Below, in pieces: positions 1-64,000 of a DNA stretch of 64,000 bases. The first letter of the stretch is position 1. Every line of letters begins with the position of its first letter. Source of the stretch: Paraburkholderia phenazinium. GTDB lineage: Bacteria > Pseudomonadota > Gammaproteobacteria > Burkholderiales > Burkholderiaceae. The translations under genes and the position numbers were made by a program. The stretch lies in assembly GCF_900141745.1 (NCBI RefSeq), contig NZ_FSRM01000002.1, positions 620,001-684,000 of the forward strand. The letters are read 5' to 3'. Below the pieces are notes generated by a model. The model did no database searches. It was not told where the DNA came from and saw only the letters and a list, made by a program, of their open reading frames with translations.

Positions 1-867
1 TACCGCAAGGAGATCGACCAGCTGCTCAAGCAGATCCGCGCGAATGGGCCGGTGCGCTCGGCAGATTTCGTCCGCGAGGCCGGTAAGAGTAACGGCTGGT
101 GGGACTGGAAGCCGGAGAAGCGCCACCTCGAAGTGCTGTTTGCCATCGGCGAATTGATGGTGGCTGAGCGGCGCAATTTTCATCGCGTCTATGACCTGAC
201 CGAGCGGGTGCTGCCGGGCTGGAACGACAAACGCGATCTGCAACCGGCGGCGGCGGTCGAGCCGGAACTGTTGCGGCGCAGTTGCCGGGCGTTAGGCGTG
301 GCGCGCGCCGATTGGGTGGCTGACTATTACCGGCTGCCGCGCCGACCGTATGTCGAAGCCTTGCACGCGCTGGCCGATCAAGGAGAGCTGGTTCCAGTTC
401 GCGTCGAAGGATGGAAGCAGGATACGTACGTGCATCAGGAGTTCGCGCCGCTGATCGACGATGCGGCGAGCGGCAAACTGACCTCGACGGTCACGACCTT
501 GCTCTCGCCGTTCGATCCGGTGGTGTGGGATCGCAAGCGCGCCGCGGCGCTATTCGACTTCGACTATGTGATTGAGTGCTATACGCCCGCGGCCAAACGC
601 AAATACGGCTACTTCGTGCTGCCGATTCTGAACCGCGGCAAGCTGATTGGCCGGGCCGATGCGAAGGCGCATCGCACGAGCGGCATCTTCGAGTTGAAGG
701 CGCTTCATCTGGAACCGGGAGTACGCGTCAGCGGCCGTCTCGCCGCCGATCTGCGGCGCGCCATCCAGCGTTGCGCCGACTGGCATGGCACGCCGGAAGT
801 GCAGATCACGTCGGCGCCACCCGAGCTGCTCGAAGCGTTAGCAGCGCAGGAAAGTGTGGAAGCCTGA
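1..867 (+). CDS. YcaQ/AlkX-like winged-helix DNA glycosylase, C-terminal part
   Basis: The reading frame is open from base 1, so the 5' end lies outside the window; about 288 C-terminal residues are visible. The segment reading LLSPFDPVVWDRKRAAALFDF followed by YTPAAKRKYGYFVLPIL and GRADAKAHR is the typical C-terminal half of the YcaQ family (winged-helix proteins, DUF1006). Members unhook interstrand crosslinks and excise alkylated bases from DNA. The catalytic QxQ/QxR motif of the family sits in the missing N-terminal part, so activity cannot be judged here. The gene ends 15 bases before the convergent small gene at 883. Family assignment is fairly sure; substrate is not. Confidence 0.8.
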   Translation, partial: YRKEIDQLLKQIRANGPVRSADFVREAGKSNGWWDWKPEKRHLEVLFAIGELMVAERRNFHRVYDLTERVLPGWNDKRDLQPAAAVEPELLRRSCRALGVARADWVADYYRLPRRPYVEALHALADQGELVPVRVEGWKQDTYVHQEFAPLIDDAASGKLTSTVTTLLSPFDPVVWDRKRAAALFDFDYVIECYTPAAKRKYGYFVLPILNRGKLIGRADAKAHRTSGIFELKALHLEPGVRVSGRLAADLRRAIQRCADWHGTPEVQITSAPPELLEALAAQESVEA

Positions 868-882
868 ATCGACTGATCAATT

Positions 883-1140
883 TCAGTGATCGAGCTTGAC
901 CCGTAATTCGCGCGCCGTTTCCAGCAGGCCTTCATAGCCGGAACGGGCGTGCTCGGGCAAATCCGGGTCGCCCACCAGGGTGCCGAGCGTCTCGATCAGG
1001 CTGTACAGCAGACCTCTGGCCGCGCCCGATGCAATGCCGCCCGAACTCACCAACTGATCGACGTGGCTGACAGCTGCGTCAAGGTGTTCGAGATCAGGCC
1101 GTTCGCCCGCTTCCTGCTTTTGCGAAACATCACGCGTCAT
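883..1140 (-). CDS. small hypothetical protein (85 aa)
   Basis: This 85-residue acidic protein has no signal peptide or membrane segment. Its C-terminal two thirds look helical (SGAARGLLYSLIETLGTLVGDPDLPEHARSGYEGLLETARELRVKLDH). It lies tail to tail with the glycosylase gene. The ribosome-binding site ahead of the ATG is weak. I do not recognise the family; the natural residue composition and the lack of a better reading frame on the other strand are the reasons for calling it. Confidence 0.5.
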   Translation of the reverse strand: MTRDVSQKQEAGERPDLEHLDAAVSHVDQLVSSGGIASGAARGLLYSLIETLGTLVGDPDLPEHARSGYEGLLETARELRVKLDH

Positions 1141-1233
1141 GATGGAGCGTCTCTCAGTTGTGGCGGTGGTGGATGAATCTCTAATGTTGTTATATACCGA
1201 TCAGGATCAATCGTCCATCCGCCGCACGCCACT

Positions 1234-1302
1234 CCCGAACGTTCTCACCTTTACGCGTTGATGCATTGGCTTGAGTGCAATCGATTCCCGAAAAGACTCA
1301 CC
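1234..1302 (+). repeat. two copies of the dispersed CCYGRAANNNCTCACC motif
   Basis: Copies at 1234-1249 (CCCGAACGTTCTCACC) and 1287-1302 (CCCGAAAAGACTCACC) lie in the 240-base gap between the small gene at 883-1140 and the EamA gene. They are members of a 17-copy intergenic motif family found throughout the window. Apart from these copies I see nothing in the gap. Confidence 0.75.
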
Positions 1303-1380
1303 TCAACGAGATGAGGGTGCACGGTGCGGCGACTCAAGCCTCACCGTGGATCGCAGAGGAGTCGGCGGGGAAGCGACGGA

Positions 1381-2277
1381 TCAGGTAGCGGCGCGCCGCG
1401 AGAAGAAGCGCCGCGTCAGATCGAACGCTACGAGGTTGCCTGCCACCACGAGTACCAGACCAACGACGGCCAAAACAGTCCAGCGATAGCCTTCGAATAC
1501 GGTAGAGACCGCTAACGCCACGATCGGAAACAGCACGGTGCAATAGGCGGCACGCTCCGGGCCCATGCGTCCCACCAGCATCAGATAGGCCGTAAATCCG
1601 ACCACCGAGCCGAACACGGCCAGATACGCAAGCGCACCGAGATACCGCACATCCGGTTCGACGCTGAACGGCAAGCCCGCCAAAGCGCTGCCCACCGTCA
1701 GGATGCTGGCGCCGATCAGCATGGCCCAGCTGTTGGTGACGAGCGGGTGCAGACCCATCGACTGCATCCGGCTCGACAGCAGGCTGCCAGTGGAAAAACA
1801 CAACGTGCCGAGCAATGCGACGCCCATCCCGAGCCACGCGGTCTGGTCGCCGAGGTGTCCAGCCATCTGCGGCACGAACAGGCACAGGATGCCCACCAGG
1901 CCCAGCAATGCGCCCAGGATAACCGTGGGTTGCAGCGGCCGTCCCATGAACAGCCGGCCGTTGATCGAATTCAGCAGCGGCGCGATCGAGAAGATCACCG
2001 CAACCAGACCGCTCGGCACGACCTGCTCGGCGTAGTAGAAGCACAGAAAGTTGCAGCAGAACAGCGCCAGGCCCTGCGCCGCCAGATATCGCCAGGCGGC
2101 GCGCGGCGGCCAGATCGGCCGGCGCATGATGCGCAGCACTGCGAACAGGATCAGCGCGGCGAGCCCGAAGCGCCAGGCAATCGACACCGGCGGCGGCACC
2201 ACGCCGAGTTGCCATTTGATGGCGATCCAGGTGGTACCCCAGATCAGAACGGTTAAGGCATAAAGAAACAGGTTCAT
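1381..2277 (-). CDS. EamA/DMT-family permease (RhaT-like)
   Basis: A 298-residue inner-membrane protein with about ten hydrophobic segments arranged as two EamA repeats, the usual size and layout of drug/metabolite exporters of the DMT superfamily. The N-terminus MNLFLYALTVLIWGTTWIAIKWQLGVVPP carries the typical first-helix signature (WGxxW). C-terminal basic residues (TRRFFSRRAAT) probably lie in the cytoplasm. It is divergent from the AraC-type regulator starting at 2415, across 137 bases, so that regulator is the obvious candidate controller. The transported substrate cannot be read from the sequence. Confidence 0.88.
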   Translation of the reverse strand: MNLFLYALTVLIWGTTWIAIKWQLGVVPPPVSIAWRFGLAALILFAVLRIMRRPIWPPRAAWRYLAAQGLALFCCNFLCFYYAEQVVPSGLVAVIFSIAPLLNSINGRLFMGRPLQPTVILGALLGLVGILCLFVPQMAGHLGDQTAWLGMGVALLGTLCFSTGSLLSSRMQSMGLHPLVTNSWAMLIGASILTVGSALAGLPFSVEPDVRYLGALAYLAVFGSVVGFTAYLMLVGRMGPERAAYCTVLFPIVALAVSTVFEGYRWTVLAVVGLVLVVAGNLVAFDLTRRFFSRRAAT

Positions 2278-2401
2278 GGCAACGCTTGCGGGATGGAAAT
2301 CGGGGATTCGACCACCCGAGTCTGCGCCTGCGGACCAGCCACTACTTGTCCAGGATTGCGCACTTTTTGGCCGTGCGGAGCGGCGACTGCGCCGTCCGCT
2401 C

Positions 2402-2407
2402 TATACT
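2402..2407 (+). promoter_or_regulatory. possible -10 box of the AraC-type gene
   Basis: TATACT lies only 7 bases before the ATG at 2415, and there is no Shine-Dalgarno sequence in between. If it is the real -10 element, the mRNA would be leaderless or nearly so. I see no convincing -35 box. An imperfect inverted repeat (GAGCGG ... CCGCTC) lies just upstream, around 2378-2401. Confidence 0.3.
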
Positions 2408-2414
2408 GTAAGCC

Positions 2415-3365
2415 ATGCAATCCGCCACTTCTTCAGCCGTGAACACCGCCATCCAGCCCGGCACCGCGATCGACTCCACCGAGACGCCATTTGGCATCCA
2501 GTCGGTGTGTCACACGCTGCGCGACGCCAACGCGACGCTGCAGCGCTTCGCGTGGCTCGGCGATCAATTGGCGGTGGCGGAGTGGACTCGCGAGACGGAG
2601 GAAGCCGAAACCGTCTATGAAAATCCGGGCCATCACACGCTGTCGTGCTATATCGACGGCGGATATCGCACCGAGCGTCAAAAGATGCCAGGGCTGTATG
2701 GCGCGCCGACGCGGCTATGCGCGCTGCCCGGCGACCACGAATCGCGCTGGTGGGTGCGCGGCAAGATGCATTTCATGCATCTGTATTTTTTGCCCGAACA
2801 CTTCACGCAACGCGCCGTGCGGGAGTTGGACCGCGAGCCGCGGGAAGTGACGCTGGCTGACCGCACCTATTTCGAAGACGCGCGCATTGCTACGCTGTGT
2901 CAGTCGTTAACCGAGGAAAGATGGGACGACGCCGATGGTCTGCTAAGGACCAATGAAACAGCGCACGAAGTATTGAGCCTGCTGCTGAAGTCGCAAGGCG
3001 TGAGCCGTACCGATGCGGAGCTCAGAGGCGGTCTCTCGGTGGCGACGCGCCGGCGGCTACGCGACTACATCGACGCGCATCTCAGCCAGCCGCTCACGTT
3101 GGGCGATCTGGCCGATGTGGCCTGTCTGTCGGAATACCACCTGGCGCGTATGTTCCGCACATCGTTCGGTTTGCCGCCGGCTGCGTGGATCGCCCAGCAG
3201 CGTATCGAACGGGCTCGGCTGCTGTTGCGCACCACGGCGTTGCCGCTCGCCCAGATCGCGGCGCGCTGCGGTTATGCGAACGCCAGCCACTTTAGCCACC
3301 GCTTCCGCGAAGCGGTGGGCGTGGCGCCCGTACTGTTCCGCCAGGCGATGAGCACGGCGGCGTAA
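2415..3365 (+). CDS. AraC-family transcriptional regulator
   Basis: A 316-residue protein. The N-terminal 200 residues form an effector-binding region of no clear type. The C-terminal 100 residues (LRDYIDAHLSQPLTLGDLADVACLSEYHLARMFRTSFGLPPAAWIAQQRIERARLLL...IAARCGYANASHFSHRFREAVGVAP) are a standard double helix-turn-helix AraC DNA-binding domain. It is divergent from the EamA permease and may control it. The start codon has no visible ribosome-binding site and sits just after a TATACT box. The gene converges with the FAD/Fe-S dehydrogenase gene. Confidence 0.88.
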   Translation: MQSATSSAVNTAIQPGTAIDSTETPFGIQSVCHTLRDANATLQRFAWLGDQLAVAEWTRETEEAETVYENPGHHTLSCYIDGGYRTERQKMPGLYGAPTRLCALPGDHESRWWVRGKMHFMHLYFLPEHFTQRAVRELDREPREVTLADRTYFEDARIATLCQSLTEERWDDADGLLRTNETAHEVLSLLLKSQGVSRTDAELRGGLSVATRRRLRDYIDAHLSQPLTLGDLADVACLSEYHLARMFRTSFGLPPAAWIAQQRIERARLLLRTTALPLAQIAARCGYANASHFSHRFREAVGVAPVLFRQAMSTAA

Positions 3366-3402
3366 GGTCAGCTGCTGACGCTAACTACGCCAGGCTTATT
3401 GC

Positions 3403-6400
3403 CTACTTCAAGGCCATCGCCAGCACACGCGCCACGTGCACAGCGTCGACGCCGGCGCCGTCGTGAATCTGATGCCGGCAACTGGTGCCGTCGGCCACCA
3501 TCACCGTATCGGCGCCGACCTTGCGCACCGCCGGCAGCAACGACAACTCCGCCATCGCCTGCGAAGTCGCATAGTGCTCAGCTTCATAACCAAAACTGCC
3601 GGCCATCCCGCAGCACGACGACTCGACCGTCGACACCGTCAGCTCCGGAATCCACTTCAGCACGGTTTGCACAGGCGTGAAAGCGTCGAAGGCTTTCTGA
3701 TGGCAATGGCCATGCACGAGGGCCTTTTGTGTCGGCAGCGGTTTGAGGTCGAGCTTCACGCGCCCGGCTTTCTGCTCGCTAACCAGAAACTCTTCGAACA
3801 GGAATGCTGACTTCGACAGCCGTTGCGCTTCCTCACCAAAACCGTAGTGCAGAAACTCATCGCGCAACGACAGCAGACACGATGGCTCAAGTCCGACAAT
3901 CGGCACACCGCGATCGACAAACGGCTTGAATGTATCAAGCATGCGCCGCGCTTCCTGCTTCGCCTCGTCCACGAGGCCTGCGGCGAGGAAGGTACGACCG
4001 CAACACACCGGCCGCTCGCCCTGGCGGGTGTTGAAGTGCACGGTATAGCCAGCAGCCTCCAGCACCTGCTGAGCGGCGCGCGCATTCTCCGGTTCCATGT
4101 TGTTGTTGAACGTATCGACGAACAACAGGACTTCTTTCACTTGCGCATTCGAACCCGCCGGGCGAGCCGCGCGTGTCGAAACGGCTCCTGCCAGGAACGA
4201 CTTGCGAAAACGCGGCAGCGTGCGCTCTGGCGCAAAACCCACCGTGCGCTTGAACCATCCGGACAGCACCGGCACGTTCTCAGCCAACGCCATCAGCCCC
4301 GGCACCTTGCTTGCGAACGGCGCATAGCGCGGCATGAACGCGACCAGCCTGTCGCGCACACTCAGACCATGCCGCTTGACGCGCGCCGCCCGTGCCTCGA
4401 TCTTGAACTTCGCCATATCGACGCCGGTCGGGCAATCGCGTTTGCAGCCCTTGCATGAGACGCACAGGTCGAGCGTTTCCTTGACGTCGTCGCTCGCTAA
4501 TCCTTCTTCACCGAGTTGTCCTGAGATCGCCAGACGCAATGTATTGGCACGGCCGCGCGTCACGTGCTGCTCATCCTTCGTCACGCGATAACTCGGGCAC
4601 ATGGTGCCCGCGTCGAACTTGCGGCAATGGCCGTTGTTGTTGCACATCTCGACGGCCTTGCCGAGGCCGCCAGCGAGATCGTTGCCGGTACCCGGCAGCG
4701 TTTCCTCGCCGGTAAGCGGATCACGATCGACGTTCCACGCGGACCAATCGAGAGCGGTATCCAGCGCCCGTACGCGATAGCCCGGCGCGAAGCGGAAATT
4801 GCGCGCGTCGTCCATCTTCGGCGGACGCACGATCTTGTCCGGATTGAAACGGTTGTCAGGGTCGAAGAGCGTCTTGATCTCGCTGAACGCTTCGTTCAGG
4901 CGCGGGCCGTATTGCCATGCCACCCATTCGCCACGGCACAGCCCATCGCCGTGCTCGCCCGAATACGCGCCTTTGTATTCCTGCACGAGAGCCGCGGCTT
5001 CTTCTGCAATCGCCCGCATCTTGAGCGCGCCGTCCTGCCGCATGTTGAGAATCGGCCGCACGTGCAGCGTACCGACGCTCGCGTGCGCGTACCAGGTGCC
5101 TTCCGTACCGTGACGGTGAAACACTTCGGTGAGCTTGCTGGTGTACTCGGCCAGGTGTTCGAGCGGCACCGCGCAGTCTTCAATGAAAGACACCGGCTTG
5201 CCGTCGCCCTTCATGCTCATCATGATGTTCAAGCCGGCTTTGCGGACTTCCCACAAGGCTTTCTGCTCGTTGGCATCCGGCATCTGCACGACCGAATCGG
5301 GCAAGCCGAGATCGGCCATCAGCTCGGTCAGTTGCTTGAGACCGGCCAGCTGCTCGTCGCGATTTTCGCCGGCGAATTCCACCAGCAGGATCGCCTCGGG
5401 ACGACCCACCAGAGCCTTCTCTATCACCGGACGGAAGGCCGGGTTGCTGATCGCCAGATCGATCATCGTGCGGTCGACCAGTTCTACCGCCACCGGCTTC
5501 AGCTTGACGATGTGCTGCGTCAGATCCATCGCCTGCCAGAAGGTCGGGAAGTTGACCACGCCGAGCGCCTTGTGCGCGGGCAACGGCGAGAGCTTCAGCG
5601 TCAACTGCCGGCTGAACGCGAGCGTCCCCTCAGAGCCGACCAGCAGATGCGCGAGGTTGGCAATGCCATCATCGGTATAGGCGCGTGGATTCTGGCAGTC
5701 GAACACGTCGATGTTGTAACCGGCGACACGCCGCAACACCTTCGGCACGCGAGCCACGATCTCGTCGCGTTCGCGCGTCGCGATGCGCTTCACGCCTTCG
5801 ACGATCTCCTGCAAGCGCGCCCCTTGCGGTGCGTCTCTCAGCGACCCGAAGCGCGCTTCGCTGCCGTCGGCAAGGATCGCTTCAATGGCCTCGACGTTGT
5901 GCACCATGTTGCCGTATTCGATCGAGCGCGAGCCACACGAGTTGTTACCCGCCATCCCGCCGATCGTGCATTGCGCCGCCGTCGAAACGTCAACTGGAAA
6001 CCACAATCCATGCGGCTTGAGCCAGGCGTTCAGATGATCGAGCACGACTCCTGGCTCGACCGTGACCGTGCGTGCCTCCGCATCGAACGAGACGACGTTG
6101 TTCAGCCACTTGCTGGTGTCGATCACCAGCGCCTCGCCGACCGTCTGCCCACATTGGCTCGTGCCGGCGCCGCGCGCGAGCAGCGGCACCTTTTCGCTGC
6201 GTGCCACTTCGAGCGCGATGCGCAGGTCGTCCTGATCGCGCGGCACGACGACGCCGATCGGCGTGATCTGATAGATCGACGCATCCGTCGAGTAGCGGCC
6301 ACGGCTGGCGGAGTCGAACAGCACATCGCCGCGCAAGGCTTCGCGCAATCGCCTGGCGAGCGGCGTTGTCATCCGGGAACTCGACGGCACCAGATGAATG

Positions 6401-6435
6401 GGTTTGACGAGTAAGGGGGAAGCGGCATTCGTCAT
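3403..6435 (-). CDS. FAD/Fe-S 2-hydroxyacid dehydrogenase, YdiJ-like fusion
   Basis: A 1010-residue fusion of an FAD-binding oxidase and an iron-sulfur reductase, close in length to E. coli YdiJ (a D-2-hydroxyglutarate dehydrogenase). The N-terminal part has the PCMH-type FAD site (LLARGAGTSQCGQTVG, then GGMAGNNSCGSRSIEYG), followed by the FAD-oxidase C-terminal domain. Around residues 640-680 comes a ferredoxin-like segment with CVSCKGCKRDCP, and the C-terminus has CCG motifs (PVCCGRTF and ESSCCGMAGSFGYE). It probably passes electrons from a D-2-hydroxy acid to the respiratory chain. It is the last gene of a four-gene minus-strand operon, 20 bases after the hydratase gene. The exact substrate is unknown; D-lactate is an alternative. 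Confidence 0.88.
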   Translation of the reverse strand: MTNAASPLLVKPIHLVPSSSRMTTPLARRLREALRGDVLFDSASRGRYSTDASIYQITPIGVVVPRDQDDLRIALEVARSEKVPLLARGAGTSQCGQTVGEALVIDTSKWLNNVVSFDAEARTVTVEPGVVLDHLNAWLKPHGLWFPVDVSTAAQCTIGGMAGNNSCGSRSIEYGNMVHNVEAIEAILADGSEARFGSLRDAPQGARLQEIVEGVKRIATRERDEIVARVPKVLRRVAGYNIDVFDCQNPRAYTDDGIANLAHLLVGSEGTLAFSRQLTLKLSPLPAHKALGVVNFPTFWQAMDLTQHIVKLKPVAVELVDRTMIDLAISNPAFRPVIEKALVGRPEAILLVEFAGENRDEQLAGLKQLTELMADLGLPDSVVQMPDANEQKALWEVRKAGLNIMMSMKGDGKPVSFIEDCAVPLEHLAEYTSKLTEVFHRHGTEGTWYAHASVGTLHVRPILNMRQDGALKMRAIAEEAAALVQEYKGAYSGEHGDGLCRGEWVAWQYGPRLNEAFSEIKTLFDPDNRFNPDKIVRPPKMDDARNFRFAPGYRVRALDTALDWSAWNVDRDPLTGEETLPGTGNDLAGGLGKAVEMCNNNGHCRKFDAGTMCPSYRVTKDEQHVTRGRANTLRLAISGQLGEEGLASDDVKETLDLCVSCKGCKRDCPTGVDMAKFKIEARAARVKRHGLSVRDRLVAFMPRYAPFASKVPGLMALAENVPVLSGWFKRTVGFAPERTLPRFRKSFLAGAVSTRAARPAGSNAQVKEVLLFVDTFNNNMEPENARAAQQVLEAAGYTVHFNTRQGERPVCCGRTFLAAGLVDEAKQEARRMLDTFKPFVDRGVPIVGLEPSCLLSLRDEFLHYGFGEEAQRLSKSAFLFEEFLVSEQKAGRVKLDLKPLPTQKALVHGHCHQKAFDAFTPVQTVLKWIPELTVSTVESSCCGMAGSFGYEAEHYATSQAMAELSLLPAVRKVGADTVMVADGTSCRHQIHDGAGVDAVHVARVLAMALK

Positions 6436-6455
6436 AGCGTCAGCCTGAAAAAACT

Positions 6456-7220
6456 TTAGAACAGCGTCACACTGATTGGAGCAAGCCCTTCAATGCGACC
6501 GCTTGCCGTGCCTGCGCTCTGCGGGAAAAACATCCCCGTGTACGAGCCGGCCGTAATCACCATCTCCGGAGTGACAGCAATGCCCCGAACCACTGCACAG
6601 TGATTCACGAGCCACGTAAGCAGCCGGCGCGGGTCGCCGGCCGGATTTTTGGCGGCCTCGACCACCACGTTGCGCCCCTCGAAGCTGAACCGTAGCGACG
6701 GTGCGACAAACGGAAAGTCTTCCCGATACGGCACGAACTCGCCGACCACCAACGCGCCGTTGTTCTGCAAATCGGCGAGTTGAGCGAGCTTGTCGACGTT
6801 CGGCCATGCGGCGTAGCGGCTTGCGACGATTTCTATCGTTGTACCGAACGATCCGATACCCGCCAGCACTTCGGCTTCGCTATAAGGCTCCTGCGCCGGT
6901 TCGAAACGGCGGCCGAAACGGAACGCGATTTCCAGCTCGAGTGCGAGCGGCGTGAAGGCGTCGCGCGGCAGCCTGGCGCCGTCTTCGTAGACGTCGGCTG
7001 CGGGCAGCGGCGCACCCTGGATCGGTCCTGTTTCGGACTTCGAACCGATCTTCCAGCCGCCGATCTCCGAGCCCGACAAGCGCAGGATCTCGTGCTGGAT
7101 CGCATAGGCAGCGCCGAAATCGGCCGGTATCTGTTCCGGCGGCAGGCTGTCGAGCGTCTGATGACGTGCTCGCGCTTCGGCGAGGCGCTGGCTCAAGAGG
7201 GAGGTATCGGTAAAGTTCAT
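6456..7220 (-). CDS. 2-keto-4-pentenoate hydratase/FAH-family protein
   Basis: A 254-residue protein starting at the ATG of MNFTDTSLLSQRLAEARARHQ; an in-frame upstream extension has no family resemblance. GGWKIGSKS, ALELEIAFRFGRRF and the C-terminal ITAGSYTGMFFP match the MhpD-type hydratase/decarboxylase family, metal-dependent enzymes acting on 2-keto acids. Its place between the MFS permease and the FAD/Fe-S dehydrogenase points to 2-keto or 2-hydroxy acid catabolism. The acidic metal ligands are plausibly in the LELEIAF segment. Substrate not determined. Confidence 0.8.
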   Translation of the reverse strand: MNFTDTSLLSQRLAEARARHQTLDSLPPEQIPADFGAAYAIQHEILRLSGSEIGGWKIGSKSETGPIQGAPLPAADVYEDGARLPRDAFTPLALELEIAFRFGRRFEPAQEPYSEAEVLAGIGSFGTTIEIVASRYAAWPNVDKLAQLADLQNNGALVVGEFVPYREDFPFVAPSLRFSFEGRNVVVEAAKNPAGDPRRLLTWLVNHCAVVRGIAVTPEMVITAGSYTGMFFPQSAGTASGRIEGLAPISVTLF

Positions 7221-7278
7221 CTTGATTCTTGATGAGTGATTGGTTGGAAATTGCGTGACGCGAGAGCCTGTCACAGAC

Positions 7279-8565
7279 TCAGACATTAAGGCCCGGCGCC
7301 GGTTGAGCGCCCGCTGCCGCGCTCTGTCCGAACTTGCTTTCCGGCTGCATGCGGAAGGCCAGTACGACACCGATCCCCATCAACAGCATGCTGCCGAGAA
7401 ACGGCAGTTCCCAACTACCGAAGCGGTCAATCAGGAACCCGCCCACGACCGGCGAAATGATCGCGGCTAGCGCCGAGCCCGTGTTCATCATGCCGCTAGC
7501 AGTGCCTGAATATTCCGGTGCAATGTCCATCGGGATCGCCCACATCGGTCCGATCGTCATTTCCGCAAAGAAGAACCCAGCGGACAGACACGCCATCGAG
7601 ACGTACAGGTTGTGCGCAAACATCAACGGCACCAGCACGATCAGCGTCAGCAGCATGCAGATGGACACCATCCAGCTACGCGCACGTTTCAGGCTGCCTG
7701 TGCGAGTGAAAATCTTGTCCGTGACGATGCCGCCGAGGGTATCGCCGAGCACGCCCGCGAAGAACACTGTCGAGGCAAACAGGGCCGACTTCTGCAGGTC
7801 GAGGTGATAACTATGCAGAAAGTATTGGGGGATCCAGCTCAGGAACAGCCACAAGGTCCAGCCATAACAAAAGTAGACGATCGTGACCGGGGCCATGCGA
7901 CGAAACAGGGCCATCCACGGCACCTTGGCAGCTCTCGGCTTGGGTACCGGAAGCACTTCGAGTTCATCGGACGTGATGCGCGGATGGTCTTTCGGATGCT
8001 CGGTGAAGGTCACCGCCCAGACGATCACCCAGAGCAGGCTGAACAGCCCACAGATGTAGAACGACTCACGCCAGCCCCAGGTGGCCATCACCAGAACGAT
8101 CGCGCCGGGCGCGACCGCATTGCCGATACGCGAGGCCGCGTGTGTGATGCCCTGCGCGAAACCGCGTTTCTCTTTCGCGACCCAACGCGCCATCGCGGCG
8201 GTCGCGGCAGGAAACGTCGCGCCCTCACCGAAGCCGAGCAGCAACCGCGCGGCAAGCAGCGATGTGAGGCCGCCGGCGAGACCGGTCAGAATCGTCGCCA
8301 CCGCCCACACCGCACCGCAGCAGATCAGAGTCCGCTTCGCGCCGAAGCGATCGCTTACCCAGCCACCGATGATCTGAAACACGAGATACGGATACGCAAA
8401 TGCGGAAAAGACCAGACCGATCTGCGTATGTGAAAGTTGGAACTCCTTACCGAACCCAGCTGCTGCGGTACTGACGTTGACACGGTCAAGATAGGTAATG
8501 AAGTACATGATGCAGAGCATCACTAGAACGATACTGCTCGCACTGGTCACACGAAACCGCTTCAT
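7279..8565 (-). CDS. MFS transporter, anion:cation symporter type
   Basis: A 428-residue major-facilitator protein with about 12 membrane segments. The start (MLCIMYFITYLDRVNVSTAAAGF) and the loop GWVSDRFGAKRTL after helix 2 are typical of the ACS family, which takes up organic acids such as tartrate, glucarate, galactonate and phthalate. It sits between the aminotransferase and hydratase genes on the same strand, so it is the likely uptake system for the operon's substrate. There is a 180-base gap upstream to the aminotransferase gene. Confidence 0.88.
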   Translation of the reverse strand: MKRFRVTSASSIVLVMLCIMYFITYLDRVNVSTAAAGFGKEFQLSHTQIGLVFSAFAYPYLVFQIIGGWVSDRFGAKRTLICCGAVWAVATILTGLAGGLTSLLAARLLLGFGEGATFPAATAAMARWVAKEKRGFAQGITHAASRIGNAVAPGAIVLVMATWGWRESFYICGLFSLLWVIVWAVTFTEHPKDHPRITSDELEVLPVPKPRAAKVPWMALFRRMAPVTIVYFCYGWTLWLFLSWIPQYFLHSYHLDLQKSALFASTVFFAGVLGDTLGGIVTDKIFTRTGSLKRARSWMVSICMLLTLIVLVPLMFAHNLYVSMACLSAGFFFAEMTIGPMWAIPMDIAPEYSGTASGMMNTGSALAAIISPVVGGFLIDRFGSWELPFLGSMLLMGIGVVLAFRMQPESKFGQSAAAGAQPAPGLNV

Positions 8566-8745
8566 CGTCTGTCTCCGTTGCTGCGATCGACGGCGTGCCT
8601 GAAACGGCGCGCTGCGTCGTTATTTCCCTGGCGTGCGCTGCGTGGCCGTAGCGCCTTGTGGACCGCTACGGCCGCTAAGACCGTTTACTGCAAGGGGAAG
8701 ACTCCTCCTCTTCCCCCTTTACTCTTTACCCGTGATGCAGACAGC

Positions 8746-9966
8746 TCAAGCCGCGGCTTTCAGACCAGCCCGTTGTGCCTCAGCGGTCAACCATTCCATC
8801 GCCGCCGGCAACCCGCTCGCCGCAAGCGGCACACCCGCCAGTTTCAGGCCCATCTCGCAACCGGCCAGCGTTGCCAGCAACGTGAGGTCGTTGCAGTCGC
8901 CCAGATGGCCGATGCGGAACATACGGCCCTTCATTTTGCCAAGGCCCGTGCCGAGCGACATGTCGAAGCGTTCGTAGATAGTCTTGCGCACCGCGTCGGC
9001 GTCAATACCTTCCGGCATCATCACACCCGTCAGCACCGGGCTATACACGGCGGGGTCAGCACACTGGATCTCGAGACCCCACGCCCGCACGGCGCGACGA
9101 CAGGCTTCGGCGAGACGCTCATGGCGCGCGAAGACGTTGTCGAGCCCTTCGTCGAGGATCATCTCGAGCGCTTCCGACAAACCATAAAGCAGGTTCGTGT
9201 TCGGCGTGTACGGCCAGTAGCCGGACTTGTTCATCTCGATGATCTCAGTCCAGTCCCAGAAGCTGCGCGGCAGCTTCGCCTGCTTGCCGGCGGCGACGGC
9301 CTTCGGCGACACCGCGTTGAAGCTGATGCCCGGCGGCAGCATCAAACCCTTTTGCGAGCCCGACACCGTGACGTCGACGCCCCATTCGTCATGGCGATAG
9401 TCAGCGCAGGCCAGACCCGAGATGGTGTCGACCAGCAGCAGGGCCGGGTGACCGGCCGCGTCGATCGCACGGCGCACGGCGGCGATATCGGAAGTGACGC
9501 CCGTCGAGGTCTCGTTGTGCACCACGCAGACCGCCTTAATCGCATGCTGCGTGTCTTCGCGCAGACGCGCTTCGATCATTTGCGGCTGCACGCCACGGCG
9601 CCAGCCCTCTATACCTGGCAAGCCGAGAAACTCCGGCTTCAGACCGAGGTTTTCCGCCATTTTCTTCCACAGCGTCGCAAAGTGGCCCGTTTCGAACATC
9701 AGCACGTGGTCACCGGGGCTCAGCGTATTCGACAGCGCCGCTTCCCATGCACCCGTACCCGAAGCCGGGTAGATCACCACCGGCTGCTGGGTCTTGAAGA
9801 TCTTCTTGATGCCTTCGAGCACCTTCAACCCGAGCGCGGCGAATTCCGGACCACGGTGATCGATGGTGGGATAGCTCATCGCCCGCAAGATGCGGTCCGG
9901 CACGGGGCTCGGCCCCGGAATCTGCAGGAAGTGACGGCCCGCAGGATGAAAGTCGAGCTTCAGCAT
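8746..9966 (-). CDS. class V aminotransferase, serine/alanine-glyoxylate type
   Basis: A 406-residue PLP enzyme. The start is placed at MLKLDFHPAGRHFLQIPGPSPVP, which has GGAGAAG 5 bases upstream; a longer form would begin inside the operator. FLQIPGPSPVPDRILRAM, the substrate loop YPASGTGAWEAAL and the lysine segment SGSQKGLMLPPG mark the serine-glyoxylate/alanine-glyoxylate aminotransferase family. It is the first gene of the minus-strand operon and follows a perfect 14-bp palindrome at 9985-9998, so it is probably repressed by the divergent GntR protein. The amino donor is not certain. Confidence 0.88.
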   Translation of the reverse strand: MLKLDFHPAGRHFLQIPGPSPVPDRILRAMSYPTIDHRGPEFAALGLKVLEGIKKIFKTQQPVVIYPASGTGAWEAALSNTLSPGDHVLMFETGHFATLWKKMAENLGLKPEFLGLPGIEGWRRGVQPQMIEARLREDTQHAIKAVCVVHNETSTGVTSDIAAVRRAIDAAGHPALLLVDTISGLACADYRHDEWGVDVTVSGSQKGLMLPPGISFNAVSPKAVAAGKQAKLPRSFWDWTEIIEMNKSGYWPYTPNTNLLYGLSEALEMILDEGLDNVFARHERLAEACRRAVRAWGLEIQCADPAVYSPVLTGVMMPEGIDADAVRKTIYERFDMSLGTGLGKMKGRMFRIGHLGDCNDLTLLATLAGCEMGLKLAGVPLAASGLPAAMEWLTAEAQRAGLKAAA

Positions 9967-9984
9967 GGGTCTTCTCCGATTGAA

Positions 9985-9998
9985 TTTTGCATGCAAAA
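9985..9998. promoter_or_regulatory. GntR operator 1: perfect palindrome
   Basis: TTTTGCATGCAAAA is a perfect 14-bp palindrome located 19 bases upstream of the aminotransferase start codon. A near-identical site lies at the start of the divergent GntR gene, 136 bp away centre to centre. The pair suggests co-repression of the operon and autoregulation, possibly by looping. Confidence 0.65.
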
Positions 9999-10090
9999 AA
10001 CTATATCAGACGATCGATGACTAACCCAAGGCAAACGTGGGTTGCTGACACCAGTGTTTACCCGCTATCTTACCTAAAGGGCCGGCTTCC

Positions 10091-10098
10091 TATAAAAT
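10091..10098 (+). promoter_or_regulatory. candidate -10 box of the GntR gene
   Basis: TATAAAAT lies 28 bases before the GntR start codon and upstream of operator 2, so a repressor bound at 10121-10134 would block the transcript just after initiation. No clear -35 element is visible. Confidence 0.4.
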
Positions 10099-10120
10099 CG
10101 CCTCCAATGATAGTGAGGGT

Positions 10121-10134
10121 TTTTGTATGCAAAA
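10121..10134. promoter_or_regulatory. GntR operator 2 overlapping the start codon
   Basis: TTTTGTATGCAAAA matches operator 1 at 13 of 14 positions; its central bases break the palindrome. It overlaps the ATG of the regulator gene at 10127, which places it well for autorepression. Confidence 0.6.
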
Positions 10135-10852
10135 TTCGGAATTTGACGCGGATACCGCCAGCAGCCCGCTGATGCCGAAGGTTGAGCGGCAACGGTTGCA
10201 TGACACCGTAGTTGAGCACATTCGGCGCTTTATCGTCGAAGGCGTACTGGAGCCGGGCAAGAAGCTTAATGAGCGCGAGCTGTGCGAGACGCTTGGCATT
10301 TCGCGCACGCCGTTGCGCGAAGCGCTGAAGGTGCTCGCGGCAGAAGGGCTGATCGAGATCTGGCCGAACCGCGGCGCGTCGGTGTCGAAGATGTCGGAGG
10401 CGGAGTTGCGCGAGACCTTTGAGCTGATGAGCGGGCTCGAAGCGTTCTCGGGCGAGCTGGCGGCCGAACGTATCACCGCGGCAGAGCTGGCTGAGATCAA
10501 GGCGTTGCATTACGCGATGCTGGCGTGTCGCGCGCAGAACGATCTGGCGGGGTACTACAGCCGCAATCAGGCGATTCACGACAAGATCAACGAAGCGGCG
10601 CGCAATGGGGCGTTGCGGCAGACTTATATTTCGGTGAACCGACGGTTGCAGGCGCTGCGGTTTCGGTCGAACTTTCAGATTCCGAAGTGGGATCGCGCGG
10701 TTCACGATCACGGCGAGATGCTCGAGGCACTCGAAGCGCGCGACGGTAAAAGGCTGAGCGCGATCTTGCGGCAGCACTTGCTGGACAAGCGCGATGCGGT
10801 ACTGCAGGTGCAGTCGCAGGAGGATGTGGCGGCTTCGCCGCTGAAGGCTTGA
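10127..10852 (+). CDS. GntR-family repressor with FCD domain
   Basis: A 241-residue regulator. Residues 20-90 form the winged helix (RLHDTVVEHIRRFIVEGVLEPGKKLNERELCETLGISRTPLREALKVLAAEGLIEIWPNRGASVSKM), and the rest is an all-helical FCD ligand domain. FCD ligands are usually organic or amino acids, in keeping with the divergent operon. Two copies of TTTTGYATGCAAAA flank the shared intergenic region. The start codon lies inside the second copy. It converges with the HigA-like gene at 10873. Confidence 0.9.
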   Translation: MQNSEFDADTASSPLMPKVERQRLHDTVVEHIRRFIVEGVLEPGKKLNERELCETLGISRTPLREALKVLAAEGLIEIWPNRGASVSKMSEAELRETFELMSGLEAFSGELAAERITAAELAEIKALHYAMLACRAQNDLAGYYSRNQAIHDKINEAARNGALRQTYISVNRRLQALRFRSNFQIPKWDRAVHDHGEMLEALEARDGKRLSAILRQHLLDKRDAVLQVQSQEDVAASPLKA

Positions 10853-10872
10853 GGCAAATCTGGGGCGACGGC

Positions 10873-11193
10873 CTAGGCTGCTGCTACCGCTGGCGCACGT
10901 TTGATCTTCTTGGGGGCATGCTTGCGCGCGTGCCAAAGATCGTAATCTAGCTGCATGCCGAGCCACAAATCGGCGCGACCTCCACGCTCGACGCCGAGCC
11001 ATTGTTCTATGCGCAGAGCCATCTCCGGCGTGATCCCGCCGCGCTCATTGAGAAGACGGGACAGGGTCACCCGGGAGACTCCGAGTTGCTCCGCTGCCTC
11101 GGTCACCGTCAGGTTCAGGGCGGGCAGAATGTCTTCGCGAAGGATGGCCGCGGGATGCGGCGGATTGAACATTTTGGACATAGCTTTAGTCAC
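10873..11193 (-). CDS. HigA-family antitoxin-like XRE protein, no HigB partner
   Basis: A 106-residue protein with MFNPPHPAAILREDILPALNLTVTEAAEQLGVSRVTLSRLLNERGGITPEMALRIEQWLG, the HigA-type helix-turn-helix, and a conserved C-terminal WLGMQLDYDLWHARK. In a higBA module a toxin gene of about 90 codons precedes higA, but upstream here (11194-11264 and beyond) there is only the remnant of an antiporter gene. The first codon is GTG at 11193; ATGs 4 and 7 codons later are alternatives. The basic tail KHAPKKIKRAPAVAAA is unusual. It may be a stand-alone regulator. Confidence 0.75.
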   Translation of the reverse strand: MTKAMSKMFNPPHPAAILREDILPALNLTVTEAAEQLGVSRVTLSRLLNERGGITPEMALRIEQWLGVERGGRADLWLGMQLDYDLWHARKHAPKKIKRAPAVAAA

Positions 11194-11264
11194 TAGTGAA
11201 ATCTGATGTGCCGGACGACTCTCGCACCAATTCGTAGTAGCCGACCCGGCGAACTGATGCGCTA

Positions 11265-11648
11265 ATGATAGTCCCTATAGTCGACCAAGATCGCATCCTC
11301 GCGCTGGGCGGTATCGCCGTCGGCGGAGCGATCTGCTTCCTCATCGTAAAGCCGCTTGCCTATCTCGACGACGACTATCTGATGATCACCGCTCCGGTAC
11401 TCGCCGGCTAGATCACTTATATCGCCGGTGAAATGCTCGATGTCTCCGGTGTCATCGCTACGGTCAGTTGCGGCATGACGCTCGGTTGGTATCGGCTCGA
11501 GATTTTCTCCGGCGCGGTACACACGCGCGGCAATGCATTCCGGCGGGTCGTTATCTACTTGACGGAAGCGTTGGCGTTCATTCTGATCGGACTATCACTG
11601 CGCGATTTTGAGGTTCCGAATCGAGGTCCCGAAAAACCTCACCTTTGA
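11265..11648 (+). pseudogene. internal fragment of a CPA1-type Na+/H+ antiporter
   Basis: In one frame the DNA encodes DQDRILALGGIAVGGAICFL, then YLDDDYLMITAPVLAG, a TAG stop at 11409-11411, then ITYIAGEMLDVSGVIATVSC and AFILIGLSLRDF. This matches the central membrane part of CPA1 sodium/proton antiporters (the VSGVIATV...LGW and LIGLSL regions), which are normally about 500 residues long. Both ends are missing and the internal stop is in frame, so this is a decayed remnant. Resemblance ends near 11620; a dispersed motif copy occupies the last bases. Confidence 0.75.
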
Positions 11649-11725
11649 CGTGACACGTGCGATATACACACTACGCAACGCGCAAAGTCCTGGGTGTGAA
11701 ATACTTCAAGGTGAGACTTTTCGGG
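11628..11725. repeat. inverted pair of the dispersed motif
   Basis: A plus-strand copy (11628-11643, CCCGAAAAACCTCACC) and a minus-strand copy (11710-11725, read as CCCGAAAAGTCTCACC on that strand) face each other across 66 bases. Together they can pair as a stem with only a short mismatch. They follow the antiporter remnant. Confidence 0.7.
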
Positions 11726-11783
11726 ACCACTGCAAGTGTGCGTGAAGACATCGGGGTCATCACACGAGCGTGAAGATCAAGTC

Positions 11784-11799
11784 CCTGGAAATCCTCACC
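11784..11799 (+). repeat. dispersed motif copy
   Basis: CCTGGAAATCCTCACC, a CCTGG-type member of the motif family, lies 40 bases before the GlxA-type gene. Apart from motif copies the gap 11649-11838 holds nothing I recognise. Confidence 0.7.
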
Positions 11800-11838
11800 T
11801 TTTCGACGTAGTCACAACACCATTCGAGGTCACATTCA

Positions 11839-12798
11839 ATGCCAACCGTCGCCGTCGCGATCTTCCCCGGTGTGCAAGCGCTCGACGTCGCGGGACCCGT
11901 GGATGTCTTTTCGGAAGCCAACCTGTTTCTTCCCCCCGAAGCGCATTACCACGTGACCTTGGTCAGCGCCGAGCCAGGTACGTTGCGCGCCTCCAATGGT
12001 ATGACGCTGGTCGCAGATCGGACCTTCGAGCAGGCCGAGCAAGGCTTCGACCTGGCACTGGTGGCCGGCGGCCCCGCGCTGCCCGAGCACGAGCCCGAGC
12101 CGCGCCTGACCGCCTGGATTACCACCGTCGCCGCGCGCTGCAAGCGCTACGGGTCGATCTGCACGGGTGCCTTCGCGCTCGGCCACGCAGGCTTGCTGGA
12201 CGAACGCAGCGTGACCACCCACTGGCAACACGCCGCGCAACTGGCCGCGCAATTTCCTCACGCACGCGTCGACTTCGACCGCATCTATCTGCGTGACGAA
12301 CAGCTCGTCACGTCCGCGGGCGTGACGGCCGGCATCGATCTCTCGCTTGCGCTCGTCGCCGAGGATCACGGGCCACGCACCGCTCTCGCAGTCGCCAAGC
12401 GCCTCGTCGTATTTGCCCAGCGCCAAGGGGGTCAATCGCAGTTCAGTCCGTATCTGACCGCGCCTGCGGATGAAACATCGGCGGTTGCCAAAGTGCAGGC
12501 GCACGTTATGGACCATATCGGCGAAAACTTCACGGTGAAACGACTCGCGGACGTCGCGGGTATGAGCGCGCGCAATTTCGCCCGCGTCTTCGTGCAGGAG
12601 ACCGGCGTGACGCCACATGAATTTGTCGAGCGCGCACGGGTGGACGCGGCGCGCAAACTGCTCGAGAGCAGCCCGGCGGCGCTTAAGGCGATTGCCTACG
12701 ACTGCGGCTTCGGCACCGCCGACCGCATGCGCATCGTGTTCATGCGGCGCATCGGCGCTACGCCCATGCAGTATCGGGAGCGCTTCCGCTCGGCGTGA
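11839..12798 (+). CDS. GlxA-family regulator (DJ-1/PfpI plus AraC domains)
   Basis: A 319-residue regulator. Residues 1-190 form a DJ-1/PfpI-like domain (VAVAIFPGVQALDVAGPVDVFSEAN; nucleophile-elbow region YGSICTGAFALGHAGLLD). Residues 215-319 are an AraC helix-turn-helix domain (VMDHIGENFTVKRLADVAGMSARNFARVFVQETGVTPHEFVERARVDAARKLL). GAGGT lies 10 bases ahead of the ATG. Proteins of this type often control amine or amino acid catabolism. The only gene downstream on the same strand is an SDR, 84 bases away, and it may be a target. Confidence 0.9.
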   Translation: MPTVAVAIFPGVQALDVAGPVDVFSEANLFLPPEAHYHVTLVSAEPGTLRASNGMTLVADRTFEQAEQGFDLALVAGGPALPEHEPEPRLTAWITTVAARCKRYGSICTGAFALGHAGLLDERSVTTHWQHAAQLAAQFPHARVDFDRIYLRDEQLVTSAGVTAGIDLSLALVAEDHGPRTALAVAKRLVVFAQRQGGQSQFSPYLTAPADETSAVAKVQAHVMDHIGENFTVKRLADVAGMSARNFARVFVQETGVTPHEFVERARVDAARKLLESSPAALKAIAYDCGFGTADRMRIVFMRRIGATPMQYRERFRSA

Positions 12799-12882
12799 AC
12801 GGCGCGACGCTGCAGACTCACGGTGCATCGTGAGAAAATGCTCAGCCTCACCTCTTGCCTCAGGCGCTCGCCGCCAATCATC

Positions 12883-13638
12883 ATGACCACATCCATTACT
12901 CGCGCCATCGTTACTGGCCATACACGTGGCGTCGGAGCTGCGCTTGCCGAACAGCTGTTGTCGCGCGACATAGCCGTGCTGGGACTTTCGCGTTCGCGCA
13001 ACATAGCACTCGCGCAACGTTTCCCGCAGACACTCGAAGAAATCGAAGTCGATCTGGCCGATCCTTCGCGAGTCGCGCAATGGCTCGCTGGCGACGCGCT
13101 GAGCCGCTTCGTCGACGGTGCGCACAGCGTGCTGCTCTTCAACAATGCCGGTACGGTGCAGCCGGTGGGTCCCATCGACACGCAGGACGCCGGCGCAATC
13201 GCCAGCGCGGTAGGCCTGAACGTGGCGACACCATTGATGCTCGCGAGCGCTGTCGCCAAAGTAAGCGTGGCAGCAAGCGACCGGCGGATCGCGCATATCT
13301 CGAGCGGTGCGGCGCGCAACGCCTATCCGGGCTGGAGCATCTACTGCGCGACCAAAGCCGCGCTGGATCACCACGCACGCGCAGTCGTTCTCGACACCAA
13401 TCGCGCACTACGTATCTGCAGCGTCGCGCCGGGCGTGATCGATACCGACATGCAAGCGGAAATTCGCGGCAGCGGCAAAGAGCAATTCCCGTTGCGCGAA
13501 CGATTCGAAGAACTTAAACGCAACGGCCAGCTGTCTACACCTGCGGCGTGCGCTACCCAGTTGATCGACTTCGTCTTGAGCGATGCGTTTGGAGAAACGC
13601 CCGTCGCGGATATCCGCGACTTGACCCAGCGCAGTTGA
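12883..13638 (+). CDS. short-chain dehydrogenase/reductase, benzil-reductase-like
   Basis: A 251-residue Rossmann-fold NAD(P)-dependent oxidoreductase. It has the N-terminal AIVTGHTRGVGAALAEQLL cofactor loop (TGxxxGxG), LLFNNAGTVQPVG (NNAG), the catalytic Ser in HISSGAARNAYPG and YCATKAAL (YxxxK). The start at MTTSITRAIVTG fits the fold; an upstream ATG at 12823 would add an atypical Arg-rich leader. The closest family I recognise is (S)-benzoin-forming benzil reductase. The natural substrate is unknown. Confidence 0.85.
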   Translation: MTTSITRAIVTGHTRGVGAALAEQLLSRDIAVLGLSRSRNIALAQRFPQTLEEIEVDLADPSRVAQWLAGDALSRFVDGAHSVLLFNNAGTVQPVGPIDTQDAGAIASAVGLNVATPLMLASAVAKVSVAASDRRIAHISSGAARNAYPGWSIYCATKAALDHHARAVVLDTNRALRICSVAPGVIDTDMQAEIRGSGKEQFPLRERFEELKRNGQLSTPAACATQLIDFVLSDAFGETPVADIRDLTQRS

Positions 13639-13665
13639 CACTTGCACCGCCTGCGGCGTCCGGCT

Positions 13666-13796
13666 CCCGAATATCCTCACCATTTCGGCTGCCGGTCCGC
13701 GGGCTCGCATCTCAAGCAGTGCGTCTCCGTCAGGCGATTTCTTCACCTTAAGTCACGACATCTCGCGACGCCGTCGCGCTCCCGAAAGTACTCACC
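13666..13796 (+). repeat. two copies of the dispersed motif
   Basis: Copies at 13666-13681 (CCCGAATATCCTCACC) and 13781-13796 (CCCGAAAGTACTCACC) lie in the 356-base gap between the SDR and the IlvD/Edd gene. A weaker relative (TTCTTCACCTTAAG) lies near 13737-13750. I see no gene in the gap. Confidence 0.75.
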
Positions 13797-13994
13797 TTTG
13801 ACCTGGCGTCGTCGTTTCGCACCGGGCGTTCTCGCGTGACACGACGTGTCAAGGTCGAGCGAGGCAGCTTCAGATATGGGGACACCCGCACTTTGATTGA
13901 CGAACCTCCGGGCCGCTCCTAAAGTTCATTGCAAACAGCGCAGCAAGCGTCGCGTTGCAAAGAGCTTGATTGAAGCGCATCAAAGGAGACACCT

Positions 13995-15722
13995 GTGAAC
14001 AGTCCCACCAGAAAACCTCTGCGCAGCCAGGCCTGGTTTGGCAAAGCCGATAAGGATGGCTTCATTCACCGCTCGTGGATGAAAAACCAGGGACTGCCAC
14101 ACCATCTGTTCGACGGCCGGCCGGTAATCGGCATCTGCAATACGTGGTCGGAACTCACACCCTGCAATGCCCACTTTCGGGAACTGGCCGAGTACGTCAA
14201 GAAGGGCGTCTACGAGGCGGGGGGATTTCCGGTGGAGTTTCCGGTCATGTCGCTGGGCGAGTCGAACCTGCGGCCCACGGCGATGCTGTTTCGCAATCTG
14301 GCTTCGATGGATGTCGAAGAGTCGATTCGCGGCAATCCGATCGACGGCGTGATTCTGCTATGCGGCTGCGACAAGACCACGCCTGCGCTGCTGATGGGCG
14401 CAGCGTCGTGCAATCTGCCGACCCTTGCCGTCTCGGGCGGTCCGATGCTAAACGGCCGCTATCGCGGCCAGACAATCGGCTCGGGCACCGGCGTGTGGCA
14501 AATGTCCGAGCAGGTTCGCGCCGGTACGATGAACATGGAGCAGTTCATTGAGGCAGAAAGCTGCATGAACCGTTCGCGCGGCCACTGCATGACCATGGGC
14601 ACAGCCTCGACCATGGCCAGCATGGTCGAGGCGCTCGGCATGGGATTGCCGCACAACGCCGCCATTCCCGCCGTCGATGCGCGCCGCCAGGTCCTGGCTC
14701 ACATGGCGGGGCGCCGCATCGTAGAGATGGTCAACGAAGACCTCACGATGGACAAAATCCTGACGCGTGCGGCCTTTGAAAACGCGATTCGCGCCAACGC
14801 CGCGATCGGCGGTTCGACCAATGCCGTGGTTCACCTGCTGGCGATTGCCGGACGCATCGGCGTCGACCTGACGCTGGAAGACTGGGAATACGGCTCCGAT
14901 GTGCCCTGCCTCGTGAACCTGCAGCCGTCGGGCGAGTTCCTGATGGAAGATTTTTATTACGCTGGCGGTTTGCCTGCGGTGCTGCGCGAACTGGGCCAAG
15001 CGGAGTTGCTTCATCGCGATGCCTTGACCGTGAACGGCCGCACGATCTGGGACAACGTGAGCCAGGCTGAATGCTTCGACCGCAAGGTCATTTTCCCGAT
15101 TGAGGAACCGTTCAAAGCGAAGGCGGGGATCGCGGTGCTAAAGGGAAACCTGGCGCCCGACGGCGCTGTGATCAAACCGTCGGCGGCAACGGCGGCGCTG
15201 CTGCAGCACCGAGGCCGCGCGGTGGTATTCGAAAGCGTTGAAGATCTGCACGCACGGATCAACGACGACAACCTCGATATCGACGCCAGTTGCGTCATGG
15301 TGCTCAAAGGCGCAGGACCGAAGGGCTACCCGGGCTTTGCCGAAGTCGGCAACATGCCGCTGCCGCCCAAGGTGTTGAAGCAGGGCATTACGGACATGGT
15401 GCGCATCTCGGATGGCCGCATGAGCGGCACGGCCTACGGCGCGGTAGTCTTGCACGTCGCCCCGGAGGCGGCCGCGGGCGGTACGCTGGCACTCGTGCAG
15501 GACGGCGACATGATCGAACTCGACGTAACGGGACGCCGACTCCATCTCGATGTGGACGACGCCGAGCTGGCGCGTCGCAAGGCGGCCTGGCAAGCGCCGC
15601 CGTCACCTGAGCGCGGCTGGTACAAGCTGTACGTGAATAGCGTCCAGCAGGCCAACCTCGGTGCCGATCTGGAATTTCTCGTCGGCTCGAGCGGCGCAGC
15701 CGTGCCGCGCGATTCTCATTGA
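13995..15722 (+). CDS. IlvD/Edd-family sugar-acid dehydratase
   Basis: A 575-residue enzyme of the dihydroxy-acid/6-phosphogluconate dehydratase family, starting with GTG eight bases after AGGAG. The Fe-S ligands are in CNTWSELTPCN, CGCDKTTPALLMGAASCNLP and NRSRGHCMTMGTAST. Length and motifs fit the pentonate dehydratases (L-arabonate/D-xylonate type) better than IlvD proper. The next gene encodes a DapA-family protein that could act on the resulting 2-keto-3-deoxy acid, so the pair looks like part of a sugar-acid pathway. No sugar dehydrogenase or transporter lies next to them, so the substrate remains open. Confidence 0.87.
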   Translation: MNSPTRKPLRSQAWFGKADKDGFIHRSWMKNQGLPHHLFDGRPVIGICNTWSELTPCNAHFRELAEYVKKGVYEAGGFPVEFPVMSLGESNLRPTAMLFRNLASMDVEESIRGNPIDGVILLCGCDKTTPALLMGAASCNLPTLAVSGGPMLNGRYRGQTIGSGTGVWQMSEQVRAGTMNMEQFIEAESCMNRSRGHCMTMGTASTMASMVEALGMGLPHNAAIPAVDARRQVLAHMAGRRIVEMVNEDLTMDKILTRAAFENAIRANAAIGGSTNAVVHLLAIAGRIGVDLTLEDWEYGSDVPCLVNLQPSGEFLMEDFYYAGGLPAVLRELGQAELLHRDALTVNGRTIWDNVSQAECFDRKVIFPIEEPFKAKAGIAVLKGNLAPDGAVIKPSAATAALLQHRGRAVVFESVEDLHARINDDNLDIDASCVMVLKGAGPKGYPGFAEVGNMPLPPKVLKQGITDMVRISDGRMSGTAYGAVVLHVAPEAAAGGTLALVQDGDMIELDVTGRRLHLDVDDAELARRKAAWQAPPSPERGWYKLYVNSVQQANLGADLEFLVGSSGAAVPRDSH

Positions 15723-15739
15723 ACAGGTGGCTCGACGCC

Positions 15740-16663
15740 ATGGACTCGTCCCGCACCAGCGAACCTCGAATCGCAGGCATCTATCCGATTCTCTACGCGT
15801 ATTTCGATCGTCACAACCAGCTCGATCGGGAAGCCATGCGCAGACAGATGCAAGCTGTCGTCGGGGCCCGTGCGCCCGGCGTCGCCGTGTTGGGACTGGC
15901 GACCGAGGTCAACAAGCTCTCGCGCGTCGAACGCGAGCAGGTCATCCAGTGGGCGATTGAAGATAGCGGCGGCGCGTTGCCGCTCGCGGTGACTGTCAGC
16001 GGCACCTCGGTCGAGGCTCAACGCGAACTGGCCCGCTTCGCTGCCGCGCAAGGCGCAAGCTGGCTTATCCTGCAGCCGCCCTCGTTGCCGCCGGGCACCG
16101 CGCCTCAACCTGAGACTTTCTATTTCGATTTTTTCGCTACCGTGATGGACGGCTTCGACGTACCCATGGGCATCCAGAACGCTCCCGAATATCTCGGCGT
16201 GGGACTCTCGCCCGATAGTCTCGAACGACTCGCCGTGCGATGTCCGAACTTCCAGCTGCTCAAAGGCGAAGGGCCGTCGATCGTGCTCGCGGAGACCATT
16301 GCACGCGTCGGCCATCTGATGCCGGTACTGAACGGGCGCGGCGGCCTGGAGTTGCTCGACAATCTGCGCGCCGGCTGCGCCGGCATGATCGTGGCGCCGG
16401 ACTGCTTCGACTGGCAACAACGTGTCTACGAAGCATTTGCGAACGGCGATGTGGCTCGCGCTGAGACGCTGTATCGCGAGGTGCTGCCCGGCATCGTATT
16501 CGTGATGCAGTCGCTCGATACACTGATCTGCTACGGCAAACGGATTGCCGCGTGGCGCATGGATTTCGAGGTACAGCACGATCGCGACACGAAGTTGCTG
16601 CCGAGCCGCTTCGGTCTCGAAACAGCTCGGCGCTTTGCGCATACGCTCGGGCCGTTGCCGTGA
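15740..16663 (+). CDS. DapA-family aldolase/dehydratase
   Basis: A 307-residue TIM-barrel protein of the dihydrodipicolinate synthase/N-acetylneuraminate lyase family, 17 bases after the dehydratase stop. IYPILYAYFDRHNQLDREAMRRQ is the family N-terminus, and Lys175 in NFQLLKGEG is at the Schiff-base position. The usual YNVP segment is replaced by QNAPEYLGVGL, so it is not a true DapA. With the upstream IlvD/Edd enzyme it probably processes a 2-keto-3-deoxy sugar acid, either by dehydration or by retro-aldol cleavage. The ATG at 15740, with AGGTGG upstream, is preferred to the TTG at 15719. Confidence 0.82.
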   Translation: MDSSRTSEPRIAGIYPILYAYFDRHNQLDREAMRRQMQAVVGARAPGVAVLGLATEVNKLSRVEREQVIQWAIEDSGGALPLAVTVSGTSVEAQRELARFAAAQGASWLILQPPSLPPGTAPQPETFYFDFFATVMDGFDVPMGIQNAPEYLGVGLSPDSLERLAVRCPNFQLLKGEGPSIVLAETIARVGHLMPVLNGRGGLELLDNLRAGCAGMIVAPDCFDWQQRVYEAFANGDVARAETLYREVLPGIVFVMQSLDTLICYGKRIAAWRMDFEVQHDRDTKLLPSRFGLETARRFAHTLGPLP

Positions 16664-16776
16664 GTGACGGTTGGCCGGGCCGGTTCATGGCGCGCGGCGT
16701 GCAGCGTGCGGTGATCCATGAAAACCAACTGCGTCGCACAGCGCTCGAGCGTTGGCGGCATCGCTCAAACCACGCT

Positions 16777-16792
16777 CCCGAAAAGACTCACC
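16777..16792 (+). repeat. dispersed motif copy
   Basis: CCCGAAAAGACTCACC lies between the DapA-family gene and the convergent RHH-type gene. Confidence 0.75.
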
Positions 16793-16825
16793 TTTCGCCA
16801 GCAGCGCATTGCGACGGAGACTAAA

Positions 16826-16850
16826 AAGGCTGCTTTGCTGGCACCCAGCA
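16826..16850 (-). terminator. rho-independent terminator of the RHH-type gene
   Basis: On the minus strand TGCTGG-GTG-CCAGCA forms a short GC-rich hairpin at 16836-16850, and a TTTTT run follows a few bases later (16823-16827). It sits 11 bases after the stop of the gene ending at 16861. The stem is short and the U-run is separated from it, so strength is uncertain. Confidence 0.5.
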
Positions 16851-16860
16851 GTCTCGCCGC

Positions 16861-17364
16861 TTACTGCGCCGCGTCGTGCTGCGGCGATTTCGCCGGCCGC
16901 CCTGTCTTGACCGTTTCGACGGCCGAAATCGCATCGAGCAATCGTGCAATCGGCACCCCTTCGAGCAGCAGCAGACCCGCGCGCAGCAACTCGCTCTTCT
17001 TGACGGCCACGCCCGCATCCAGACACTTCTGCTTGAGCGCTGCGAGTTTTTCGTAGTCCGACTTCGGCATGGTGAAGCTGTCGCGGACCACCTTTTCCTT
17101 CTTCAGGCGCTTTGCTTTTTGTTCTGCCGTGACGCTATCTGGCTTCGTTTCTACAGACTTGGCTGGCTTCACACGGGGAGTTTTCGGCGCCGCAGCCTTC
17201 GGCTTGGCCGGCTTGGCGGTTTTGGCCGCCCTGGCCGCTCTGGCAGGCACCGCGGGCTTTTCCGGCGCCGCAGCGGGGGCAACAGCGGGCCTGGTTCTGC
17301 CGTTTGCGCGACTCGATGCGGGAGTGGTTTTCTTGCTCGGCTTCCTGGTGCTGGGTGCGGCCAT
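16861..17364 (-). CDS. histone-H1-like Lys/Ala-rich protein with RHH-like C-terminus
   Basis: A 167-residue basic protein starting at MAAPSTRKPSKKTTP, with GGAG upstream. Residues 1-95 are low-complexity Lys/Ala/Pro repeats (ARAAKTAKPAKPKAAAPKTP) like bacterial H1-type proteins. Residues 97-150 (VVRDSFTMPKSDYEKLAALKQKCLDAGVAVKKSELLRAGLLLLEGV) look like a ribbon-helix-helix DNA-binding fold. It is probably a nucleoid-associated or DNA-binding protein. Target sites and role are unknown. Confidence 0.7.
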   Translation of the reverse strand: MAAPSTRKPSKKTTPASSRANGRTRPAVAPAAAPEKPAVPARAARAAKTAKPAKPKAAAPKTPRVKPAKSVETKPDSVTAEQKAKRLKKEKVVRDSFTMPKSDYEKLAALKQKCLDAGVAVKKSELLRAGLLLLEGVPIARLLDAISAVETVKTGRPAKSPQHDAAQ

Positions 17365-17618
17365 GGTTATCTCCGGGTGAGAAATACGCAAAACAGTATA
17401 TATCGTTTATCCCATTTCTCCATTCACAGGGATGGAGGCCGCTACGGCAACGAAGTTGTCCACAGATTCTGTTTGCAAGGGTGTGCATAACTCGCGGGCA
17501 AACCACGCAAGTGGTTGAAACGCATGAGGTTATGAGTCCGGCGTCAGGGATGTGCAACGCGCGCTTCGTCGAGGAGCAAATCAGGTTTGATTTTGATCGG
17601 CAAGGTGATAAGCATGCC

Positions 17619-17847
17619 CAGGAAAATCCTCACCGAAGATCGTCGAAAGGTGAAGGCGACACGAGCTTAAAGCCGCACCTCTTCGTTGCGAGCCTTGGCT
17701 CCCGAAAAACCTCACCTTCGGGCGCAGCTGCAATTAATCTGCATTCCCAGGTAGGCCTTTAAACAGCAATTGAGATGTCAACGGGTTAAACTCGCGACAT
17801 GTTTAACGTCGCTGTGCTTTCTGCGGCAGCCCCCGAATATCCTCACC
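17619..17847 (+). repeat. three copies of the dispersed motif
   Basis: Copies at 17619-17634 (CAGGAAAATCCTCACC, two mismatches), 17701-17716 (CCCGAAAAACCTCACC) and 17832-17847 (CCCGAATATCCTCACC) lie in the 676-base gap between the RHH-type gene and the OmpA-family gene. I see no other feature in that gap. Confidence 0.7.
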
Positions 17848-18040
17848 CTCGTCAATTCGGTCTCAGCCGTTTAACCATTGTTTTCAATTGCTTCAGCCCC
17901 AGCCACAGCGCCTGAGCCGAGAATCCGTAACACCGCACACGTCTCGTTACAAACCGAGAGAGCTTGTCATATGCGCTCTTTCTAGAATGCGCATGTGCCG
18001 ATTTCAACCAAGGCGCCCCACAACAATCCGGAGTTGTCTC

Positions 18041-18754
18041 ATGACGTTCCTAAAATCAAAACCGGTCGAAGACCGCGCGCGCTCCTCCCGTCAACGGGCC
18101 TCATATTCACGCGTGATGGTACGCACGCTGATCGCTGCCGCGGCGCTCGCCGCAACGGCGCCAGCCGCTTTCGCACAGGTCGTGCTCGTGCCGATTCCTG
18201 CTCCGGTTCGCGAATATGCTCCGCCGCCCCGCCCTGGATATATGTGGCACCACGGCTACTGGCAGTGGGAACATGGCCGTTATGTGTGGGTTACCGGTGG
18301 GTGGGTCACACAACCGCGTGTTGCCTATGGTGTGTATCCGGCAACGGTGCAACCCGCGCCTGAGCCGCCCCCGCCGCCGCGCGTCGAGCGTCTGTCTGCG
18401 GACGCGCTGTTTCCTTTCGACCGGGGTGATGTCAACGACATTCGCCCCGCGGGTCTGCAAGACCTCTCGCAAATCGCGGCACGACTGCGTGCGAATCCTT
18501 TCGGTCACGTCGAGGTACGCGGCTATACCGACCGGCTCGGGTCCGATTCCTACAACATGGAGCTATCCAGAAGGCGAGCCGAAGCAGTCAAGGCGGTACT
18601 GGTCCAGCAAGGTGTGCCGGCGCAGAAGATTCGCGCCGACGGACTCGGCAGCCAGGACCCCGTGACCCAATGCGGCAATATGGATAACGCGGATCTGGTT
18701 CGATGCCTGCAACCGGATCGTCGCGTGGAGATCGTCACGTACGTGCGAGGCTAG
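18041..18754 (+). CDS. OmpA-family protein with aromatic YxxHGYW-type region
   Basis: A 237-residue exported protein. The ATG at 18041 has GGAG upstream. A signal peptide follows an unusually long charged leader (core LIAAAALAATAPAAFA). Next comes a proline-rich linker with GYMWHHGYWQWEHGRYVWVTGGW, an aromatic repeat found in exported beta-proteobacterial proteins. The C-terminal OmpA domain (VNDIRPAGLQDLSQIAARL...GHVEVRGYTDRLGSDSYNMELSRRRAEAVKAVL) should bind peptidoglycan. It likely tethers the outer membrane to the wall. A terminator hairpin follows at 18772. Confidence 0.85.
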   Translation: MTFLKSKPVEDRARSSRQRASYSRVMVRTLIAAAALAATAPAAFAQVVLVPIPAPVREYAPPPRPGYMWHHGYWQWEHGRYVWVTGGWVTQPRVAYGVYPATVQPAPEPPPPPRVERLSADALFPFDRGDVNDIRPAGLQDLSQIAARLRANPFGHVEVRGYTDRLGSDSYNMELSRRRAEAVKAVLVQQGVPAQKIRADGLGSQDPVTQCGNMDNADLVRCLQPDRRVEIVTYVRG

Positions 18755-18771
18755 CCGCACACACGCAGAAA

Positions 18772-18792
18772 GCCGGCGCAGGATGCGCCGGC
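18772..18792. terminator. shared hairpin between convergent genes
   Basis: GCCGGCGCA-GGA-TGCGCCGGC is a perfect 9-bp stem with a 3-base loop between the OmpA-family gene (plus) and the mini-lipoprotein gene (minus). No strong U-run follows on either side, so it may act as a weak bidirectional terminator or as a 3' stabiliser. Confidence 0.55.
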
Positions 18793-18809
18793 CCATCCAT
18801 AGCCAAGGC

Positions 18810-18980
18810 TTATCCTTGAGCAGTGTTGGTGGGCACCGCGATCGAGCCATGCGGTCCGCCGCCGGGACCACCAGGACCACCGCCACCGGGGCCGCCCCAA
18901 CCTGGGCCCGGTCCCCACCAGCAACCGCTCAGGGTTGCCGTCAACGCAGCCAGGGCCGCTACTATCGCTAACTTTCTCAT
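18810..18980 (-). CDS. 56-aa Gly/Pro-rich lipoprotein
   Basis: A very small protein starting at MRKLAIVAALAALTATLSGCWWGPGPG, with AAGGAG 7 bases upstream. LSGC is a lipobox, so mature Cys19 should be lipidated. The mature part is a glycine/proline-rich stretch (WGGPGGGGPGGPGGGPHGS) ending in IAVPTNTAQG. It resembles small surface lipoproteins of Burkholderiaceae, but function is unknown. Confidence 0.7.
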   Translation of the reverse strand: MRKLAIVAALAALTATLSGCWWGPGPGWGGPGGGGPGGPGGGPHGSIAVPTNTAQG

Positions 18981-19280
18981 GCTTTTCTCCTTCGTGAGGT
19001 ATTGCGAGCACGGATACCGTCGCTTCAGAATCCGTGAAATGCAATGCCCAGAACATATCAACCGACGAAGGATCGCGTTTGAGAACGTAGTTACAAAACC
19101 GTACAGAAGTTTGTCGCCAGCGTACGCGGGTATTCGCTGAATCACCCTTGTTTACACACGCTTTAGCAAGACATGAGACATCGTTTGCGCAATCCGATGC
19201 TTCTACTTCCTGTTGCTCTAAGTAAGCCGATGTAAGCGCTTGAGTTCGTCTCGAGCAACAACACGCGCTGTTCGGGATCT

Positions 19281-19345
19281 CCTGGAACTCCTCACCTTAT
19301 AAGCAGCAACTCCTGGAAGTCCTCACCATCCCGAATCCTCTCACC
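19281..19345 (+). repeat. three-copy array of the dispersed motif
   Basis: Copies at 19281-19296 (CCTGGAACTCCTCACC), 19312-19327 (CCTGGAAGTCCTCACC) and 19330-19345 (CCCGAATCCTCTCACC) have start-to-start spacings of 31 and 18 bases. A matching array with spacings 30 and 18 lies at 58621-58684 on the other strand. The rest of the gap 18981-19628 shows nothing recognisable. Confidence 0.78.
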
Positions 19346-19628
19346 TTAACCAATACATTGACCAGCGAGCGACCAACGTACGACGCCTTCCACCCGCAAC
19401 GTACTTCCCGTTTGCACAGAGTCGAACGAGCGTAAAGTCCCGCCACAAATAAAACGGCTCTCACGCCACACCTCGTCGTCTGGCGCTACACCAATCCCCG
19501 CTCATGCAATAAACTTCGGACTTGAGCGAATGCGCCGGACATCGCGGATCCGCCCCTTTCGCAAACGTAATTTGCGTCGGGAAGACCACCGCGTAGCCGG
19601 CCGTCTATTAGAGAGTCGAAGAAGCAGG

Positions 19629-20489
19629 ATGACCGAGCCCGTCTCGCGGGTGCCCCTCGGATTGGACACGACGTCCTCACGTCGCTGGCCTGTCACAGGC
19701 CACCCCAATGCATTGAAGCTGACCGCCGCCTGGCATGCCGCCGCGCTGGCCGGTTGTGCACTCGCGCCGTCATCATGGCCGTGGTGGCTTGCGGGCACCG
19801 CCATCAACCATGCCGCTGTCACGGCGGCGGGACTATGGCCGCGCTCATCGGTGCTCGGGCCAAACTGGACCCGGTTGCCGGAGGTCGCAGGCAACGCCAA
19901 CTCCATCGCGCTGACCATCGACGATGGCCCGGACCCCGTCGTCACCCCGCAAGTACTCGATCTGCTCGATCGACATGGCGTTCGCGCCACATTCTTCTGC
20001 ATCGGTACGCTGGCCCGCCGTTATCCGTCGCTCACCCGCGAGATCGTGGCGCGCGGTCACGCAGTGGAAAATCATTCGCAGACGCACCGTCACACGTTCT
20101 CGGTAAAAGGTCCAATCGCACTGGCCCGGGAAGTGGCAGCGGCACAACGCACGCTGACCGAGCTCACCGGCGAGCGCCCGCTATTCTTCCGTGCGCCGGC
20201 GGGTCTGCGCAACGTCCTTCTCGAACCGGTGCTGCAGGCCTTCGATCTGCGCCTCGTGGCCTGGACGAAACGCGGCTTCGACACCCGCGAAACGGATCCC
20301 GTGCGGGTCCAGCAACGCTTGCTTGACAGTCTCGCGGCGCGCGACATCCTTCTCGTGCACGACGGCAATGCCGCGACCGCCGCTAACGGCCAGCCTGTTC
20401 TGCTCTCTGTCCTGCCTCATGTGATTGAAGCGGCCAGGCAACAAGGGCTTCGCTTTATCACATTACGTCAGGCTTTCACCTCCGAGTAA
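19629..20489 (+). CDS. NodB-type polysaccharide deacetylase family protein
   Basis: A 286-residue protein with hydrophobic N-terminal segments (AAWHAAALAGCALAPSSWPWWLAG) and then a NodB homology domain. The domain has LTIDDGPDP (catalytic Asp pair), ATFFCIGTLA, GHAVENHSQTHRHTF (metal His pair in HSQTH), FFRAPAG and ILLVHDG. All motifs needed for metal-dependent de-N- or de-O-acetylation are present. It lies just upstream of the aryl-polyene operon on the same strand but 262 bases away, so it may be a neighbour rather than a member. It is too different from HpnK (YdjC type) to replace it in the hopanoid pathway. Confidence 0.82.
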   Translation: MTEPVSRVPLGLDTTSSRRWPVTGHPNALKLTAAWHAAALAGCALAPSSWPWWLAGTAINHAAVTAAGLWPRSSVLGPNWTRLPEVAGNANSIALTIDDGPDPVVTPQVLDLLDRHGVRATFFCIGTLARRYPSLTREIVARGHAVENHSQTHRHTFSVKGPIALAREVAAAQRTLTELTGERPLFFRAPAGLRNVLLEPVLQAFDLRLVAWTKRGFDTRETDPVRVQQRLLDSLAARDILLVHDGNAATAANGQPVLLSVLPHVIEAARQQGLRFITLRQAFTSE

Positions 20490-20751
20490 AAAGTTCGCGA
20501 CGATTCCGGCTTAATGCCAATTTGCTTCGCAGTACGCGTTAAACCTCGTCAGTATCGGCCGAGGCAGATTATTTCTATTCCCGGCCCTATATAATTCGCG
20601 CAAAATGCCGTTAACGTACCTATCGATAAACACGCTGTATCCGTGCTGCACATCGTTAGGGTCCGTAACGCGCTGTCTTTTAACGAAATTTGCCAATTCG
20701 TTCTGACGGCTAAACCCGAAGCAGTTGCAGCCTCAATATAAGAACACCGAT
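20490..20751 (+). promoter_or_regulatory. promoter/leader region of the aryl-polyene operon
   Basis: This gap is visibly more AT-rich than its surroundings. TATAAT at 20590-20595 is a perfect -10 hexamer. A -35 box is not obvious, which would fit an activator-dependent promoter. The implied 5' leader is about 150 bases. The start of the first gene has no good ribosome-binding site. Confidence 0.4.
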
Positions 20752-21447
20752 ATGCCCGATTTGCGCTGGACCATGCCGGTAGCATACTGGTCCTTCTGGT
20801 CCCCCATGTCCGCGACGAAACCCGATACAGGTTTTATTGAGCCGATGGTGCGTCGACGCCTGAGCTCCCTGTCAAAGGCGGCGCTCAAGGTAGCGCACGA
20901 CTGTACGGACGGGAAACAGGCCATACGCATGGTGTTCGCATCGCGACACGGGGAGTTGCGGCGCACCACCGACATCCTGCGCAACATCACCGCGGCCGAG
21001 CAGGTCTCGCCGAACGCCTTCAGCCTGTCTGTCCTGAACGCCATGTCCGGCATCTTCGGCATTGCGCGCGGCGACCGCTCGCCCGCGACGGCCATCTCGG
21101 CTGGCCCGGAATCGCTAGGCTACGCGTTGCTCGAAGCCTACGCGCAACACATGCAGCAGCCCTCGCCGCCAGTGCTGGTCGTCTATGCCGACGAGCCCGC
21201 CGATGCGGTGTACGGCAACGTCGCGGACGAAATCCAGGAAGGCGCCCTCGCAATCCTGGTCGACGCAGACACCGCCCAAGGTCACCTGGAATGCGCCGTC
21301 AGCGGAATGGACGAGGCAAACGGGGCCGATCCGCGCCTTTCCACACAAAGCGAGGCGCTTGTCCGCTGCCTCGACTCCCGCCAGCCCGCAGCGTGGCAAA
21401 GCGCGAACGTCAGCTGGCAATGGAGATGGCATGGCCGCACGGCTTAA
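20752..21447 (+). CDS. beta-ketoacyl synthase chain-length factor (ApeC-like)
   Basis: A 231-residue protein of the ketoacyl-synthase-like chain-length-factor family. The start MPDLRWTMPVAYWSFWSPMSA and the core RRLSSLSKAALKVAHDC, FASRHGELRRTTDIL, SPNAFSLSVLNAMSGIFGIARGDRSPATAISAG match the short KS-like subunit that pairs with ApeO. It has no Cys-His-His triad, as expected for a subunit that sets chain length rather than condensing. A TTG at 20725 is an alternative start. It is the first gene of the APE operon and overlaps the next gene by 17 bases. Confidence 0.85.
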   Translation: MPDLRWTMPVAYWSFWSPMSATKPDTGFIEPMVRRRLSSLSKAALKVAHDCTDGKQAIRMVFASRHGELRRTTDILRNITAAEQVSPNAFSLSVLNAMSGIFGIARGDRSPATAISAGPESLGYALLEAYAQHMQQPSPPVLVVYADEPADAVYGNVADEIQEGALAILVDADTAQGHLECAVSGMDEANGADPRLSTQSEALVRCLDSRQPAAWQSANVSWQWRWHGRTA

Positions 21448-22225
21448 TTACGGCTGGCGGCTCTTCGCCACGGGCATGAGCTTCGTGGTGTTCGGCATCT
21501 GCGGCATGCTGTTCTCGATCCTCGCCTATCCGCTCGTCTGCCTGTGGCCGCATGCCGCGTCCCGTCAACGTGCGGTCACGACGGTGATTCACTATTTCTT
21601 TCGGGCACTCGTCGCGGCTCTGAAGTGGACCGGCGTGATGGAACTCGAAGTCGAAGGCGTGGCGAGATTGCGCGCCAGCGGCCCGGCCATCGTCGTGGCC
21701 AATCATCCGACGTATCTCGACGTCGTAGTGCTGCTCTCGCTGGTACCGTCGGCCTGCTGCGTGGTGAAGAACGCACACTGGGGTAATCCCTGCTTCTGGG
21801 GCATCGTGCGCGCGGCCGCTTATGTGAGCAACGCAGACCCGGTCGAATTTGTCACGGACTGCTCGCGCCAGCTCGCCGCGGGCCATACGATGATCATTTT
21901 CCCCGAGGGCTCGCGCAGTCCCGCGCCGAACCGGTTGCACGCGTTTTCACGCGGCTTTGCCTATATTGCGCTGGATGCGGGGGTACCGATTGTCCCGGTC
22001 CTGATGAATTGCAATCCACCAGCTTTTACGAAGGAAATGCGCTGGTACGATGTGCCGCCGCGTCCGTTCCGTATCAGCGTGAACGTGCTCGATCCCGTCG
22101 GGGCCGAGCAGCTCGCGATTCAGGATGAACCGCCGTCCCTTGCAGCACGAAGCGTGACCCATGCTATCGAGAAGCACATTACCCAGCACCTGTTCGACTA
22201 TGGATTCTTTAAAACTGGAAATTAA
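21431..22225 (+). CDS. lysophospholipid-type acyltransferase (ApeD-like)
   Basis: A 264-residue inner-membrane protein. An N-terminal hydrophobic segment (LFATGMSFVVFGICGMLFSILAYPLVCLW) is followed by a PlsC domain with VVANHPTYLD (NHxxxxD-like) and IIFPEGSRSP. GGAG precedes the ATG. Positionally it equals ApeD of aryl-polyene clusters, thought to transfer the finished polyene or a fatty acid onto a lipid carrier. It overlaps both neighbours, so it is translationally coupled. Confidence 0.85.
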   Translation: MAARLNYGWRLFATGMSFVVFGICGMLFSILAYPLVCLWPHAASRQRAVTTVIHYFFRALVAALKWTGVMELEVEGVARLRASGPAIVVANHPTYLDVVVLLSLVPSACCVVKNAHWGNPCFWGIVRAAAYVSNADPVEFVTDCSRQLAAGHTMIIFPEGSRSPAPNRLHAFSRGFAYIALDAGVPIVPVLMNCNPPAFTKEMRWYDVPPRPFRISVNVLDPVGAEQLAIQDEPPSLAARSVTHAIEKHITQHLFDYGFFKTGN

Positions 22226-22499
22226 GCAGCTCCTGATCGACGCGTTCGATCTGGAACACCTGACGCCCGCGGATATCGACGACGACGCGCCGCTCTTCGA
22301 AACGGACGGCGTCGGACTGGATTCGATCGACGCGCTGGAGATCGGCATCGTGCTGCGCAAGCAATACCACCTGGTTATCAGCGCAGATGACCCGCGCATG
22401 CGCGATCACTTTCGCTCGGTCAGCAGCCTGGCGGCGCTGATCGCCAGTCAGCAGGATACGGCCGCCGCAGTCGGCGCAACCGCAAGCACAGGGGAATAA
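22200..22499 (+). CDS. acyl carrier protein 1 (ApeE-like)
   Basis: A 99-residue acyl carrier protein. GVGLDSIDALEIG contains the serine (DSI) that takes 4'-phosphopantetheine. The surrounding acidic helices (LEHLTPADIDDDAPLFE) are typical. It overlaps the acyltransferase gene by 26 bases. With the second ACP it would carry starter and growing polyene chains. Confidence 0.92.
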   Translation: MDSLKLEIKQLLIDAFDLEHLTPADIDDDAPLFETDGVGLDSIDALEIGIVLRKQYHLVISADDPRMRDHFRSVSSLAALIASQQDTAAAVGATASTGE

Positions 22500-22501
22500 T
22501 C

Positions 22502-22753
22502 GTGACCGAGGCAGAAATTCTGGAGCGCATTCGCGCCATTTTCAAAGAGAACTTCGCTATTGAGCCGGCACGTGTGACGCCCGAAGCGCATCTGTTCGAA
22601 GAACTCGATCTGGACAGCATCGACGCCGTCGACCTCGCGATCAAGCTGCAGGAAATGACAGGCCGCCGTATCAAACCGGAAGAGTTCAAGCAGGTCCGCA
22701 CGGTCGGCGACGTGATCAGTGCGATCGAATCGCTGCTCGCGGCACAGGACTGA
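22502..22753 (+). CDS. acyl carrier protein 2 (ApeF-like)
   Basis: An 83-residue acyl carrier protein starting with GTG, two bases after ACP 1. LFEELDLDSIDAVDLAIKLQE holds the phosphopantetheine serine. Aryl-polyene systems use two distinct ACPs, one for the aromatic starter and one for elongation; which does what cannot be read here. Its TGA overlaps the next ATG. Confidence 0.92.
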   Translation: MTEAEILERIRAIFKENFAIEPARVTPEAHLFEELDLDSIDAVDLAIKLQEMTGRRIKPEEFKQVRTVGDVISAIESLLAAQD

Positions 22754-23487
22754 TGCTGTCCGTCCCCTCGTGCAAACAGCAGGTCGTCGAAGCTGCCGCG
22801 CACGATACCGAGGCTGATGAGGACCTCGCTGCACCGGCGACGGTCGCCGTGCATGGCGAGGGCAAAATGCGTGGCAACCGGAGTGGCAAACCAGGCGGGA
22901 AATTCAGCGGCCCGCTGAGCATCGCCACCAAGCTCGCTTATCCGCTAGTCATCCTGTGCGCCTGGCACTGGGATGCGCCGCGCTACGTCGGCTGTATGCT
23001 GTTCGCTCTGCTCTGGCTGCAACGCTGGGCCGGCACCGGTACGTTCGCGAGCTCGCTGCGGCGGCTAACGCCGGTCGACTGGTGCGTCGCCGCGGTGCTC
23101 AATGTCGCGTCGGTGGCGATCGTGTGGACCAACAGCGAACTGCTGCTGCGGCTCTATCCTTCGCTCGTCAATCTTGGCCTGCTGGTCGCATTCGGCGCCA
23201 CACTCGTCGACGGCCCGTCGATGGTCGAAAAATTCGCCCGTCTGCACAATCCCGATCCGACTCCGCAGGTGATCCGCTATACCCGTCGCATCACGCAGCT
23301 CTGGTGTGTGTTTTTCACGCTGAATAGCGCGTTCTCCGTCTATACCGCATTGTGCTGGCGGCGCGAAGCCTGGTCGCTGTATAACGGTGCGCTCGCCTAT
23401 GTGCTGATCGGCGTGCTGCTGCTAGCCGAGATCGCGTGGCGCCGCTTCGTCATGCTGCCGAGAGCCGCGGGTTCGGGGGCATCATGA
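22753..23487 (+). CDS. APE-cluster membrane protein (ApeG-like, COG4648 type)
   Basis: A 244-residue protein. A hydrophilic N-terminus of about 45 residues is followed by roughly six membrane segments (ATKLAYPLVILCAWHWDAPRYVGCMLFALLWLQ; CVAAVLNVASVAIVWTNSELLLRLYPSLVNLGLLVAFGATL). The middle PSMVEKFARLHNPDPTPQVIRYTRRITQLWC is typical of the membrane protein between the ACP and AMP-ligase genes of aryl-polyene clusters. Its role is unknown. Start and stop codons overlap both neighbours. Confidence 0.78.
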   Translation: MLSVPSCKQQVVEAAAHDTEADEDLAAPATVAVHGEGKMRGNRSGKPGGKFSGPLSIATKLAYPLVILCAWHWDAPRYVGCMLFALLWLQRWAGTGTFASSLRRLTPVDWCVAAVLNVASVAIVWTNSELLLRLYPSLVNLGLLVAFGATLVDGPSMVEKFARLHNPDPTPQVIRYTRRITQLWCVFFTLNSAFSVYTALCWRREAWSLYNGALAYVLIGVLLLAEIAWRRFVMLPRAAGSGAS

Positions 23488-25175
23488 TCGCGCTGCATGA
23501 CCTGCTGGTCTCGGCGCGCGCCGATCACACACCCGTGTGCCGCGACGCCGACACCGTCCTTGATTTCGCTTTCTTCCGGGCCCGCACGTTGCGGCTCGCT
23601 GCCGCGCTGCGGGCGCAGCCGGCAAAGCGCTACGCGTTGTGTCTCGACGATCCGTTCGACTTTGCCTGCACGCTCTTCGCGTTGCTCGCGAGCGGCAAAG
23701 AGCCGGTCATTCCGGCCAACGCCACGCCGGGATATCTCGCGGATCTGGCCGATGCCTACGACTGCCTCTTCACGGCGGCCGATCTGGCGACACTGGAACA
23801 TGAAGCGGTGCGCCAGGATGAGCCAGCTGACACGTGGGCAATCGATCCGTTCGCTCGCCTGACGCTCTTCACATCGGGCAGTAGCGGCGCGCCGAAGCCC
23901 GTTCACAAGACGCTCGCCCAGTTCAACGCCGAAGTCCATACGCTTGAAAAGCAATGGGGAGACATGCTCGGCGAGGCGACGGTTCTGGCGAGCGTTCCGC
24001 ATCACCACATCTACGGGATTCTGTTTCGCGTGTTCTGGCCGCTGGCGGCCGGACGTGCATTTGATCGCACCGTCAGCACCGACCCGCAGGCGCTCCAGGC
24101 ACGCATCGCCCAATGCGGCGCGGCAGTCGTCGTGTCCACGCCGGCGCAACTGTCGCGTTGGCCCGATCTGCCGGCCTTCGCGACACTGACGCCGGCGCCG
24201 CTCGCATTCTTCTCGTCGGGCGGCCCACTCGCGGCCGAAACGGCGCGTCAATACGCCGAGCGTTTCGGCGCCGCGCCGCTCGAGGTGTACGGCAGCACCG
24301 AAACCGGCGGCATTGCGTGGCGCCAGCAGGACAAGTCGGACGCGTGGCGGGCGATGCCCGGCATTCTGGTCCAGCGTGCCGAAGATGGCGCACTCAGTGT
24401 GCGCTCGCCGCACCTCGGCCACGACGAGTGGCACCGCACCGACGACGAAGCCGCCTTCGACAGCGACGGCCGCTTCCGTCTGCTGGGACGCCTTGATCGC
24501 GTCATCAAACTCGACGGCAAGCGCCTCTCGCTGGCCGAGCTCGAAGCGCGTATCGCGCAGCATCCGTTTGTCGCGCAGGTTGCGGTGACGCGGCTCGCGA
24601 ACGCCTCGCGCGAACGGGCCGGCGCTGTCGTGGTGCTGACCGAAGCAGGCATCGAAGCATTGCGCACGAGCGGACGCGTGGCGCTTGTGAAAGCCTTGCG
24701 CCGGCATCTGGCCGCGTATTTCGATCTCGTCGTGCTGCCGCGTCACTGGCGCTTTCGCCTCGCCTTGCCGTTCGATGCGCGCGGCAAGCTTCCGGCCGCC
24801 GCGCTCGCCGCAACCTTCGAGGCGCGCGCGGACGGTGTCGAGGTGCTGGCCGAGGCTCGACAGGGCGACGTGTTCTTCTACGAACTGCACGTGCCACACA
24901 CGCTGGTCCACTTCGCGGGGCACTTCCCCGGCTTGCCGATCTTGCCCGGTGTCGTACAGGTCGACTGGGCCATCAAGCTCGCTGCAGTCCAAGTGCCCGC
25001 TGCGACCAATGTCGCTTCGATAGACCGCCTCAAATTCATGGCGCCGGTGCCGCCCGGCGCGCAGCTCAAGCTGACGCTCACGCACGATGCGTCGCGTCAA
25101 CGAATCCAGTTCACTTATCGTCTTGGAGAGCGCGACTGCGCCTCGGGCGCGATCGTCTACAGGGAGCCTGCATGA
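23484..25175 (+). CDS. fused aryl-ACP AMP-ligase and hotdog dehydratase (ApeH-ApeI)
   Basis: A 563-residue two-domain enzyme. Residues 1 to about 450 form an adenylating ligase with LTLFTSGSSGAPKPVHKT (ATP loop), VYGSTETGG, HRTDDEA and GRLDRVIKLDGKRLSL. It should load an aromatic acid such as 4-coumarate onto an ACP. The last 110 residues are a FabA/FabZ-like hotdog domain with HFAGHFPGLPILPGVVQVDWA, matching the ApeI dehydratase. ApeH and ApeI are separate proteins in Enterobacteria. The ATGA overlap with the previous gene supports the chosen start. Confidence 0.87.
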   Translation: MIALHDLLVSARADHTPVCRDADTVLDFAFFRARTLRLAAALRAQPAKRYALCLDDPFDFACTLFALLASGKEPVIPANATPGYLADLADAYDCLFTAADLATLEHEAVRQDEPADTWAIDPFARLTLFTSGSSGAPKPVHKTLAQFNAEVHTLEKQWGDMLGEATVLASVPHHHIYGILFRVFWPLAAGRAFDRTVSTDPQALQARIAQCGAAVVVSTPAQLSRWPDLPAFATLTPAPLAFFSSGGPLAAETARQYAERFGAAPLEVYGSTETGGIAWRQQDKSDAWRAMPGILVQRAEDGALSVRSPHLGHDEWHRTDDEAAFDSDGRFRLLGRLDRVIKLDGKRLSLAELEARIAQHPFVAQVAVTRLANASRERAGAVVVLTEAGIEALRTSGRVALVKALRRHLAAYFDLVVLPRHWRFRLALPFDARGKLPAAALAATFEARADGVEVLAEARQGDVFFYELHVPHTLVHFAGHFPGLPILPGVVQVDWAIKLAAVQVPAATNVASIDRLKFMAPVPPGAQLKLTLTHDASRQRIQFTYRLGERDCASGAIVYREPA

Positions 25176-26938
25176 GCAACGCTGCCTGCATCGTGATCCC
25201 TATCTATAACCACAAGGACGCGATTGGCGCGACTGTGGCGAATCTGGTCGTGCACGGCCTGCCGCTTTACGTCGTGGACGACGGCAGCGACGAAGCGACC
25301 CAACAGGTGCTCGCCGCGCTGGCGCAGCAATACGCCGGCCAACTCACGCTGCTGCGTTTGCCGGTCAATGGCGGCAAAGGCGCGGCGGTCATGGCCGGTC
25401 TGCGCGCCGCACGCGCGGCAGGCTACACGCATGCCTTGCAAATCGACGCCGACGGTCAGCACGATGCCGCCGACGTACCGCGTTTTCTCGAAGCCTCGCA
25501 AGCCAACCCGCGCGCGGTGATTCTCGGCCGGCCGGTGTATGACGCGAGCGTGCCGAAATCACGGCTCTACGGCCGCTATGTGACGCATGTCTGGGTATGG
25601 ATCGAAACGCTCTCGCTGACGATTCAGGATTCGATGTGCGGGTTCCGCCTGTATCCGCTCGACATTGCTTGCGCGCTGATCGACAAGGTAAAGCTCGGCA
25701 CGCGCATGGACTTCGACATCGAAATCCTCGTGCGTCTGCACTGGCGCCGCGTCGAATTCATCGCGATTCCAACGCCCGTGACCTATGCGACGGACGGGGT
25801 GTCCCACTTCGACGTGCTGTGGGACAACGTGCGGATCAGCCGCACGCATACGCGGCTCGTCGCCGGGATGCTGTGTCGCTTGCCGCTACTGCTGCTGCAC
25901 AAGGTGATGCCGCGGCAAGCCGTTAAGGCCGACGACGACGCCAGCGCGACAAGCGCTACCGGTGCCAACGAACGCAACGATGGCAACGAAGGCCATGCCG
26001 CCTGGTGGCGCATGGCCGAACGCGGCAGCCGCCTCGGCATGATGTTGCTCGTGCTCGGTTGCAAGACAATTGGCCCACGGCTCACCGCGTGGTGGCTGCA
26101 TCCGATCGTCGCGTACTTCCTGCTGACTGGCCGCCCTGCGCGCGAAGCGTCGCGGTGCTACTTCGAGCACCTTGCACAGGCTTCGCCACAGCAGGAAACC
26201 CCACATCCGGGATGGCGCTCCGCATATCGGCACATGCTCGCGTTCGCGCAGTCCGGCTTCGACAAACTGACGGCGTGGTCGGGCCGGATCGCACCGGCGG
26301 ACTTCAATTTCGACGATGCCCGCGCACTGGACGACCTGCTCGCGAGCGGCCGCGGCGCGCTCGTCATCGGCTCGCATCTCGGCAATCTGGAGATGGCCCG
26401 CGCGCTCGCGGTACGCGGCGCGCAAACCAAGGTGACAGCAATCGTCTACACGGAGCATGCGCGCCGTTTCAACAGCGTTCTGGCCTCGGCGAACCGCGAA
26501 TTCACGCAGCATCTGCTGGAAGTGAACGACTTCGGCCCGGAAACCGCGATGATGATGCAGGAGCGCGTGGCGCGCGGCGAACTGCTGGTGATCGTAGGCG
26601 ACCGCACGCCTGCCCGCCAGATGGGCCGGACCACGACCGCGCAGTTTCTCGGCGCGAGCGCGCCCTTCGCTCAGGGGCCCTACGTGCTCGCGCATGCGCT
26701 CGAGTGTCCCGTCTATCTGTTCTTCTGCCTGAAGGAGCGCGGCGGCTACCGCTTGTATTTCGAGCCGTTCGCCGAGCGCATCGAACTGCCGCGCCGCGAA
26801 CGCGAGCGGCACATTTCCGCGTGGGCCCAACGTTATGCCACGCGCCTCGAGCACTATTGCCGTAAGGCGCCCTATCAATGGTTCAACTTTTTCGATTTCT
26901 GGGCGCGCCCCAGCGGAGGCGCACATGGCCGAAAATGA
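25172..26938 (+). CDS. fused family-2 glycosyltransferase and LpxL-like acyltransferase (ApeJ-like)
   Basis: A 588-residue bifunctional protein. Residues 1-235 are a GT2 domain of the dolichyl-phosphate-mannose-synthase type (CIVIPIYNHKDAIGATVANL, YVVDDGSD, ALQIDADGQHD). Residues 290-588 are an LpxL/HtrB-like acyltransferase with GSHLGNLEMARAL and VIVGDRTPARQMG. Such fusions are the usual ApeJ partner and probably build the lipid-sugar anchor of the aryl polyene at the inner membrane. It overlaps the ligase gene (4 bases) and the lyase gene (14 bases). Confidence 0.87.
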   Translation: MSNAACIVIPIYNHKDAIGATVANLVVHGLPLYVVDDGSDEATQQVLAALAQQYAGQLTLLRLPVNGGKGAAVMAGLRAARAAGYTHALQIDADGQHDAADVPRFLEASQANPRAVILGRPVYDASVPKSRLYGRYVTHVWVWIETLSLTIQDSMCGFRLYPLDIACALIDKVKLGTRMDFDIEILVRLHWRRVEFIAIPTPVTYATDGVSHFDVLWDNVRISRTHTRLVAGMLCRLPLLLLHKVMPRQAVKADDDASATSATGANERNDGNEGHAAWWRMAERGSRLGMMLLVLGCKTIGPRLTAWWLHPIVAYFLLTGRPAREASRCYFEHLAQASPQQETPHPGWRSAYRHMLAFAQSGFDKLTAWSGRIAPADFNFDDARALDDLLASGRGALVIGSHLGNLEMARALAVRGAQTKVTAIVYTEHARRFNSVLASANREFTQHLLEVNDFGPETAMMMQERVARGELLVIVGDRTPARQMGRTTTAQFLGASAPFAQGPYVLAHALECPVYLFFCLKERGGYRLYFEPFAERIELPRRERERHISAWAQRYATRLEHYCRKAPYQWFNFFDFWARPSGGAHGRK

Positions 26939-28517
26939 TTTGACTCAGGACGTGAGACAAGTGACGCGAGCGGAAGCGGGACCCATCACGATCGGCGGCC
27001 GGCGGCTGACGATCGAAGAGGTGGTTGCCATTGCACAGCAACGTGCACCGGTCGCTCTGAGCACCGATCCTGCCTGGCGTGAGCGCATCGCGCGCGGCGC
27101 CGACTTCCTGCGCCGCCATCTTGCCGCAGGCGCGACCGTCTACGGGGTCAACACCGGCTATGGCGATGCCTGCGTGGTCGATGTGCCGATGGAGCTGGTC
27201 GAAGCCCTGCCGCTTCAGCTCACCCGCTATCACGGTTGCGGCATGGGCCGGCACCTCGATGACGACGAGACCCTTGCGGTCATCGCCGCGCGCCTCAATT
27301 CGCTTGCCTACGGCTTCTCCGGCGTGCGGCCGGTGCTGCTCGAACGTGTCGCGGATCTGATCAACCATCGCGTGCTGCCGCGTATTCCGGCCGAAGGATC
27401 GGTTGGCGCAAGCGGCGATCTCACGCCGCTGTCGTACGTCGCGGCGGCACTCGTGGGCGAGCGCGAGGTGCTGTTCCGCGGCCGCCTGCAGGAGGCGCGG
27501 GAAGTGTGGGCCGAACTCGGACACGAGCCGCTCACGCTCGCGCCGAAAGAAGGTCTCGCGCTGATGAACGGCACCGCGGTGATGACGGGACTCGCATGTC
27601 TCGCGTTCGCGCGTGCCGCGCATCTGACGCGGCTCGTTGCGCGCCTGACCGCACTGTCGACCATCGCGCTCGACGGCCGCGCCGCGCATTTCGATCCGTT
27701 GCTGTTCGAAGCGAAACCGCACGCCGGGCAGGCCGAAGCCGCCGCCTGGATTCGCGACGACCTCACCGGCCGCGATGACACGCCGGGCCACCGTCTGCAG
27801 GACCGCTATTCGATCCGTTGCGCGCCGCATGTGATCGGCGTGACGTGTGACGCACTGAGCTGGATGCGCCGCGATATCGAGAACGAGCTGAACAGCGCCA
27901 ACGACAACCCGTTGATCGATCCGGACAGCGAACGCGTGCTGCACGGCGGCAACTTCTATGGCGGTCACATCGCCTTCGCAATGGACGCGTTGAAGACCGC
28001 CGTGGCCAACCTCGCCGATCTGATGGACCGGCAACTGGCCTTGCTTGTCGACGACAAGTTCAACAACGGGCTGCCACGCAACCTCTCCGGTGCAACCTCG
28101 GCGCGCGCGCCGATCAATCACGGCTTCAAGGCCGTGCAGATTTCGTCGTCCGCGTGGACGGCCGAAGCGCTCAAGCAGACCATGCCCGCGAGCGTCTTCT
28201 CGCGTTCCACCGAAGCGCACAATCAGGACAAGGTCAGCATGGGCACGATCGCCGCGCGCGATTGCCTGCGTGTGCTGGAACTGACCGAGCAGGTCGCCGC
28301 GGCGCATACGCTTGCCACCGTGCAGGCGGTCCGTCTGCGTCTGCGGATCAACGATGCGACGTTCGTCCCGCATCCGCTGCAAGCGTTTGTGGAAAGCGTG
28401 AGCGCAAGCTCGCCTTTCGTTGACGAAGACCGCGCGCTCGAGGCGGACCTGCGCGCCCTGACCGCGCGTATCGCTGCATGCAAGCTGGTCGAGCACCCTG
28501 GCGGAGGCGCGCAATGA
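26925..28517 (+). CDS. MIO-type aromatic amino acid ammonia-lyase (HAL/TAL/PAL family)
   Basis: A 530-residue enzyme with Ala162-Ser163-Gly164 (GSVGASGDLTPLS), which cyclises to the MIO prosthetic group, and catalytic Tyr73 (TVYGVNTGYG). Its place between ApeJ- and ApeK-like genes indicates that it supplies the aryl starter: 4-coumarate from tyrosine or cinnamate from phenylalanine, for loading by the AMP-ligase. The selectivity pair reads Tyr102-His103 (LTRYHGCG) where HAL has Ser-His and TAL/PAL have His-Leu/Phe-Leu, so the substrate is not certain. It is 4-base overlapped with the thioesterase gene. Confidence 0.87.
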   Translation: MAENDLTQDVRQVTRAEAGPITIGGRRLTIEEVVAIAQQRAPVALSTDPAWRERIARGADFLRRHLAAGATVYGVNTGYGDACVVDVPMELVEALPLQLTRYHGCGMGRHLDDDETLAVIAARLNSLAYGFSGVRPVLLERVADLINHRVLPRIPAEGSVGASGDLTPLSYVAAALVGEREVLFRGRLQEAREVWAELGHEPLTLAPKEGLALMNGTAVMTGLACLAFARAAHLTRLVARLTALSTIALDGRAAHFDPLLFEAKPHAGQAEAAAWIRDDLTGRDDTPGHRLQDRYSIRCAPHVIGVTCDALSWMRRDIENELNSANDNPLIDPDSERVLHGGNFYGGHIAFAMDALKTAVANLADLMDRQLALLVDDKFNNGLPRNLSGATSARAPINHGFKAVQISSSAWTAEALKQTMPASVFSRSTEAHNQDKVSMGTIAARDCLRVLELTEQVAAAHTLATVQAVRLRLRINDATFVPHPLQAFVESVSASSPFVDEDRALEADLRALTARIAACKLVEHPGGGAQ

Positions 28518-28945
28518 GCGATTCATCCAAAGTTCTGACGGCGAGCGCGGCCGTAGAAGTGCCGTTTCACGATGTCGACGCGATGAACGTCTGCTGGCAC
28601 GGTCACTACCTGAAGTACTTCGAAGCAGGCCGCGCTGCGCTGCTGCGGGCATTCGATTACGACTACCCGGAGATGCAGGCGTCCGGTTATCTATGGCCTG
28701 TCGTCGAAGCACATCTGAAATACGTGCGCCCGGCCCTTTACGGCCAAAAACTCGAAGTACGCACGCGACTGCTGGAATACGAAAACCGCCTGAAAATAGG
28801 CTATGAAATCGTCGATCTGGCATCCGGCACGCGATTGACGAAAGGCTATACGACGCAGGTCGCGGTCAACGCAGCCACTCAGGAATTGCAGTTCGTCTCG
28901 CCGCCTGTCGTCTTCGAAAAGCTGGAGCGCGTATGGGCACGTTAA
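28514..28945 (+). CDS. hotdog thioesterase, YbgC/FadM type (ApeK-like)
   Basis: A 143-residue 4-hydroxybenzoyl-CoA-thioesterase-like protein. VPFHDVDAMNVCWHGHYLKYFEAGRAALLRAF contains the catalytic Asp and the HGHYxxYFExGR signature. It follows the lyase gene with an ATGA overlap and overlaps the LolA-like gene by 13 bases. ApeK proteins are thought to release or edit acyl-ACP intermediates. Confidence 0.9.
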   Translation: MSDSSKVLTASAAVEVPFHDVDAMNVCWHGHYLKYFEAGRAALLRAFDYDYPEMQASGYLWPVVEAHLKYVRPALYGQKLEVRTRLLEYENRLKIGYEIVDLASGTRLTKGYTTQVAVNAATQELQFVSPPVVFEKLERVWAR

Positions 28946-29643
28946 GACCACGCGTCGCACATGTGATGCTGGTAGCAGCTGCGAGCCTCGCTCTGCAGCT
29001 CTCGGTGTCACCGGCACGCGCCGCTGCTGCTGCGGCCGCGCCGCCAAACGCCTCCGCAGCCTCGGGCTCGACTCAAAGCACCAATCTCGTATCGCAGATC
29101 GCCGCGCAGTTGGGGCGCGCAAATGGCATCCGCGCGCGCTTCACGCAGACACAAACCCGCGCGGCGCTGAAACAGCCGCTGGTCAGTTCAGGATCTCTGC
29201 TGCTGATGCGTGGACGTGGGGTCGTCTGGCACGTCGAGACGCCGTACCAGGCAACCTATCTGATCACCGATGCAGGCGTGAGCGAAGTCAACGCGGCTGG
29301 GCAGCGCGTGACGGGAGCCAGCCCTCACGGCGCGTCAGGTCCGCACGGCGTCGCCGAGGTGTCGGGGATGATGCGCGCGATGCTCGGTGGCGATCTTTCG
29401 GCTCTCTACTCGCAATTCGACGTGCAAGCAGTGGGCACGTCGGCGCTGTGGCAGATGCAACTCACGCCCAATCAACCGCAGCTCGCCCAGGCGATCAAGG
29501 AATTGCAGATGAGCGGCGGCAACTATCTGCGCACCTTGCGCATTACGCTCGCGAGCGGCGACGTCACCAGCCTGGACTTCACAGACAGCACGCCGGTGAC
29601 CGACCTGACGCCCGCCGAGAAGCAGTTGTTCGGAGCGCCCTAG
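28933..29643 (+). CDS. LolA-like outer-membrane lipoprotein carrier (ApeL-like)
   Basis: A 236-residue periplasmic protein with a signal peptide (HVMLVAAASLALQLSVSPARA) and a LolA fold (IRARFTQTQTRAALKQPLVSSGSLLLMRGRGVVWHVETPYQATYLITDAG). It probably chaperones the lipid-linked aryl polyene across the periplasm, working with the MMPL exporter that follows (TAGTG stop/start overlap). Confidence 0.85.
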   Translation: MGTLRPRVAHVMLVAAASLALQLSVSPARAAAAAAAPPNASAASGSTQSTNLVSQIAAQLGRANGIRARFTQTQTRAALKQPLVSSGSLLLMRGRGVVWHVETPYQATYLITDAGVSEVNAAGQRVTGASPHGASGPHGVAEVSGMMRAMLGGDLSALYSQFDVQAVGTSALWQMQLTPNQPQLAQAIKELQMSGGNYLRTLRITLASGDVTSLDFTDSTPVTDLTPAEKQLFGAP

Positions 29644-32063
29644 TGGACGTATTGCACACGCGAAGCGCGAAACAGGCATGGGGCATGCGCGCCGCGTGGC
29701 TGGTGTTCGCGCTCGCCGCGGCGGTGTACTGCGGCTGGCGCTTCGCAGGCCCGTCGCCGCTGCAGACGAATCTGCTCGCGTTGTTGCCGGCTACAGAGGC
29801 AGACCCGGTCGCAGAAGAAGCCGTCGACAAGCTCGCCGCCGCGCTCGGCGACCGCACGGTATTGCTGGTCACGAGTGACAACGCGGCCCATGCGAAGGCT
29901 GCCGCAAAGCAGTTGGGCGCGACGTTGTCCGCGACTGGCGCGTTTCGCTCGGTGACGGCGACCTTGCCGCCATTCGATATGTCGCAGATCGGCGCGCTGT
30001 ACATGCCCTACCGCTTCGGCCTGCTCGCACCAGCTGATCGCACGCTGCTGGCCGGCGCGCCGCAGAATCTGCATGACATCCTGCAGCGCCGTCTTTACGC
30101 ACCCGCCGAAGGCGGCCTCGCCACCCAGCTCGGGGACGACCCGTTCGGCTGGCTCGAGCACTGGCTGGACGGTTTGCCGCTCGCCACCTCCAATCTGCAG
30201 ATCGAGGACAGCCTGCTGGTCTCGCATCGCGGCGCGTCGACAAGCGTGTTGGTGATGGCAACACTGCCCGGCTCCGCCTACGAGACGCAGACCCAGCGCG
30301 CGGTGCTCGCTGCTGTCGCACACGGTGAAGCAGAACTGAAGCAGACGTACCCTGACGTCACGCTCGCGAGAACCGGAGCCGTGTTCTACGCCCAGGCGGC
30401 GCGCAGCGCCTCCGAACATGAGATGCACGCCATCGGCCTCGTATCGATGTGCGGCATCGCGCTGCTGATGCTGTGGATCTTTCGCTCGCCACGGTTGCTG
30501 CTGCTCGGTTTCGTTTCGACAGCGCTCGGCATTGTCGGCGCCCTCGCGGTGACGCTGCTCGTCTTCGGGCAACTGCATCTGCTGACGCTCGTCTTCGGCG
30601 CGAGCCTGATCGGCGAAGCGGTCGATTACTCGATCCAGTATTTTGTCGTCTATCTGGGCGCGCAACGCGGCTGGGATTCGCAACGCGGCGCACGGGCAGT
30701 TGCGCCCGCGCTGAGCGTTGCGCTCGCGACGAGCCTGCTTGGTTACGCGATCCTCGCCTGCGCACCGTTCCCCGCCCTCAAGCAGATTGCGTGCTTTGCC
30801 ATCGCAGGGATTTCGATCGCCTTCGCTTCGGTCCTGTTGCTGTTGCCGACGCTGCTTATCCGCGCACCGGCTCGCAGCCCGCAGTCCGTGTTCAAGGCCG
30901 CGGCACGTCTCCTGAAGAAATGGCATGCGCTGATCGGCGGCCGCCGGACTGTGTGGCTGGCTGCGTTGTTGATAATCGCTTCCGCGCCGGGCTGGCTGCA
31001 ACTGAGAAGCGATGACGACATCCACCTGCTGATCCAGCGCGACCCGACGCTCGTCGCCCAGGAGCGCGAAGTCGCTCGCGCAGTGGGCGTCGACAATACG
31101 GCGCAGTTCTTCGTGGTGCGTGGCGAAACGCCGGAGATCGTGCTGGAACGTGCCGAAGCGCTCGGTACGAAACTCGATGCGCTGACTGGAGCGTCGAGTG
31201 CGGGGAACTGGCAATCGGTGACGTCATTCGTGCCGTCCGCGCAGCGGCAACAAGCCGATCACGCGCTGCTGGCCGCCCACGTGTTCAATGACCCTGCGGC
31301 CTTGCGCACGATGCTGCTGCAGGCCGGGTTTCGCGACGAAGTCGTGGATACCTGGCTCGCGGACTACGGGAAATCAGCCTCCTCTGTGCTCACCATCGAC
31401 CGCTGGCTCGCCGCTCCATGGTCGCAGCCGTTCCGTCATTTGTGGCTCGGCGAAACGCAGACGACACCCCGCGCTTTCGCCGCGGTCGTGATCCCGCAAA
31501 GCGTCACAGCGGCTAACGAGCCCGCACTGCTCGACGCCGCGCACGCAGTCCCGGGCGTGAGTTTCGTCGACAAGGCTGCGAGCGTGTCGAAGCTGTTCGG
31601 CGAATATCGCGTCGATGCCGCCGTCTGGCTCGCGGGCGCGCTGCTGCTGGTGCTGATCCTGCTGATGGTGCGCTACCGGGCGCGCGGCGGCCTCGCCGTG
31701 ACGCTGCCGGTGTTGCTGGCGGTTGGCGTCACGCTCGGGGCGTTTGGTTACGCGCACGTCCCGTTCACGCTGTTCAACTGGCTTGCGCTGATGCTTGTGC
31801 TCGGCGTAGGCGCAAACTATGCCGTGTTCCTGCGCGAAGGCACCTTGCGCGTCGATGCAGACCCCGGCGCGGTGTGGACCGGCGTGCTGCTGTCGTCGGC
31901 AACGACGCTGCTGTCGTTCGGCATGCTCGGCATGAGCTCGATGCCGGCGTTGCGCAGCTTCGGCGCGACGCTGTCGCTGGGCATCATGGTGTCCGTGCTG
32001 CTCGCGCCCATCGGCATTCCGTCGAAACAACAAACATCTCGCACTGAGGGAGAACCGGCGTGA
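29643..32063 (+). CDS. MMPL-type RND exporter (ApeM-like)
   Basis: An 806-residue membrane protein with two halves, each with a large periplasmic loop and a bundle of about five membrane helices, the MMPL layout. Helix 1 is AAWLVFALAAAVYCGWRF; the helix-4-like segment FGASLIGEAVDYSIQYFVVY and its C-terminal counterpart LMLVLGVGANYAVFLREG hold the charged and polar residues used for proton coupling. The start is GTG at 29643, overlapping the previous stop. Likely role: export of the aryl polyene lipid to the LolA-like carrier. Confidence 0.87.
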   Translation: MDVLHTRSAKQAWGMRAAWLVFALAAAVYCGWRFAGPSPLQTNLLALLPATEADPVAEEAVDKLAAALGDRTVLLVTSDNAAHAKAAAKQLGATLSATGAFRSVTATLPPFDMSQIGALYMPYRFGLLAPADRTLLAGAPQNLHDILQRRLYAPAEGGLATQLGDDPFGWLEHWLDGLPLATSNLQIEDSLLVSHRGASTSVLVMATLPGSAYETQTQRAVLAAVAHGEAELKQTYPDVTLARTGAVFYAQAARSASEHEMHAIGLVSMCGIALLMLWIFRSPRLLLLGFVSTALGIVGALAVTLLVFGQLHLLTLVFGASLIGEAVDYSIQYFVVYLGAQRGWDSQRGARAVAPALSVALATSLLGYAILACAPFPALKQIACFAIAGISIAFASVLLLLPTLLIRAPARSPQSVFKAAARLLKKWHALIGGRRTVWLAALLIIASAPGWLQLRSDDDIHLLIQRDPTLVAQEREVARAVGVDNTAQFFVVRGETPEIVLERAEALGTKLDALTGASSAGNWQSVTSFVPSAQRQQADHALLAAHVFNDPAALRTMLLQAGFRDEVVDTWLADYGKSASSVLTIDRWLAAPWSQPFRHLWLGETQTTPRAFAAVVIPQSVTAANEPALLDAAHAVPGVSFVDKAASVSKLFGEYRVDAAVWLAGALLLVLILLMVRYRARGGLAVTLPVLLAVGVTLGAFGYAHVPFTLFNWLALMLVLGVGANYAVFLREGTLRVDADPGAVWTGVLLSSATTLLSFGMLGMSSMPALRSFGATLSLGIMVSVLLAPIGIPSKQQTSRTEGEPA

Positions 32064-33244
32064 GCACGTCACGTGTTTATCTGCATGCGCTCGGCATGAT
32101 CAACGCACTCGGCAACGACGTGCCGTCGATCGTCGTGGCGCTCGCTAACGGACAGGCTCCCGGCATGGGTACGCTGCGAACTCGCCTCGGCGAGACCTTC
32201 GTCGGGCGCGTCACGAGCGCGTTGGAGCTCGCGCCGCCCGCTGCCCTCGCATACTACGACTGCCGCAACAACCGTTTGCTACTGGCCGCGCTCGCGCAGA
32301 TCCGCCCTGCCATCGAAGCGGCGCGCGAACGATACGGCGCCCGCCGTATCGGCGTGATGCTCGGCACCAGCACGTCGGGCATCAGCGCAGCCGAAGCCGC
32401 TCTGACGCAACACGCTGAAACGGGTGAGATGCCTGCCGGTTTCGACTATCGCCAGATGGAAATCGGCACGGCTGCGCCGTTCGCCGCTGCGGCGCTCGGC
32501 GTGGAAGGACCGGCGTTCACCGTATCGACGGCCTGCACCTCGGGCGCAAAGGCCGTGATCTCGGCGCGCCGGCTGCTCGAATTGAACCTGTGCGACGCAG
32601 TCATAGCCGGCGGTGTCGATTCGCTGTGCGAACTGACAGTGCAGGGTTTCGCCTCGCTCGAATCGACCAGCGTGACACGTATGAATCCACTGAGTCGCAA
32701 TCGCCGCGGGATCAATATCGGCGAAGGGGCAGCAGTATTTCTGATGAGCCGCGACGAAGGACCGGTCGTGCTCGCGGGCGCCGGCGAATCGAGCGACGCG
32801 CATCACATCTCAGCGCCTGATCCGCAAGGCGTCGGCGGTGAACAGGCGTTGCGCGCCGCGCTCGATGATGCAGGTCTTGCGCCGTCGTCGATCGGGTACG
32901 TGAACCTGCATGCAACGGCCACTCGCAAGAACGACCAGATGGAAGCGCACCTGATGGCGCGGGTCTTCCCCGGCGGTGTCGCAGCCAGCGGCACCAAACC
33001 GCTCACCGGCCATCAACTTGGCGCGGCGGGCGCAAACGAACTCGGCTTCGCGTGGCTCACACTCGCGCGCGACGACGTCGCATTGCCGCGTCATCTGTGG
33101 GATGGCGAGGCCGATGCAGAACTGCCGGTGCTCGACCTCGTCGAGACAGAACGTTTTTTGCCGCGCCATGCGGGCGCACAATACGTGATGAGCAATTCTT
33201 TCGCGTTCGGCGGCAGCAACGTCAGCGTGATACTCGGACGGTGA
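32060..33244 (+). CDS. beta-ketoacyl-ACP synthase (ApeO-like)
   Basis: A 394-residue ketosynthase, GTG start with an ATGA-like overlap. The catalytic triad is present: Cys159 in VSTACTSGAK, His in NLHATATRKND, and His in KPLTGHQLGAAGA. The C-terminal NSFAFGGSNVSVILGR is typical. By position before the dehydratase and ketoreductase genes it corresponds to ApeO, the condensing partner of the chain-length factor. Confidence 0.9.
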   Translation: MSTSRVYLHALGMINALGNDVPSIVVALANGQAPGMGTLRTRLGETFVGRVTSALELAPPAALAYYDCRNNRLLLAALAQIRPAIEAARERYGARRIGVMLGTSTSGISAAEAALTQHAETGEMPAGFDYRQMEIGTAAPFAAAALGVEGPAFTVSTACTSGAKAVISARRLLELNLCDAVIAGGVDSLCELTVQGFASLESTSVTRMNPLSRNRRGINIGEGAAVFLMSRDEGPVVLAGAGESSDAHHISAPDPQGVGGEQALRAALDDAGLAPSSIGYVNLHATATRKNDQMEAHLMARVFPGGVAASGTKPLTGHQLGAAGANELGFAWLTLARDDVALPRHLWDGEADAELPVLDLVETERFLPRHAGAQYVMSNSFAFGGSNVSVILGR

Positions 33245-33252
33245 GCGACGTC

Positions 33253-33750
33253 ATGATCCAGTCCAATCCACCCAGTCAAAACGTCGAAGGCGAAGCGTTT
33301 CCGCCTGTCGAGGACATCCTGCCGCACCGCGGGACGATGCGCCTGATCGATGCGGTGCTGGCATGCGACGACGAATCGCTGACGGCCCAGGCACACGTAG
33401 AAAGCGACGCGTGGTACGCCAACGCAGACGGCGCGATGCCCGCTTGGATCGGCATCGAACTGATGGCGCAAGCCATCGCGGCGCACGTCGGCTTGCTCGA
33501 GATGCGCGCGGGTAACAAGATGCGCCCCGGCGTGCTACTCGGCTCGCACCGCTACGAAGCACACATCCCGGCATTTGCGCGCGACGCGCTGCTGCGGATC
33601 GAAGTCAAAGAGCTATTGCGCGGCGAAGAAGGCCACGGCGCCTATGAATGCGTCATCCGGCACGATGATCTCGTGGGTGCCGAAGCCGTCATCAAGGTAT
33701 TTCGGCCGCGCGATTTTCAGTCATTTATCGAAGAGGGTTTCAGGTCATGA
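33253..33750 (+). CDS. 3-hydroxyacyl-ACP dehydratase-like hotdog protein (ApeP-like)
   Basis: A 165-residue protein with FPPVEDILPHRGTMRLIDAVL at the N-terminus (LPHRxxMxLID is the family mark) and AMPAWIGIELMAQAIAAHVGL for the active-site helix. With the ApeI domain fused to the ligase it gives two dehydratases, as needed to make a fully conjugated chain. The ATG at 33253 has GGTGAG upstream; a GTG at 33241 overlapping the KS stop is the alternative. Confidence 0.87.
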   Translation: MIQSNPPSQNVEGEAFPPVEDILPHRGTMRLIDAVLACDDESLTAQAHVESDAWYANADGAMPAWIGIELMAQAIAAHVGLLEMRAGNKMRPGVLLGSHRYEAHIPAFARDALLRIEVKELLRGEEGHGAYECVIRHDDLVGAEAVIKVFRPRDFQSFIEEGFRS

Positions 33751-34472
33751 GCAGGCGTGTTCTCGTTACCGGCGCAAGCCGTGGAATTGGCCGCGCGATC
33801 GCCTATCAACTGGCCGGCGACGGCTTTGCGGTGACCGTTCACTGCCGTACCGGACGCAGCGAAGCCGAAGCGGTCACCGCGGGCATCGCCGCGCAAGGCG
33901 GCACGGCGAGCGTATTGCAGTTCGACGTGCGCGATCGCGCTGCGTGCCGCACCGCCCTCGAAGCGGACGTCGATGCGCATGGCGCCTACTACGGCATCGT
34001 CTGCTGCGCAGGCGTGACCCGCGACGCGGCCTTCCCTGCGCTTACCGACGAAGACTGGGACATCGTCATCGAGACCGGTCTCGATGCGTTCTACAACGTC
34101 GTGCATCCGCTCACCATGCCGATGGTGCGCGCGCGCCAGGGTGGACGGATCGTAACCGTCGCGTCGGTTTCCGGTGTGACCGGCAATCGCGGCCAGGTCA
34201 ACTACAGCGCGGCGAAGGCCGGGCTCATAGGGGCGACCAAAGCGCTTGCGGTCGAACTCGCAACCCGCAACATCACCGTCAATAGCGTGGCGCCGGGCCT
34301 GATCGACACCGGCATGCTCGACGAACTGCCGCTCGAGCACGCGCTGAAAGCCGTACCGATGAACCGCGTCGGCCAGCCCGTCGAAGTGGCGGCGGTGGTG
34401 GGCTTCCTGATGTCCGATGCGGCCTCCTATATCACGCGCCAGGTGATCGGCGTCAACGGCGGGATGGTGTGA
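33747..34472 (+). CDS. 3-oxoacyl-ACP reductase, FabG-type (ApeQ-like)
   Basis: A 241-residue SDR with VLVTGASRGIGRAIAYQLAG (NADPH loop), GIVCCAGVTRD, catalytic Ser in VASVSGVTGNRGQVNYSAAKAGL and YxxxK. It is 4-base overlapped with the dehydratase gene. It reduces the beta-keto group after each condensation. No enoyl reductase follows, which is why the product should stay a polyene. Confidence 0.93.
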   Translation: MSRRVLVTGASRGIGRAIAYQLAGDGFAVTVHCRTGRSEAEAVTAGIAAQGGTASVLQFDVRDRAACRTALEADVDAHGAYYGIVCCAGVTRDAAFPALTDEDWDIVIETGLDAFYNVVHPLTMPMVRARQGGRIVTVASVSGVTGNRGQVNYSAAKAGLIGATKALAVELATRNITVNSVAPGLIDTGMLDELPLEHALKAVPMNRVGQPVEVAAVVGFLMSDAASYITRQVIGVNGGMV

Positions 34473-35698
34473 TGAAGCGCGTCGTCATAACGGGAATGGG
34501 TGGCGTGTCCGCATTCGGCAGCCAATGGGACGACATCGAGGCGGCCTTGAAACGCGGCCAAAATGCCGTGCGGCGCGTGCCGGAGTGGGATTACTTCCAG
34601 TCGCTGCACACGCGGCTCGCGGCTCCGTTGCCGGGATTCGTCACGCCCGAGCACTATCCGCGCAAAAAGACCCGCTCGATGGGTCCGGTCTCGAAGTATG
34701 CGGTGCGCGCGAGCGAACTGGCGCTGGGCGATGCAGGCCTGCTCGACGAACCGTCCATTAGCGATGGACGCATGGGCGTCGCCTATGGCTCGTCGTCGGG
34801 CTCGGTCGACCCGATCCGGGCGTTCGGCAAAATGCTCGACACCGGCTCGATGAGCGACGTGACCTCGAACAGCTATGTGCAAATGATGCCGCACACCACG
34901 GCCGTCAACGTCAGCCTGTTCTGGGACCTGAAAGGGCGCATCGTGCCTACGTCGTCGGCTTGCGCGTCGGGCAGCCAGGCGATTGGCTACGCGTATGAAG
35001 CGATCGCTCAGGGCAAGCAAACGTTGATGCTGGCGGGCGGTGCGGAAGAACTGTCGGGGCCCGCGGTCGCCGTGTTCGACACGCTCTATGCCACCAGCAC
35101 CCGCAACGACGAACCGCATCTGACGCCGCGCCCCTTCGACGTGAAGCGCGACGGTCTCGTGGTGGGCGAAGGTGCGGCCACGCTAGTGCTCGAAGAATAC
35201 GAACACGCAGTGGCTCGCGGTGCGCGCATTCACGCGGAAATCGTCGGTTTCGGCTGCAATTCGGACGGCGCGCACATGACGCAGCCGACCGCCGAAACCA
35301 TGGCGATCGCCATGAAGCTTGCGCTGCAGGACGCTGCCGTGCAGCCCGAAGCAATTGCCTATGTGAACGCGCACGGCACCTCAACCGATCTGGGCGACGT
35401 CGCGGAAAGCCTTGCCACCGCGCAGGTCTTCGGCTCACGCATGCCGATCAGTTCGCTGAAAAGCTATATCGGCCATACACTCGGCGCGTGTGGTGCGATC
35501 GAAGCGTGGTGGACCATCGAAATGATGAAGCGCAACTGGTTCGCTCCGACGCTCAATCTCGACAACGTCGATCCGTCCTGCGCGGCACTCGATTACATCG
35601 TCGGCGAGGGCCGCACGCTCGAAGCCGAATACGTGATGAGCAACAATTTCGCGTTTGGCGGCATCAATACTTCGCTGATCTTCAGGCGCGCCGGATGA
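34472..35698 (+). CDS. beta-ketoacyl-ACP synthase (ApeR-like)
   Basis: A 408-residue FabF-type ketosynthase. The ATG overlaps the stop of the FabG-type gene (TGATG). Active-site residues are Cys in SSACASGSQ, His in NAHGTSTDLGD and His in SLKSYIGHTLGACG. ApeR is the second ketosynthase of aryl-polyene systems, thought to act on the starter or an early condensation. Confidence 0.92.
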   Translation: MKRVVITGMGGVSAFGSQWDDIEAALKRGQNAVRRVPEWDYFQSLHTRLAAPLPGFVTPEHYPRKKTRSMGPVSKYAVRASELALGDAGLLDEPSISDGRMGVAYGSSSGSVDPIRAFGKMLDTGSMSDVTSNSYVQMMPHTTAVNVSLFWDLKGRIVPTSSACASGSQAIGYAYEAIAQGKQTLMLAGGAEELSGPAVAVFDTLYATSTRNDEPHLTPRPFDVKRDGLVVGEGAATLVLEEYEHAVARGARIHAEIVGFGCNSDGAHMTQPTAETMAIAMKLALQDAAVQPEAIAYVNAHGTSTDLGDVAESLATAQVFGSRMPISSLKSYIGHTLGACGAIEAWWTIEMMKRNWFAPTLNLDNVDPSCAALDYIVGEGRTLEAEYVMSNNFAFGGINTSLIFRRAG

Positions 35699-36942
35699 GC
35701 CAGGCGACACATACCGCGCGCGGCCTGCGCCGCGTCGTCATCACGGGCATGGGCATCGTGTCCTGCCTCGGCAATACGCTTGACGACGTATCGGCGCGCT
35801 TACGAACGGGACGCTCCGGCGTCTCGCGCATCGACGCGTGGCGCGAACGCGGGTTTGGCAGCCAGGTGGCGGGCGTTGCATTGGTGGAAGGCGAGCCACC
35901 CTTCGAACGCAAGCTCGAACGCTTCATGGGCGACACCGCCCGCTTCGCGTGTCACGCAGTACGCAGCGCGCTCGACGATGCCGGGCTCGATCCGGCTGCC
36001 CTGCATTCGCCGCAAGCGGGCGCTGTGATCGGCTCGGGCGTCGGGACCATGTCGACTTACGACGTCTCCATGGCGATCGCCACGGCGCGCGGGATAGACC
36101 GCGTCCCGCCGTACACGGTGCCGCAATGCATGGGCAGCACGACCTCCGCCAATGTGGCGCACGTGTTTGGGCTTGAGGGCACGACTTACTCGCCGTCGTC
36201 GGCCTGCACGACATCGGCGCTCGCGATTGGCCAGGCACTGCAACTGATCCAGACAGGGCGCCAGCAGATCGTTCTCGCGGGCGGCAGCGAAGCGTTGCAC
36301 GACAACATGACGCTGATGTTCGATGCCATGGGCGCGCTGTCACGAGGCTTCAACGATGACGCCGAACACGCATCGCGTCCCTACGATGTCGCGCGTGACG
36401 GCTTCGTGATGGCCTCGGGCGCAGGCGTATTGCTGCTCGAATCGCTCGAGCACGCGCTCGCGCGCGGTGCGCGCATCCAGGCAGAGCTGATCGGCTTCGG
36501 TCATTGCACCGACGGCGCCGATATGGTCGCGCCGCGCGCGCCCGGCATTGCGCGTGCGATGCGCGAGGCGCTCGATGAAGCCGACGTGCGTCCCGACTAC
36601 ATCAACACGCACGCCCCTTCGACCCCGCGCGGCGACCTCGAAGAACTACATGCGTTGCGCGCGGTATTTGGTGGTGAGGTGCCACCGTTCTCGTCGACCA
36701 AAGGATTGACCGGCCATCCGCTCGGCGCCTGCGGTGCGCACGAAGCGATCTACACGTTGCTGATGATGCGGGACGGGTATATCGCAGGGACCCGCGACAT
36801 CGAAACGATCGATCCTGCCGTAGGGGACATGCCGCTCGTCCGGACGTCGCGCGAAGCGCGCGTCGAGACGGCCATGTCGGTTTCATTCGGGTTCGGCGGC
36901 AGTTGCGCGAGCCTGATATTTCGCGCCTGGAACGGCGCATGA
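35695..36942 (+). CDS. third beta-ketoacyl-ACP synthase with altered His motif
   Basis: A 415-residue FabF-type ketosynthase, ATGA-overlapped with the ApeR-like gene. Cys (PSSACTTSALA) and the second His (KGLTGHPLGACG) are normal. The first His motif reads INTHAPSTPRGD instead of HGTST, with Ala-Pro after the catalytic His. Many aryl-polyene operons end at ApeR, so this third KS may add a chain-length or starter specificity. It appears intact and is probably active. Confidence 0.88.
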   Translation: MSQATHTARGLRRVVITGMGIVSCLGNTLDDVSARLRTGRSGVSRIDAWRERGFGSQVAGVALVEGEPPFERKLERFMGDTARFACHAVRSALDDAGLDPAALHSPQAGAVIGSGVGTMSTYDVSMAIATARGIDRVPPYTVPQCMGSTTSANVAHVFGLEGTTYSPSSACTTSALAIGQALQLIQTGRQQIVLAGGSEALHDNMTLMFDAMGALSRGFNDDAEHASRPYDVARDGFVMASGAGVLLLESLEHALARGARIQAELIGFGHCTDGADMVAPRAPGIARAMREALDEADVRPDYINTHAPSTPRGDLEELHALRAVFGGEVPPFSSTKGLTGHPLGACGAHEAIYTLLMMRDGYIAGTRDIETIDPAVGDMPLVRTSREARVETAMSVSFGFGGSCASLIFRAWNGA

Positions 36943-36982
36943 CGTTTCCGCTGACTTTAACAATTAACAAAGGAAAAACACC

Positions 36983-37411
36983 ATGAGGAATGGTCTCGTG
37001 CTCGGGGCACTGGCTGCGGTGGTGATTACGCAAGCCGGATGCGCGACCCAGGTCAGGTCGGTGCCGTTGCAATCGGCCGTGCACCAGCCCGTTGGGGGAA
37101 GCAGCGTTGCTGTGTATTTCGGCTCGCAGGCACATCCCGCCGTACAAACCCAGCTTGGCGAAGCAAAGTATTCGGTGCGCGTGGCCCGCGGTGAAGGCAG
37201 CCAGGACGACTCCTGCAGCAGAGCGCTGGCAGAGGCTTTGACGAAGCTGCGCGCCGATGCGCAAGAACATGGCGCGAACGCCGTAGTGGATGTGCAAACG
37301 CGCTTCCATACCACCGAGACCAGCTCGGCCACCGATTTCACCTGCGGCGTGAGTCCAAGCGCTGCAGCCGTTGCCGTGCGCGGCAATCTCGTCGTGCTGC
37401 AAACCAACTAA
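36983..37411 (+). CDS. exported lipoprotein, APE-tail paralogue 1
   Basis: A 142-residue protein with a lipoprotein signal (MRNGLVLGALAAVVITQAGC, Cys20). The mature region has SVAVYFGSQAHPAVQTQLGEAKYSVR, a Cys in DDSCSRALAEAL, EHGANAVVDVQTRF and SATDFTCGVS. The same pattern recurs in the next gene. These proteins, often misnamed excinuclease subunits, commonly accompany aryl-polyene clusters. AAAGGAAA gives a ribosome-binding site 40 bases after the third KS, so it is probably co-transcribed. The two Cys may form a disulfide. Confidence 0.75.
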   Translation: MRNGLVLGALAAVVITQAGCATQVRSVPLQSAVHQPVGGSSVAVYFGSQAHPAVQTQLGEAKYSVRVARGEGSQDDSCSRALAEALTKLRADAQEHGANAVVDVQTRFHTTETSSATDFTCGVSPSAAAVAVRGNLVVLQTN

Positions 37412-37453
37412 CCACCTTACCCACCACCGTACTAACTAGAACGAGGAGCCTCC

Positions 37454-37891
37454 ATGAAACGCCATCTCATGCTTGCCGCGTTGTGCGCCACACTGGTTAC
37501 GTCACACGCATTCGCCCGGGACACCGTCGCCAGCTATCCGGTGGAGGCTGCCATTGCGAGCGAACCGGGCAAAGTCACGCCGGACGTCGCGCTGTACTTC
37601 GCCGGTCAGAGCCATCCGGCAGTCGCAAAGTCGTATGGTTCGTTCGCCACGAACAAGAAGACCAATGCGTTCGGCAAGAGCGATCTGCAAGCTTGCCAGC
37701 ACGTGTTCCTCTCTGCCGTGATCGAACTGCAGAACCGTGCGCGCCAGGAAGGCGGCAATGCGGTCATCAACATCAAGAGCAACTACAAGAACGAACTGAC
37801 GGAAAGCCCCACCGAATTCACCTGTGGCGCAGGTGCGGTGATCGCCGGCGTAGCGCTGGTGGGCGATGTGGTGACGTTGAAAGGGCGGTAA
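37454..37891 (+). CDS. exported protein, APE-tail paralogue 2
   Basis: A 145-residue secreted protein with a signal peptide (MKRHLMLAALCATLVTSHAFA) but no lipobox. VALYFAGQSHPAVAKSYGSFATN, Cys in DLQACQHVFLSAVIEL, EGGNAVINIKSNY and PTEFTCGAGAV line up with the preceding lipoprotein. The pair is a tandem duplication of which one copy kept lipidation and the other became soluble. AACGAGGAG lies upstream of the ATG. A terminator-like hairpin follows at 37921. Function unknown. Confidence 0.75.
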   Translation: MKRHLMLAALCATLVTSHAFARDTVASYPVEAAIASEPGKVTPDVALYFAGQSHPAVAKSYGSFATNKKTNAFGKSDLQACQHVFLSAVIELQNRARQEGGNAVINIKSNYKNELTESPTEFTCGAGAVIAGVALVGDVVTLKGR

Positions 37892-37920
37892 AAGAAGGTA
37901 TTAGCGAAGTGTTGGCCGGT

Positions 37921-37952
37921 GGCGGCAAGCGGAGAAGTGTCCGTTTACCGCC
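37921..37952. terminator. hairpin ending the APE transcription unit
   Basis: GGCGGCAAGCGGA and TCCGTTTACCGCC form a 13-bp stem with two mismatches around a 6-base loop. It lies between the last APE-tail gene (plus) and the methyltransferase gene (minus) and would serve as a shared terminator. No U-run follows. Confidence 0.5.
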
Positions 37953-37993
37953 CCGCCTTGGGCAGTGCAGGTGCAGTACAGGTGCGGTGTGCG

Positions 37994-38734
37994 TCAGCCC
38001 GCTTTAACGGCCGCAACGTTGACCAAGGTCTCGCGGCGCTTGCCGGGTTTCGGACGATGCAGGCCGAGCCGCTCGAGCAGACCGAAGTCCGTCGCGCGAC
38101 TCCACCAGAGGTAAGGCAGCGAAACATTGCGCGTCGTGAAAGCGAAGCCCGCCTGGCGGATCATGTCGAGGTAGCCGTCGGCACTCTTCTGCACATGCAT
38201 AGGATGACGGAACAACAGGCGGATCACCCAGGACTTGATGTAGGCGTCGGTAGATTCAGCGAACAGCAGCACGCCGCCCGGTCTCAACACCCGGTGGAAT
38301 TCGGCTAGCGCACGTTCCTGCTCGACGAGGTGATGAAACGTTTGATGGCAGAACACGATATCGACGCTCGCACTGGGCAGCGCAAGCTGCGCGCAATCGC
38401 CGTGCAGCACCTCGATGTCGGTCGCGCCGCCGGCACTCGTGGCCTTGCAAGCGCGGGCGGCTTCTGCGGCGAGATCGAGCGAAGGTGTATGGTAATCGAT
38501 GCCGACGATGCGGCTCGGGCGAAACGCTTCGGCCAGCAGACGAAACGAGATGCCCTGTCCGCACCCGACGTCGGCAATAACGGGTGCGTCAGGCAGCGGC
38601 GTGTCGATCAGACCCTTCAGGTCGTTGATCGCGACACGCAGGACGTGATGCTCCCAGGTATGGGTGCGCAGGAACCAGATTCCGAAGGCCGTTTCATGCA
38701 CGAACGGCACGCGGGACAGTTCAGATGACGACAT
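37994..38734 (-). CDS. class I SAM-dependent methyltransferase
   Basis: A 246-residue cytosolic methyltransferase starting at MSSSELSRVPFVHETAFGIWFLRTHTWE, with AGGTGAAA upstream. VIADVGCGQGISFRLLAEAF is the SAM-binding glycine loop, and DIVFCHQTFHHLVEQERALAEFHRVLRPGGVLLFAES gives the later motifs. It is divergent from the halogenase-like gene. Aryl-polyene heads are often methylated, so a tailoring role is plausible, but ring C- versus O-methylation cannot be told. Confidence 0.82.
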   Translation of the reverse strand: MSSSELSRVPFVHETAFGIWFLRTHTWEHHVLRVAINDLKGLIDTPLPDAPVIADVGCGQGISFRLLAEAFRPSRIVGIDYHTPSLDLAAEAARACKATSAGGATDIEVLHGDCAQLALPSASVDIVFCHQTFHHLVEQERALAEFHRVLRPGGVLLFAESTDAYIKSWVIRLLFRHPMHVQKSADGYLDMIRQAGFAFTTRNVSLPYLWWSRATDFGLLERLGLHRPKPGKRRETLVNVAAVKAG

Positions 38735-38860
38735 ATGTTTCACCTGGCAATTCTGAATTTTGATTGAACGCAAGCCATTGTAATGGCAAGCGGGAGAATA
38801 ATGGCTCTGGGCCCGTGCGGGCGCAGTTCACTTCACTTTAGATAACCGTTTGAGGAAAGA

Positions 38861-40102
38861 TTGAATTCCCTTCCATCGAGAAACATCGTCGACGTAGCGA
38901 TCATCGGTGCGGGTCCCGCCGGCGCGGTCGCAGCAGCTTTGCTGAGGAAAGCGGGCCGCTCGGTGCTCGTCCTCGAGCGGCAGCATTTTCCCCGCTTTTC
39001 GATTGGCGAAAGCCTGTTGCCGCAAAGCATGGCCTACCTCGAAGAAGCCGGCATGCTCCAGGCGGTCGTGCAGGCAGGCTTCCAGCACAAGAACGGCGCG
39101 CATTTCATCTGGCGCGACAAGTCATCTGCGTTCGACTTCCGCGACAAGCATACGCCGGGCTGGGGCACGACATACCAGGTCGAACGCGCTGTGTTCGACG
39201 ACATTCTGATCCGCTGCGCCGCGGAACAGGGTGCCGACGTGCGCTTCGGACATACGGTCCGGGCCATGCAAACCGGCGACGCGCCAGTGCTGGACGTGGT
39301 CGATGAGGAAAACCAGGCATATCAGGTGCAGGCCCGCTTTGTGTTCGACGCCAGCGGGTTTGGCCGCGTGCTGCCGCGCCTGCTGAATCTCGAGGCGCCG
39401 ACGCGCATGCCAACCCGCGCGGCCATTTTCACGCACGTGCGCGACGGCCTGACGCTCGACGCTACCGATCGCAACAAGATTTGCGTCGCCACGCATCCGG
39501 ACCGCCGCGACGTCTGGTTCTGGATGATTCCGCTAGCAGGCGGGCGTTCTTCGGTGGGGTGCGTCGCCGAAGCTGAGTTCCTCGACGGTCCCGAGGAAGA
39601 GCGCGACGAGAAACTGCGTGCGCTACTGCAACAGGAGCCGACTTTCGCGAGGCTGATCGGCAATGCGCCTTTCCTGATGCCGGTGCGACATATTGGCGGG
39701 TACGCGGCGAACGTGGAGCATCTGCACGGGCCGGGTTACGCGCTGCTTGGCAATGCGGGCGAGTTTCTGGACCCGGTGTTCTCTTCCGGTGTGACGATTG
39801 CGCTGCGTTCGGCGCATCTGGCAGTGCAGACGCTCGAGCGTCAGCTGAACGGCGAGCAGGTCGACTGGCAGGCCGAGTACGACATACCGCTGCGTAAGGG
39901 CATCGATACGTTCCGTGCGTTCGTGGAGCGGTGGTACACGGGCGCGCTGCAGGACATCATCTTTTATCCGCGTCAGACGACTTTGATTCGCCGCATGATC
40001 AGTGCGATCCTGGCTGGGTATGCGTGGGATGAATCGAATCCGTATGTCGCCGATCCTGTACGGCGGCTGGATGCGCTACATGAGATCTGCCTGACGCATT
40101 AA
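38861..40102 (+). CDS. flavin-dependent halogenase-like oxidoreductase
   Basis: A 413-residue FAD enzyme starting with TTG after AGGAAAGA. VAIIGAGPAGAVAAALLRKAG binds FAD. Lys77 in GFQHKNGAHFIW is at the position of the lysine that activates hypohalous acid in flavin halogenases, and W219-F-W-M-I-P224 matches the WxWxIP motif. DPVFSSGVTIALRSA is the C-terminal flavin motif. Brominated or chlorinated aryl polyenes (xanthomonadins, flexirubins) are known, so halogenation of the aryl head is possible. Related non-halogenating oxidoreductases share these motifs, so activity is unproven. Divergent from the methyltransferase gene. Confidence 0.78.
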   Translation: MNSLPSRNIVDVAIIGAGPAGAVAAALLRKAGRSVLVLERQHFPRFSIGESLLPQSMAYLEEAGMLQAVVQAGFQHKNGAHFIWRDKSSAFDFRDKHTPGWGTTYQVERAVFDDILIRCAAEQGADVRFGHTVRAMQTGDAPVLDVVDEENQAYQVQARFVFDASGFGRVLPRLLNLEAPTRMPTRAAIFTHVRDGLTLDATDRNKICVATHPDRRDVWFWMIPLAGGRSSVGCVAEAEFLDGPEEERDEKLRALLQQEPTFARLIGNAPFLMPVRHIGGYAANVEHLHGPGYALLGNAGEFLDPVFSSGVTIALRSAHLAVQTLERQLNGEQVDWQAEYDIPLRKGIDTFRAFVERWYTGALQDIIFYPRQTTLIRRMISAILAGYAWDESNPYVADPVRRLDALHEICLTH

Positions 40103-40137
40103 GGCATTAGGCGGGTGAGCGAGAAAAACTCCGGGCA

Positions 40138-40518
40138 CTATTGATTTTTGTCTTTGTACTCGGAGTATTTTCTCGAGTCGCCACGCACCTGGTCGGCGGG
40201 ATATTTCGCACGGTTGAGGGCCATCTTCTCCAGCACTGCCTGAAAAAGATCCACCTCCATCTTGTCGGCGAGGCGAACGAGGTAGACCAGCACGTCCGCC
40301 ATTTCGTGGCGAATAGCGGTCAGCTTCGCTTCGTCGATTTCATGTTTGTCCCCCGAAACAAGCCACTGAAACGGTTCAAGCAGCTCGCTCGCCTCGACGC
40401 TGAGCGCCGTTGCGAGATTCTTAGGAGTGTGGAATTTGTCCCAGTCGCGTTCGTTCACAAACTCACGAACGAGGTCGCGCAATTCTGTTAGGTCACTTCG
40501 CGATTCAGGCTTGTTCAC
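40138..40518 (-). CDS. MazG-like nucleotide pyrophosphohydrolase
   Basis: A 126-residue all-alpha NTP pyrophosphatase starting with GTG (VNKPESRSDLTELRDL), AGGA upstream. ALSVEASELLEPFQW and IRHEMADVLVYLVRLADKM carry the Glu/Asp metal ligands (ExxE...ExxD) of the RS21-C6/MazG-like family, which removes modified or excess dNTPs. It follows the Fur-family gene by 31 bases, on the same strand. Confidence 0.85.
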   Translation of the reverse strand: MNKPESRSDLTELRDLVREFVNERDWDKFHTPKNLATALSVEASELLEPFQWLVSGDKHEIDEAKLTAIRHEMADVLVYLVRLADKMEVDLFQAVLEKMALNRAKYPADQVRGDSRKYSEYKDKNQ

Positions 40519-40549
40519 GGTAGATCCTGTTCGTATCGCACCGGCCGGT

Positions 40550-40984
40550 TCAGCCCTTGCGCCTGCGAGCCTCCTCACAGTCAGGACACTCGCCGTAGAC
40601 AATCGCAGACGCGCTGGCGTAGGCAAACCGGTGCTCGGCCGCCATGGACCGATACGCGGCCTCTATCGTCGCGTCGTAGGCGTCACGAATTGTACCGCAG
40701 CGATTGCAGACGAGATGATAGTGAGGTTTTCCGCGATTCAACTCGTAAATGACGCGCGAATCACCGAGTAAGGCACTCGTGATCAAACCCATCTCGAGCA
40801 GATGCGACAAGGTCCGGTAGACGCTCGCCAGGCTGAATGATTCCGTGTCGGCGGCTAGCCTGCGGTAGATCTGATCCGCAGAAAAATGCTCGACGGGGTT
40901 GTCGCGGAACAGGGTTAGGACGGCGACTCGATTGGGTGTCGCGCGTATCCCCGCTCGCGACAGCTCAGCATAGACAGTTCTCAT
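40550..40984 (-). CDS. Fur-family metalloregulator
   Basis: A 144-residue regulator. The winged helix is IRATPNRVAVLTLFRDNPVEHFSADQIYRRLAADTESFSLASVYRTLSHLLEMGLI. Metal sites are in KPHYHLVCNRCG and the C-terminal CPDC, so both CxxC zinc clusters are complete. Whether it is a Fur, Zur or PerR type is not clear. A CTTAAG-N5-CTTAAG box lies 44-60 bases upstream of the start. First gene of a two-gene unit with the MazG-like protein. Confidence 0.88.
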   Translation of the reverse strand: MRTVYAELSRAGIRATPNRVAVLTLFRDNPVEHFSADQIYRRLAADTESFSLASVYRTLSHLLEMGLITSALLGDSRVIYELNRGKPHYHLVCNRCGTIRDAYDATIEAAYRSMAAEHRFAYASASAIVYGECPDCEEARRRKG

Positions 40985-41027
40985 CTCATGGCGCCGAAAC
41001 AGACGGCGGTATCGTGCACCGCGGATG

Positions 41028-41044
41028 CTTAAGGTTTGCTTAAG
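41028..41044. promoter_or_regulatory. CTTAAG-N5-CTTAAG box upstream of the Fur-family gene
   Basis: Two perfect CTTAAG hexamers start exactly 11 bases apart (41028 and 41039); a related CTTAGG begins at 41052. This is the layout of PmrA/BasR/QseB-type response-regulator boxes. A similar box lies at 57687-57725. Confidence 0.5.
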
Positions 41045-41052
41045 GATGCCAC

Positions 41053-42096
41053 TTAGGTTCGCGAGTTGCCAATGTCGTTGCGGCCGTTCGCTGTCGCGGT
41101 TGTCGATAGCGCGTTGACCAGTCGGCCGCGCGCCTCGCCGGAAGACTCGGCAATCTGCCAGGCAAACAATCCCGGTACAAAGATCAGCAGATCGCGAATC
41201 CGTCGCGCGCCCGCGAGTGCGAGGCAGGTTGAAGGGTCGAGACCGAGTGCCCCGCCGATCAGGATGAAACCGCCTTCCTGCACCCCCAGGCCTCCGGGCA
41301 CAAAAAAGGCCGCACTGCTAGCCGCCTGGATCAGCGATTCGATCACTATCGCCTCGACAAAGCTCACCTGCGCGCCAAGAAAATGCAGCGCGAGCCAGAT
41401 CTCCAGCGCGGTCAATACGCACTGCAACGGTTGCCAGAAGAAGAGGTAACGCAGCACGACGCCACGGCGGCGCCAGATCAGTTTGATCGACTGATCGATC
41501 TGCGCCGACTGACCGACGAGCGCGGCCAGCTTGCCGCTGGTTGCACGGTTGAGCACACGGGTGATGCGTTCGAACGGGCTTGCATGCTGCACCAGCGAAA
41601 ACAGCACCAGTAGCGGTGTGAGCGCGACAATGCCCCAGGCCAGATCGGCAGCGAGACGCAGCGTGCCAGATGCCGCATGCGCGAACAGAAAGCCGATGCC
41701 CACCATCGTGAACATCAACTGGCTGATCAGCGTGAGTTGCATGTCGACGACGAGACTCGCCGCCGCGGTCGAGCCACGCAAACCGCGCCGCCGCATCATG
41801 CGGAACGACACCACCTCGCCGCCGATGCGCGCCACCGGCAACATGCTGTTGACCGATTCGCGGATCCAGACCAGCTGCAACATGCCCGCAACGCTCGGGC
41901 GGTTTGCGCCGCGGATGAGGCTTTGCCAGTCACGTGCGTTGGCAAGCATCGGCAGGACGTGGGTCAACCCCGCCAGCACCAACCCCACGCCTGCGGCACG
42001 CATCAGCCCAAGCACCGCACCCGGGTTGTCATGCAGAACTAACCCGAGCGACGCAATCAGTCCCGCCAACGCGGCAATACGGCCAAGATGCTTCAT
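41053..42096 (-). CDS. hpnL: HpnL-like flippase-fold membrane protein
   Basis: A 347-residue membrane protein of the lysylphosphatidylglycerol-synthase TM family, about eight to nine helices. Family marks are ESVNSMLPVARIGGEVVSFRMMRRRG and QAASSAAFFVPGGLGVQEGGFILIGGALG. The start is the ATG at 42096, four bases before the stop of the upstream GT gene. In hopanoid operons this protein is HpnL, a putative transporter or assembly factor for extended hopanoids. Confidence 0.82.
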   Translation of the reverse strand: MKHLGRIAALAGLIASLGLVLHDNPGAVLGLMRAAGVGLVLAGLTHVLPMLANARDWQSLIRGANRPSVAGMLQLVWIRESVNSMLPVARIGGEVVSFRMMRRRGLRGSTAAASLVVDMQLTLISQLMFTMVGIGFLFAHAASGTLRLAADLAWGIVALTPLLVLFSLVQHASPFERITRVLNRATSGKLAALVGQSAQIDQSIKLIWRRRGVVLRYLFFWQPLQCVLTALEIWLALHFLGAQVSFVEAIVIESLIQAASSAAFFVPGGLGVQEGGFILIGGALGLDPSTCLALAGARRIRDLLIFVPGLFAWQIAESSGEARGRLVNALSTTATANGRNDIGNSRT

Positions 42097-42100
42097 CACG

Positions 42101-43336
42101 CTACTCGTCCTGAACCGGCGACAGCAAACCATCGCCGTCCACCTCGAAACTGAAACCTCGCCAGATCACCCGCGTCGAAAAGAAACTCGTCACGAAGATC
42201 AGGAACGACACGATGTCCCATAACGGCAGCAGCCACAAGTCGCTATACGCCTGCCGCAACGCATGGTCCGACTGTACCTTCAACGCTAGCCGCGCGAGCA
42301 GCGCCGCCGCTACAAGCGGCCACGCCCACGCTGCGCCGCCCGAGAATGCTGTAGCAAGCAATGCAAAAGCGAGTGGATGCATCAACGACGAACCCAGATG
42401 GGCAACCGGGGTGATCGTCCGAATCGTCCGGCTCCACCGCAACTCATGCGCAATCAGCTTGGTGACGCTGCTTTCCACGCAGGCGTGCGATACCGTGAAC
42501 GGCGGGATCACCACCTTCTCGCCGATCATCCGCACCGCTTCGCCGATCGCATGATCTTCCGCCAGATGATGCACGAACTGCGCGAAGCCGCCGATCTTCT
42601 CGAGCGTCTCGCGCCGCATGGCAATGGTCTGTCCAAAGCACGGCCGCGCCATCCCGAACGCCAGGCCCGTCACGACGCCGGGAAGAAACTGATAGTTAGT
42701 CGCTTTCGCCGACAGCCGCGGCCAGAAACCCGGATCCGGTTGACCGCGATAGACGCAGGTGACCAGTCCCACACCAGGCTTCTGCAACTCGCCGATCACA
42801 TTGCGCAGATAGCTCGGGCTTACACTCACGTCGCTATCCGCAAACACCAGCACATCATGCTGCGCCTCGGGCAGCATGTTGAGGATGTTGCTCATCTTGC
42901 GGTTGGGTCCGTACAGGCGCGCATCGGCCACAACTGTAATGTGCGCGTCAGGATGCAGCAGACGCAGTTGTTCGACAGTCTGCAGCGCCGGATCTTCCGA
43001 GTCGTGCACGCCGAACAGAAATTGCAGCGGACCCGGGTAATCCTGCTGGCAGAAGCTCGACAGATTGCTGAGCAAGGTCCACTCGTCGCCATGCAACGGC
43101 TTGACGATGGTGACCGGCGGAAAGCTGGTGGGCTCCGAGGTGGTACGGGCAAAGAAACGTCCAATCAGCGCGCCGGCCAGCACCGTATAAACGATGCCGA
43201 ACACGGCGCCTGTACCACACAGAAACGCCAGCGCCATAAGGATCAGATGCTCCCCGCGCAGCGCACCCTCAACAGCGATCAGTCCGCTTGCGACCAGCAG
43301 ACCGATCAGGCAGGCAAACCACAGCAGAGACTTCAT
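42101..43336 (-). CDS. hpnI: hopanoid-associated family-2 glycosyltransferase, HpnI-like
   Basis: A 411-residue GT2/GT21-type enzyme with N-terminal membrane helices and a cytosolic catalytic domain: VTIVKPLHGDEWTLLSNLSSFCQQDYP, VADARLYGPNRKMSNILNML, VFADSDVSVSP (DxD-like) and HELRWSRTIRTI (QxxRW-like). C-terminal helices follow. HpnI adds a sugar, probably GlcNAc, to bacteriohopanetetrol. It lies between hpnJ and the HpnL-like gene, 7 bases after hpnJ. A second paralogue starts the operon at 46070, so which of the two is the true HpnI is an inference. Confidence 0.8.
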   Translation of the reverse strand: MKSLLWFACLIGLLVASGLIAVEGALRGEHLILMALAFLCGTGAVFGIVYTVLAGALIGRFFARTTSEPTSFPPVTIVKPLHGDEWTLLSNLSSFCQQDYPGPLQFLFGVHDSEDPALQTVEQLRLLHPDAHITVVADARLYGPNRKMSNILNMLPEAQHDVLVFADSDVSVSPSYLRNVIGELQKPGVGLVTCVYRGQPDPGFWPRLSAKATNYQFLPGVVTGLAFGMARPCFGQTIAMRRETLEKIGGFAQFVHHLAEDHAIGEAVRMIGEKVVIPPFTVSHACVESSVTKLIAHELRWSRTIRTITPVAHLGSSLMHPLAFALLATAFSGGAAWAWPLVAAALLARLALKVQSDHALRQAYSDLWLLPLWDIVSFLIFVTSFFSTRVIWRGFSFEVDGDGLLSPVQDE

Positions 43337-43343
43337 CGCCGCA

Positions 43344-44765
43344 TCACGCTTCGTGAGCGCGCAGGAAGCGGAAAAACTCCACGCCTTCGCGCAGACGCCG
43401 CTTCATCATGTCCCAGCTCAGCAACATCTCGCGCACGATCTCCCAGATCTTCGAGGGCCGGAAATAGAAGCGCTTGTAGAAGCTCTCGACGTGGTGATAG
43501 ATCTCTTCACGCGACAGATGCGGATAGCCGATTGCCGCGAGCTGCACCCCTTCCTTGCTCACCAGGTTGATGACCTTGTTCTCCTGCAGCCAGCCGTTTT
43601 CTACCGCCTGGTTGTAGAGCGTCGTGCCCGGATAAGGCGCGGCGAGCGACACCTGGATCGTGTGCGGGTTGATTTCCTTTGCGTACTCGATCGTCTTTTC
43701 GATCGTCTCCTGCGTCTCGCCCGGCAGCCCCAGGATGAAGGTGCCGTGGATCTTGATGTCGAGCTTGCGGCAGTCTTCGCTGAAGCGTCGTGCGATATCC
43801 GTACGCAGGCCCTTCTTGATGTTCAGCAGGATCTGGTCGTCGCCCGATTCATAGCCCACCAGCAGCAGACGCAGGCCGTTTTCCTTCATGATCTTCAGCG
43901 TCGCGTACGGCACGTTGGCCTTTGCGTTGCAGGACCATGTCACGCCGAGCTTGCCCAGCCCGCGTGCGATCTCTTCGACGCGCGGCTTGAAGTCGGTGAA
44001 GGTGTCGTCGTCGAACATGATCTCCTTGACTTCAGGCATGTTGTCACGGATCCACTTCACTTCTTCGAGCACGTTCTCTACCGAGCGCGTGCGATAGCGG
44101 TGACCGCCCACTGTCTGCGGCCACAGGCAGAACGTGCACTTCGAGCGGCAGCCGCGGCCCGTGTAGATCGACACGTACGGATGCTTCAGATAGCCGATGA
44201 AGTAGTTATCAATCTTCAGGTCACGCTTGTAGACAGGCGCCACGAACGGTAGCTCATCCATGTTCTCGAGGATCGGGCGCGCCTCGTTGTGCTCGATCGA
44301 ACCGTCCGCAGCGCGATAGCTCAGCCCCTGGATCTGCGCGAGCGGTTTGCCCGCCGCCACTTCCTGGCAGGTGAAATCGAATTCTTCACGGCAGACGAAA
44401 TCGATCGCTTCGCTCGCAGTCAACGAGTTGTGCGGATCAACGGCGACCTTTGCCCCCACCATGCCGATCATCACCGACGGTTTGCGCTTCTTCAGATCCT
44501 GCGCAAACATCGCATCCGTAGGGAACGAAGGCGTACTCGTATGAATGATGACGAGCTCATACTGCTGCGCGATATCGAGCGAAGCTTCCACCGAGAGACC
44601 ATCTGCCGGCGCGTCGAGCACGCGGCTATCCGGCACCAGCGCCGCGGGCTGCGCGAGCCATGTCGGATACCAGAACGAACGGATCTCACGCTTCGCCTGA
44701 TAGCGCGATCCCGCGCCGCCATCGAAACCGTCATACGACGGGGCCTGCAAAAACAGCGTTTTCAT
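43344..44765 (-). CDS. hpnJ: hopanoid radical SAM protein HpnJ
   Basis: A 473-residue protein starting at MKTLFLQAPSYDGFDGGAGS, GGAG upstream. The N-terminal half is a B12-binding-like domain; the radical SAM core carries GRGCRSKCTFCLWP (CxxxCxxC). HpnJ converts the glucosamine headgroup of hopanoids into a cyclitol ether by ring contraction. Length and N-terminus fit the family well. Second gene of the operon. Confidence 0.9.
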   Translation of the reverse strand: MKTLFLQAPSYDGFDGGAGSRYQAKREIRSFWYPTWLAQPAALVPDSRVLDAPADGLSVEASLDIAQQYELVIIHTSTPSFPTDAMFAQDLKKRKPSVMIGMVGAKVAVDPHNSLTASEAIDFVCREEFDFTCQEVAAGKPLAQIQGLSYRAADGSIEHNEARPILENMDELPFVAPVYKRDLKIDNYFIGYLKHPYVSIYTGRGCRSKCTFCLWPQTVGGHRYRTRSVENVLEEVKWIRDNMPEVKEIMFDDDTFTDFKPRVEEIARGLGKLGVTWSCNAKANVPYATLKIMKENGLRLLLVGYESGDDQILLNIKKGLRTDIARRFSEDCRKLDIKIHGTFILGLPGETQETIEKTIEYAKEINPHTIQVSLAAPYPGTTLYNQAVENGWLQENKVINLVSKEGVQLAAIGYPHLSREEIYHHVESFYKRFYFRPSKIWEIVREMLLSWDMMKRRLREGVEFFRFLRAHEA

Positions 44766-44861
44766 GAATGATGCTCCAGCAATTTGCGTTGAATCCGATA
44801 ACTGATCGAATGAGAAAAGTCGCAGCGGCACGACGGCACGCTGTGACTTGAATGGGATGCC

Positions 44862-46070
44862 TTACCGGTCATCGAAAATCTCCATGATCGGTACTCCTGG
44901 CCGCGCCACGCGATTGAGGACCGGCATCCGCGCACCGCGCCATACGACGTGGGAGCCGAACACCGCACCCAGCCATTGCAGCGCGAGCAACATGTCGCGC
45001 AACGGCACAAGTGGCAGGTCACGCCAGAATGTGCGCGACCAGCGAGCGCTGCGTGCATGCAAAAGAATGCGAGCAACGCAGCCCGTAGCGGTGCCAATCG
45101 AAGCCGTGGTCGCTGCGAAAGAATGCGTTGGAGTGGCATCCGCTGCGGTGAGCGAGAGAGTCAGCAACGTGCTGGCCAATAACCACGGCGTGGTGAACGT
45201 GACGAACAGAAACGCGAATCCCAATGGATTCACGGAGCGGATCGTGCGCAGCCAGCGCATCTCGCGCAACCACAGGGTCGTGAAAGCAGGCTCGATCACG
45301 TCGGTGGCTACCATCACCGGCGACAACACGGTGTTCAGCCCAAGAGCGCGCGCGTGTTCGGCCAGCCAGTAGTCGTCGGCGAGGCAGTCTTTGAGCGTCT
45401 CGAAGCCGCCAATACTCTCAAGCGTCGTGCGCCGCAATGCTAGAGTCGCACCAAAACCAAAGCGGCGCGAGCCGCCCGCATGCGCGACGCGCACCGACGG
45501 TGCGAACCATTCGTTGATGAACAGGGCCCCCACCCGCGGCCAGAATCCGCCGACGCTCTGCGCGCGATACAGGCAGGTGACGACTCCCGTATCGATGTTC
45601 GCAAGCGGCGCTGTCACGGTGTCAAGGTAGTCGGGCTTGACTGCTATATCGCTATCGGCAAGCACGATCACCTCATGACGCGCCCATTGCACCATGTTGA
45701 TCAGATTGCTGACCTTAGGATTGCGGCCGTGCACGCGAGAATCGATCACGAGCTTGATGTCGCACTGCGGATACGCGGCCTGCAGACGTCGCACCACGCC
45801 GATTGCCGGGTCGACCGGTGAGCAGACACCGAACAGCAACTGAAAGCACGGATGCGCCTGCTCACAGAACGTCACGAGGTTTTCGTACAGACGCGGCTCG
45901 GTTCCGCACAGTGGCTTGAGCACGCTCACAGAGGTCCAGCCGACGCGACGCGAGTTCTGGCCTTTGCTGAAAAACGGCATGGCAAAGACGGCGATCAACG
46001 AATAGGAAACAGCGATACAGCACAGGGCGAGCAAAAGCCACTGTGAGACAGAAACGGGATGTTCCATCAT
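44862..46070 (-). CDS. second hopanoid-type family-2 glycosyltransferase, HpnI paralogue
   Basis: A 402-residue GT2/GT21-type protein with the same architecture as the downstream gene: VSVLKPLCGTEPRLYENLVTFCEQAHP, VIDSRVHGRNPKVSNLINM, VLADSDIAVKPDYL, LREMRWLRTIRSVNP. It is clearly a paralogue, not a recent duplicate. It is the first gene of the unit, 96 bases before hpnJ. It may be the real HpnI, or may add a different sugar or act on another lipid such as ceramide or polyprenyl phosphate. Confidence 0.8.
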   Translation of the reverse strand: MMEHPVSVSQWLLLALCCIAVSYSLIAVFAMPFFSKGQNSRRVGWTSVSVLKPLCGTEPRLYENLVTFCEQAHPCFQLLFGVCSPVDPAIGVVRRLQAAYPQCDIKLVIDSRVHGRNPKVSNLINMVQWARHEVIVLADSDIAVKPDYLDTVTAPLANIDTGVVTCLYRAQSVGGFWPRVGALFINEWFAPSVRVAHAGGSRRFGFGATLALRRTTLESIGGFETLKDCLADDYWLAEHARALGLNTVLSPVMVATDVIEPAFTTLWLREMRWLRTIRSVNPLGFAFLFVTFTTPWLLASTLLTLSLTAADATPTHSFAATTASIGTATGCVARILLHARSARWSRTFWRDLPLVPLRDMLLALQWLGAVFGSHVVWRGARMPVLNRVARPGVPIMEIFDDR

Positions 46071-46103
46071 CGCTAAAAGGATCCGCCCATGAAGCCACCT
46101 CCG

Positions 46104-46502
46104 CTAACACGTTGCCCACGCAATCGGCCTTCGATTAAACCGAAGGTGCAGGATCACCAGCATCCGCACCGGGCAGACCGGAGAAACCGAAGTGGTGTTG
46201 GAATGCGCATCGGTGACGGTGGCGTAGTCGAGAGACAGCGCCGAGAGGAATGCAGCGCGGGCAATGCGCTTGACGACCAGTACGATGCACACAACGCTCG
46301 CCACAGCCACGAGACGAAAGGGCCCGGATGTGAACACAGCTTCGGGAACGCCAAATAGGCCAATAGACAGCAGTGCCACCATTTGTATCGCTGCGGCGGC
46401 AAGTGACGCTGTCAGCAGGTAGGCACGCAGCATTGCGATCGTCGCGGGTGTCATGGCGCAGTTCGTCGATACAGGAGGAGGAAATATCGAAGGCGCTTTC
46501 AT
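46104..46502 (-). CDS. small two-helix membrane protein of unknown function
   Basis: A 132-residue protein starting at MKAPSIFPPPVSTNCAMTPATIAML, with AAGGA right before the ATG. Two hydrophobic segments (LRAYLLTASLAAAAIQMVALLSIGLFG and FRLVAVASVVCIVLVVKRIA) point to the inner membrane. It ends 33 bases before the second glycosyltransferase gene, on the same strand, so it could belong to the hopanoid unit. I do not recognise the family. Confidence 0.5.
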   Translation of the reverse strand: MKAPSIFPPPVSTNCAMTPATIAMLRAYLLTASLAAAAIQMVALLSIGLFGVPEAVFTSGPFRLVAVASVVCIVLVVKRIARAAFLSALSLDYATVTDAHSNTTSVSPVCPVRMLVILHLRFNRRPIAWATC

Positions 46503-46872
46503 TTTCCTTGTGGCGATCGATCAGCAGATGCACGTGGTTTGGATTCAGGTCGCATCTAATACATACATGCGTTGTGAATCGATACTACCGGTCCAAAGCT
46601 GAAGGGAACCTTAAGCAAACGCGACCGATCTGTTTTAAGTGTCCTACGCTTTCACTGTCCTGACATGATTACTGCAACGTAAACTTAAGCACGCGTTTCG
46701 CCGCTTTAGCGATACCGTTGCGCGTAATTCATTCGCAAGCTCCATCACACGAATTCTCCCTGTTGAAGATGACGATTTTGGATTTGCTTCGAATCTTCAG
46801 CACAGAACTCCTTAAGCGATTGAGAAAGTACGGAAAGCTTTATGTTGGCTTACGCCTGCGCGCTCAAATGAA
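46503..46872. other. AT-richer intergenic region with three CTTAAG hexamers
   Basis: No convincing gene. CTTAAG occurs at 46610, 46684 and 46811, not at the 11-base spacing of a response-regulator box. It separates the hopanoid unit's start from the end of the efflux operon and probably holds the promoter of the minus-strand membrane-protein/hpn unit. Confidence 0.4.
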
Positions 46873-48393
46873 TCACCACGTTCCGCCAAGCGCCTTGACC
46901 AGCAAGACGCTTGCATCCATCTGGCGACGCTCGAGGTCGACAGCAGTTCGCTCGTTCGCCAACGCCGTGCTCTGTGCGGTGACAACTTCCAGATAGCCTA
47001 CGGTTCCGATCCTGTATTGGTCTAACTCAAGCTGCAGGGTCTTTTGGGCCGACGCGACAGCTTCATCCTGCTTACCGGCCTCCTGCTGCAAGATGCGTAA
47101 TGACGCCAGGTTGTCTTCGACCTCCTGGAAGGCAGTCAACACGGTCTGGCGATAGTCGGCCGCGCTCGCGTCGTATTGCGCCTGGGCCTTCTCGGTCATC
47201 GCACGACGCCGGCCGCCGTCGAACAACGTGCCGACCAGCGCCGGCCCAACAGCCCACATGCGCGACGGTGCGGTGAGCCAGTTGGTAAGCGTCGAACTCT
47301 CGATGCCGCCCGTGGCCGATAGCACCAGATCGGGGAAGAACGCGGATTCAGCAATGCCGATCTGGTCGTTGGCCGCTGCGACACGCCGTTCCGCGGCGGC
47401 GATATCGGGGCGGCGCTGCAGCAGCTCGGAAGGCAGTCCGACAGGAATCGGCGGCGGTGTGAAATTCGCCGCCGCCGGCGGCAGACTGAACGTCGACGCC
47501 GGTACGCCGGTCAGCGTGGCGATCGCGTGCTCGTACTGCGCGCGGGCAACACCGAGGTCGATATCCTGTGCCTCGGTCGCCTGCAGTTGCGTCTCGGCCT
47601 GGGTGACGTCCGCCTGCGACGATACGCCGACCGCGAAGCGGCTTTTAGTCAGATCGAGCGTCTGGCGATAGTCCGCAATGGTCTGGTCGAGCAACTGCTT
47701 CGACGCGTCGAGTCCGCGCAAATTGAAGTAGTCGACGGCGAGTTCGGCGTGCACGCCGAGCCGCACGCTCTCGAGATCCGCGGCGCTCGCTTGCGCGCCG
47801 GCCCGCGCGGCATCGTTTTCGTGCGCGATTCTGCCCCACAGGTCGGGCTCCCAGCTCGCATCGAGCGCAACGTCGTAGTCGCCGAATGTCCTGCCGGCCG
47901 TCTGCTGATGGCCGATCACGTTGTCCGAATCGTGCAGGCTACTCGCGCTTGTCCCCGCACCGATCGTCGGCAGGTAAGCAGCGTGAGCGGATTCGACCAT
48001 CGCACGTGCTTCCTGCAGTTGCGCGACGGCTTTCTGGATCGTCTGGTTCGACACGCTTACACGTGTTTCGAGTGTGTTCAGTTGAGGATCGCTGAAGCGT
48101 GTCCACCATGCGCCGCGTGCCTCGTTATCGGCTGGCGTCGCTTGGGTCCAACCTGGAGTCGCTTGCGCCGGTGCTGCGGCGGTTTGGCTGGCACGAGTTG
48201 AGACCGCACCGCTGCTGGGGTCCGGCGTGCCGGCGTTTTCCTTATACGCTGCAGGAACGGCCACCGAGGGACGCACGTAGTCCGGACCGATCGAGCAGCC
48301 TGCCATGCCCAGCACACTCGCCGCGCAGACAGCACCGAGCAGCCGCGAGCGAAGCCCACGCAGTCGCGTAAGGTCGAGCGATACCGGCATCAT
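46873..48393 (-). CDS. outer-membrane efflux lipoprotein, NodT/OprM family
   Basis: A 506-residue TolC-like channel. The signal ends in a lipobox (VCAASVLGMAGC), and SIGPDYVRPSVAVPAAYKE is the standard OprM start. Long helical repeats with AVAQLQEARAMVESAHAAYLPTIGAG and LTKSRFAVGVSSQADVTQAETQL form the periplasmic barrel. Last gene of the three-gene RND operon, ATGA-overlapped with the adaptor gene. Confidence 0.92.
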   Translation of the reverse strand: MMPVSLDLTRLRGLRSRLLGAVCAASVLGMAGCSIGPDYVRPSVAVPAAYKENAGTPDPSSGAVSTRASQTAAAPAQATPGWTQATPADNEARGAWWTRFSDPQLNTLETRVSVSNQTIQKAVAQLQEARAMVESAHAAYLPTIGAGTSASSLHDSDNVIGHQQTAGRTFGDYDVALDASWEPDLWGRIAHENDAARAGAQASAADLESVRLGVHAELAVDYFNLRGLDASKQLLDQTIADYRQTLDLTKSRFAVGVSSQADVTQAETQLQATEAQDIDLGVARAQYEHAIATLTGVPASTFSLPPAAANFTPPPIPVGLPSELLQRRPDIAAAERRVAAANDQIGIAESAFFPDLVLSATGGIESSTLTNWLTAPSRMWAVGPALVGTLFDGGRRRAMTEKAQAQYDASAADYRQTVLTAFQEVEDNLASLRILQQEAGKQDEAVASAQKTLQLELDQYRIGTVGYLEVVTAQSTALANERTAVDLERRQMDASVLLVKALGGTW

Positions 48394-49628
48394 GACTGGC
48401 CCCCTGTCCCATGCGAGGGCGCCGCCGAAGAGCCGGTACCGCTGCTGGAATTGGCGCTAGAAGAAACCCGTACGGCCTGGCCATTGGTAATCGAGTCGGA
48501 CGGATTAAGGATCACCCGGTCGGTCGCTGCGAGCCCTGAGGCCACTTCTATACGCGTGCCAAAATCGCGACCGGGTTTGATGGTCTTCAGTAGTACGTGA
48601 TTTTGCTCATCGACGGTGGCCACCTGCAAACCCTCCGGCCGATACAGCAGCGTGTTCACCGGCAGCGACAAGCCCGGCTGGGCGGCCTTCAGCGACAGAT
48701 GCACTTGCCCATACGAACCCGGCAGCACCGCGCCATTCGCGTTGGGTACGTCAACTTCGATACGCAGCGTGCGCGTGACGGCATTGATCGCCCCCGCATT
48801 GCGCGCCACCGTTCCGGGCAGGCAACGCCCAGGGATCTGCGAGACTTCGAGGCAGGCCGACGTGCCGTCGAGCGATGTGCCGGCGTCGTTCTGCGGCACA
48901 TCGGCGTACACACGCAGCACGCCGGTTTGTGCCAGATCGAACATCTCTTTGGCGGGGCCGCCAGCGCTGCCCGCGTCGATCAACGCACCGACATCGATAT
49001 TGCGCGCCGTGATCACGCCGGCAAACGGCGCATAAACCTTCTCATAAGATTGCAACTGCGCGAGGCGGGCCACGTTCGATTGCGCCGCAAGCAGCGCCGC
49101 ATGCTTCGCCTGTGCGTCGCTGTCTTTCATGTCCGTATCCTGTTGCGAGACGGCGTGTGTCTGCACCAGTTGCTGCCAGCGCGTCGCGCTCAACTGCGCA
49201 AACTGATCGTTCGCCTGCGCCTGTTGTTCATCGGCGCGTGCCTGGCGCAGCGCGGCGTCCACCTCGGGCGCATCGATCGTGGCCAGCAGTTGCCCGGCTT
49301 TCACATGAGTGCCGATATCTGCGTACCAGGCCTTCAGATAACCGTCGGTGCGCGCGAAAATCGGCGTCTGCTGATACGCCTCGATATCGCCCGGCAACAC
49401 CAGCGTCTGGTCGGGCGGCGCGACGGTGGGCAGCGTAACCTGCACCGTGGGTACCGCGAGCGCGGCGGTCTGCGCTTGCAACGCGGCGCGCGCATTGAGC
49501 CGCGGCACAATGCCCACGGCAAGCGCAACGGCAAAGCCGGCTACGAGCAAAACGACACGCACGGCGCCGCGCCGGTGCTGAGGCGCAGGCCGGCTGTCCG
49601 GTGCGGACTGGGGGGTTTGAGTGGACAT
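48390..49628 (-). CDS. RND periplasmic adaptor (MFP) subunit
   Basis: A 412-residue membrane-fusion protein starting at MSTQTPQSAPDSRP, GGAG upstream. One N-terminal helix (AVRVVLLVAGFAVALAVGIVP) anchors it. The lipoyl half-motifs are IFARTDGYLKAWYADIGTHVKAGQLLATID and VYAPFAGVITARNIDVGALID, separated by a coiled-coil hairpin. It links the RND pump to the OprM-type channel. Confidence 0.92.
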   Translation of the reverse strand: MSTQTPQSAPDSRPAPQHRRGAVRVVLLVAGFAVALAVGIVPRLNARAALQAQTAALAVPTVQVTLPTVAPPDQTLVLPGDIEAYQQTPIFARTDGYLKAWYADIGTHVKAGQLLATIDAPEVDAALRQARADEQQAQANDQFAQLSATRWQQLVQTHAVSQQDTDMKDSDAQAKHAALLAAQSNVARLAQLQSYEKVYAPFAGVITARNIDVGALIDAGSAGGPAKEMFDLAQTGVLRVYADVPQNDAGTSLDGTSACLEVSQIPGRCLPGTVARNAGAINAVTRTLRIEVDVPNANGAVLPGSYGQVHLSLKAAQPGLSLPVNTLLYRPEGLQVATVDEQNHVLLKTIKPGRDFGTRIEVASGLAATDRVILNPSDSITNGQAVRVSSSANSSSGTGSSAAPSHGTGGQS

Positions 49629-49705
49629 GCGGCGTACTCCGGTCAATTCAAGTCAGATCAGGTTCTGGACATTCGGCAGCGGACCCAGGCAAGGTGCGGA
49701 GCCGT

Positions 49706-52700
49706 TCATTTGAGAAGATCTAGTTCGGCTTGCGTCATGCCGCGTGGCTCGCGTTTCGCGAGCCAGCCGTGCACCAGCGAAAAGACGACCGGCAGGAACA
49801 TCAACGTCGCGATCGTGCCGATCATCAGGCCGCCGATCACGGCGCGGCCGAGCGGCGCGTTCTGTTCACCGCCGTCGCCCATGCCGAGCGCCATCGGCAC
49901 CATGCCGATCATCATCGCGAGCGCCGTCATCAGCACTGGACGAAAGCGCCCCGCACCCGCCGCCAGTGCCGCCTGCAACGGCGCCATGCCCTGCGCCAGC
50001 CGCTCGCGTGCAAAGCTCACCACCAGAATGCTGTTGGCCGTCGCCACGCCGATACACATCATGGCGCCCGTCAACGCGGGCACGCTCAGCGTGGTGTGCG
50101 TGAGGAACAGCATCCAGACGATGCCCGCCATCGCACCCGGCAAACCGCAGACGATCACGAGCGGATCGATCCACGACTGGAAATTGATCACCATCAGCAG
50201 ATACACGAGCAGCACAGCGAAGGCGATACCCGTTGCGAGGCCGCTGAACGAGCTCTCCATGGTCTGAACCTGACCGCGAATCACCACGCGCGCACCGCGC
50301 GGCAAGTTCGCTTTGGCGGCATCCACAATGCGCGTGACGTCCGATGCCACGCCACCCAGGTCGCGTCCCTGCACCGAGCCGTAGATATCGATCACCGGTT
50401 GCACGTTGTAGTGCGTCACCACGGCTTGCTGCGTCGCGCGCGAGAACGTGCCGAGTGTGCCCAGAATCCCGTTGACCTCGCCTGCGTTGCTGCCTGAGCC
50501 GCCGGTGCCCGGCGTGAACATCGAACTAAGCGGAATATTGGCCAGCGCCTGCAGCGAATTGATGTCGTACTGCGGCACCTCCGTCGTTACCGGATAGCTC
50601 ACACCGTTTTGCGGGTTGAGCCAGAAGTTCGGCGACGTTTGCGAACTGCCAGACAACGCAATCAACAGGCTGCGCGCGACGTCCTGCTGCTGCAGTCCCG
50701 CCTGCAGCGCCTTGGTGCGGTCCACATCCACGTTGATCGCGGGCTCGTCGTCCGGTTGCTGGATGCGCAAATCGACGAGTCCTTTAACGTTGCGAAGTTT
50801 GTTCAGCAACGTGTCGGCAAACGCGCGGTTGTCGTCGAGGTTGTTGCCCACCACCTGAATGTCGATCGGCGCCGGTAGTCCAAAGTTGAGGATCTGACTC
50901 ACCATATCTGCCGGCAGAAACGAAAACGTCACTGCGGGAAACTGCTCGCCAAGCGACTGCCGCAGCTTCGCCACATACTGCGCGGTCGGCTTGTGTTTCG
51001 CGTTCAGCGTGATCAGGATGTCGGCATCGGCGCTGCCGATCGGCGCGGAACTGCTGTACGAGAGGTTGATGCCGCTGGTCGGCAGGCCGATGTTGTCGAC
51101 GATGGTCATCAGCTCGTTTGCGGGAATCACCGTGCGGATGCTGTTCTCGATTTCGTCGGCAAGACGCGCGGTCTGTTCGATACGTGTGCCGGTCTTCGCG
51201 CGCATATGCAAGCGAATTTGCCCCGAGTCGATTTGCGGAAAGAAGTCGCGGCCAAGGAACGGCAGCAGCGCAAGCGAGCCGATACACACCATCAGAAAAC
51301 CCGCGATAAAGCGGCGTGGTGCAGCAAGTGCTGCCTCCAGCAGCCGCTCGTAGCGGCCGCGCAGCGCTTCGAAGCGCCGTTCGAAGCTTTGCTGGAAGCG
51401 CACCAGACGGTTCGCGGGTCGTCCGTGCTGCGTGCCCTCGTCACCCGGCTGATGCGCGCCGCGCAGCAGATACATCGCCAACGTCGGCACCAGCGTGCGC
51501 GACAGAAAGTACGATGCGAGCATCGCGAACACTACGGCTTCGGCGAGGGGCGTGAACAGATACCGGGCCACGCCGGATAAAAGCAGCATCGGCACGAAGA
51601 CGATGCAGATCGACAACGTCGAGATCAAGGTCGGCACGGCGATCTCGCCTGATCCTTCCAGAATCGCCTGCAATAACGGCTGCCCCTGCTCGATGTGATG
51701 CGTCATGTTCTCGATCGCAACCGTCGCATCGTCGACCAGAATACCCACCGCCAACGCCAGGCCGCCGAGCGTCATGATGTTGATGGTCTGGCCGAGCACC
51801 GACAGCATGATCAGCGACGAGATCATCGCCAGCGGAATCGAGATCGCGATGATCAACGTGGCCCGCCAACTGCCGAGAAACAACAGGATCATCACCGCCG
51901 TCAGGCCGGCAGCAATCAGACCTTCGCGTATCACACCCTGTACCGCCGACTTGACGAACACCGACTCGTCCGTCACGGTCTGGATATCGAGCGCCTTCGG
52001 CATCTGCGAGCGGATCCGCGGCAGCAGGCTCTTGATGTTGGCAATGATATCGAGCGTCGAGACACTGCCGCTCTTTTCCACCTCGAGCAACGCGGCGCGC
52101 TTGCCGTCATGGCGCACGATATTGGTCTGCGGCGCATAGCCATCGCGCACGGTTGCGACGTCGTGCACATACGTTACCGTGCCATCGGGTTGCGTGCGGA
52201 TGGGAATGTTGTTCAGTTGCGCTACCGAAAGCGCCGCACCGTTCATGTTCACGTTGTATTCGAACGTGCCGATCTTCGCCGTGCCGCCCGGCAACACCAG
52301 GTTCTGTGCGTTGACCGCATTGACCACGTCGGTAGGTGTCACGTGGTGGGACTGCATCGCCTGTGGATCGATATCCACCATGATCTGGCGCACCTTGCCG
52401 CCGTACGGAATCGGTACCGCGGCGCCCTGCACCGTCGCCAGTTGCGTGCGAATAAAATTGTTGCCGAGGTCATAAAGCGTCTGTTCCGGCAGGGTCTTGC
52501 TCGACAGTGCGAGTTCCATGATCGGCACAGTCGACGCGTTGAACGTCAGCACCATGGGCGGCAACGTGCCGGGCGGCATGACCTTCAGCAACGACTGCGC
52601 GCTCACCGACGCTTCCGTCTCTGCTCGCGTGATGTCGGCACCGGGATGGAAGAAGACCTTGACGACGGCCACGCCGTTGAGCGACTGCGATTCGATGTGC

Positions 52701-52936
52701 TCGATATCGCCGACGTCCGAGGTCAGCGCGCGTTCGTACGGCGCGACGATGCGGTGCGCCATATCCTCAGACGTCAACCCGCTGTAGCTCCACACGACGC
52801 TGATCACGGGGATGTCAATGTTCGGAAAAATATCGACGGGCGTACGCAGGATCATCAGTGGTCCGATGATCACGAGCAGCAGCGCCAGCACAATAAACGT
52901 GTACGGGCGGCGGAGAGCGATTTTGACGATCCACAT
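49706..52936 (-). CDS. RND efflux permease, HAE/AcrB-like
   Basis: A 1076-residue inner-membrane pump starting at MWIVKIALRRPYTFIVLALLLVIIG; upstream in-frame codons lack family resemblance. The helix-4 motif GGLALAVGILVDDATVAIENM has the proton-relay Asp pair, and a second copy is in ALTGAMMCIGVATANSILVVSFA, where the acidic pair is replaced, as is usual in half two. Two large periplasmic loops are present. Divergent from a heavy-metal-type two-component system, so it is probably its target. Substrate class, drugs or metal-related compounds, is unproven. Confidence 0.92.
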   Translation of the reverse strand: MWIVKIALRRPYTFIVLALLLVIIGPLMILRTPVDIFPNIDIPVISVVWSYSGLTSEDMAHRIVAPYERALTSDVGDIEHIESQSLNGVAVVKVFFHPGADITRAETEASVSAQSLLKVMPPGTLPPMVLTFNASTVPIMELALSSKTLPEQTLYDLGNNFIRTQLATVQGAAVPIPYGGKVRQIMVDIDPQAMQSHHVTPTDVVNAVNAQNLVLPGGTAKIGTFEYNVNMNGAALSVAQLNNIPIRTQPDGTVTYVHDVATVRDGYAPQTNIVRHDGKRAALLEVEKSGSVSTLDIIANIKSLLPRIRSQMPKALDIQTVTDESVFVKSAVQGVIREGLIAAGLTAVMILLFLGSWRATLIIAISIPLAMISSLIMLSVLGQTINIMTLGGLALAVGILVDDATVAIENMTHHIEQGQPLLQAILEGSGEIAVPTLISTLSICIVFVPMLLLSGVARYLFTPLAEAVVFAMLASYFLSRTLVPTLAMYLLRGAHQPGDEGTQHGRPANRLVRFQQSFERRFEALRGRYERLLEAALAAPRRFIAGFLMVCIGSLALLPFLGRDFFPQIDSGQIRLHMRAKTGTRIEQTARLADEIENSIRTVIPANELMTIVDNIGLPTSGINLSYSSSAPIGSADADILITLNAKHKPTAQYVAKLRQSLGEQFPAVTFSFLPADMVSQILNFGLPAPIDIQVVGNNLDDNRAFADTLLNKLRNVKGLVDLRIQQPDDEPAINVDVDRTKALQAGLQQQDVARSLLIALSGSSQTSPNFWLNPQNGVSYPVTTEVPQYDINSLQALANIPLSSMFTPGTGGSGSNAGEVNGILGTLGTFSRATQQAVVTHYNVQPVIDIYGSVQGRDLGGVASDVTRIVDAAKANLPRGARVVIRGQVQTMESSFSGLATGIAFAVLLVYLLMVINFQSWIDPLVIVCGLPGAMAGIVWMLFLTHTTLSVPALTGAMMCIGVATANSILVVSFARERLAQGMAPLQAALAAGAGRFRPVLMTALAMMIGMVPMALGMGDGGEQNAPLGRAVIGGLMIGTIATLMFLPVVFSLVHGWLAKREPRGMTQAELDLLK

Positions 52937-53009
52937 GAGAAGACGACGCCTGAAGGGGAGCAATAGACGCAGTCTAGGGAGCAGGGTTTTGCGTCGGGAT
53001 TGCGCCTGG

Positions 53010-53027
53010 ATGACAAACTCGTAATGA
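53010..53027. promoter_or_regulatory. CopR/CusR-like response-regulator box
   Basis: ATGACAAACTCGTAATGA lies in the 181-base divergent region between the efflux operon and its two-component system. It matches the ATGACnnnnnnGTAAT layout of heavy-metal response-regulator sites (imperfect inverted repeat). A near copy is at 55622-55637. Confidence 0.45.
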
Positions 53028-53117
53028 ACTTCGGGCCGCCGCGCGGGTATCATCGAAACCATCCGCTGGGCGCAACCTGGCGGCAAACCGCGAGCAACCC
53101 GATGGAAGGCGACTGCG

Positions 53118-53792
53118 ATGAGAGTCCTCGTAATCGAAGACGAACCGAAGGCCGGCGACTACCTCAAGAAGGGCCTGGAGGAGTCGGGCTTTGTGGTGGA
53201 CGTGGCACGTAACGGTGTCGACGGCCTGCATCTCGCGCTGGAAGAGTCTCATGACGTGATCGTGCTCGATGTGATGTTGCCGGGCATGGACGGCTGGCAG
53301 GTGCTGCAGCAATTGCGCGGCCGCAAGGACACGCCGGTTCTGTTTCTGACGGCGCGCGACGAGATCGAAGACCGCGTGCGTGGCCTTGAGCTAGGCGCCG
53401 ACGACTATCTGATCAAACCGTTCGCCTTCGTCGAGCTGCTCGCACGGGTACGCACGCTGGCACGGCGTGGCCAGGCTCGCGAGAGCGACACGCTGACGAT
53501 CGGCGACCTCGAGATCAACGCGAGCCAGCGCAAGGTACGACGTGCGGGCCAGCGCATCGACCTGACGCCGCGCGAGTTTGCGTTGCTGCATCTGCTTGCG
53601 CGGCGCAGCGGCGAAGTATTAAGCCGCACGCAAATCGCTTCATATGTGTGGGACATGAACTTCGATAGCGACACGAATGTTGTCGATGTGGCGATCCGCC
53701 GCCTGCGTTCGAAGATCGACGATGACTATCCGGTCAAGCTGGTGCATACCGTGCGCGGCGTCGGTTACGTGCTCGAAGTGAAGGACGCATGA
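53118..53792 (+). CDS. OmpR-type response regulator, heavy-metal (CopR/CusR) subgroup
   Basis: A 224-residue regulator. Receiver: [22 protein letters not shown], phospho-acceptor Asp51 in [17 protein letters not shown], Lys in LIKPFAF. C-terminal winged helix: [77 protein letters not shown]. The subgroup is shown by the [15 protein letters not shown] start. ATGA overlap with the kinase. Confidence 0.93.
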
Positions 53793-55180
53793 TGCAACGG
53801 CTCTCGTTGACTGCGAGGCTGGCTGCCTGGTTTGCGCTGATCACCGTGCTGGTCTTCGGCGTCGGCGGTGGTGTGCTGTATCAGGCGCTAGCAAAGCAGA
53901 TTCGCGCCCAGGACGACTTCGACCTGGTGCTGACGGCCCGGCATCTGCGGCGCCTTGCAGCCGAGCTGGATTCACCGCAGGGCATCAAACTGCATGAGTC
54001 CCGGCTCGATAGCCTGGTGCTCGGCAATCAGGCTTTCTTCCTCAGAATGCAGGACTCGAGTGGTCGCGTCCTGCTCGAACGTAATCCCTCGCACTTTGCG
54101 ATTGACGATCTGAAGGAAGTGAAACCGTTGAACCGGATTCTCGAGCATGACGTGCAGGAATGGCATACCCCCGATGGCCTGACGATGCGCGGCGTTGCCA
54201 CGGATATCGCGCTGGCCGACGGTTCGGTGGTCGATGCGGTGGTTGGACGCGAAATGAGCGATCGCGAAGCGTTACTTGCCCGCTACCGCAACACGGTATA
54301 CCTGACGACGCTGTGCGCGCTCCTTGCCGCGGTCGTGCTCGGTTACGTCGCGGTGCGCAACGCGTTGCGCCCGCTGCGCGACATCGCTGGCAGCGCTACC
54401 CACGTGACGGTGGGCAAACTCCATACGCGCCTGCCCTCCGGCAATGTGCCGCGCGAACTCGCGGCGCTGATCGACGCGCTGAATTCGATGCTCGCACGCC
54501 TCGAACTCGGCTTCCAGCGACTCTCGCAGTTCACGGCCGACCTCGCGCACGATCTGCGCACGCCGCTCGGCAACATGCGCGGTGCGAGCGAAGTAGCGCT
54601 TGCGCGCCCGCGCTCGACCGACGAATATCAGGCGTTGCTGGTATCGAATATCGAGGAATGCGAACGACTATCGCGAATGGTCGAAAACGTGCTGTTTCTC
54701 GCTCGCGCCGACAATCCGCAGTACGTGACGACGGCCGTGGATTTTCCGGTGCGCGACGAGCTGCTGCGAGTGGCCGACTATTTCGAAGGCATAGCGGAAG
54801 ATGCCGGCATTTCGATTCAGGTGACGGCGAGCGGCCAGTTGCATGCCGATGTCGATCTGTTTCGCCGCGCCGTCAGCAATCTGCTGGCGAACGCACTGCG
54901 TTACACGCCGCGCGGCGATACTTTAACGCTTTCGACAAGGGAGACCCCGGAGGGGATGATGGTCACGGTCGCCAATCCCGGCACACCGATTCCTTCGGAA
55001 CATCTTGGACGGCTGTTCGACCGCTTCTACCGCGTCGACGGATCGCGCAGCAATTCATCCGGCTCAACCGGACTAGGACTTGCAATCGTGCGGACCATCA
55101 TGGAACTGCACGGCGGCAGTGCCACTGTCGAAAGCGACGTGGCGGCCACGCAGTTCCATTTGCACTTCCCGCGGCAGTGA
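53789..55180 (+). CDS. heavy-metal-type sensor histidine kinase
   Basis: A 463-residue membrane kinase: helix 1 ([24 protein letters not shown]), a periplasmic sensor of about 150 residues, helix 2 ([22 protein letters not shown]), HAMP, then [18 protein letters not shown] with the phospho-acceptor His. The ATP site has [13 protein letters not shown] and [19 protein letters not shown]. No obvious Cys/His metal cluster in the sensor. Pairs with the preceding regulator. Confidence 0.92.
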
Positions 55181-55203
55181 GTGAGCGTTGCGCGCATTCT
55201 GGG

Positions 55204-55500
55204 TCAGTTAACTGCCATGTTGACGCGATTATCCAGATGACGGGCCTGATATTCGGCGCGATTTTGCGCGATCTCATGCGGCGTCGGCGGATAGTTGGTC
55301 TTCGACACGGGAATCGTCCCTTGCTGTTCGGCCTGGATCAGCTCCGCGCGGACCTCGGCGCGCGTCTTGCCAGTGTTGACTGAGGCCGCCGGTGGGGTCG
55401 TGGCGCCGGTGGCATACGTACTCTGCGCGAACGCTGATTGACCGAAAGGGATCAGCGACACAACGACTGCGGCAAGTGCGGCATATCGGGTAAGTTTCAT
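55204..55500 (-). CDS. small exported DUF4148-like protein
   Basis: A 98-residue periplasmic protein with signal peptide MKLTRYAALAAVVVSLIPFGQSAFA, and AGGAG upstream. The mature part TGKTRAEVRAELIQAEQQGTIPVSKTNYPPTPHEIAQNRAEYQAR is the DUF4148 signature common in Burkholderiales. It is convergent with the sensor kinase gene. A copy of the heavy-metal-type box lies about 120 bases upstream, so it may belong to the same regulon. Molecular role unknown. Confidence 0.85.
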   Translation of the reverse strand: MKLTRYAALAAVVVSLIPFGQSAFAQSTYATGATTPPAASVNTGKTRAEVRAELIQAEQQGTIPVSKTNYPPTPHEIAQNRAEYQARHLDNRVNMAVN

Positions 55501-55619
55501 GGAAGGCTCCTGAGGTGGGTTGTGCCGGATCGCGCTTGTATCGCTCCCGGCCCGTTTCACGTAGCAGCGAGGCTACGAACCCATTCTCGGGCGCCGCGGT
55601 TTGCGCCGAGGTGACGCGT

Positions 55620-56981
55620 TCATGACGGATTTGTAATTTCGCGCTCAGCCACGCGCATAAATCCGCTCACCGAAACTGTCAGGCCTCCGACCCCAACGTT
55701 GTTACGCAATGAGAGGGTCAGCTGTTGCCGTTGCGCAATGCGGGCGGCAATGGCGAGTCCCAGTCCGCTGCCCGTGCCCTTGGCATGCTCGCCGCGATAG
55801 AAGCGGTCAAGCACCCGCCCCAGGTCCTGCTCCGGAATGCCGGGGCCGTTGTCCACCACTTCAAGGCCGAGGCGCTCTGACGTGCGCGTGAGCACAACGT
55901 CGACCTTGCCCCCTTGAGGCGTGTAGCGGATGGCATTGTCGATCAGGTTATTCAGCAGTACACCCAACGCGTGCGGGTCAGTTAGCACGTTGCACGCATC
56001 CTCGCGCGTGACCGGTTGCCGGAACTCGAGGCCCAGGTCAATCTGCTTTTCGTCGGCGAGCAGCGAGAAATCGCTGACCGCCTGTTCTCCAAGTCTGCGC
56101 AAACTGACGGATGCGCCAACGCTGGTAGACTGCGCGTCCTCGCGTGCGAGCGTCAGCAATTGCTGCACGAGCCGGATCATACGATTGAGTCGCCTATCGA
56201 TTCGCTCGAGCGTCTGGCCATCGTCCTTCAACGTGCCGTTGTTCGAAGCGGCCTGCAACTGCAGTTTCAGCGCAGCAAGCGGGGAGCGAAGCTCGTGGGC
56301 TGCATCGGCGATAAACGCGCGCCGCGCCTCCGCCGCAACGTTCAGGCGGAGTAGCAAGTCGTTCAATGCCTCGACTAGCGGCCGGACTTCCACGGGTACC
56401 CTGCCGTCGAGGCGCAGCGGTTCGAGTGAATCCAGCGAACGCGTTGCGAGAAGACGCGACAGTCCGCCGATTGGCGCAAGGCCCCACGCGACGACGAACA
56501 GCACCAACAGGATCGTCACGGGCACGAACACGCCCAGCGGCCACAACGTGTGCAGCGCAAGTTGCAATGCCAGCGCTTCCCGAACAGAGACCGGTTGCGC
56601 GACCTGGATGAAGCGATCGGCCTGTTGCAACCCGAATACGCGCCATTGACCTTCGCTGCGGTCGATGGTGCGAATACCGGCCGGCAGACGCGTCAGGACA
56701 GCCGACTCTCGCGAGTGATAGACAAGCCTACCGTCCTTGTCCCATATCTCGATGAGAATACGGTCGTCCGAAATGCCTGCGGCCTCTTCGCCTTCCCTCT
56801 CGACCGTCTCCGCCGTTTCAACATTCGCGGGCAGCGACAACGCGACGGTACGCAGTTCATAGTCGAACAGTTCGCCGGCCTCGTCGCGGGCCGTATGAAA
56901 GATCGCCAATGCGGCAATCCCGGAAGCAGTGGCGAGACCGCAGATGAGCCAGCCGAGCAGCCAACGGCGGATCGACTTCAT
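55620..56981 (-). CDS. QseC/PmrB-type sensor histidine kinase
   Basis: A 453-residue kinase starting at MKSIRRWLLGWLICGLATASGIAALAIF. It has a short periplasmic loop between two helices, then HAMP and AFIADAAHELRSPLAALKLQLQ with the phospho-His. The ATP site has LLNNLIDNAIRYTPQGG and GTGSGLGLAIAARIAQRQ. The start overlaps the regulator's stop (ATGA). The second helix region LWPLGVFVPVTILLVLFVVAWGLAPIGGL is typical for this subgroup. Confidence 0.9.
   Translation of the reverse strand: MKSIRRWLLGWLICGLATASGIAALAIFHTARDEAGELFDYELRTVALSLPANVETAETVEREGEEAAGISDDRILIEIWDKDGRLVYHSRESAVLTRLPAGIRTIDRSEGQWRVFGLQQADRFIQVAQPVSVREALALQLALHTLWPLGVFVPVTILLVLFVVAWGLAPIGGLSRLLATRSLDSLEPLRLDGRVPVEVRPLVEALNDLLLRLNVAAEARRAFIADAAHELRSPLAALKLQLQAASNNGTLKDDGQTLERIDRRLNRMIRLVQQLLTLAREDAQSTSVGASVSLRRLGEQAVSDFSLLADEKQIDLGLEFRQPVTREDACNVLTDPHALGVLLNNLIDNAIRYTPQGGKVDVVLTRTSERLGLEVVDNGPGIPEQDLGRVLDRFYRGEHAKGTGSGLGLAIAARIAQRQQLTLSLRNNVGVGGLTVSVSGFMRVAEREITNPS
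55622..55637. promoter_or_regulatory. second CopR/CusR-like box
   Basis: ATGACGGATTTGTAAT shares 12 of 16 positions with the site at 53010 (ATGACnnAnTnGTAAT). It overlaps the end of the sensor kinase gene and lies about 120 bases upstream of the DUF4148-like start codon. Confidence 0.35.
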
Positions 56982-57640
56982 CCGAGCCTCTTCAGCCGAT
57001 AGCCGACGCCGCGCACCGTCACGACCTGCTCTGTGCCAATCTTGCGCCGCAGGCTGTGCACGTGGACTTCGATCGTGTTGCTGCCCACTTCGTCGCCCCA
57101 TCCATAGAGCTTGTCCTCGAGTTCCGCTCTGGTAAAGACGCGTGCTGGCTCTTCGATCAGCGCCTGCAGCAAGCCGAATTCGCGCGGCACCAGCGTCACT
57201 GGAACACCGCTTTTCCTCACTTCATGAGCGGCGGGGTCGAGGGTTAGATCACCGTGTGCATAGATCGGTTGCTTCTGTCCGGTGCGCCGGCGCAGCAACG
57301 CGCGTGCTCGCGCTGCCAGTTCGTCAAGATCGAAAGGCTTGATCAGGTAGTCGTCTGCGCCTGCGTCCAGACCGCGAATCCGGTCGGTCACCGCGTCGCG
57401 CGCGGTCAGGATGATGACGGGCGCTTCACCGCCTTGTCTGCGATAGCTGCTGAGTAAATCGATGCCGTTTTTCCCGGGCAAACCGAGGTCCAGCAGGACG
57501 AGGTCATATACGTCGTTACCTAGCGATAGCTCGGCGGCCCGTCCGTCCTGTGCCCAGTCGATTGCATAGCCCTCGCGCCGCATCGATTCGAGCACGGTCT
57601 CCGCAATCATTTCGTCGTCTTCCACCAGAAGCAGACGCAT
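56978..57640 (-). CDS. OmpR-type response regulator, QseB/PmrA subgroup
   Basis: A 220-residue regulator with Asp51 in LVLLDLGLPGKNGIDLL and Lys in YLIKPFDLDELAARARALLRR. The winged helix is LTLDPAAHEVRKSGVPVTLVPREFGLLQALIEEPARVFTRAELEDKLYGWGDEVGSNTIEVHVHSLRRKIG. The subgroup is known to bind CTTAAG-type direct repeats, and such a phased box lies just upstream at 57687-57725, suggesting autoregulation and control of the divergent membrane-protein gene. Confidence 0.92.
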   Translation of the reverse strand: MRLLLVEDDEMIAETVLESMRREGYAIDWAQDGRAAELSLGNDVYDLVLLDLGLPGKNGIDLLSSYRRQGGEAPVIILTARDAVTDRIRGLDAGADDYLIKPFDLDELAARARALLRRRTGQKQPIYAHGDLTLDPAAHEVRKSGVPVTLVPREFGLLQALIEEPARVFTRAELEDKLYGWGDEVGSNTIEVHVHSLRRKIGTEQVVTVRGVGYRLKRLG

Positions 57641-57686
57641 CGCGCCCCCTGCGTTGTCATCCCGGTGTCATTGTCGCGCATCTGGC

Positions 57687-57725
57687 CTTAGGTCTGCCTT
57701 AAGCCTTCGTTAAGCGTTCGTTCAA
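57687..57725. promoter_or_regulatory. four phased CTTAAG-like half-sites
   Basis: CTTAGG (57687), CTTAAG (57698), GTTAAG (57709) and GTTCAA (57720) start exactly 11 bases apart, so they fall on one face of the helix. This is a PmrA/QseB-type box, extended. It lies 31-69 bases before the ATG of the divergent membrane-protein gene and 47-85 bases before the regulator gene. Confidence 0.6.
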
Positions 57726-57755
57726 TATCATCCACGTTCAACGGAGGAATGCGCG

Positions 57756-58544
57756 ATGAAACCGGACGCTGTGAGTTTTGCGAGGCACGCTGTCAGCAAG
57801 GTTCCCGAAGTGACTTTGGGCTTCTGGGTGATCAAGGTCGCGGCCACCACGCTGGGAGAAACCGGCGGCGACTGGGTGTCGATGTCCCTGAATCTTGGCT
57901 ACCTGATCGGCTCGGCAATCTTCCTCGTCCTGTTCATTGGCCTCGTTTGTGCGCAGGTAAAGGCGCAGGAATTTCGTCGCTTCCTGTACTGGGCGACCAT
58001 CGTCGCTACGACGACGCTCGGCACGACCATGGCGGACTTCGCCGATCGATCGCTCGGGGTCGGCTATCCAGGGGGCACCACAATCGTCGTGATATTGCTG
58101 ATTGCCAGCCTGGCGATATGGTATCGATCGGAGGGAACAGTCTCGGTCGAGAGCATCGTTACGGGCAAGGCGGAGTGGTTTTACTGGATCACGATCCTGT
58201 TCTCGCAGACCCTCGGAACGGCGCTTGGGGACTGGGTAGCGGGTGAGGACCGCGGTGGTCTCGGTATCGGATACGAATACGGAGCCATGCTCTTCGGCGC
58301 GGGACTGGTCATCGTGATGGGCTTATATTGCTGGACGCGTGTGTCCCGGACCGCGCTCTTCTGGGCCGCGTTTATCTTGACACGGCCGCTAGGCGCAACG
58401 TTGGGGGACTTCCTCGATAAGCCTGTAGCGGAGGGTGGCCTTCACATTAGCCGGCTTTACGCGTCCGGGATTCTGCTGGCTTTTATCGTGGTGTGTATTG
58501 CGTTGACACCGCAGCGCTCGGCGAGGCGGAGTACGGCGGTGTAG
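57756..58544 (+). CDS. membrane protein with four TLGxTxGD repeats (COG4705-like)
   Basis: A 262-residue inner-membrane protein of about eight helices. A four-fold internal repeat is visible: TTLGETGGDW, TTLGTTMADFAD, TLGTALGDWVAG and PLGATLGDFLD. Each ends a helix with an acidic residue that could bind a cation. Proteins of this family (COG4705) are uncharacterised. It is divergent from a QseB/PmrA-type system with a phased box in between, so it is a likely target of that system. Confidence 0.8.
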   Translation: MKPDAVSFARHAVSKVPEVTLGFWVIKVAATTLGETGGDWVSMSLNLGYLIGSAIFLVLFIGLVCAQVKAQEFRRFLYWATIVATTTLGTTMADFADRSLGVGYPGGTTIVVILLIASLAIWYRSEGTVSVESIVTGKAEWFYWITILFSQTLGTALGDWVAGEDRGGLGIGYEYGAMLFGAGLVIVMGLYCWTRVSRTALFWAAFILTRPLGATLGDFLDKPVAEGGLHISRLYASGILLAFIVVCIALTPQRSARRSTAV

Positions 58545-58620
58545 GCATTCGTTCTGCTCAACCACACACTTGCTCGCAATCTCCTTTGCTGTGGACCGGA
58601 CGCTCACAGCGAGATTTCAA

Positions 58621-58684
58621 GGTGAGGACTTACAGGATGGTGAGGAGTTCCAGGAGATAGCAGGGAGTGGTGAGGTTATACGGG
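58621..58684 (-). repeat. three-copy array of the dispersed motif, minus strand
   Basis: Copies at 58669-58684, 58639-58654 and 58621-58636 (minus-strand readings CCCGTATAACCTCACC, CCTGGAACTCCTCACC, CCTGTAAGTCCTCACC). In the motif's own direction the spacings are 30 and 18 bases, almost the 31 and 18 of the array at 19281. It lies just after the four-repeat membrane-protein gene. Confidence 0.75.
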
Positions 58685-58766
58685 ATGGCACACCTATCGT
58701 CGCTTTGTCCAACACAGCGAGGTCGAAACTCGATCGTTCCGCAAACCCGCTATCACGATACAAAAT

Positions 58767-58900
58767 AGTTACGACTTTCACCCCTAGATGGGGCAGGCGT
58801 TTGCATCCGGCTACCCATCTTCCTTTGCACAGGAAAGTATCGACTTTTTGCAAGCTTCGCGGGAAACGCGCACTGAACAGCGAACAAAAAGTCACGACTT
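58767..58900. repeat. three short iteron-like repeats, AGTNNCGACTT
   Basis: AGTTACGACTT (58767-58777), AGTATCGACTT (58836-58846) and AGTCACGACTT (58890-58900) share nine positions. Read on the minus strand they also encode related peptides (SRNYF, SRYF, SRDF) in one open frame, so they could instead reflect a degraded coding repeat. The rest of 58545-59075 holds nothing I recognise. Confidence 0.4.
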
Positions 58901-59075
58901 ACCTTGCTACATAAGGGGTGAACGCTCACGTGCAAAAAGGGCCAGCTTGCGAAGGTCCCCTGTTGCGAGCCCCCGTACCGAGGGCGAGGCCCAACGCTTT
59001 AAGCGCCAGCAATGAATATTCCCGCACAACCGCAGTCGTATCTTCCCGCAAGCAGGCGCGGCGACTGCTCCAGTC

Positions 59076-59258
59076 TCACGTCCGCGACAGAACAATAACA
59101 AGGCCAAAAATATGTGCGGCATACTCGGCGGGGATCAAGGCGTCGAGATTCTTAGCCATCTCTTGCGCCCTCTTAGGTTTCTGGCCGTCTGGACCCTTCT
59201 TGGTTCTATGACCGAAACCGGAGCGGCGGAATTCGCTCCCGCCATTGAAATCGAACAT
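59076..59258 (-). CDS. possible 60-aa protein
   Basis: Reads MFDFNGGSEFRRSGFGHRTK... ending AEYAAHIFGLVIVLSRT. The composition looks natural (basic middle KKGPDGQKPKRAQEMAKNLDALIP), but there is no good ribosome-binding site and I recognise no family. It may be the end of a decayed gene. Low confidence. Confidence 0.25.
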   Translation of the reverse strand: MFDFNGGSEFRRSGFGHRTKKGPDGQKPKRAQEMAKNLDALIPAEYAAHIFGLVIVLSRT

Positions 59259-59367
59259 CGCCGCTTGGCATCAAAAAATGACCCGGACCGCTTTGGCGTT
59301 TCCGGATTTTTTATCGGTCCAAGTACCCTCGAGGTGCCCGACTCGACTTCGAGTCGGGAAAATGAGG

Positions 59368-60375
59368 TTAGCCAGCGAAGCCAGCTCGCTGAAGAGCCTG
59401 GTTGACACTCAGCAACAGGGCCGCCTTGACCTGCGCGATGCTCGTCGGGTTTTTATCCTCCGCGATACCGTTACTGTAAACATCCGCGTACCAATCGCCA
59501 TCCAGGAACTCGCCAACGTTGATGTCGCGCATGTAACCCTTTTCGATCACCACGTTGCGCTTCGGTAATACTGGCAACGCAAACACCAGAGGCGAACCAC
59601 CGAGGAACTTCTGGATCGCCGGTCCGATTGTGATGCGAACGCGCCAGGCACCGTATTGATAGCGGTGCGGCTGGAAAATCGAGCAGCGTACGCGCGATGT
59701 CAGCGCCGGCAGGATCGCTCGCGCGAGAGCCGCTTTAACTGAACGCAGGCAGCGCGAATCGTCCCCCTGGTGCTCGAGCGAATACACATACAGGCCGCCA
59801 GACCACCGACCGTCAACAACCTTGGTATTGAGAAGCCCTTGACCCTCTTTCTTGCGGGTCACCGCGTATTCACTTGCAACGCGCAACGACCAGTCGCAAT
59901 CAAGGCGATAAAGCTCAGTACCGTCCGGCTTGAAAAATTCCGGTATCAGGAACTCCGGCGAAGATTCAAGCACCTCAGGCGAGACGCCCGAAATCTCGAC
60001 CGTCACGTCGTATGCAATGTCCAGGTAGCGGCCCGGGTTTTGTCGTGCCGGCGGACGCTTGACGATCTTCACGTCGATACGAGCGCCTTCCAGCATGACG
60101 GTCACCGACTCGGCAGTGCGGTCATCCGCGAGTTCGGTCATACGCGCGGCGAAAGCGGCGTGGTCAAGCAGCTCGGCACCCGGCTCGTTCAACAGCTTCC
60201 GCGGGTGATGGCCATCGAGTGCGGCAATCAGCGCGGCATGCGTTTTGACGCCGAAGCCACGGGCGAAAGCCTCATTGAGTTGCGAATCGCGCACACGAAA
60301 AAGCTCGCTGGTCGCGGCAACGATATCACTCTTCAGGGACTGGAAATGGACGCGACTAAACGAAGATGGTTGCAT
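59368..60375 (-). CDS. hypothetical protein with genomic-island-type N-terminal domain
   Basis: A 335-residue soluble protein. The N-terminus FQSLKSDIVAATSELFRVRDSQLNEAFARGFGVKTHAALIAALDG resembles a short helical domain often found at the start of uncharacterised proteins on plasmids and genomic islands (pattern ...LxEALARGFGFxTYAALLAAL). The remaining 270 residues show no motif I know. No signal peptide or membrane segment. It stands alone among decayed sequence, which suggests acquired DNA. Confidence 0.65.
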   Translation of the reverse strand: MQPSSFSRVHFQSLKSDIVAATSELFRVRDSQLNEAFARGFGVKTHAALIAALDGHHPRKLLNEPGAELLDHAAFAARMTELADDRTAESVTVMLEGARIDVKIVKRPPARQNPGRYLDIAYDVTVEISGVSPEVLESSPEFLIPEFFKPDGTELYRLDCDWSLRVASEYAVTRKKEGQGLLNTKVVDGRWSGGLYVYSLEHQGDDSRCLRSVKAALARAILPALTSRVRCSIFQPHRYQYGAWRVRITIGPAIQKFLGGSPLVFALPVLPKRNVVIEKGYMRDINVGEFLDGDWYADVYSNGIAEDKNPTSIAQVKAALLLSVNQALQRAGFAG

Positions 60376-61003
60376 ATTGCACCTCTTAAAAAGTGAGAAA
60401 AATAGCTGCTTCTGTCCTGGTTGCCGGGCATTTACACCAGAACCTCACTTCGAGGCCTGACGCTGCTTGTGTTGCGGATTACTGCGCTCTTCAAGTTTTG
60501 GCACTTCAGCCGAGCTGGGCTGTGGCGGTTAGCCAAGTTGGCAATCTAATCGAAAATTTCACGCCTGACAAGCCCCTGTCGACAGCCCCTGTCGAACGAC
60601 GGCAAGACACTGGAAGCTGTGTGCGGGTAGTCGCTGATTTGCGACCGTTTGCGGCGGCGCCGGACGCGTGTCCGCCCAGGCACTCGTGACTAACGAGTAG
60701 CGATGAGCTCGTGACCGGCGTCGAGCAGTCGGGACTTTACTTCCGGCCAACATGCCCTCCTGGTCACATCGTGGCCGTCTGTGCCGTCAACGCGAATGCT
60801 CCGTCCGCTAGTGGTCGATAGGCAAAGAGCATCCAGCCACTCCAATCAAGCAACGTCCCCGGCTTCAGGGCCAACGGAAACGTGCAACTCTCCAGCAAAC
60901 TTCGCGCGCACGATGACGCCTACGCGAAAATAGGCAACAAGATCTTCAAGCGACGCTCTCACGACGGCTTCGCGACCTTAATCAAGCAGCGCCGCTTTTT
61001 TAG
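60376..61003. other. gene-poor region with a 13-bp tandem repeat
   Basis: No convincing gene. AGCCCCTGTCGAC (60571-60583) is followed directly by AGCCCCTGTCGAA (60584-60596). Short open frames exist on both strands but lack starts, ribosome-binding sites or recognisable families. Confidence 0.4.
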
Positions 61004-61231
61004 ATCGGGCCAACTTGCACGCTCGGTAACGTCGCACCCTGCGTAGGCGAGTTCACGCGAGCCGCGTCTGCGTTCGATCGGTTGCTCACACGGATCGAAG
61101 AATCGATGGTGGCTGTCCGCCAATCCACCGAGTCTGTCGTCCGTGCCACCGGAGAGATCGTGGCCAGTATCCTGGACTTATTCTCTCGCACGGAGCAGCA
61201 AGCTGCATCGCTTGAGCAGACCCGCCTGTAG
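61004..61231 (+). pseudogene. remnant coding segment without a start
   Basis: One frame, opened after a TAG at 61001 and closed by TAG at 61229, encodes VGEFTRAASAFDRLLTRIEESMVAVRQSTESVVRATGEIVASILDLFSRTEQQAASLEQTRL. The helical, amphipathic composition looks like real protein, but there is no plausible upstream start. It is probably the tail of a truncated gene. It ends 12 bases before the XRE gene. Confidence 0.35.
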
Positions 61232-61243
61232 CAACTGACCCTT

Positions 61244-61729
61244 ATGTCCGTAGAACGTAGGACGGACATCGAGGGGAACTCGCATCTCCCTCCGGCCGTA
61301 CGTGAACCTGAACCCGTCGCCTCCTCACAATGCCGCCTGGGTTCCGTCTTCGCCGGCAATGTTCGGCGAAGACACATTGAACTGGGCTTCTCCCAAGAGG
61401 CGCTTGCAGAGCGGGCCAGCGTGCATCGTACTTACGTCCGGATGTTGGAGCGGGGCGAGAAGAACGTGACGATCTACAACATCGAACGTATTGCTGATGC
61501 TCTTGAGGCGGAGCCTGCTTCGCTGTTACATCGGTGCAGGGAAGCCCGGAAGCGATACGGTCCGAGGAGCATCTTCATCTCGCTGTTACGTCCAGTTATA
61601 TCGTCTTCGGGGATAAGCGGACGTTATTCTTGCGTGTCCTTCGGTCGTACGCAGAGACGAAAGGCGCTCTCGCTGCGAAGGCGCTCTTCTCGCCGCCGAC
61701 TCTTCGCGACTCGCTCGCCGGCTTCCTGA
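61244..61729 (+). CDS. XRE-family regulator with aberrant C-terminus
   Basis: A 161-residue frame. Residues 31-92 (RLGSVFAGNVRRRHIELGFSQEALAERASVHRTYVRMLERGEKNVTIYNIERIADALEAEPASLL) are a clear Cro/C1-type helix-turn-helix. After about residue 98 the frame runs into DNA that, in another frame, encodes the end of a TetR protein, so the last 60 residues are not natural. The regulator itself may still be functional as a truncated or extended form. Confidence 0.6.
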   Translation: MSVERRTDIEGNSHLPPAVREPEPVASSQCRLGSVFAGNVRRRHIELGFSQEALAERASVHRTYVRMLERGEKNVTIYNIERIADALEAEPASLLHRCREARKRYGPRSIFISLLRPVISSSGISGRYSCVSFGRTQRRKALSLRRRSSRRRLFATRSPAS

Positions 61730-62073
61730 GGAACGCTGTAGAAACTGCGACCGAGGAAGGATCAGCCCCGGGGTGTCTTCTGGTGTGCGTTGCGCCGCTC
61801 GTGGACGATGCTGAGGTCCGGCAGTTCGTGTTGGACGCCGTAGCTGCCGCTGCGGCGCTTGTGGAACGCCGTTTCTGCGACGCGATCAGCGCGGGAGAAG
61901 TCCGGTCTGACTTTCCCGTAGCCGCGCGCGCGAGCCAGGTCCTCGACCTTGGCCGCGGTCTGACGATGCGTGCACAGATGGGCACGTCGCGTAAGACGCT
62001 CCTCAAAGACACTGAGGAAGCGGCCGACTTGGTGCTACTACCGCGGCGTGGAACTGCGACGCCAGAAAGTTGA
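61534..62073 (+). pseudogene. C-terminal part of a TetR-family regulator
   Basis: The frame reads VTSSYIVFGDKRTLFLRVLRSYAETKGALAAKALFSPPTLRDSLAGFLRNAVETATEEGSAPGCLLVCVAPL. YIVFGDKRTLF is the junction between the TetR DNA-binding domain (after the recognition helix) and its ligand domain. Everything before it, about 45 residues of helix-turn-helix, is missing and replaced by the XRE gene. The rest of the ligand domain is intact. Confidence 0.65.
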
Positions 62074-62963
62074 CGCCGGCGTTAAAGGGCGTTGCGGGGC
62101 AGTAGGCTTTGATAGTTGCCGATCCGCGCGCCCTCAAACCCGATCAATCGTTTCCCGTTTGGGATAGGAGGGATCACCTTGATTTCAAAGTCGAAGCCCG
62201 AGAGCCAGTTGACCCCAAGCGCGCTCCCTCTCGGGTGGCGATTCGCGGCAGCATGAGTTGCCCATGCTCTCGAAATCGTCGCGCGCAATCTCGGCAACTG
62301 GAAACCCCGCGGCATCGAACGGCTTGTCTGTGAGACCTCCGAATCTGACCTCAAGATGCTCCTGGTCGTACTGCAGAACGACTCCCGCGTCGCATCAGTG
62401 TGCTTTTTTGCGGTGACCTGAACTTTTGGGCAACCTTTGCATCACGCCCGACCATTACGAAGTGCTCCATGTTTGACGCTTCGGCGCCAACAAGTTTGCG
62501 CGATATCTATGGAGCCAACGTCGATATCGACGGCGGCACCCGCTGGGATGCGCCGATTTTGCAACATCTCGCGGAGACGAGAAATCGGTGTTCTGCCGGT
62601 GCTGTCGAACAGCACCGGCAGAGGTGTAGAACTTCACCCATCGGCCAGCCACCCACGTGAGGGTACATGGTCGCGGCTTACGGAGAGCTCACGCCTTCTT
62701 GGGGCAGAAAGAGACACGGCGGGACCGGTCCAGCAGGCCCATCCGCCTGCACCTCGCGAACAGTGCGTATAGCCAACGGTTCTCGGCCGAGCGTCACGCC
62801 GATCTGCCGGTACGTGTCACATCGTTGCTTGATCGGCAACGATTCGAGCGCGGGCGCCCTACTCGCAGCGATGGAAGCGAGCCGCTCGCGCACGTCGGGC
62901 GCGAGCGAATGAAGCAACCTGCAGACGTTTTCTCTGGCAACGCCCCGATGGAATTGCCAGCTC
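62074..62963. other. gene-poor, probably decayed region before the porin
   Basis: No convincing gene. A minus-strand frame at 62678-62995 (RLLHSLAPDVRERLASIAASRAPALESLPIKQRCDTYRQIGVTLG) and another at 62082-62354 (GFDFEIKVIPPIPNGKRLIGFEGARIGNYQSLLPRNAL) have protein-like composition but lack starts. They may be gene remnants. A strong hairpin lies at 62592-62622. Confidence 0.4.
62592..62622. repeat. perfect 14-bp inverted repeat
   Basis: TCTGCCGGTGCTGT - CGA - ACAGCACCGGCAGA forms a perfect 14-bp stem with a 3-base loop. No U-run follows on either strand, so a simple terminator is not certain; it may be a recombination or protein-binding site. Confidence 0.7.
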
Positions 62964-64000
62964 TCAGAAACGCGTCTGGACGCCAATGCGCCCAATGAAC
63001 TGCGACGCGCTGCTCGATGTCACCATCACGTCATTGATCTGCGCCGCCGCACCCTGGTTTGCGCGCTGATAGAGGGCTGCCACGTAGACGCCGGTACGCT
63101 TCGACAACTGGTAGTTCACCGTCGCGGTGAGCTGGTGCGCGTGGTTGTCGTCGACCACCTCGTTGCCCTTCATGTACATGTACGCGCCGCTCAGCGACCA
63201 CTCCGGCGCGATCTGCCACATGCCGCCCAGTTCGGCCTGCCAGACCTGGCCGCCGTTCAGCTCGTTACGCACTGCCGTATAGAGCGCGGTGGCAGTAACG
63301 GAGCCGATCCGGTAGTGCGCGCCGACACCCCAGTTGCGCACGCTGTCCTGTGCACCCGAGACCGCCGTCTTCACCTGCGTGTACGCAGCGTTCGCGCCGA
63401 ATGCGCCGTGCGTGTAGTTGATCCCCGCGCTCACGCCGCTGTTCGAACCGAACGAACCTGCGACGCCGCCGAAGCCATACATCGCACCCGCGGAGAAGCC
63501 GCCATAGCTCATGCTCTGATACTTCACCGAGTTGTTGACGCCGACGCCTGCCATGCGGTCCCAGTCGAATGCGCCCGTGGGATTGTCTGGCAACGCGAGC
63601 TTCGCGAACGGCCCATTGCGGAAGTCATAGATGCCCTGCGTATAGATCGCCGCGTCGTCCAGCCCGAAGAACAGCGAATCGGTCATGAAGTCATACTGGT
63701 TGCCGAAGGTGAGCCGGCCGTAGCGCTCGTCGTCGAGACCGACAAATGCCTCGCGGCTGAACAGGCTGCCGCCCGGCATGAACGATCCCGTGCCCATCTC
63801 GAACTGGTTTGTCAGCACCAAGATGGCATGCGTGCCGCCGCCCAGATCTTCCTTACCGGTGAACTTCAGCAGGTTCGGCACGGCAACGCCGTCGTCGAAC
63901 TTCAGCACGTGGCCGCCGCCTTCGTTGCTGACATAGGACACGCCGGCATCGAGCAGGCCGCTGAGCGTAACGTTGCTTTGCGCGTACGCATGACACGCGA
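62964..64000 (-). CDS. trimeric outer-membrane porin, Gram-negative OmpC/Omp32 type (5' end outside the window)
   Basis: The open frame runs to the right edge; 345 residues are visible, ending with IGRIGVQTRF, where the terminal Phe is the outer-membrane sorting signal. Near the edge the frame reads ACHAYAQSNVTLSGLLDAGVSYVS: the end of a signal peptide (cleavage after AYA) and the first beta strand. GSLFSREAFVGLDDERYGRLTFGNQYDFM is the family's L3-like segment. This is a general diffusion porin, very common in Burkholderia. Confidence 0.92.
   Translation of the reverse strand, partial: ACHAYAQSNVTLSGLLDAGVSYVSNEGGGHVLKFDDGVAVPNLLKFTGKEDLGGGTHAILVLTNQFEMGTGSFMPGGSLFSREAFVGLDDERYGRLTFGNQYDFMTDSLFFGLDDAAIYTQGIYDFRNGPFAKLALPDNPTGAFDWDRMAGVGVNNSVKYQSMSYGGFSAGAMYGFGGVAGSFGSNSGVSAGINYTHGAFGANAAYTQVKTAVSGAQDSVRNWGVGAHYRIGSVTATALYTAVRNELNGGQVWQAELGGMWQIAPEWSLSGAYMYMKGNEVVDDNHAHQLTATVNYQLSKRTGVYVAALYQRANQGAAAQINDVMVTSSSASQFIGRIGVQTRF

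What the first reader, a model, noticed from the sequence alone, without database searches (positions are those of the whole stretch)
1234..58684. A 17-copy intergenic 16-mer, CCYGRAANNNCTCACC, on both strands
Seen directly: copies begin at 1234, 1287, 11628, 11710(-), 11784, 13666, 13781, 16777, 17619, 17701, 17832, 19281, 19312, 19330, 58621(-), 58639(-) and 58669(-). The fixed CTCACC sits at exactly the same distance from CCYGRAA in all copies; the three central bases vary. Every copy lies outside intact genes, and none falls within the long APE, hpn or RND operons. I do not know this as a REP, ERIC or uptake-sequence family. It could be a protein-binding site, a small mobile element or a structural end-of-transcript signal.
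Basis: seen in the sequence. Interest (0 to 1): 0.78.

Follow-up and report, generated by a model that had tools for sequence, protein, structure and literature searches.

The report
Remote binding sites of replication initiator
The repeated motif is the presumed docking site of the protein that starts copying of this bacterium's second chromosome, but the copies here lie about 190-250 kb from that start point, and several are kept at the same genes across related species, so they probably help limit copying to once per cell cycle.

Summary
The repeat is real and far above chance. It is neither a genome-wide repeat nor a mobile element. It is the iteron of the replicon on which the window lies: the motif forms an array directly upstream of that replicon's Rep_3-type initiator gene, beside parAB (C2:871.1-874.1 kb). 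It matches the iteron consensus printed for Burkholderia cenocepacia chromosome 2 (PMC4948915); a table legend there mentions a second cluster 140 kb from the origin.

In seven chromids compared, including this one, origins hold 15-18 sites and the other stretches examined 14-32. Some sites are anchored to particular genes across the genus: behind an H-NS gene in 50 of 51 orthologues examined, against 0 of 20 H-NS paralogues; behind the window's SDR gene in 43 of 52.

Best explanation: remote iterons bind, titrate and perhaps handcuff the initiator, as shown for RctB sites in Vibrio cholerae. Binding and inhibition are inferred, not tested. Motif pairs also stand near the third-replicon origin in 9 of 11 Burkholderia records examined.

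The parts
1233..1251 (+). extra-origin iteron
   Evidence: 25.1 bits
1286..1304 (+). extra-origin iteron
   Evidence: 27.2 bits
11627..11645 (+). extra-origin iteron, inside a marginal ORF call
   Evidence: 32.0 bits
11708..11726 (-). extra-origin iteron
   Evidence: 28.8 bits
11783..11801 (+). extra-origin iteron, CCTGGAA type
   Evidence: 22.4 bits
13665..13683 (+). extra-origin iteron, 3' of the SDR gene
   Evidence: 28.5 bits; conserved behind this gene
13780..13798 (+). extra-origin iteron, 3' of the SDR gene
   Evidence: 27.7 bits; conserved behind this gene
16776..16794 (+). extra-origin iteron
   Evidence: 30.4 bits
   Evidence: 10.3 bits, two mismatches
17700..17718 (+). extra-origin iteron
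   Evidence: 31.3 bits
17831..17849 (+). extra-origin iteron
   Evidence: 22.3 bits
19280..19298 (+). extra-origin iteron, CCTGGAA type
   Evidence: 24.1 bits
19311..19329 (+). extra-origin iteron, CCTGGAA type, 18 bp before the next
   Evidence: 19.4 bits
19329..19347 (+). extra-origin iteron
   Evidence: 25.7 bits
58619..58637 (-). extra-origin iteron, 18 bp from the next
   Evidence: 22.1 bits
58637..58655 (-). extra-origin iteron, CCTGGAA type
   Evidence: 20.9 bits
58667..58685 (-). extra-origin iteron
   Evidence: 23.2 bits
12883..13638 (+). SDR-family gene, anchor of the conserved sites at 13665 and 13780
   Evidence: adh_short E 9.5e-26

Best explanation
The motif is the iteron of the second chromosome (chromid): the presumed binding site, about 19 bp, TCCYGNAAnnnCTCACCTT, of its Rep_3-family initiator. 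At the origin (C2:871.1-872.7 kb, directly upstream of rep) an array of iterons serves initiation. The copies in the window are extra-origin iterons, kept by selection between genes, often in pairs or triplets, within 7% of the replicon's length from the origin. Most likely they are negative regulators of initiation: duplicated early after the origin fires, they bind free Rep, and possibly tether it to the origin (handcuffing), so that the plasmid-derived origin does not fire again in the same cycle. Shown by sequence: identity with the origin iteron, restriction to the Rep replicon in this genome, clustering around the origin in relatives, intergenic placement, conservation at orthologous positions, conservation of the sites but not of their surroundings. 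Inferred: Rep binding, titration or handcuffing, effect on timing.
For: Array of the motif directly upstream of a Rep3_N/Rep3_C gene beside parAB; the Rep profile's only PDB hit at E <= 0.1 is the pi initiator 2nra (E 0.0045). The published c2 iteron ctCCCGAAAAacCTCACCTtt is the same motif (PMC4948915, legend passage). A matrix from relatives' origins scores 16 window sites 19-32 bits; in 20 Markov controls of the 316-kb stretch the mean is 0.95 hits at >=14 bits (largest 3), observed 49. Copy number follows the Rep orthologue: of 60 family genomes, the 22 with Rep >=78% identical have 3-39 exact copies (19 of them 15-39), 4 with Rep 38-40% identical have 3-9, the other 34 have 0-4. A Rep 34% identical has a different repeat upstream of it. 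Sites within 700 bp 3' of the H-NS gene in 50 of 51 orthologues examined, 0 of 20 paralogues. Footprint there in 5 close relatives: 37 of 38 columns invariant inside the sites, 113 of 462 outside. Non-origin exact copies on the chromid within 300 kb of rep: 16/18, 10/15, 15/15, 15/15, 15/16 in five genomes. Titration by extra-origin RctB sites is experimental in V. cholerae (PMC3937223, passages).
Against: No binding or replication data for this Rep; the passages of Du et al. that I saw report no binding test. Number and position of extra-origin sites vary between species (14-32) and some pairs lie far away (785 kb from rep in G011; at least 1.6 Mb in G067). In the own genome extra-origin sites are not stronger than origin sites (mean 24.2 against 26.4 bits, P 0.16). 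Exact copies also occur on other contigs of relatives (LB400: 3 on C1, 1 on C3; G067: 4 on C1; G001: 1 on C1, 4 on C4; G065: 1 on C2). One of 51 H-NS and 9 of 52 SDR orthologues lack a site within 700 bp; in G060 the pair is about 1.5 kb beyond the H-NS gene. In V. cholerae, deleting the strongest extra-origin site alone gave no growth phenotype.
Confidence: 0.68

Rival explanations
1. Remote iterons are structural: Rep bound at them bridges distant DNA to the origin, or they help segregation of the origin domain; any effect on initiation is secondary.
For: Sites cluster around the origin and keep their gene neighbourhood; an H-NS-type gene stands beside the most constant pair.
Against: Nothing here distinguishes bridging from titration; the anchor gene may only mark a stable place. 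ParB is expected to have its own parS sites (recalled), which were not mapped.
Confidence: 0.13
2. Rep, or another protein, acts at these sites as a regulator of transcription or RNA 3' ends of the neighbouring genes.
For: Sites 11-41 bp 3' of the SDR stop in 38 of 50 loci, always on the gene's strand there; strand also constant behind the H-NS gene.
Against: No hairpin in two folded examples; genes on the far side of the H-NS pair differ between genomes; the same motif forms the origin array.
Confidence: 0.09
3. Remote iterons are relics of origin DNA spread by rearrangement and not under selection.
For: Numbers and many positions differ between species; a 221-bp tandem duplication multiplied some copies at C2:859.8-860.5 kb.
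Against: Sites conserved where flanks are not (37 of 38 against 113 of 462 columns); constant placement in 50 of 51 H-NS loci examined.
Confidence: 0.05
4. A different protein of the origin region (for instance the KfrA-like protein, C2:869543-870748) is the binder, and the array upstream of rep is its site.
For: The KfrA-like gene lies within 2 kb of the array, with a conserved pair of sites just 3' of it.
Against: Array beside a Rep_3 gene is the standard iteron layout (recalled) and Du et al. call the repeats iterons; motif changes along with Rep.
Confidence: 0.05

Closest known systems
Chromosome-2 iterons of Burkholderia cenocepacia J2315 (Du et al. 2016, PMC4948915; passages and legends seen)
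   Same: Same motif, plasmid-type rep with iterons; a second c2 cluster 140 kb from the origin is mentioned in the S1 Table legend.
   Different: In the passages I saw, remote copies are only mentioned. Here they are mapped, shown to be gene-anchored across Paraburkholderia, and equal or outnumber the origin's in 6 of 7 chromids compared.
Extra-origin RctB sites of Vibrio cholerae chromosome 2 (PMC3937223, passages; review PMC6090056, passages)
   Different: The V. cholerae iteron is different (TGATCA core, methylation-dependent). Binding and inhibition are experimental there, inferred here. Here there are more sites, spread wider.
datA and dispersed DnaA boxes of E. coli (as described in PMC3937223)
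   Same: Initiator sites near but outside the origin that act against premature initiation.
   Different: Different initiator; datA promotes DnaA-ATP hydrolysis.
Iteron plasmids with Rep_3 initiators, such as R6K pi and F RepE (recalled; pi is the PDB hit)
   Same: Iterons beside rep, Rep_3 initiator, control by titration and handcuffing expected.
   Different: Plasmid iterons lie at the origin (recalled); here many are dispersed over the replicon.

Membership tests
Rep_3 origin iterons | Several direct repeats of about 17-22 bp beside a Rep_3 initiator gene | tested here: met
   Rep3_N and Rep3_C domains; median 17 sites within 2.4 kb upstream of rep in 80 named loci; one locus, L117, has none
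Rep_3 origin iterons | Match to the published iteron of this replicon type | tested here: met
   ctCCCGAAAAacCTCACCTtt, B. cenocepacia c2
Rep_3 origin iterons | Repeat changes when the initiator changes | tested here: met
   Rep about 40% identical keeps the core (L183, L186); Rep 34% identical has ACCATnnnnnTKCACCT; few lineages
Rep_3 origin iterons | Direct binding by Rep | not testable with these tools
   The structure model was too poor to use (mean pLDDT 47.5)
Extra-origin initiator titration sites | Origin-type sites elsewhere on the same replicon, near the origin | tested here: met
   exceptions listed in the Against line
Extra-origin initiator titration sites | Sites kept by selection | tested here: met
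Extra-origin initiator titration sites | Sites bind the initiator in vivo and inhibit the origin in trans | not testable with these tools
   needs ChIP and a copy-number assay
REP, ERIC or MITE dispersed repeat | Dispersed over the genome, with inverted-repeat structure | tested here: not met
   No exact copy on the other contig; two 22-mers fold to 0 and -0.4 kcal/mol
Intrinsic terminator | GC-rich hairpin followed by a T run | tested here: not met
   two representative 22-mers only
crtS-like trigger on chromosome 1 | Conserved initiator site on the main chromosome | tested here: inconclusive
   0-4 exact copies on contig C1 in six genomes including the own; synteny of these was not tested, and a crtS need not resemble an iteron

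The most novel reading that the evidence does not exclude
The dispersed iterons are a wired control network of the chromosome-2 initiator: gene-anchored brake sites on chromosome 2; a remote-only subclass (CCTGG type, often 18-bp tandems, 28 remote against 1 origin site) that acts as a different kind of site, as the 39-mer does in V. cholerae; and in Burkholderia a conserved pair of chromosome-2-type sites 1.6-1.8 kb upstream of the chromosome-3 rep (9 of 11 records), through which the chromosome-2 initiator sets or senses replication of the third replicon.
Probability: 0.2. Interest if true: 0.82.

Novelty: new variant of a known kind. Interest (0 to 1): 0.6.

Why it matters
Du et al. report that chromosome 2 of B. 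[quoted passage not shown] Conserved extra-origin iterons are a concrete candidate for that regulation and can be deleted, moved and counted. With V. cholerae this would be a second lineage in which a plasmid-derived chromosome carries initiator sites outside its origin, suggesting a general step in turning a plasmid into a chromosome. It also explains an otherwise puzzling intergenic repeat.

Tried and rejected
Rfam on the window: no match at the gathering thresholds. Paper search for the hexamer with Burkholderia: 13 listed, none relevant by title. Genome-wide repeat: rejected. Mobile element, REP and terminator readings: rejected as given above. AlphaFold of Rep from 13 close orthologues: mean pLDDT 47.5, so no fold search was made. 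Chromosome-1 matches as a crtS candidate: five single weak-to-fair sites looked at, nothing pursued. I expected the B. cenocepacia remote cluster at 270-300 kb of NZ_CP091013 and found nothing there nor at 225-270 kb; it is at 343.7-347.2 kb, 204-208 kb from rep, again just 3' of the H-NS gene. The c3-like plasmid of Paraburkholderia sp. D15, the second Rep contig of G070 and both B. multivorans c3 records lack the chromosome-2-type pair. An alignment of seven c3 loci that included B. multivorans L315 gave 10 of 38 invariant columns in the sites against 14 of 462 outside; with a row that lacks the sites it is no fair footprint and I do not use it.

Rows not examined: 25 of 76 H-NS orthologues (loci taken for the 30 best, the 20 lowest and G011) and 25 of 77 SDR matches (30 best, 20 lowest, G011, G001). 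In G001 the pair is 0.8-1.0 kb behind the SDR gene, outside my 700-bp limit, and is counted as a miss. One genome, G100, has no H-NS match above 55% identity. The 20 lowest SDR matches are 60-65% identical (one partial match 75%) and may include genes at other places. Gene calls are from my own simple caller, not a standard annotation. Extra-origin counts for relatives cover only the stretches fetched.
Full report
WHAT WAS CHECKED. CCYGRAANNNCTCACC occurs 10 times exactly and 5 times with one mismatch in the window; 100 dinucleotide shuffles give a mean of 0.25 and at most 2. Two listed copies, 17619 and 58669, have two mismatches. The 8.3-Mb genome has 32 exact copies, all on contig C2 (3.84 Mb) and none on C1 (4.48 Mb); the pattern read backwards gives 1. 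Twenty-seven of the 32 lie at C2:600.7-678.7 and 859.8-872.7 kb. The window is C2:620001-684000.

WHERE THE MOTIF COMES FROM. The densest group lies at C2:871.1-872.7 kb, on one strand. It ends about 90 bp before an ORF of 461 aa (C2:872752-874137) with Rep3_N (E 1.4e-11) and Rep3_C (E 4.8e-10); beside it are ParB, ParA and a KfrA-like gene. A profile of the protein finds one PDB sequence at E <= 0.1, the pi initiator 2nra (E 0.0045). This is the layout of a plasmid-type, iteron-controlled origin. The orthologue on P. xenovorans LB400 chromosome 2 is 97% identical. Du et al. 2016 (PMC4948915; passages seen) give the c2 iteron of B. cenocepacia as ctCCCGAAAAacCTCACCTtt, which is this motif. [quoted passage not shown] The supplementary files were not open to me.

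INDEPENDENT MATRIX. From 80 named loci I took only the DNA up to 2.3 kb upstream of rep; 79 of 80 have 6-13 exact matches there. A 23-column matrix trained on about 1,300 distinct sites from these stretches was applied to C2:580001-896000. It finds 49 sites at 14 bits or more, where 20 first-order Markov sequences of the same length give a mean of 0.95 and at most 3; 48 reach 16 bits. Sixteen of these are in the window, 19.4-32.0 bits of a possible 33.1, 194-252 kb from rep. Forty-five of the 48 are intergenic by a simple gene caller that marks 81.7% of the DNA as coding. Sixteen of the 48 lie in the origin array, 32 outside it.

RELATIVES. The own genome has 39 exact CCYGNAANNNCTCACC and 12 same-genus genomes have 20-45; 8 genomes of other families of the order have 0-2. 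In 60 genomes of the family, the 22 with a Rep at least 78% identical have 3-39 copies: 19 have 15-39, and three Vallotia-type genomes of 1.2 Mb have 3-7. Four genomes with a Rep 38-40% identical have 3-9 and the other 34 have 0-4. Where the Rep is about 40% identical the core motif is kept (L183, L186); where it is 34% identical (G034) the repeats near rep are different, ACCATnnnnnTKCACCT. Motif and initiator thus change together, on few lineages. On the second contig of the three Vallotia-type genomes, copies with up to one mismatch lie only at the rep-proximal array; named Vallotia records of this replicon are 61-72 kb long.

EXTRA-ORIGIN SITES ARE THE RULE AND LIE NEAR THE ORIGIN. In the own chromid and six relatives, origin arrays hold 15-18 sites of 16 bits or more and the other stretches fetched hold 14-32, equal or more than the array in 6 of 7. 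Medians of the extra-origin scores are higher than at the origin in 5 of 7 and lower in 2, the own genome among them; the difference is clear in G060 (P 0.0003), marginal in G001 (0.049), and at P 0.05-0.55 in the other five. On five chromids 16/18, 10/15, 15/15, 15/15 and 15/16 non-origin exact copies are within 300 kb of rep (binomial P 2e-5 or smaller); copies inside genes were not removed, and copies on other contigs of these genomes (LB400 4, G067 4, G001 5, G065 1, G060 0) are not in these counts. In G091, whose copies lie on one 6.7-Mb contig, 24 of 29 exact copies are still within about 140 kb of each other around an array at 781.8-783.4 kb (rep was not located there). At least two sites stand 2.4-5.5 kb upstream of rep in 72 of 79 named loci, most often 24 bp apart. 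The rep-par side has 13 sites in 851 kb, the other side beyond the array 160 in 600 kb.

POSITIONAL CONSERVATION. Own anchor genes are in the same order as in LB400, but between own 633.6 and 861.9 kb (228 kb) LB400 has only 10.9 kb. The pair at own 600731/601093 lies 3' of an H-NS-type gene (Histone_HNS, E 1e-14). The orthologue (at least 70% identical) was found in 76 of 77 genus genomes. Of 51 examined (30 best, 20 lowest, G011), 50 have one or more sites within 700 bp 3', on the gene's strand, and 47 have two. Behind H-NS paralogues (55-61% identical, on another contig in 19 of 20) none of 20 has a site in 1.5 kb. In five close relatives 37 of 38 columns are invariant inside the two sites and 113 of 462 outside. 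LB400 has the pair too; in G060 it is about 1.5 kb beyond the gene. In G065, a genome with both c2- and c3-type Rep, and in a named B. cenocepacia the gene has three sites and, about 3 kb on, an array of 8 and 9 sites spaced in multiples of 23 bp, about 150 and 207 kb from rep. This is probably the kind of second cluster that Du et al. mention. The window's sites at 13665 and 13780 lie 3' of an SDR gene. Of 52 orthologues examined, 43 have a site within 700 bp: 30 of the 30 best, 12 of the 20 lowest, and G011; G001 has a pair farther off. In G011 the gene with its pair is 785 kb from rep.

HOW IT PROBABLY WORKS. Initiator sites outside but near a Rep_3 origin are best understood as brakes. In V. 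[quoted passage not shown] review PMC6090056, passages). The anatomy here is the same in kind, with more sites. (1) Rep binds iterons: inferred from family and layout. (2) Rep binds remote iterons: inferred from sequence. (3) Their early duplication withdraws Rep or bridges it to the origin: inferred by analogy. (4) One firing per cycle results: inferred; it would account for the well-phased c2 segregation that Du et al. report (abstract).

A SECOND KIND OF SITE, AND A LINK TO CHROMOSOME 3. The CCTGG variant is almost confined to remote places (28 of 185 remote, 1 of 117 origin sites) and 18-bp spacing occurs 8 times remotely, never in origins. Many of these are at one locus about 11-13 kb from rep in own, LB400 and G006, so they are not independent events. 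In Burkholderia with a third replicon, a pair of chromosome-2-type sites 32-34 bp apart stands 1.6-1.8 kb upstream of the c3 rep, beyond the bulk of the c3-type repeats, in 4 of 4 unnamed and 5 of 7 named records; both B. multivorans lack it. What binds there is unknown.

KNOWN OR NEW. The motif as c2 iteron is in print, and a second cluster is mentioned in a legend. Six paper searches (titles and abstract starts seen, passages of three papers opened) listed no study of remote iterons in Burkholderia or Paraburkholderia; most subscription journals are not held. I rate it a new variant of a known kind: a gene-anchored, genus-wide set of extra-origin initiator sites.

Noticed in passing
L256:10242-10298, L257:9508-9563, L259:6029-6084, L308:3905-3960; also L311-L314 and L317: A pair of chromosome-2-type iterons 32-34 bp apart, 1.6-1.8 kb upstream of the chromosome-3 rep in 9 of 11 Burkholderia c3 records examined; absent in both B. 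multivorans records.
   Followed up: partly
G000:C2:859778-860470 (L036:1778-2470); window 19280-19347 and 58619-58685: CCTGG-type iterons with 18-bp spacing, found almost only outside origins; at 860 kb partly multiplied by a 221-bp tandem duplication.
   Followed up: partly
L163 (G065:C3:1487255-1487530), L267:6707-6960, L323 (NZ_CP091013:346894-347169): A second, origin-like array of 8-10 iterons at multiples of about 23 bp, roughly 150-210 kb from the origin in Burkholderia-type chromids; in G065 and NZ_CP091013 an H-NS gene with three sites is about 3 kb away.
   Followed up: partly
own C2:633.6-861.9 kb, including most of the window right of 13.7 kb: 228 kb where LB400 has 10.9 kb between the same anchor genes; few iterons in it. 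It looks like a large lineage-specific insertion or rearrangement.
   Followed up: no
G091:C1:766209-901319: In this genome the array, the remote iterons and the H-NS gene lie on a single 6.7-Mb contig, which may be a fused chromosome; the sites still cluster around the array.
   Followed up: partly
L117 (P. phenoliruptrix LMG 22037, contig 43): A second rep, 92% identical to the query, in the same strain as L100, with no recognisable iterons within 2.3 kb upstream.
   Followed up: no
G034:C3:1139291-1140068 and 1160354-1160472: A diverged Rep (34%) has a different repeat, ACCATnnnnnTKCACCT, upstream of it, with an inverted pair of it 20 kb away, so extra-origin sites may exist in that genus too.
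   Followed up: no
G001:C4:187247, 188652, 233527, 233546: Four exact chromosome-2-type iterons on another contig of a Paraburkholderia relative.
   Followed up: no
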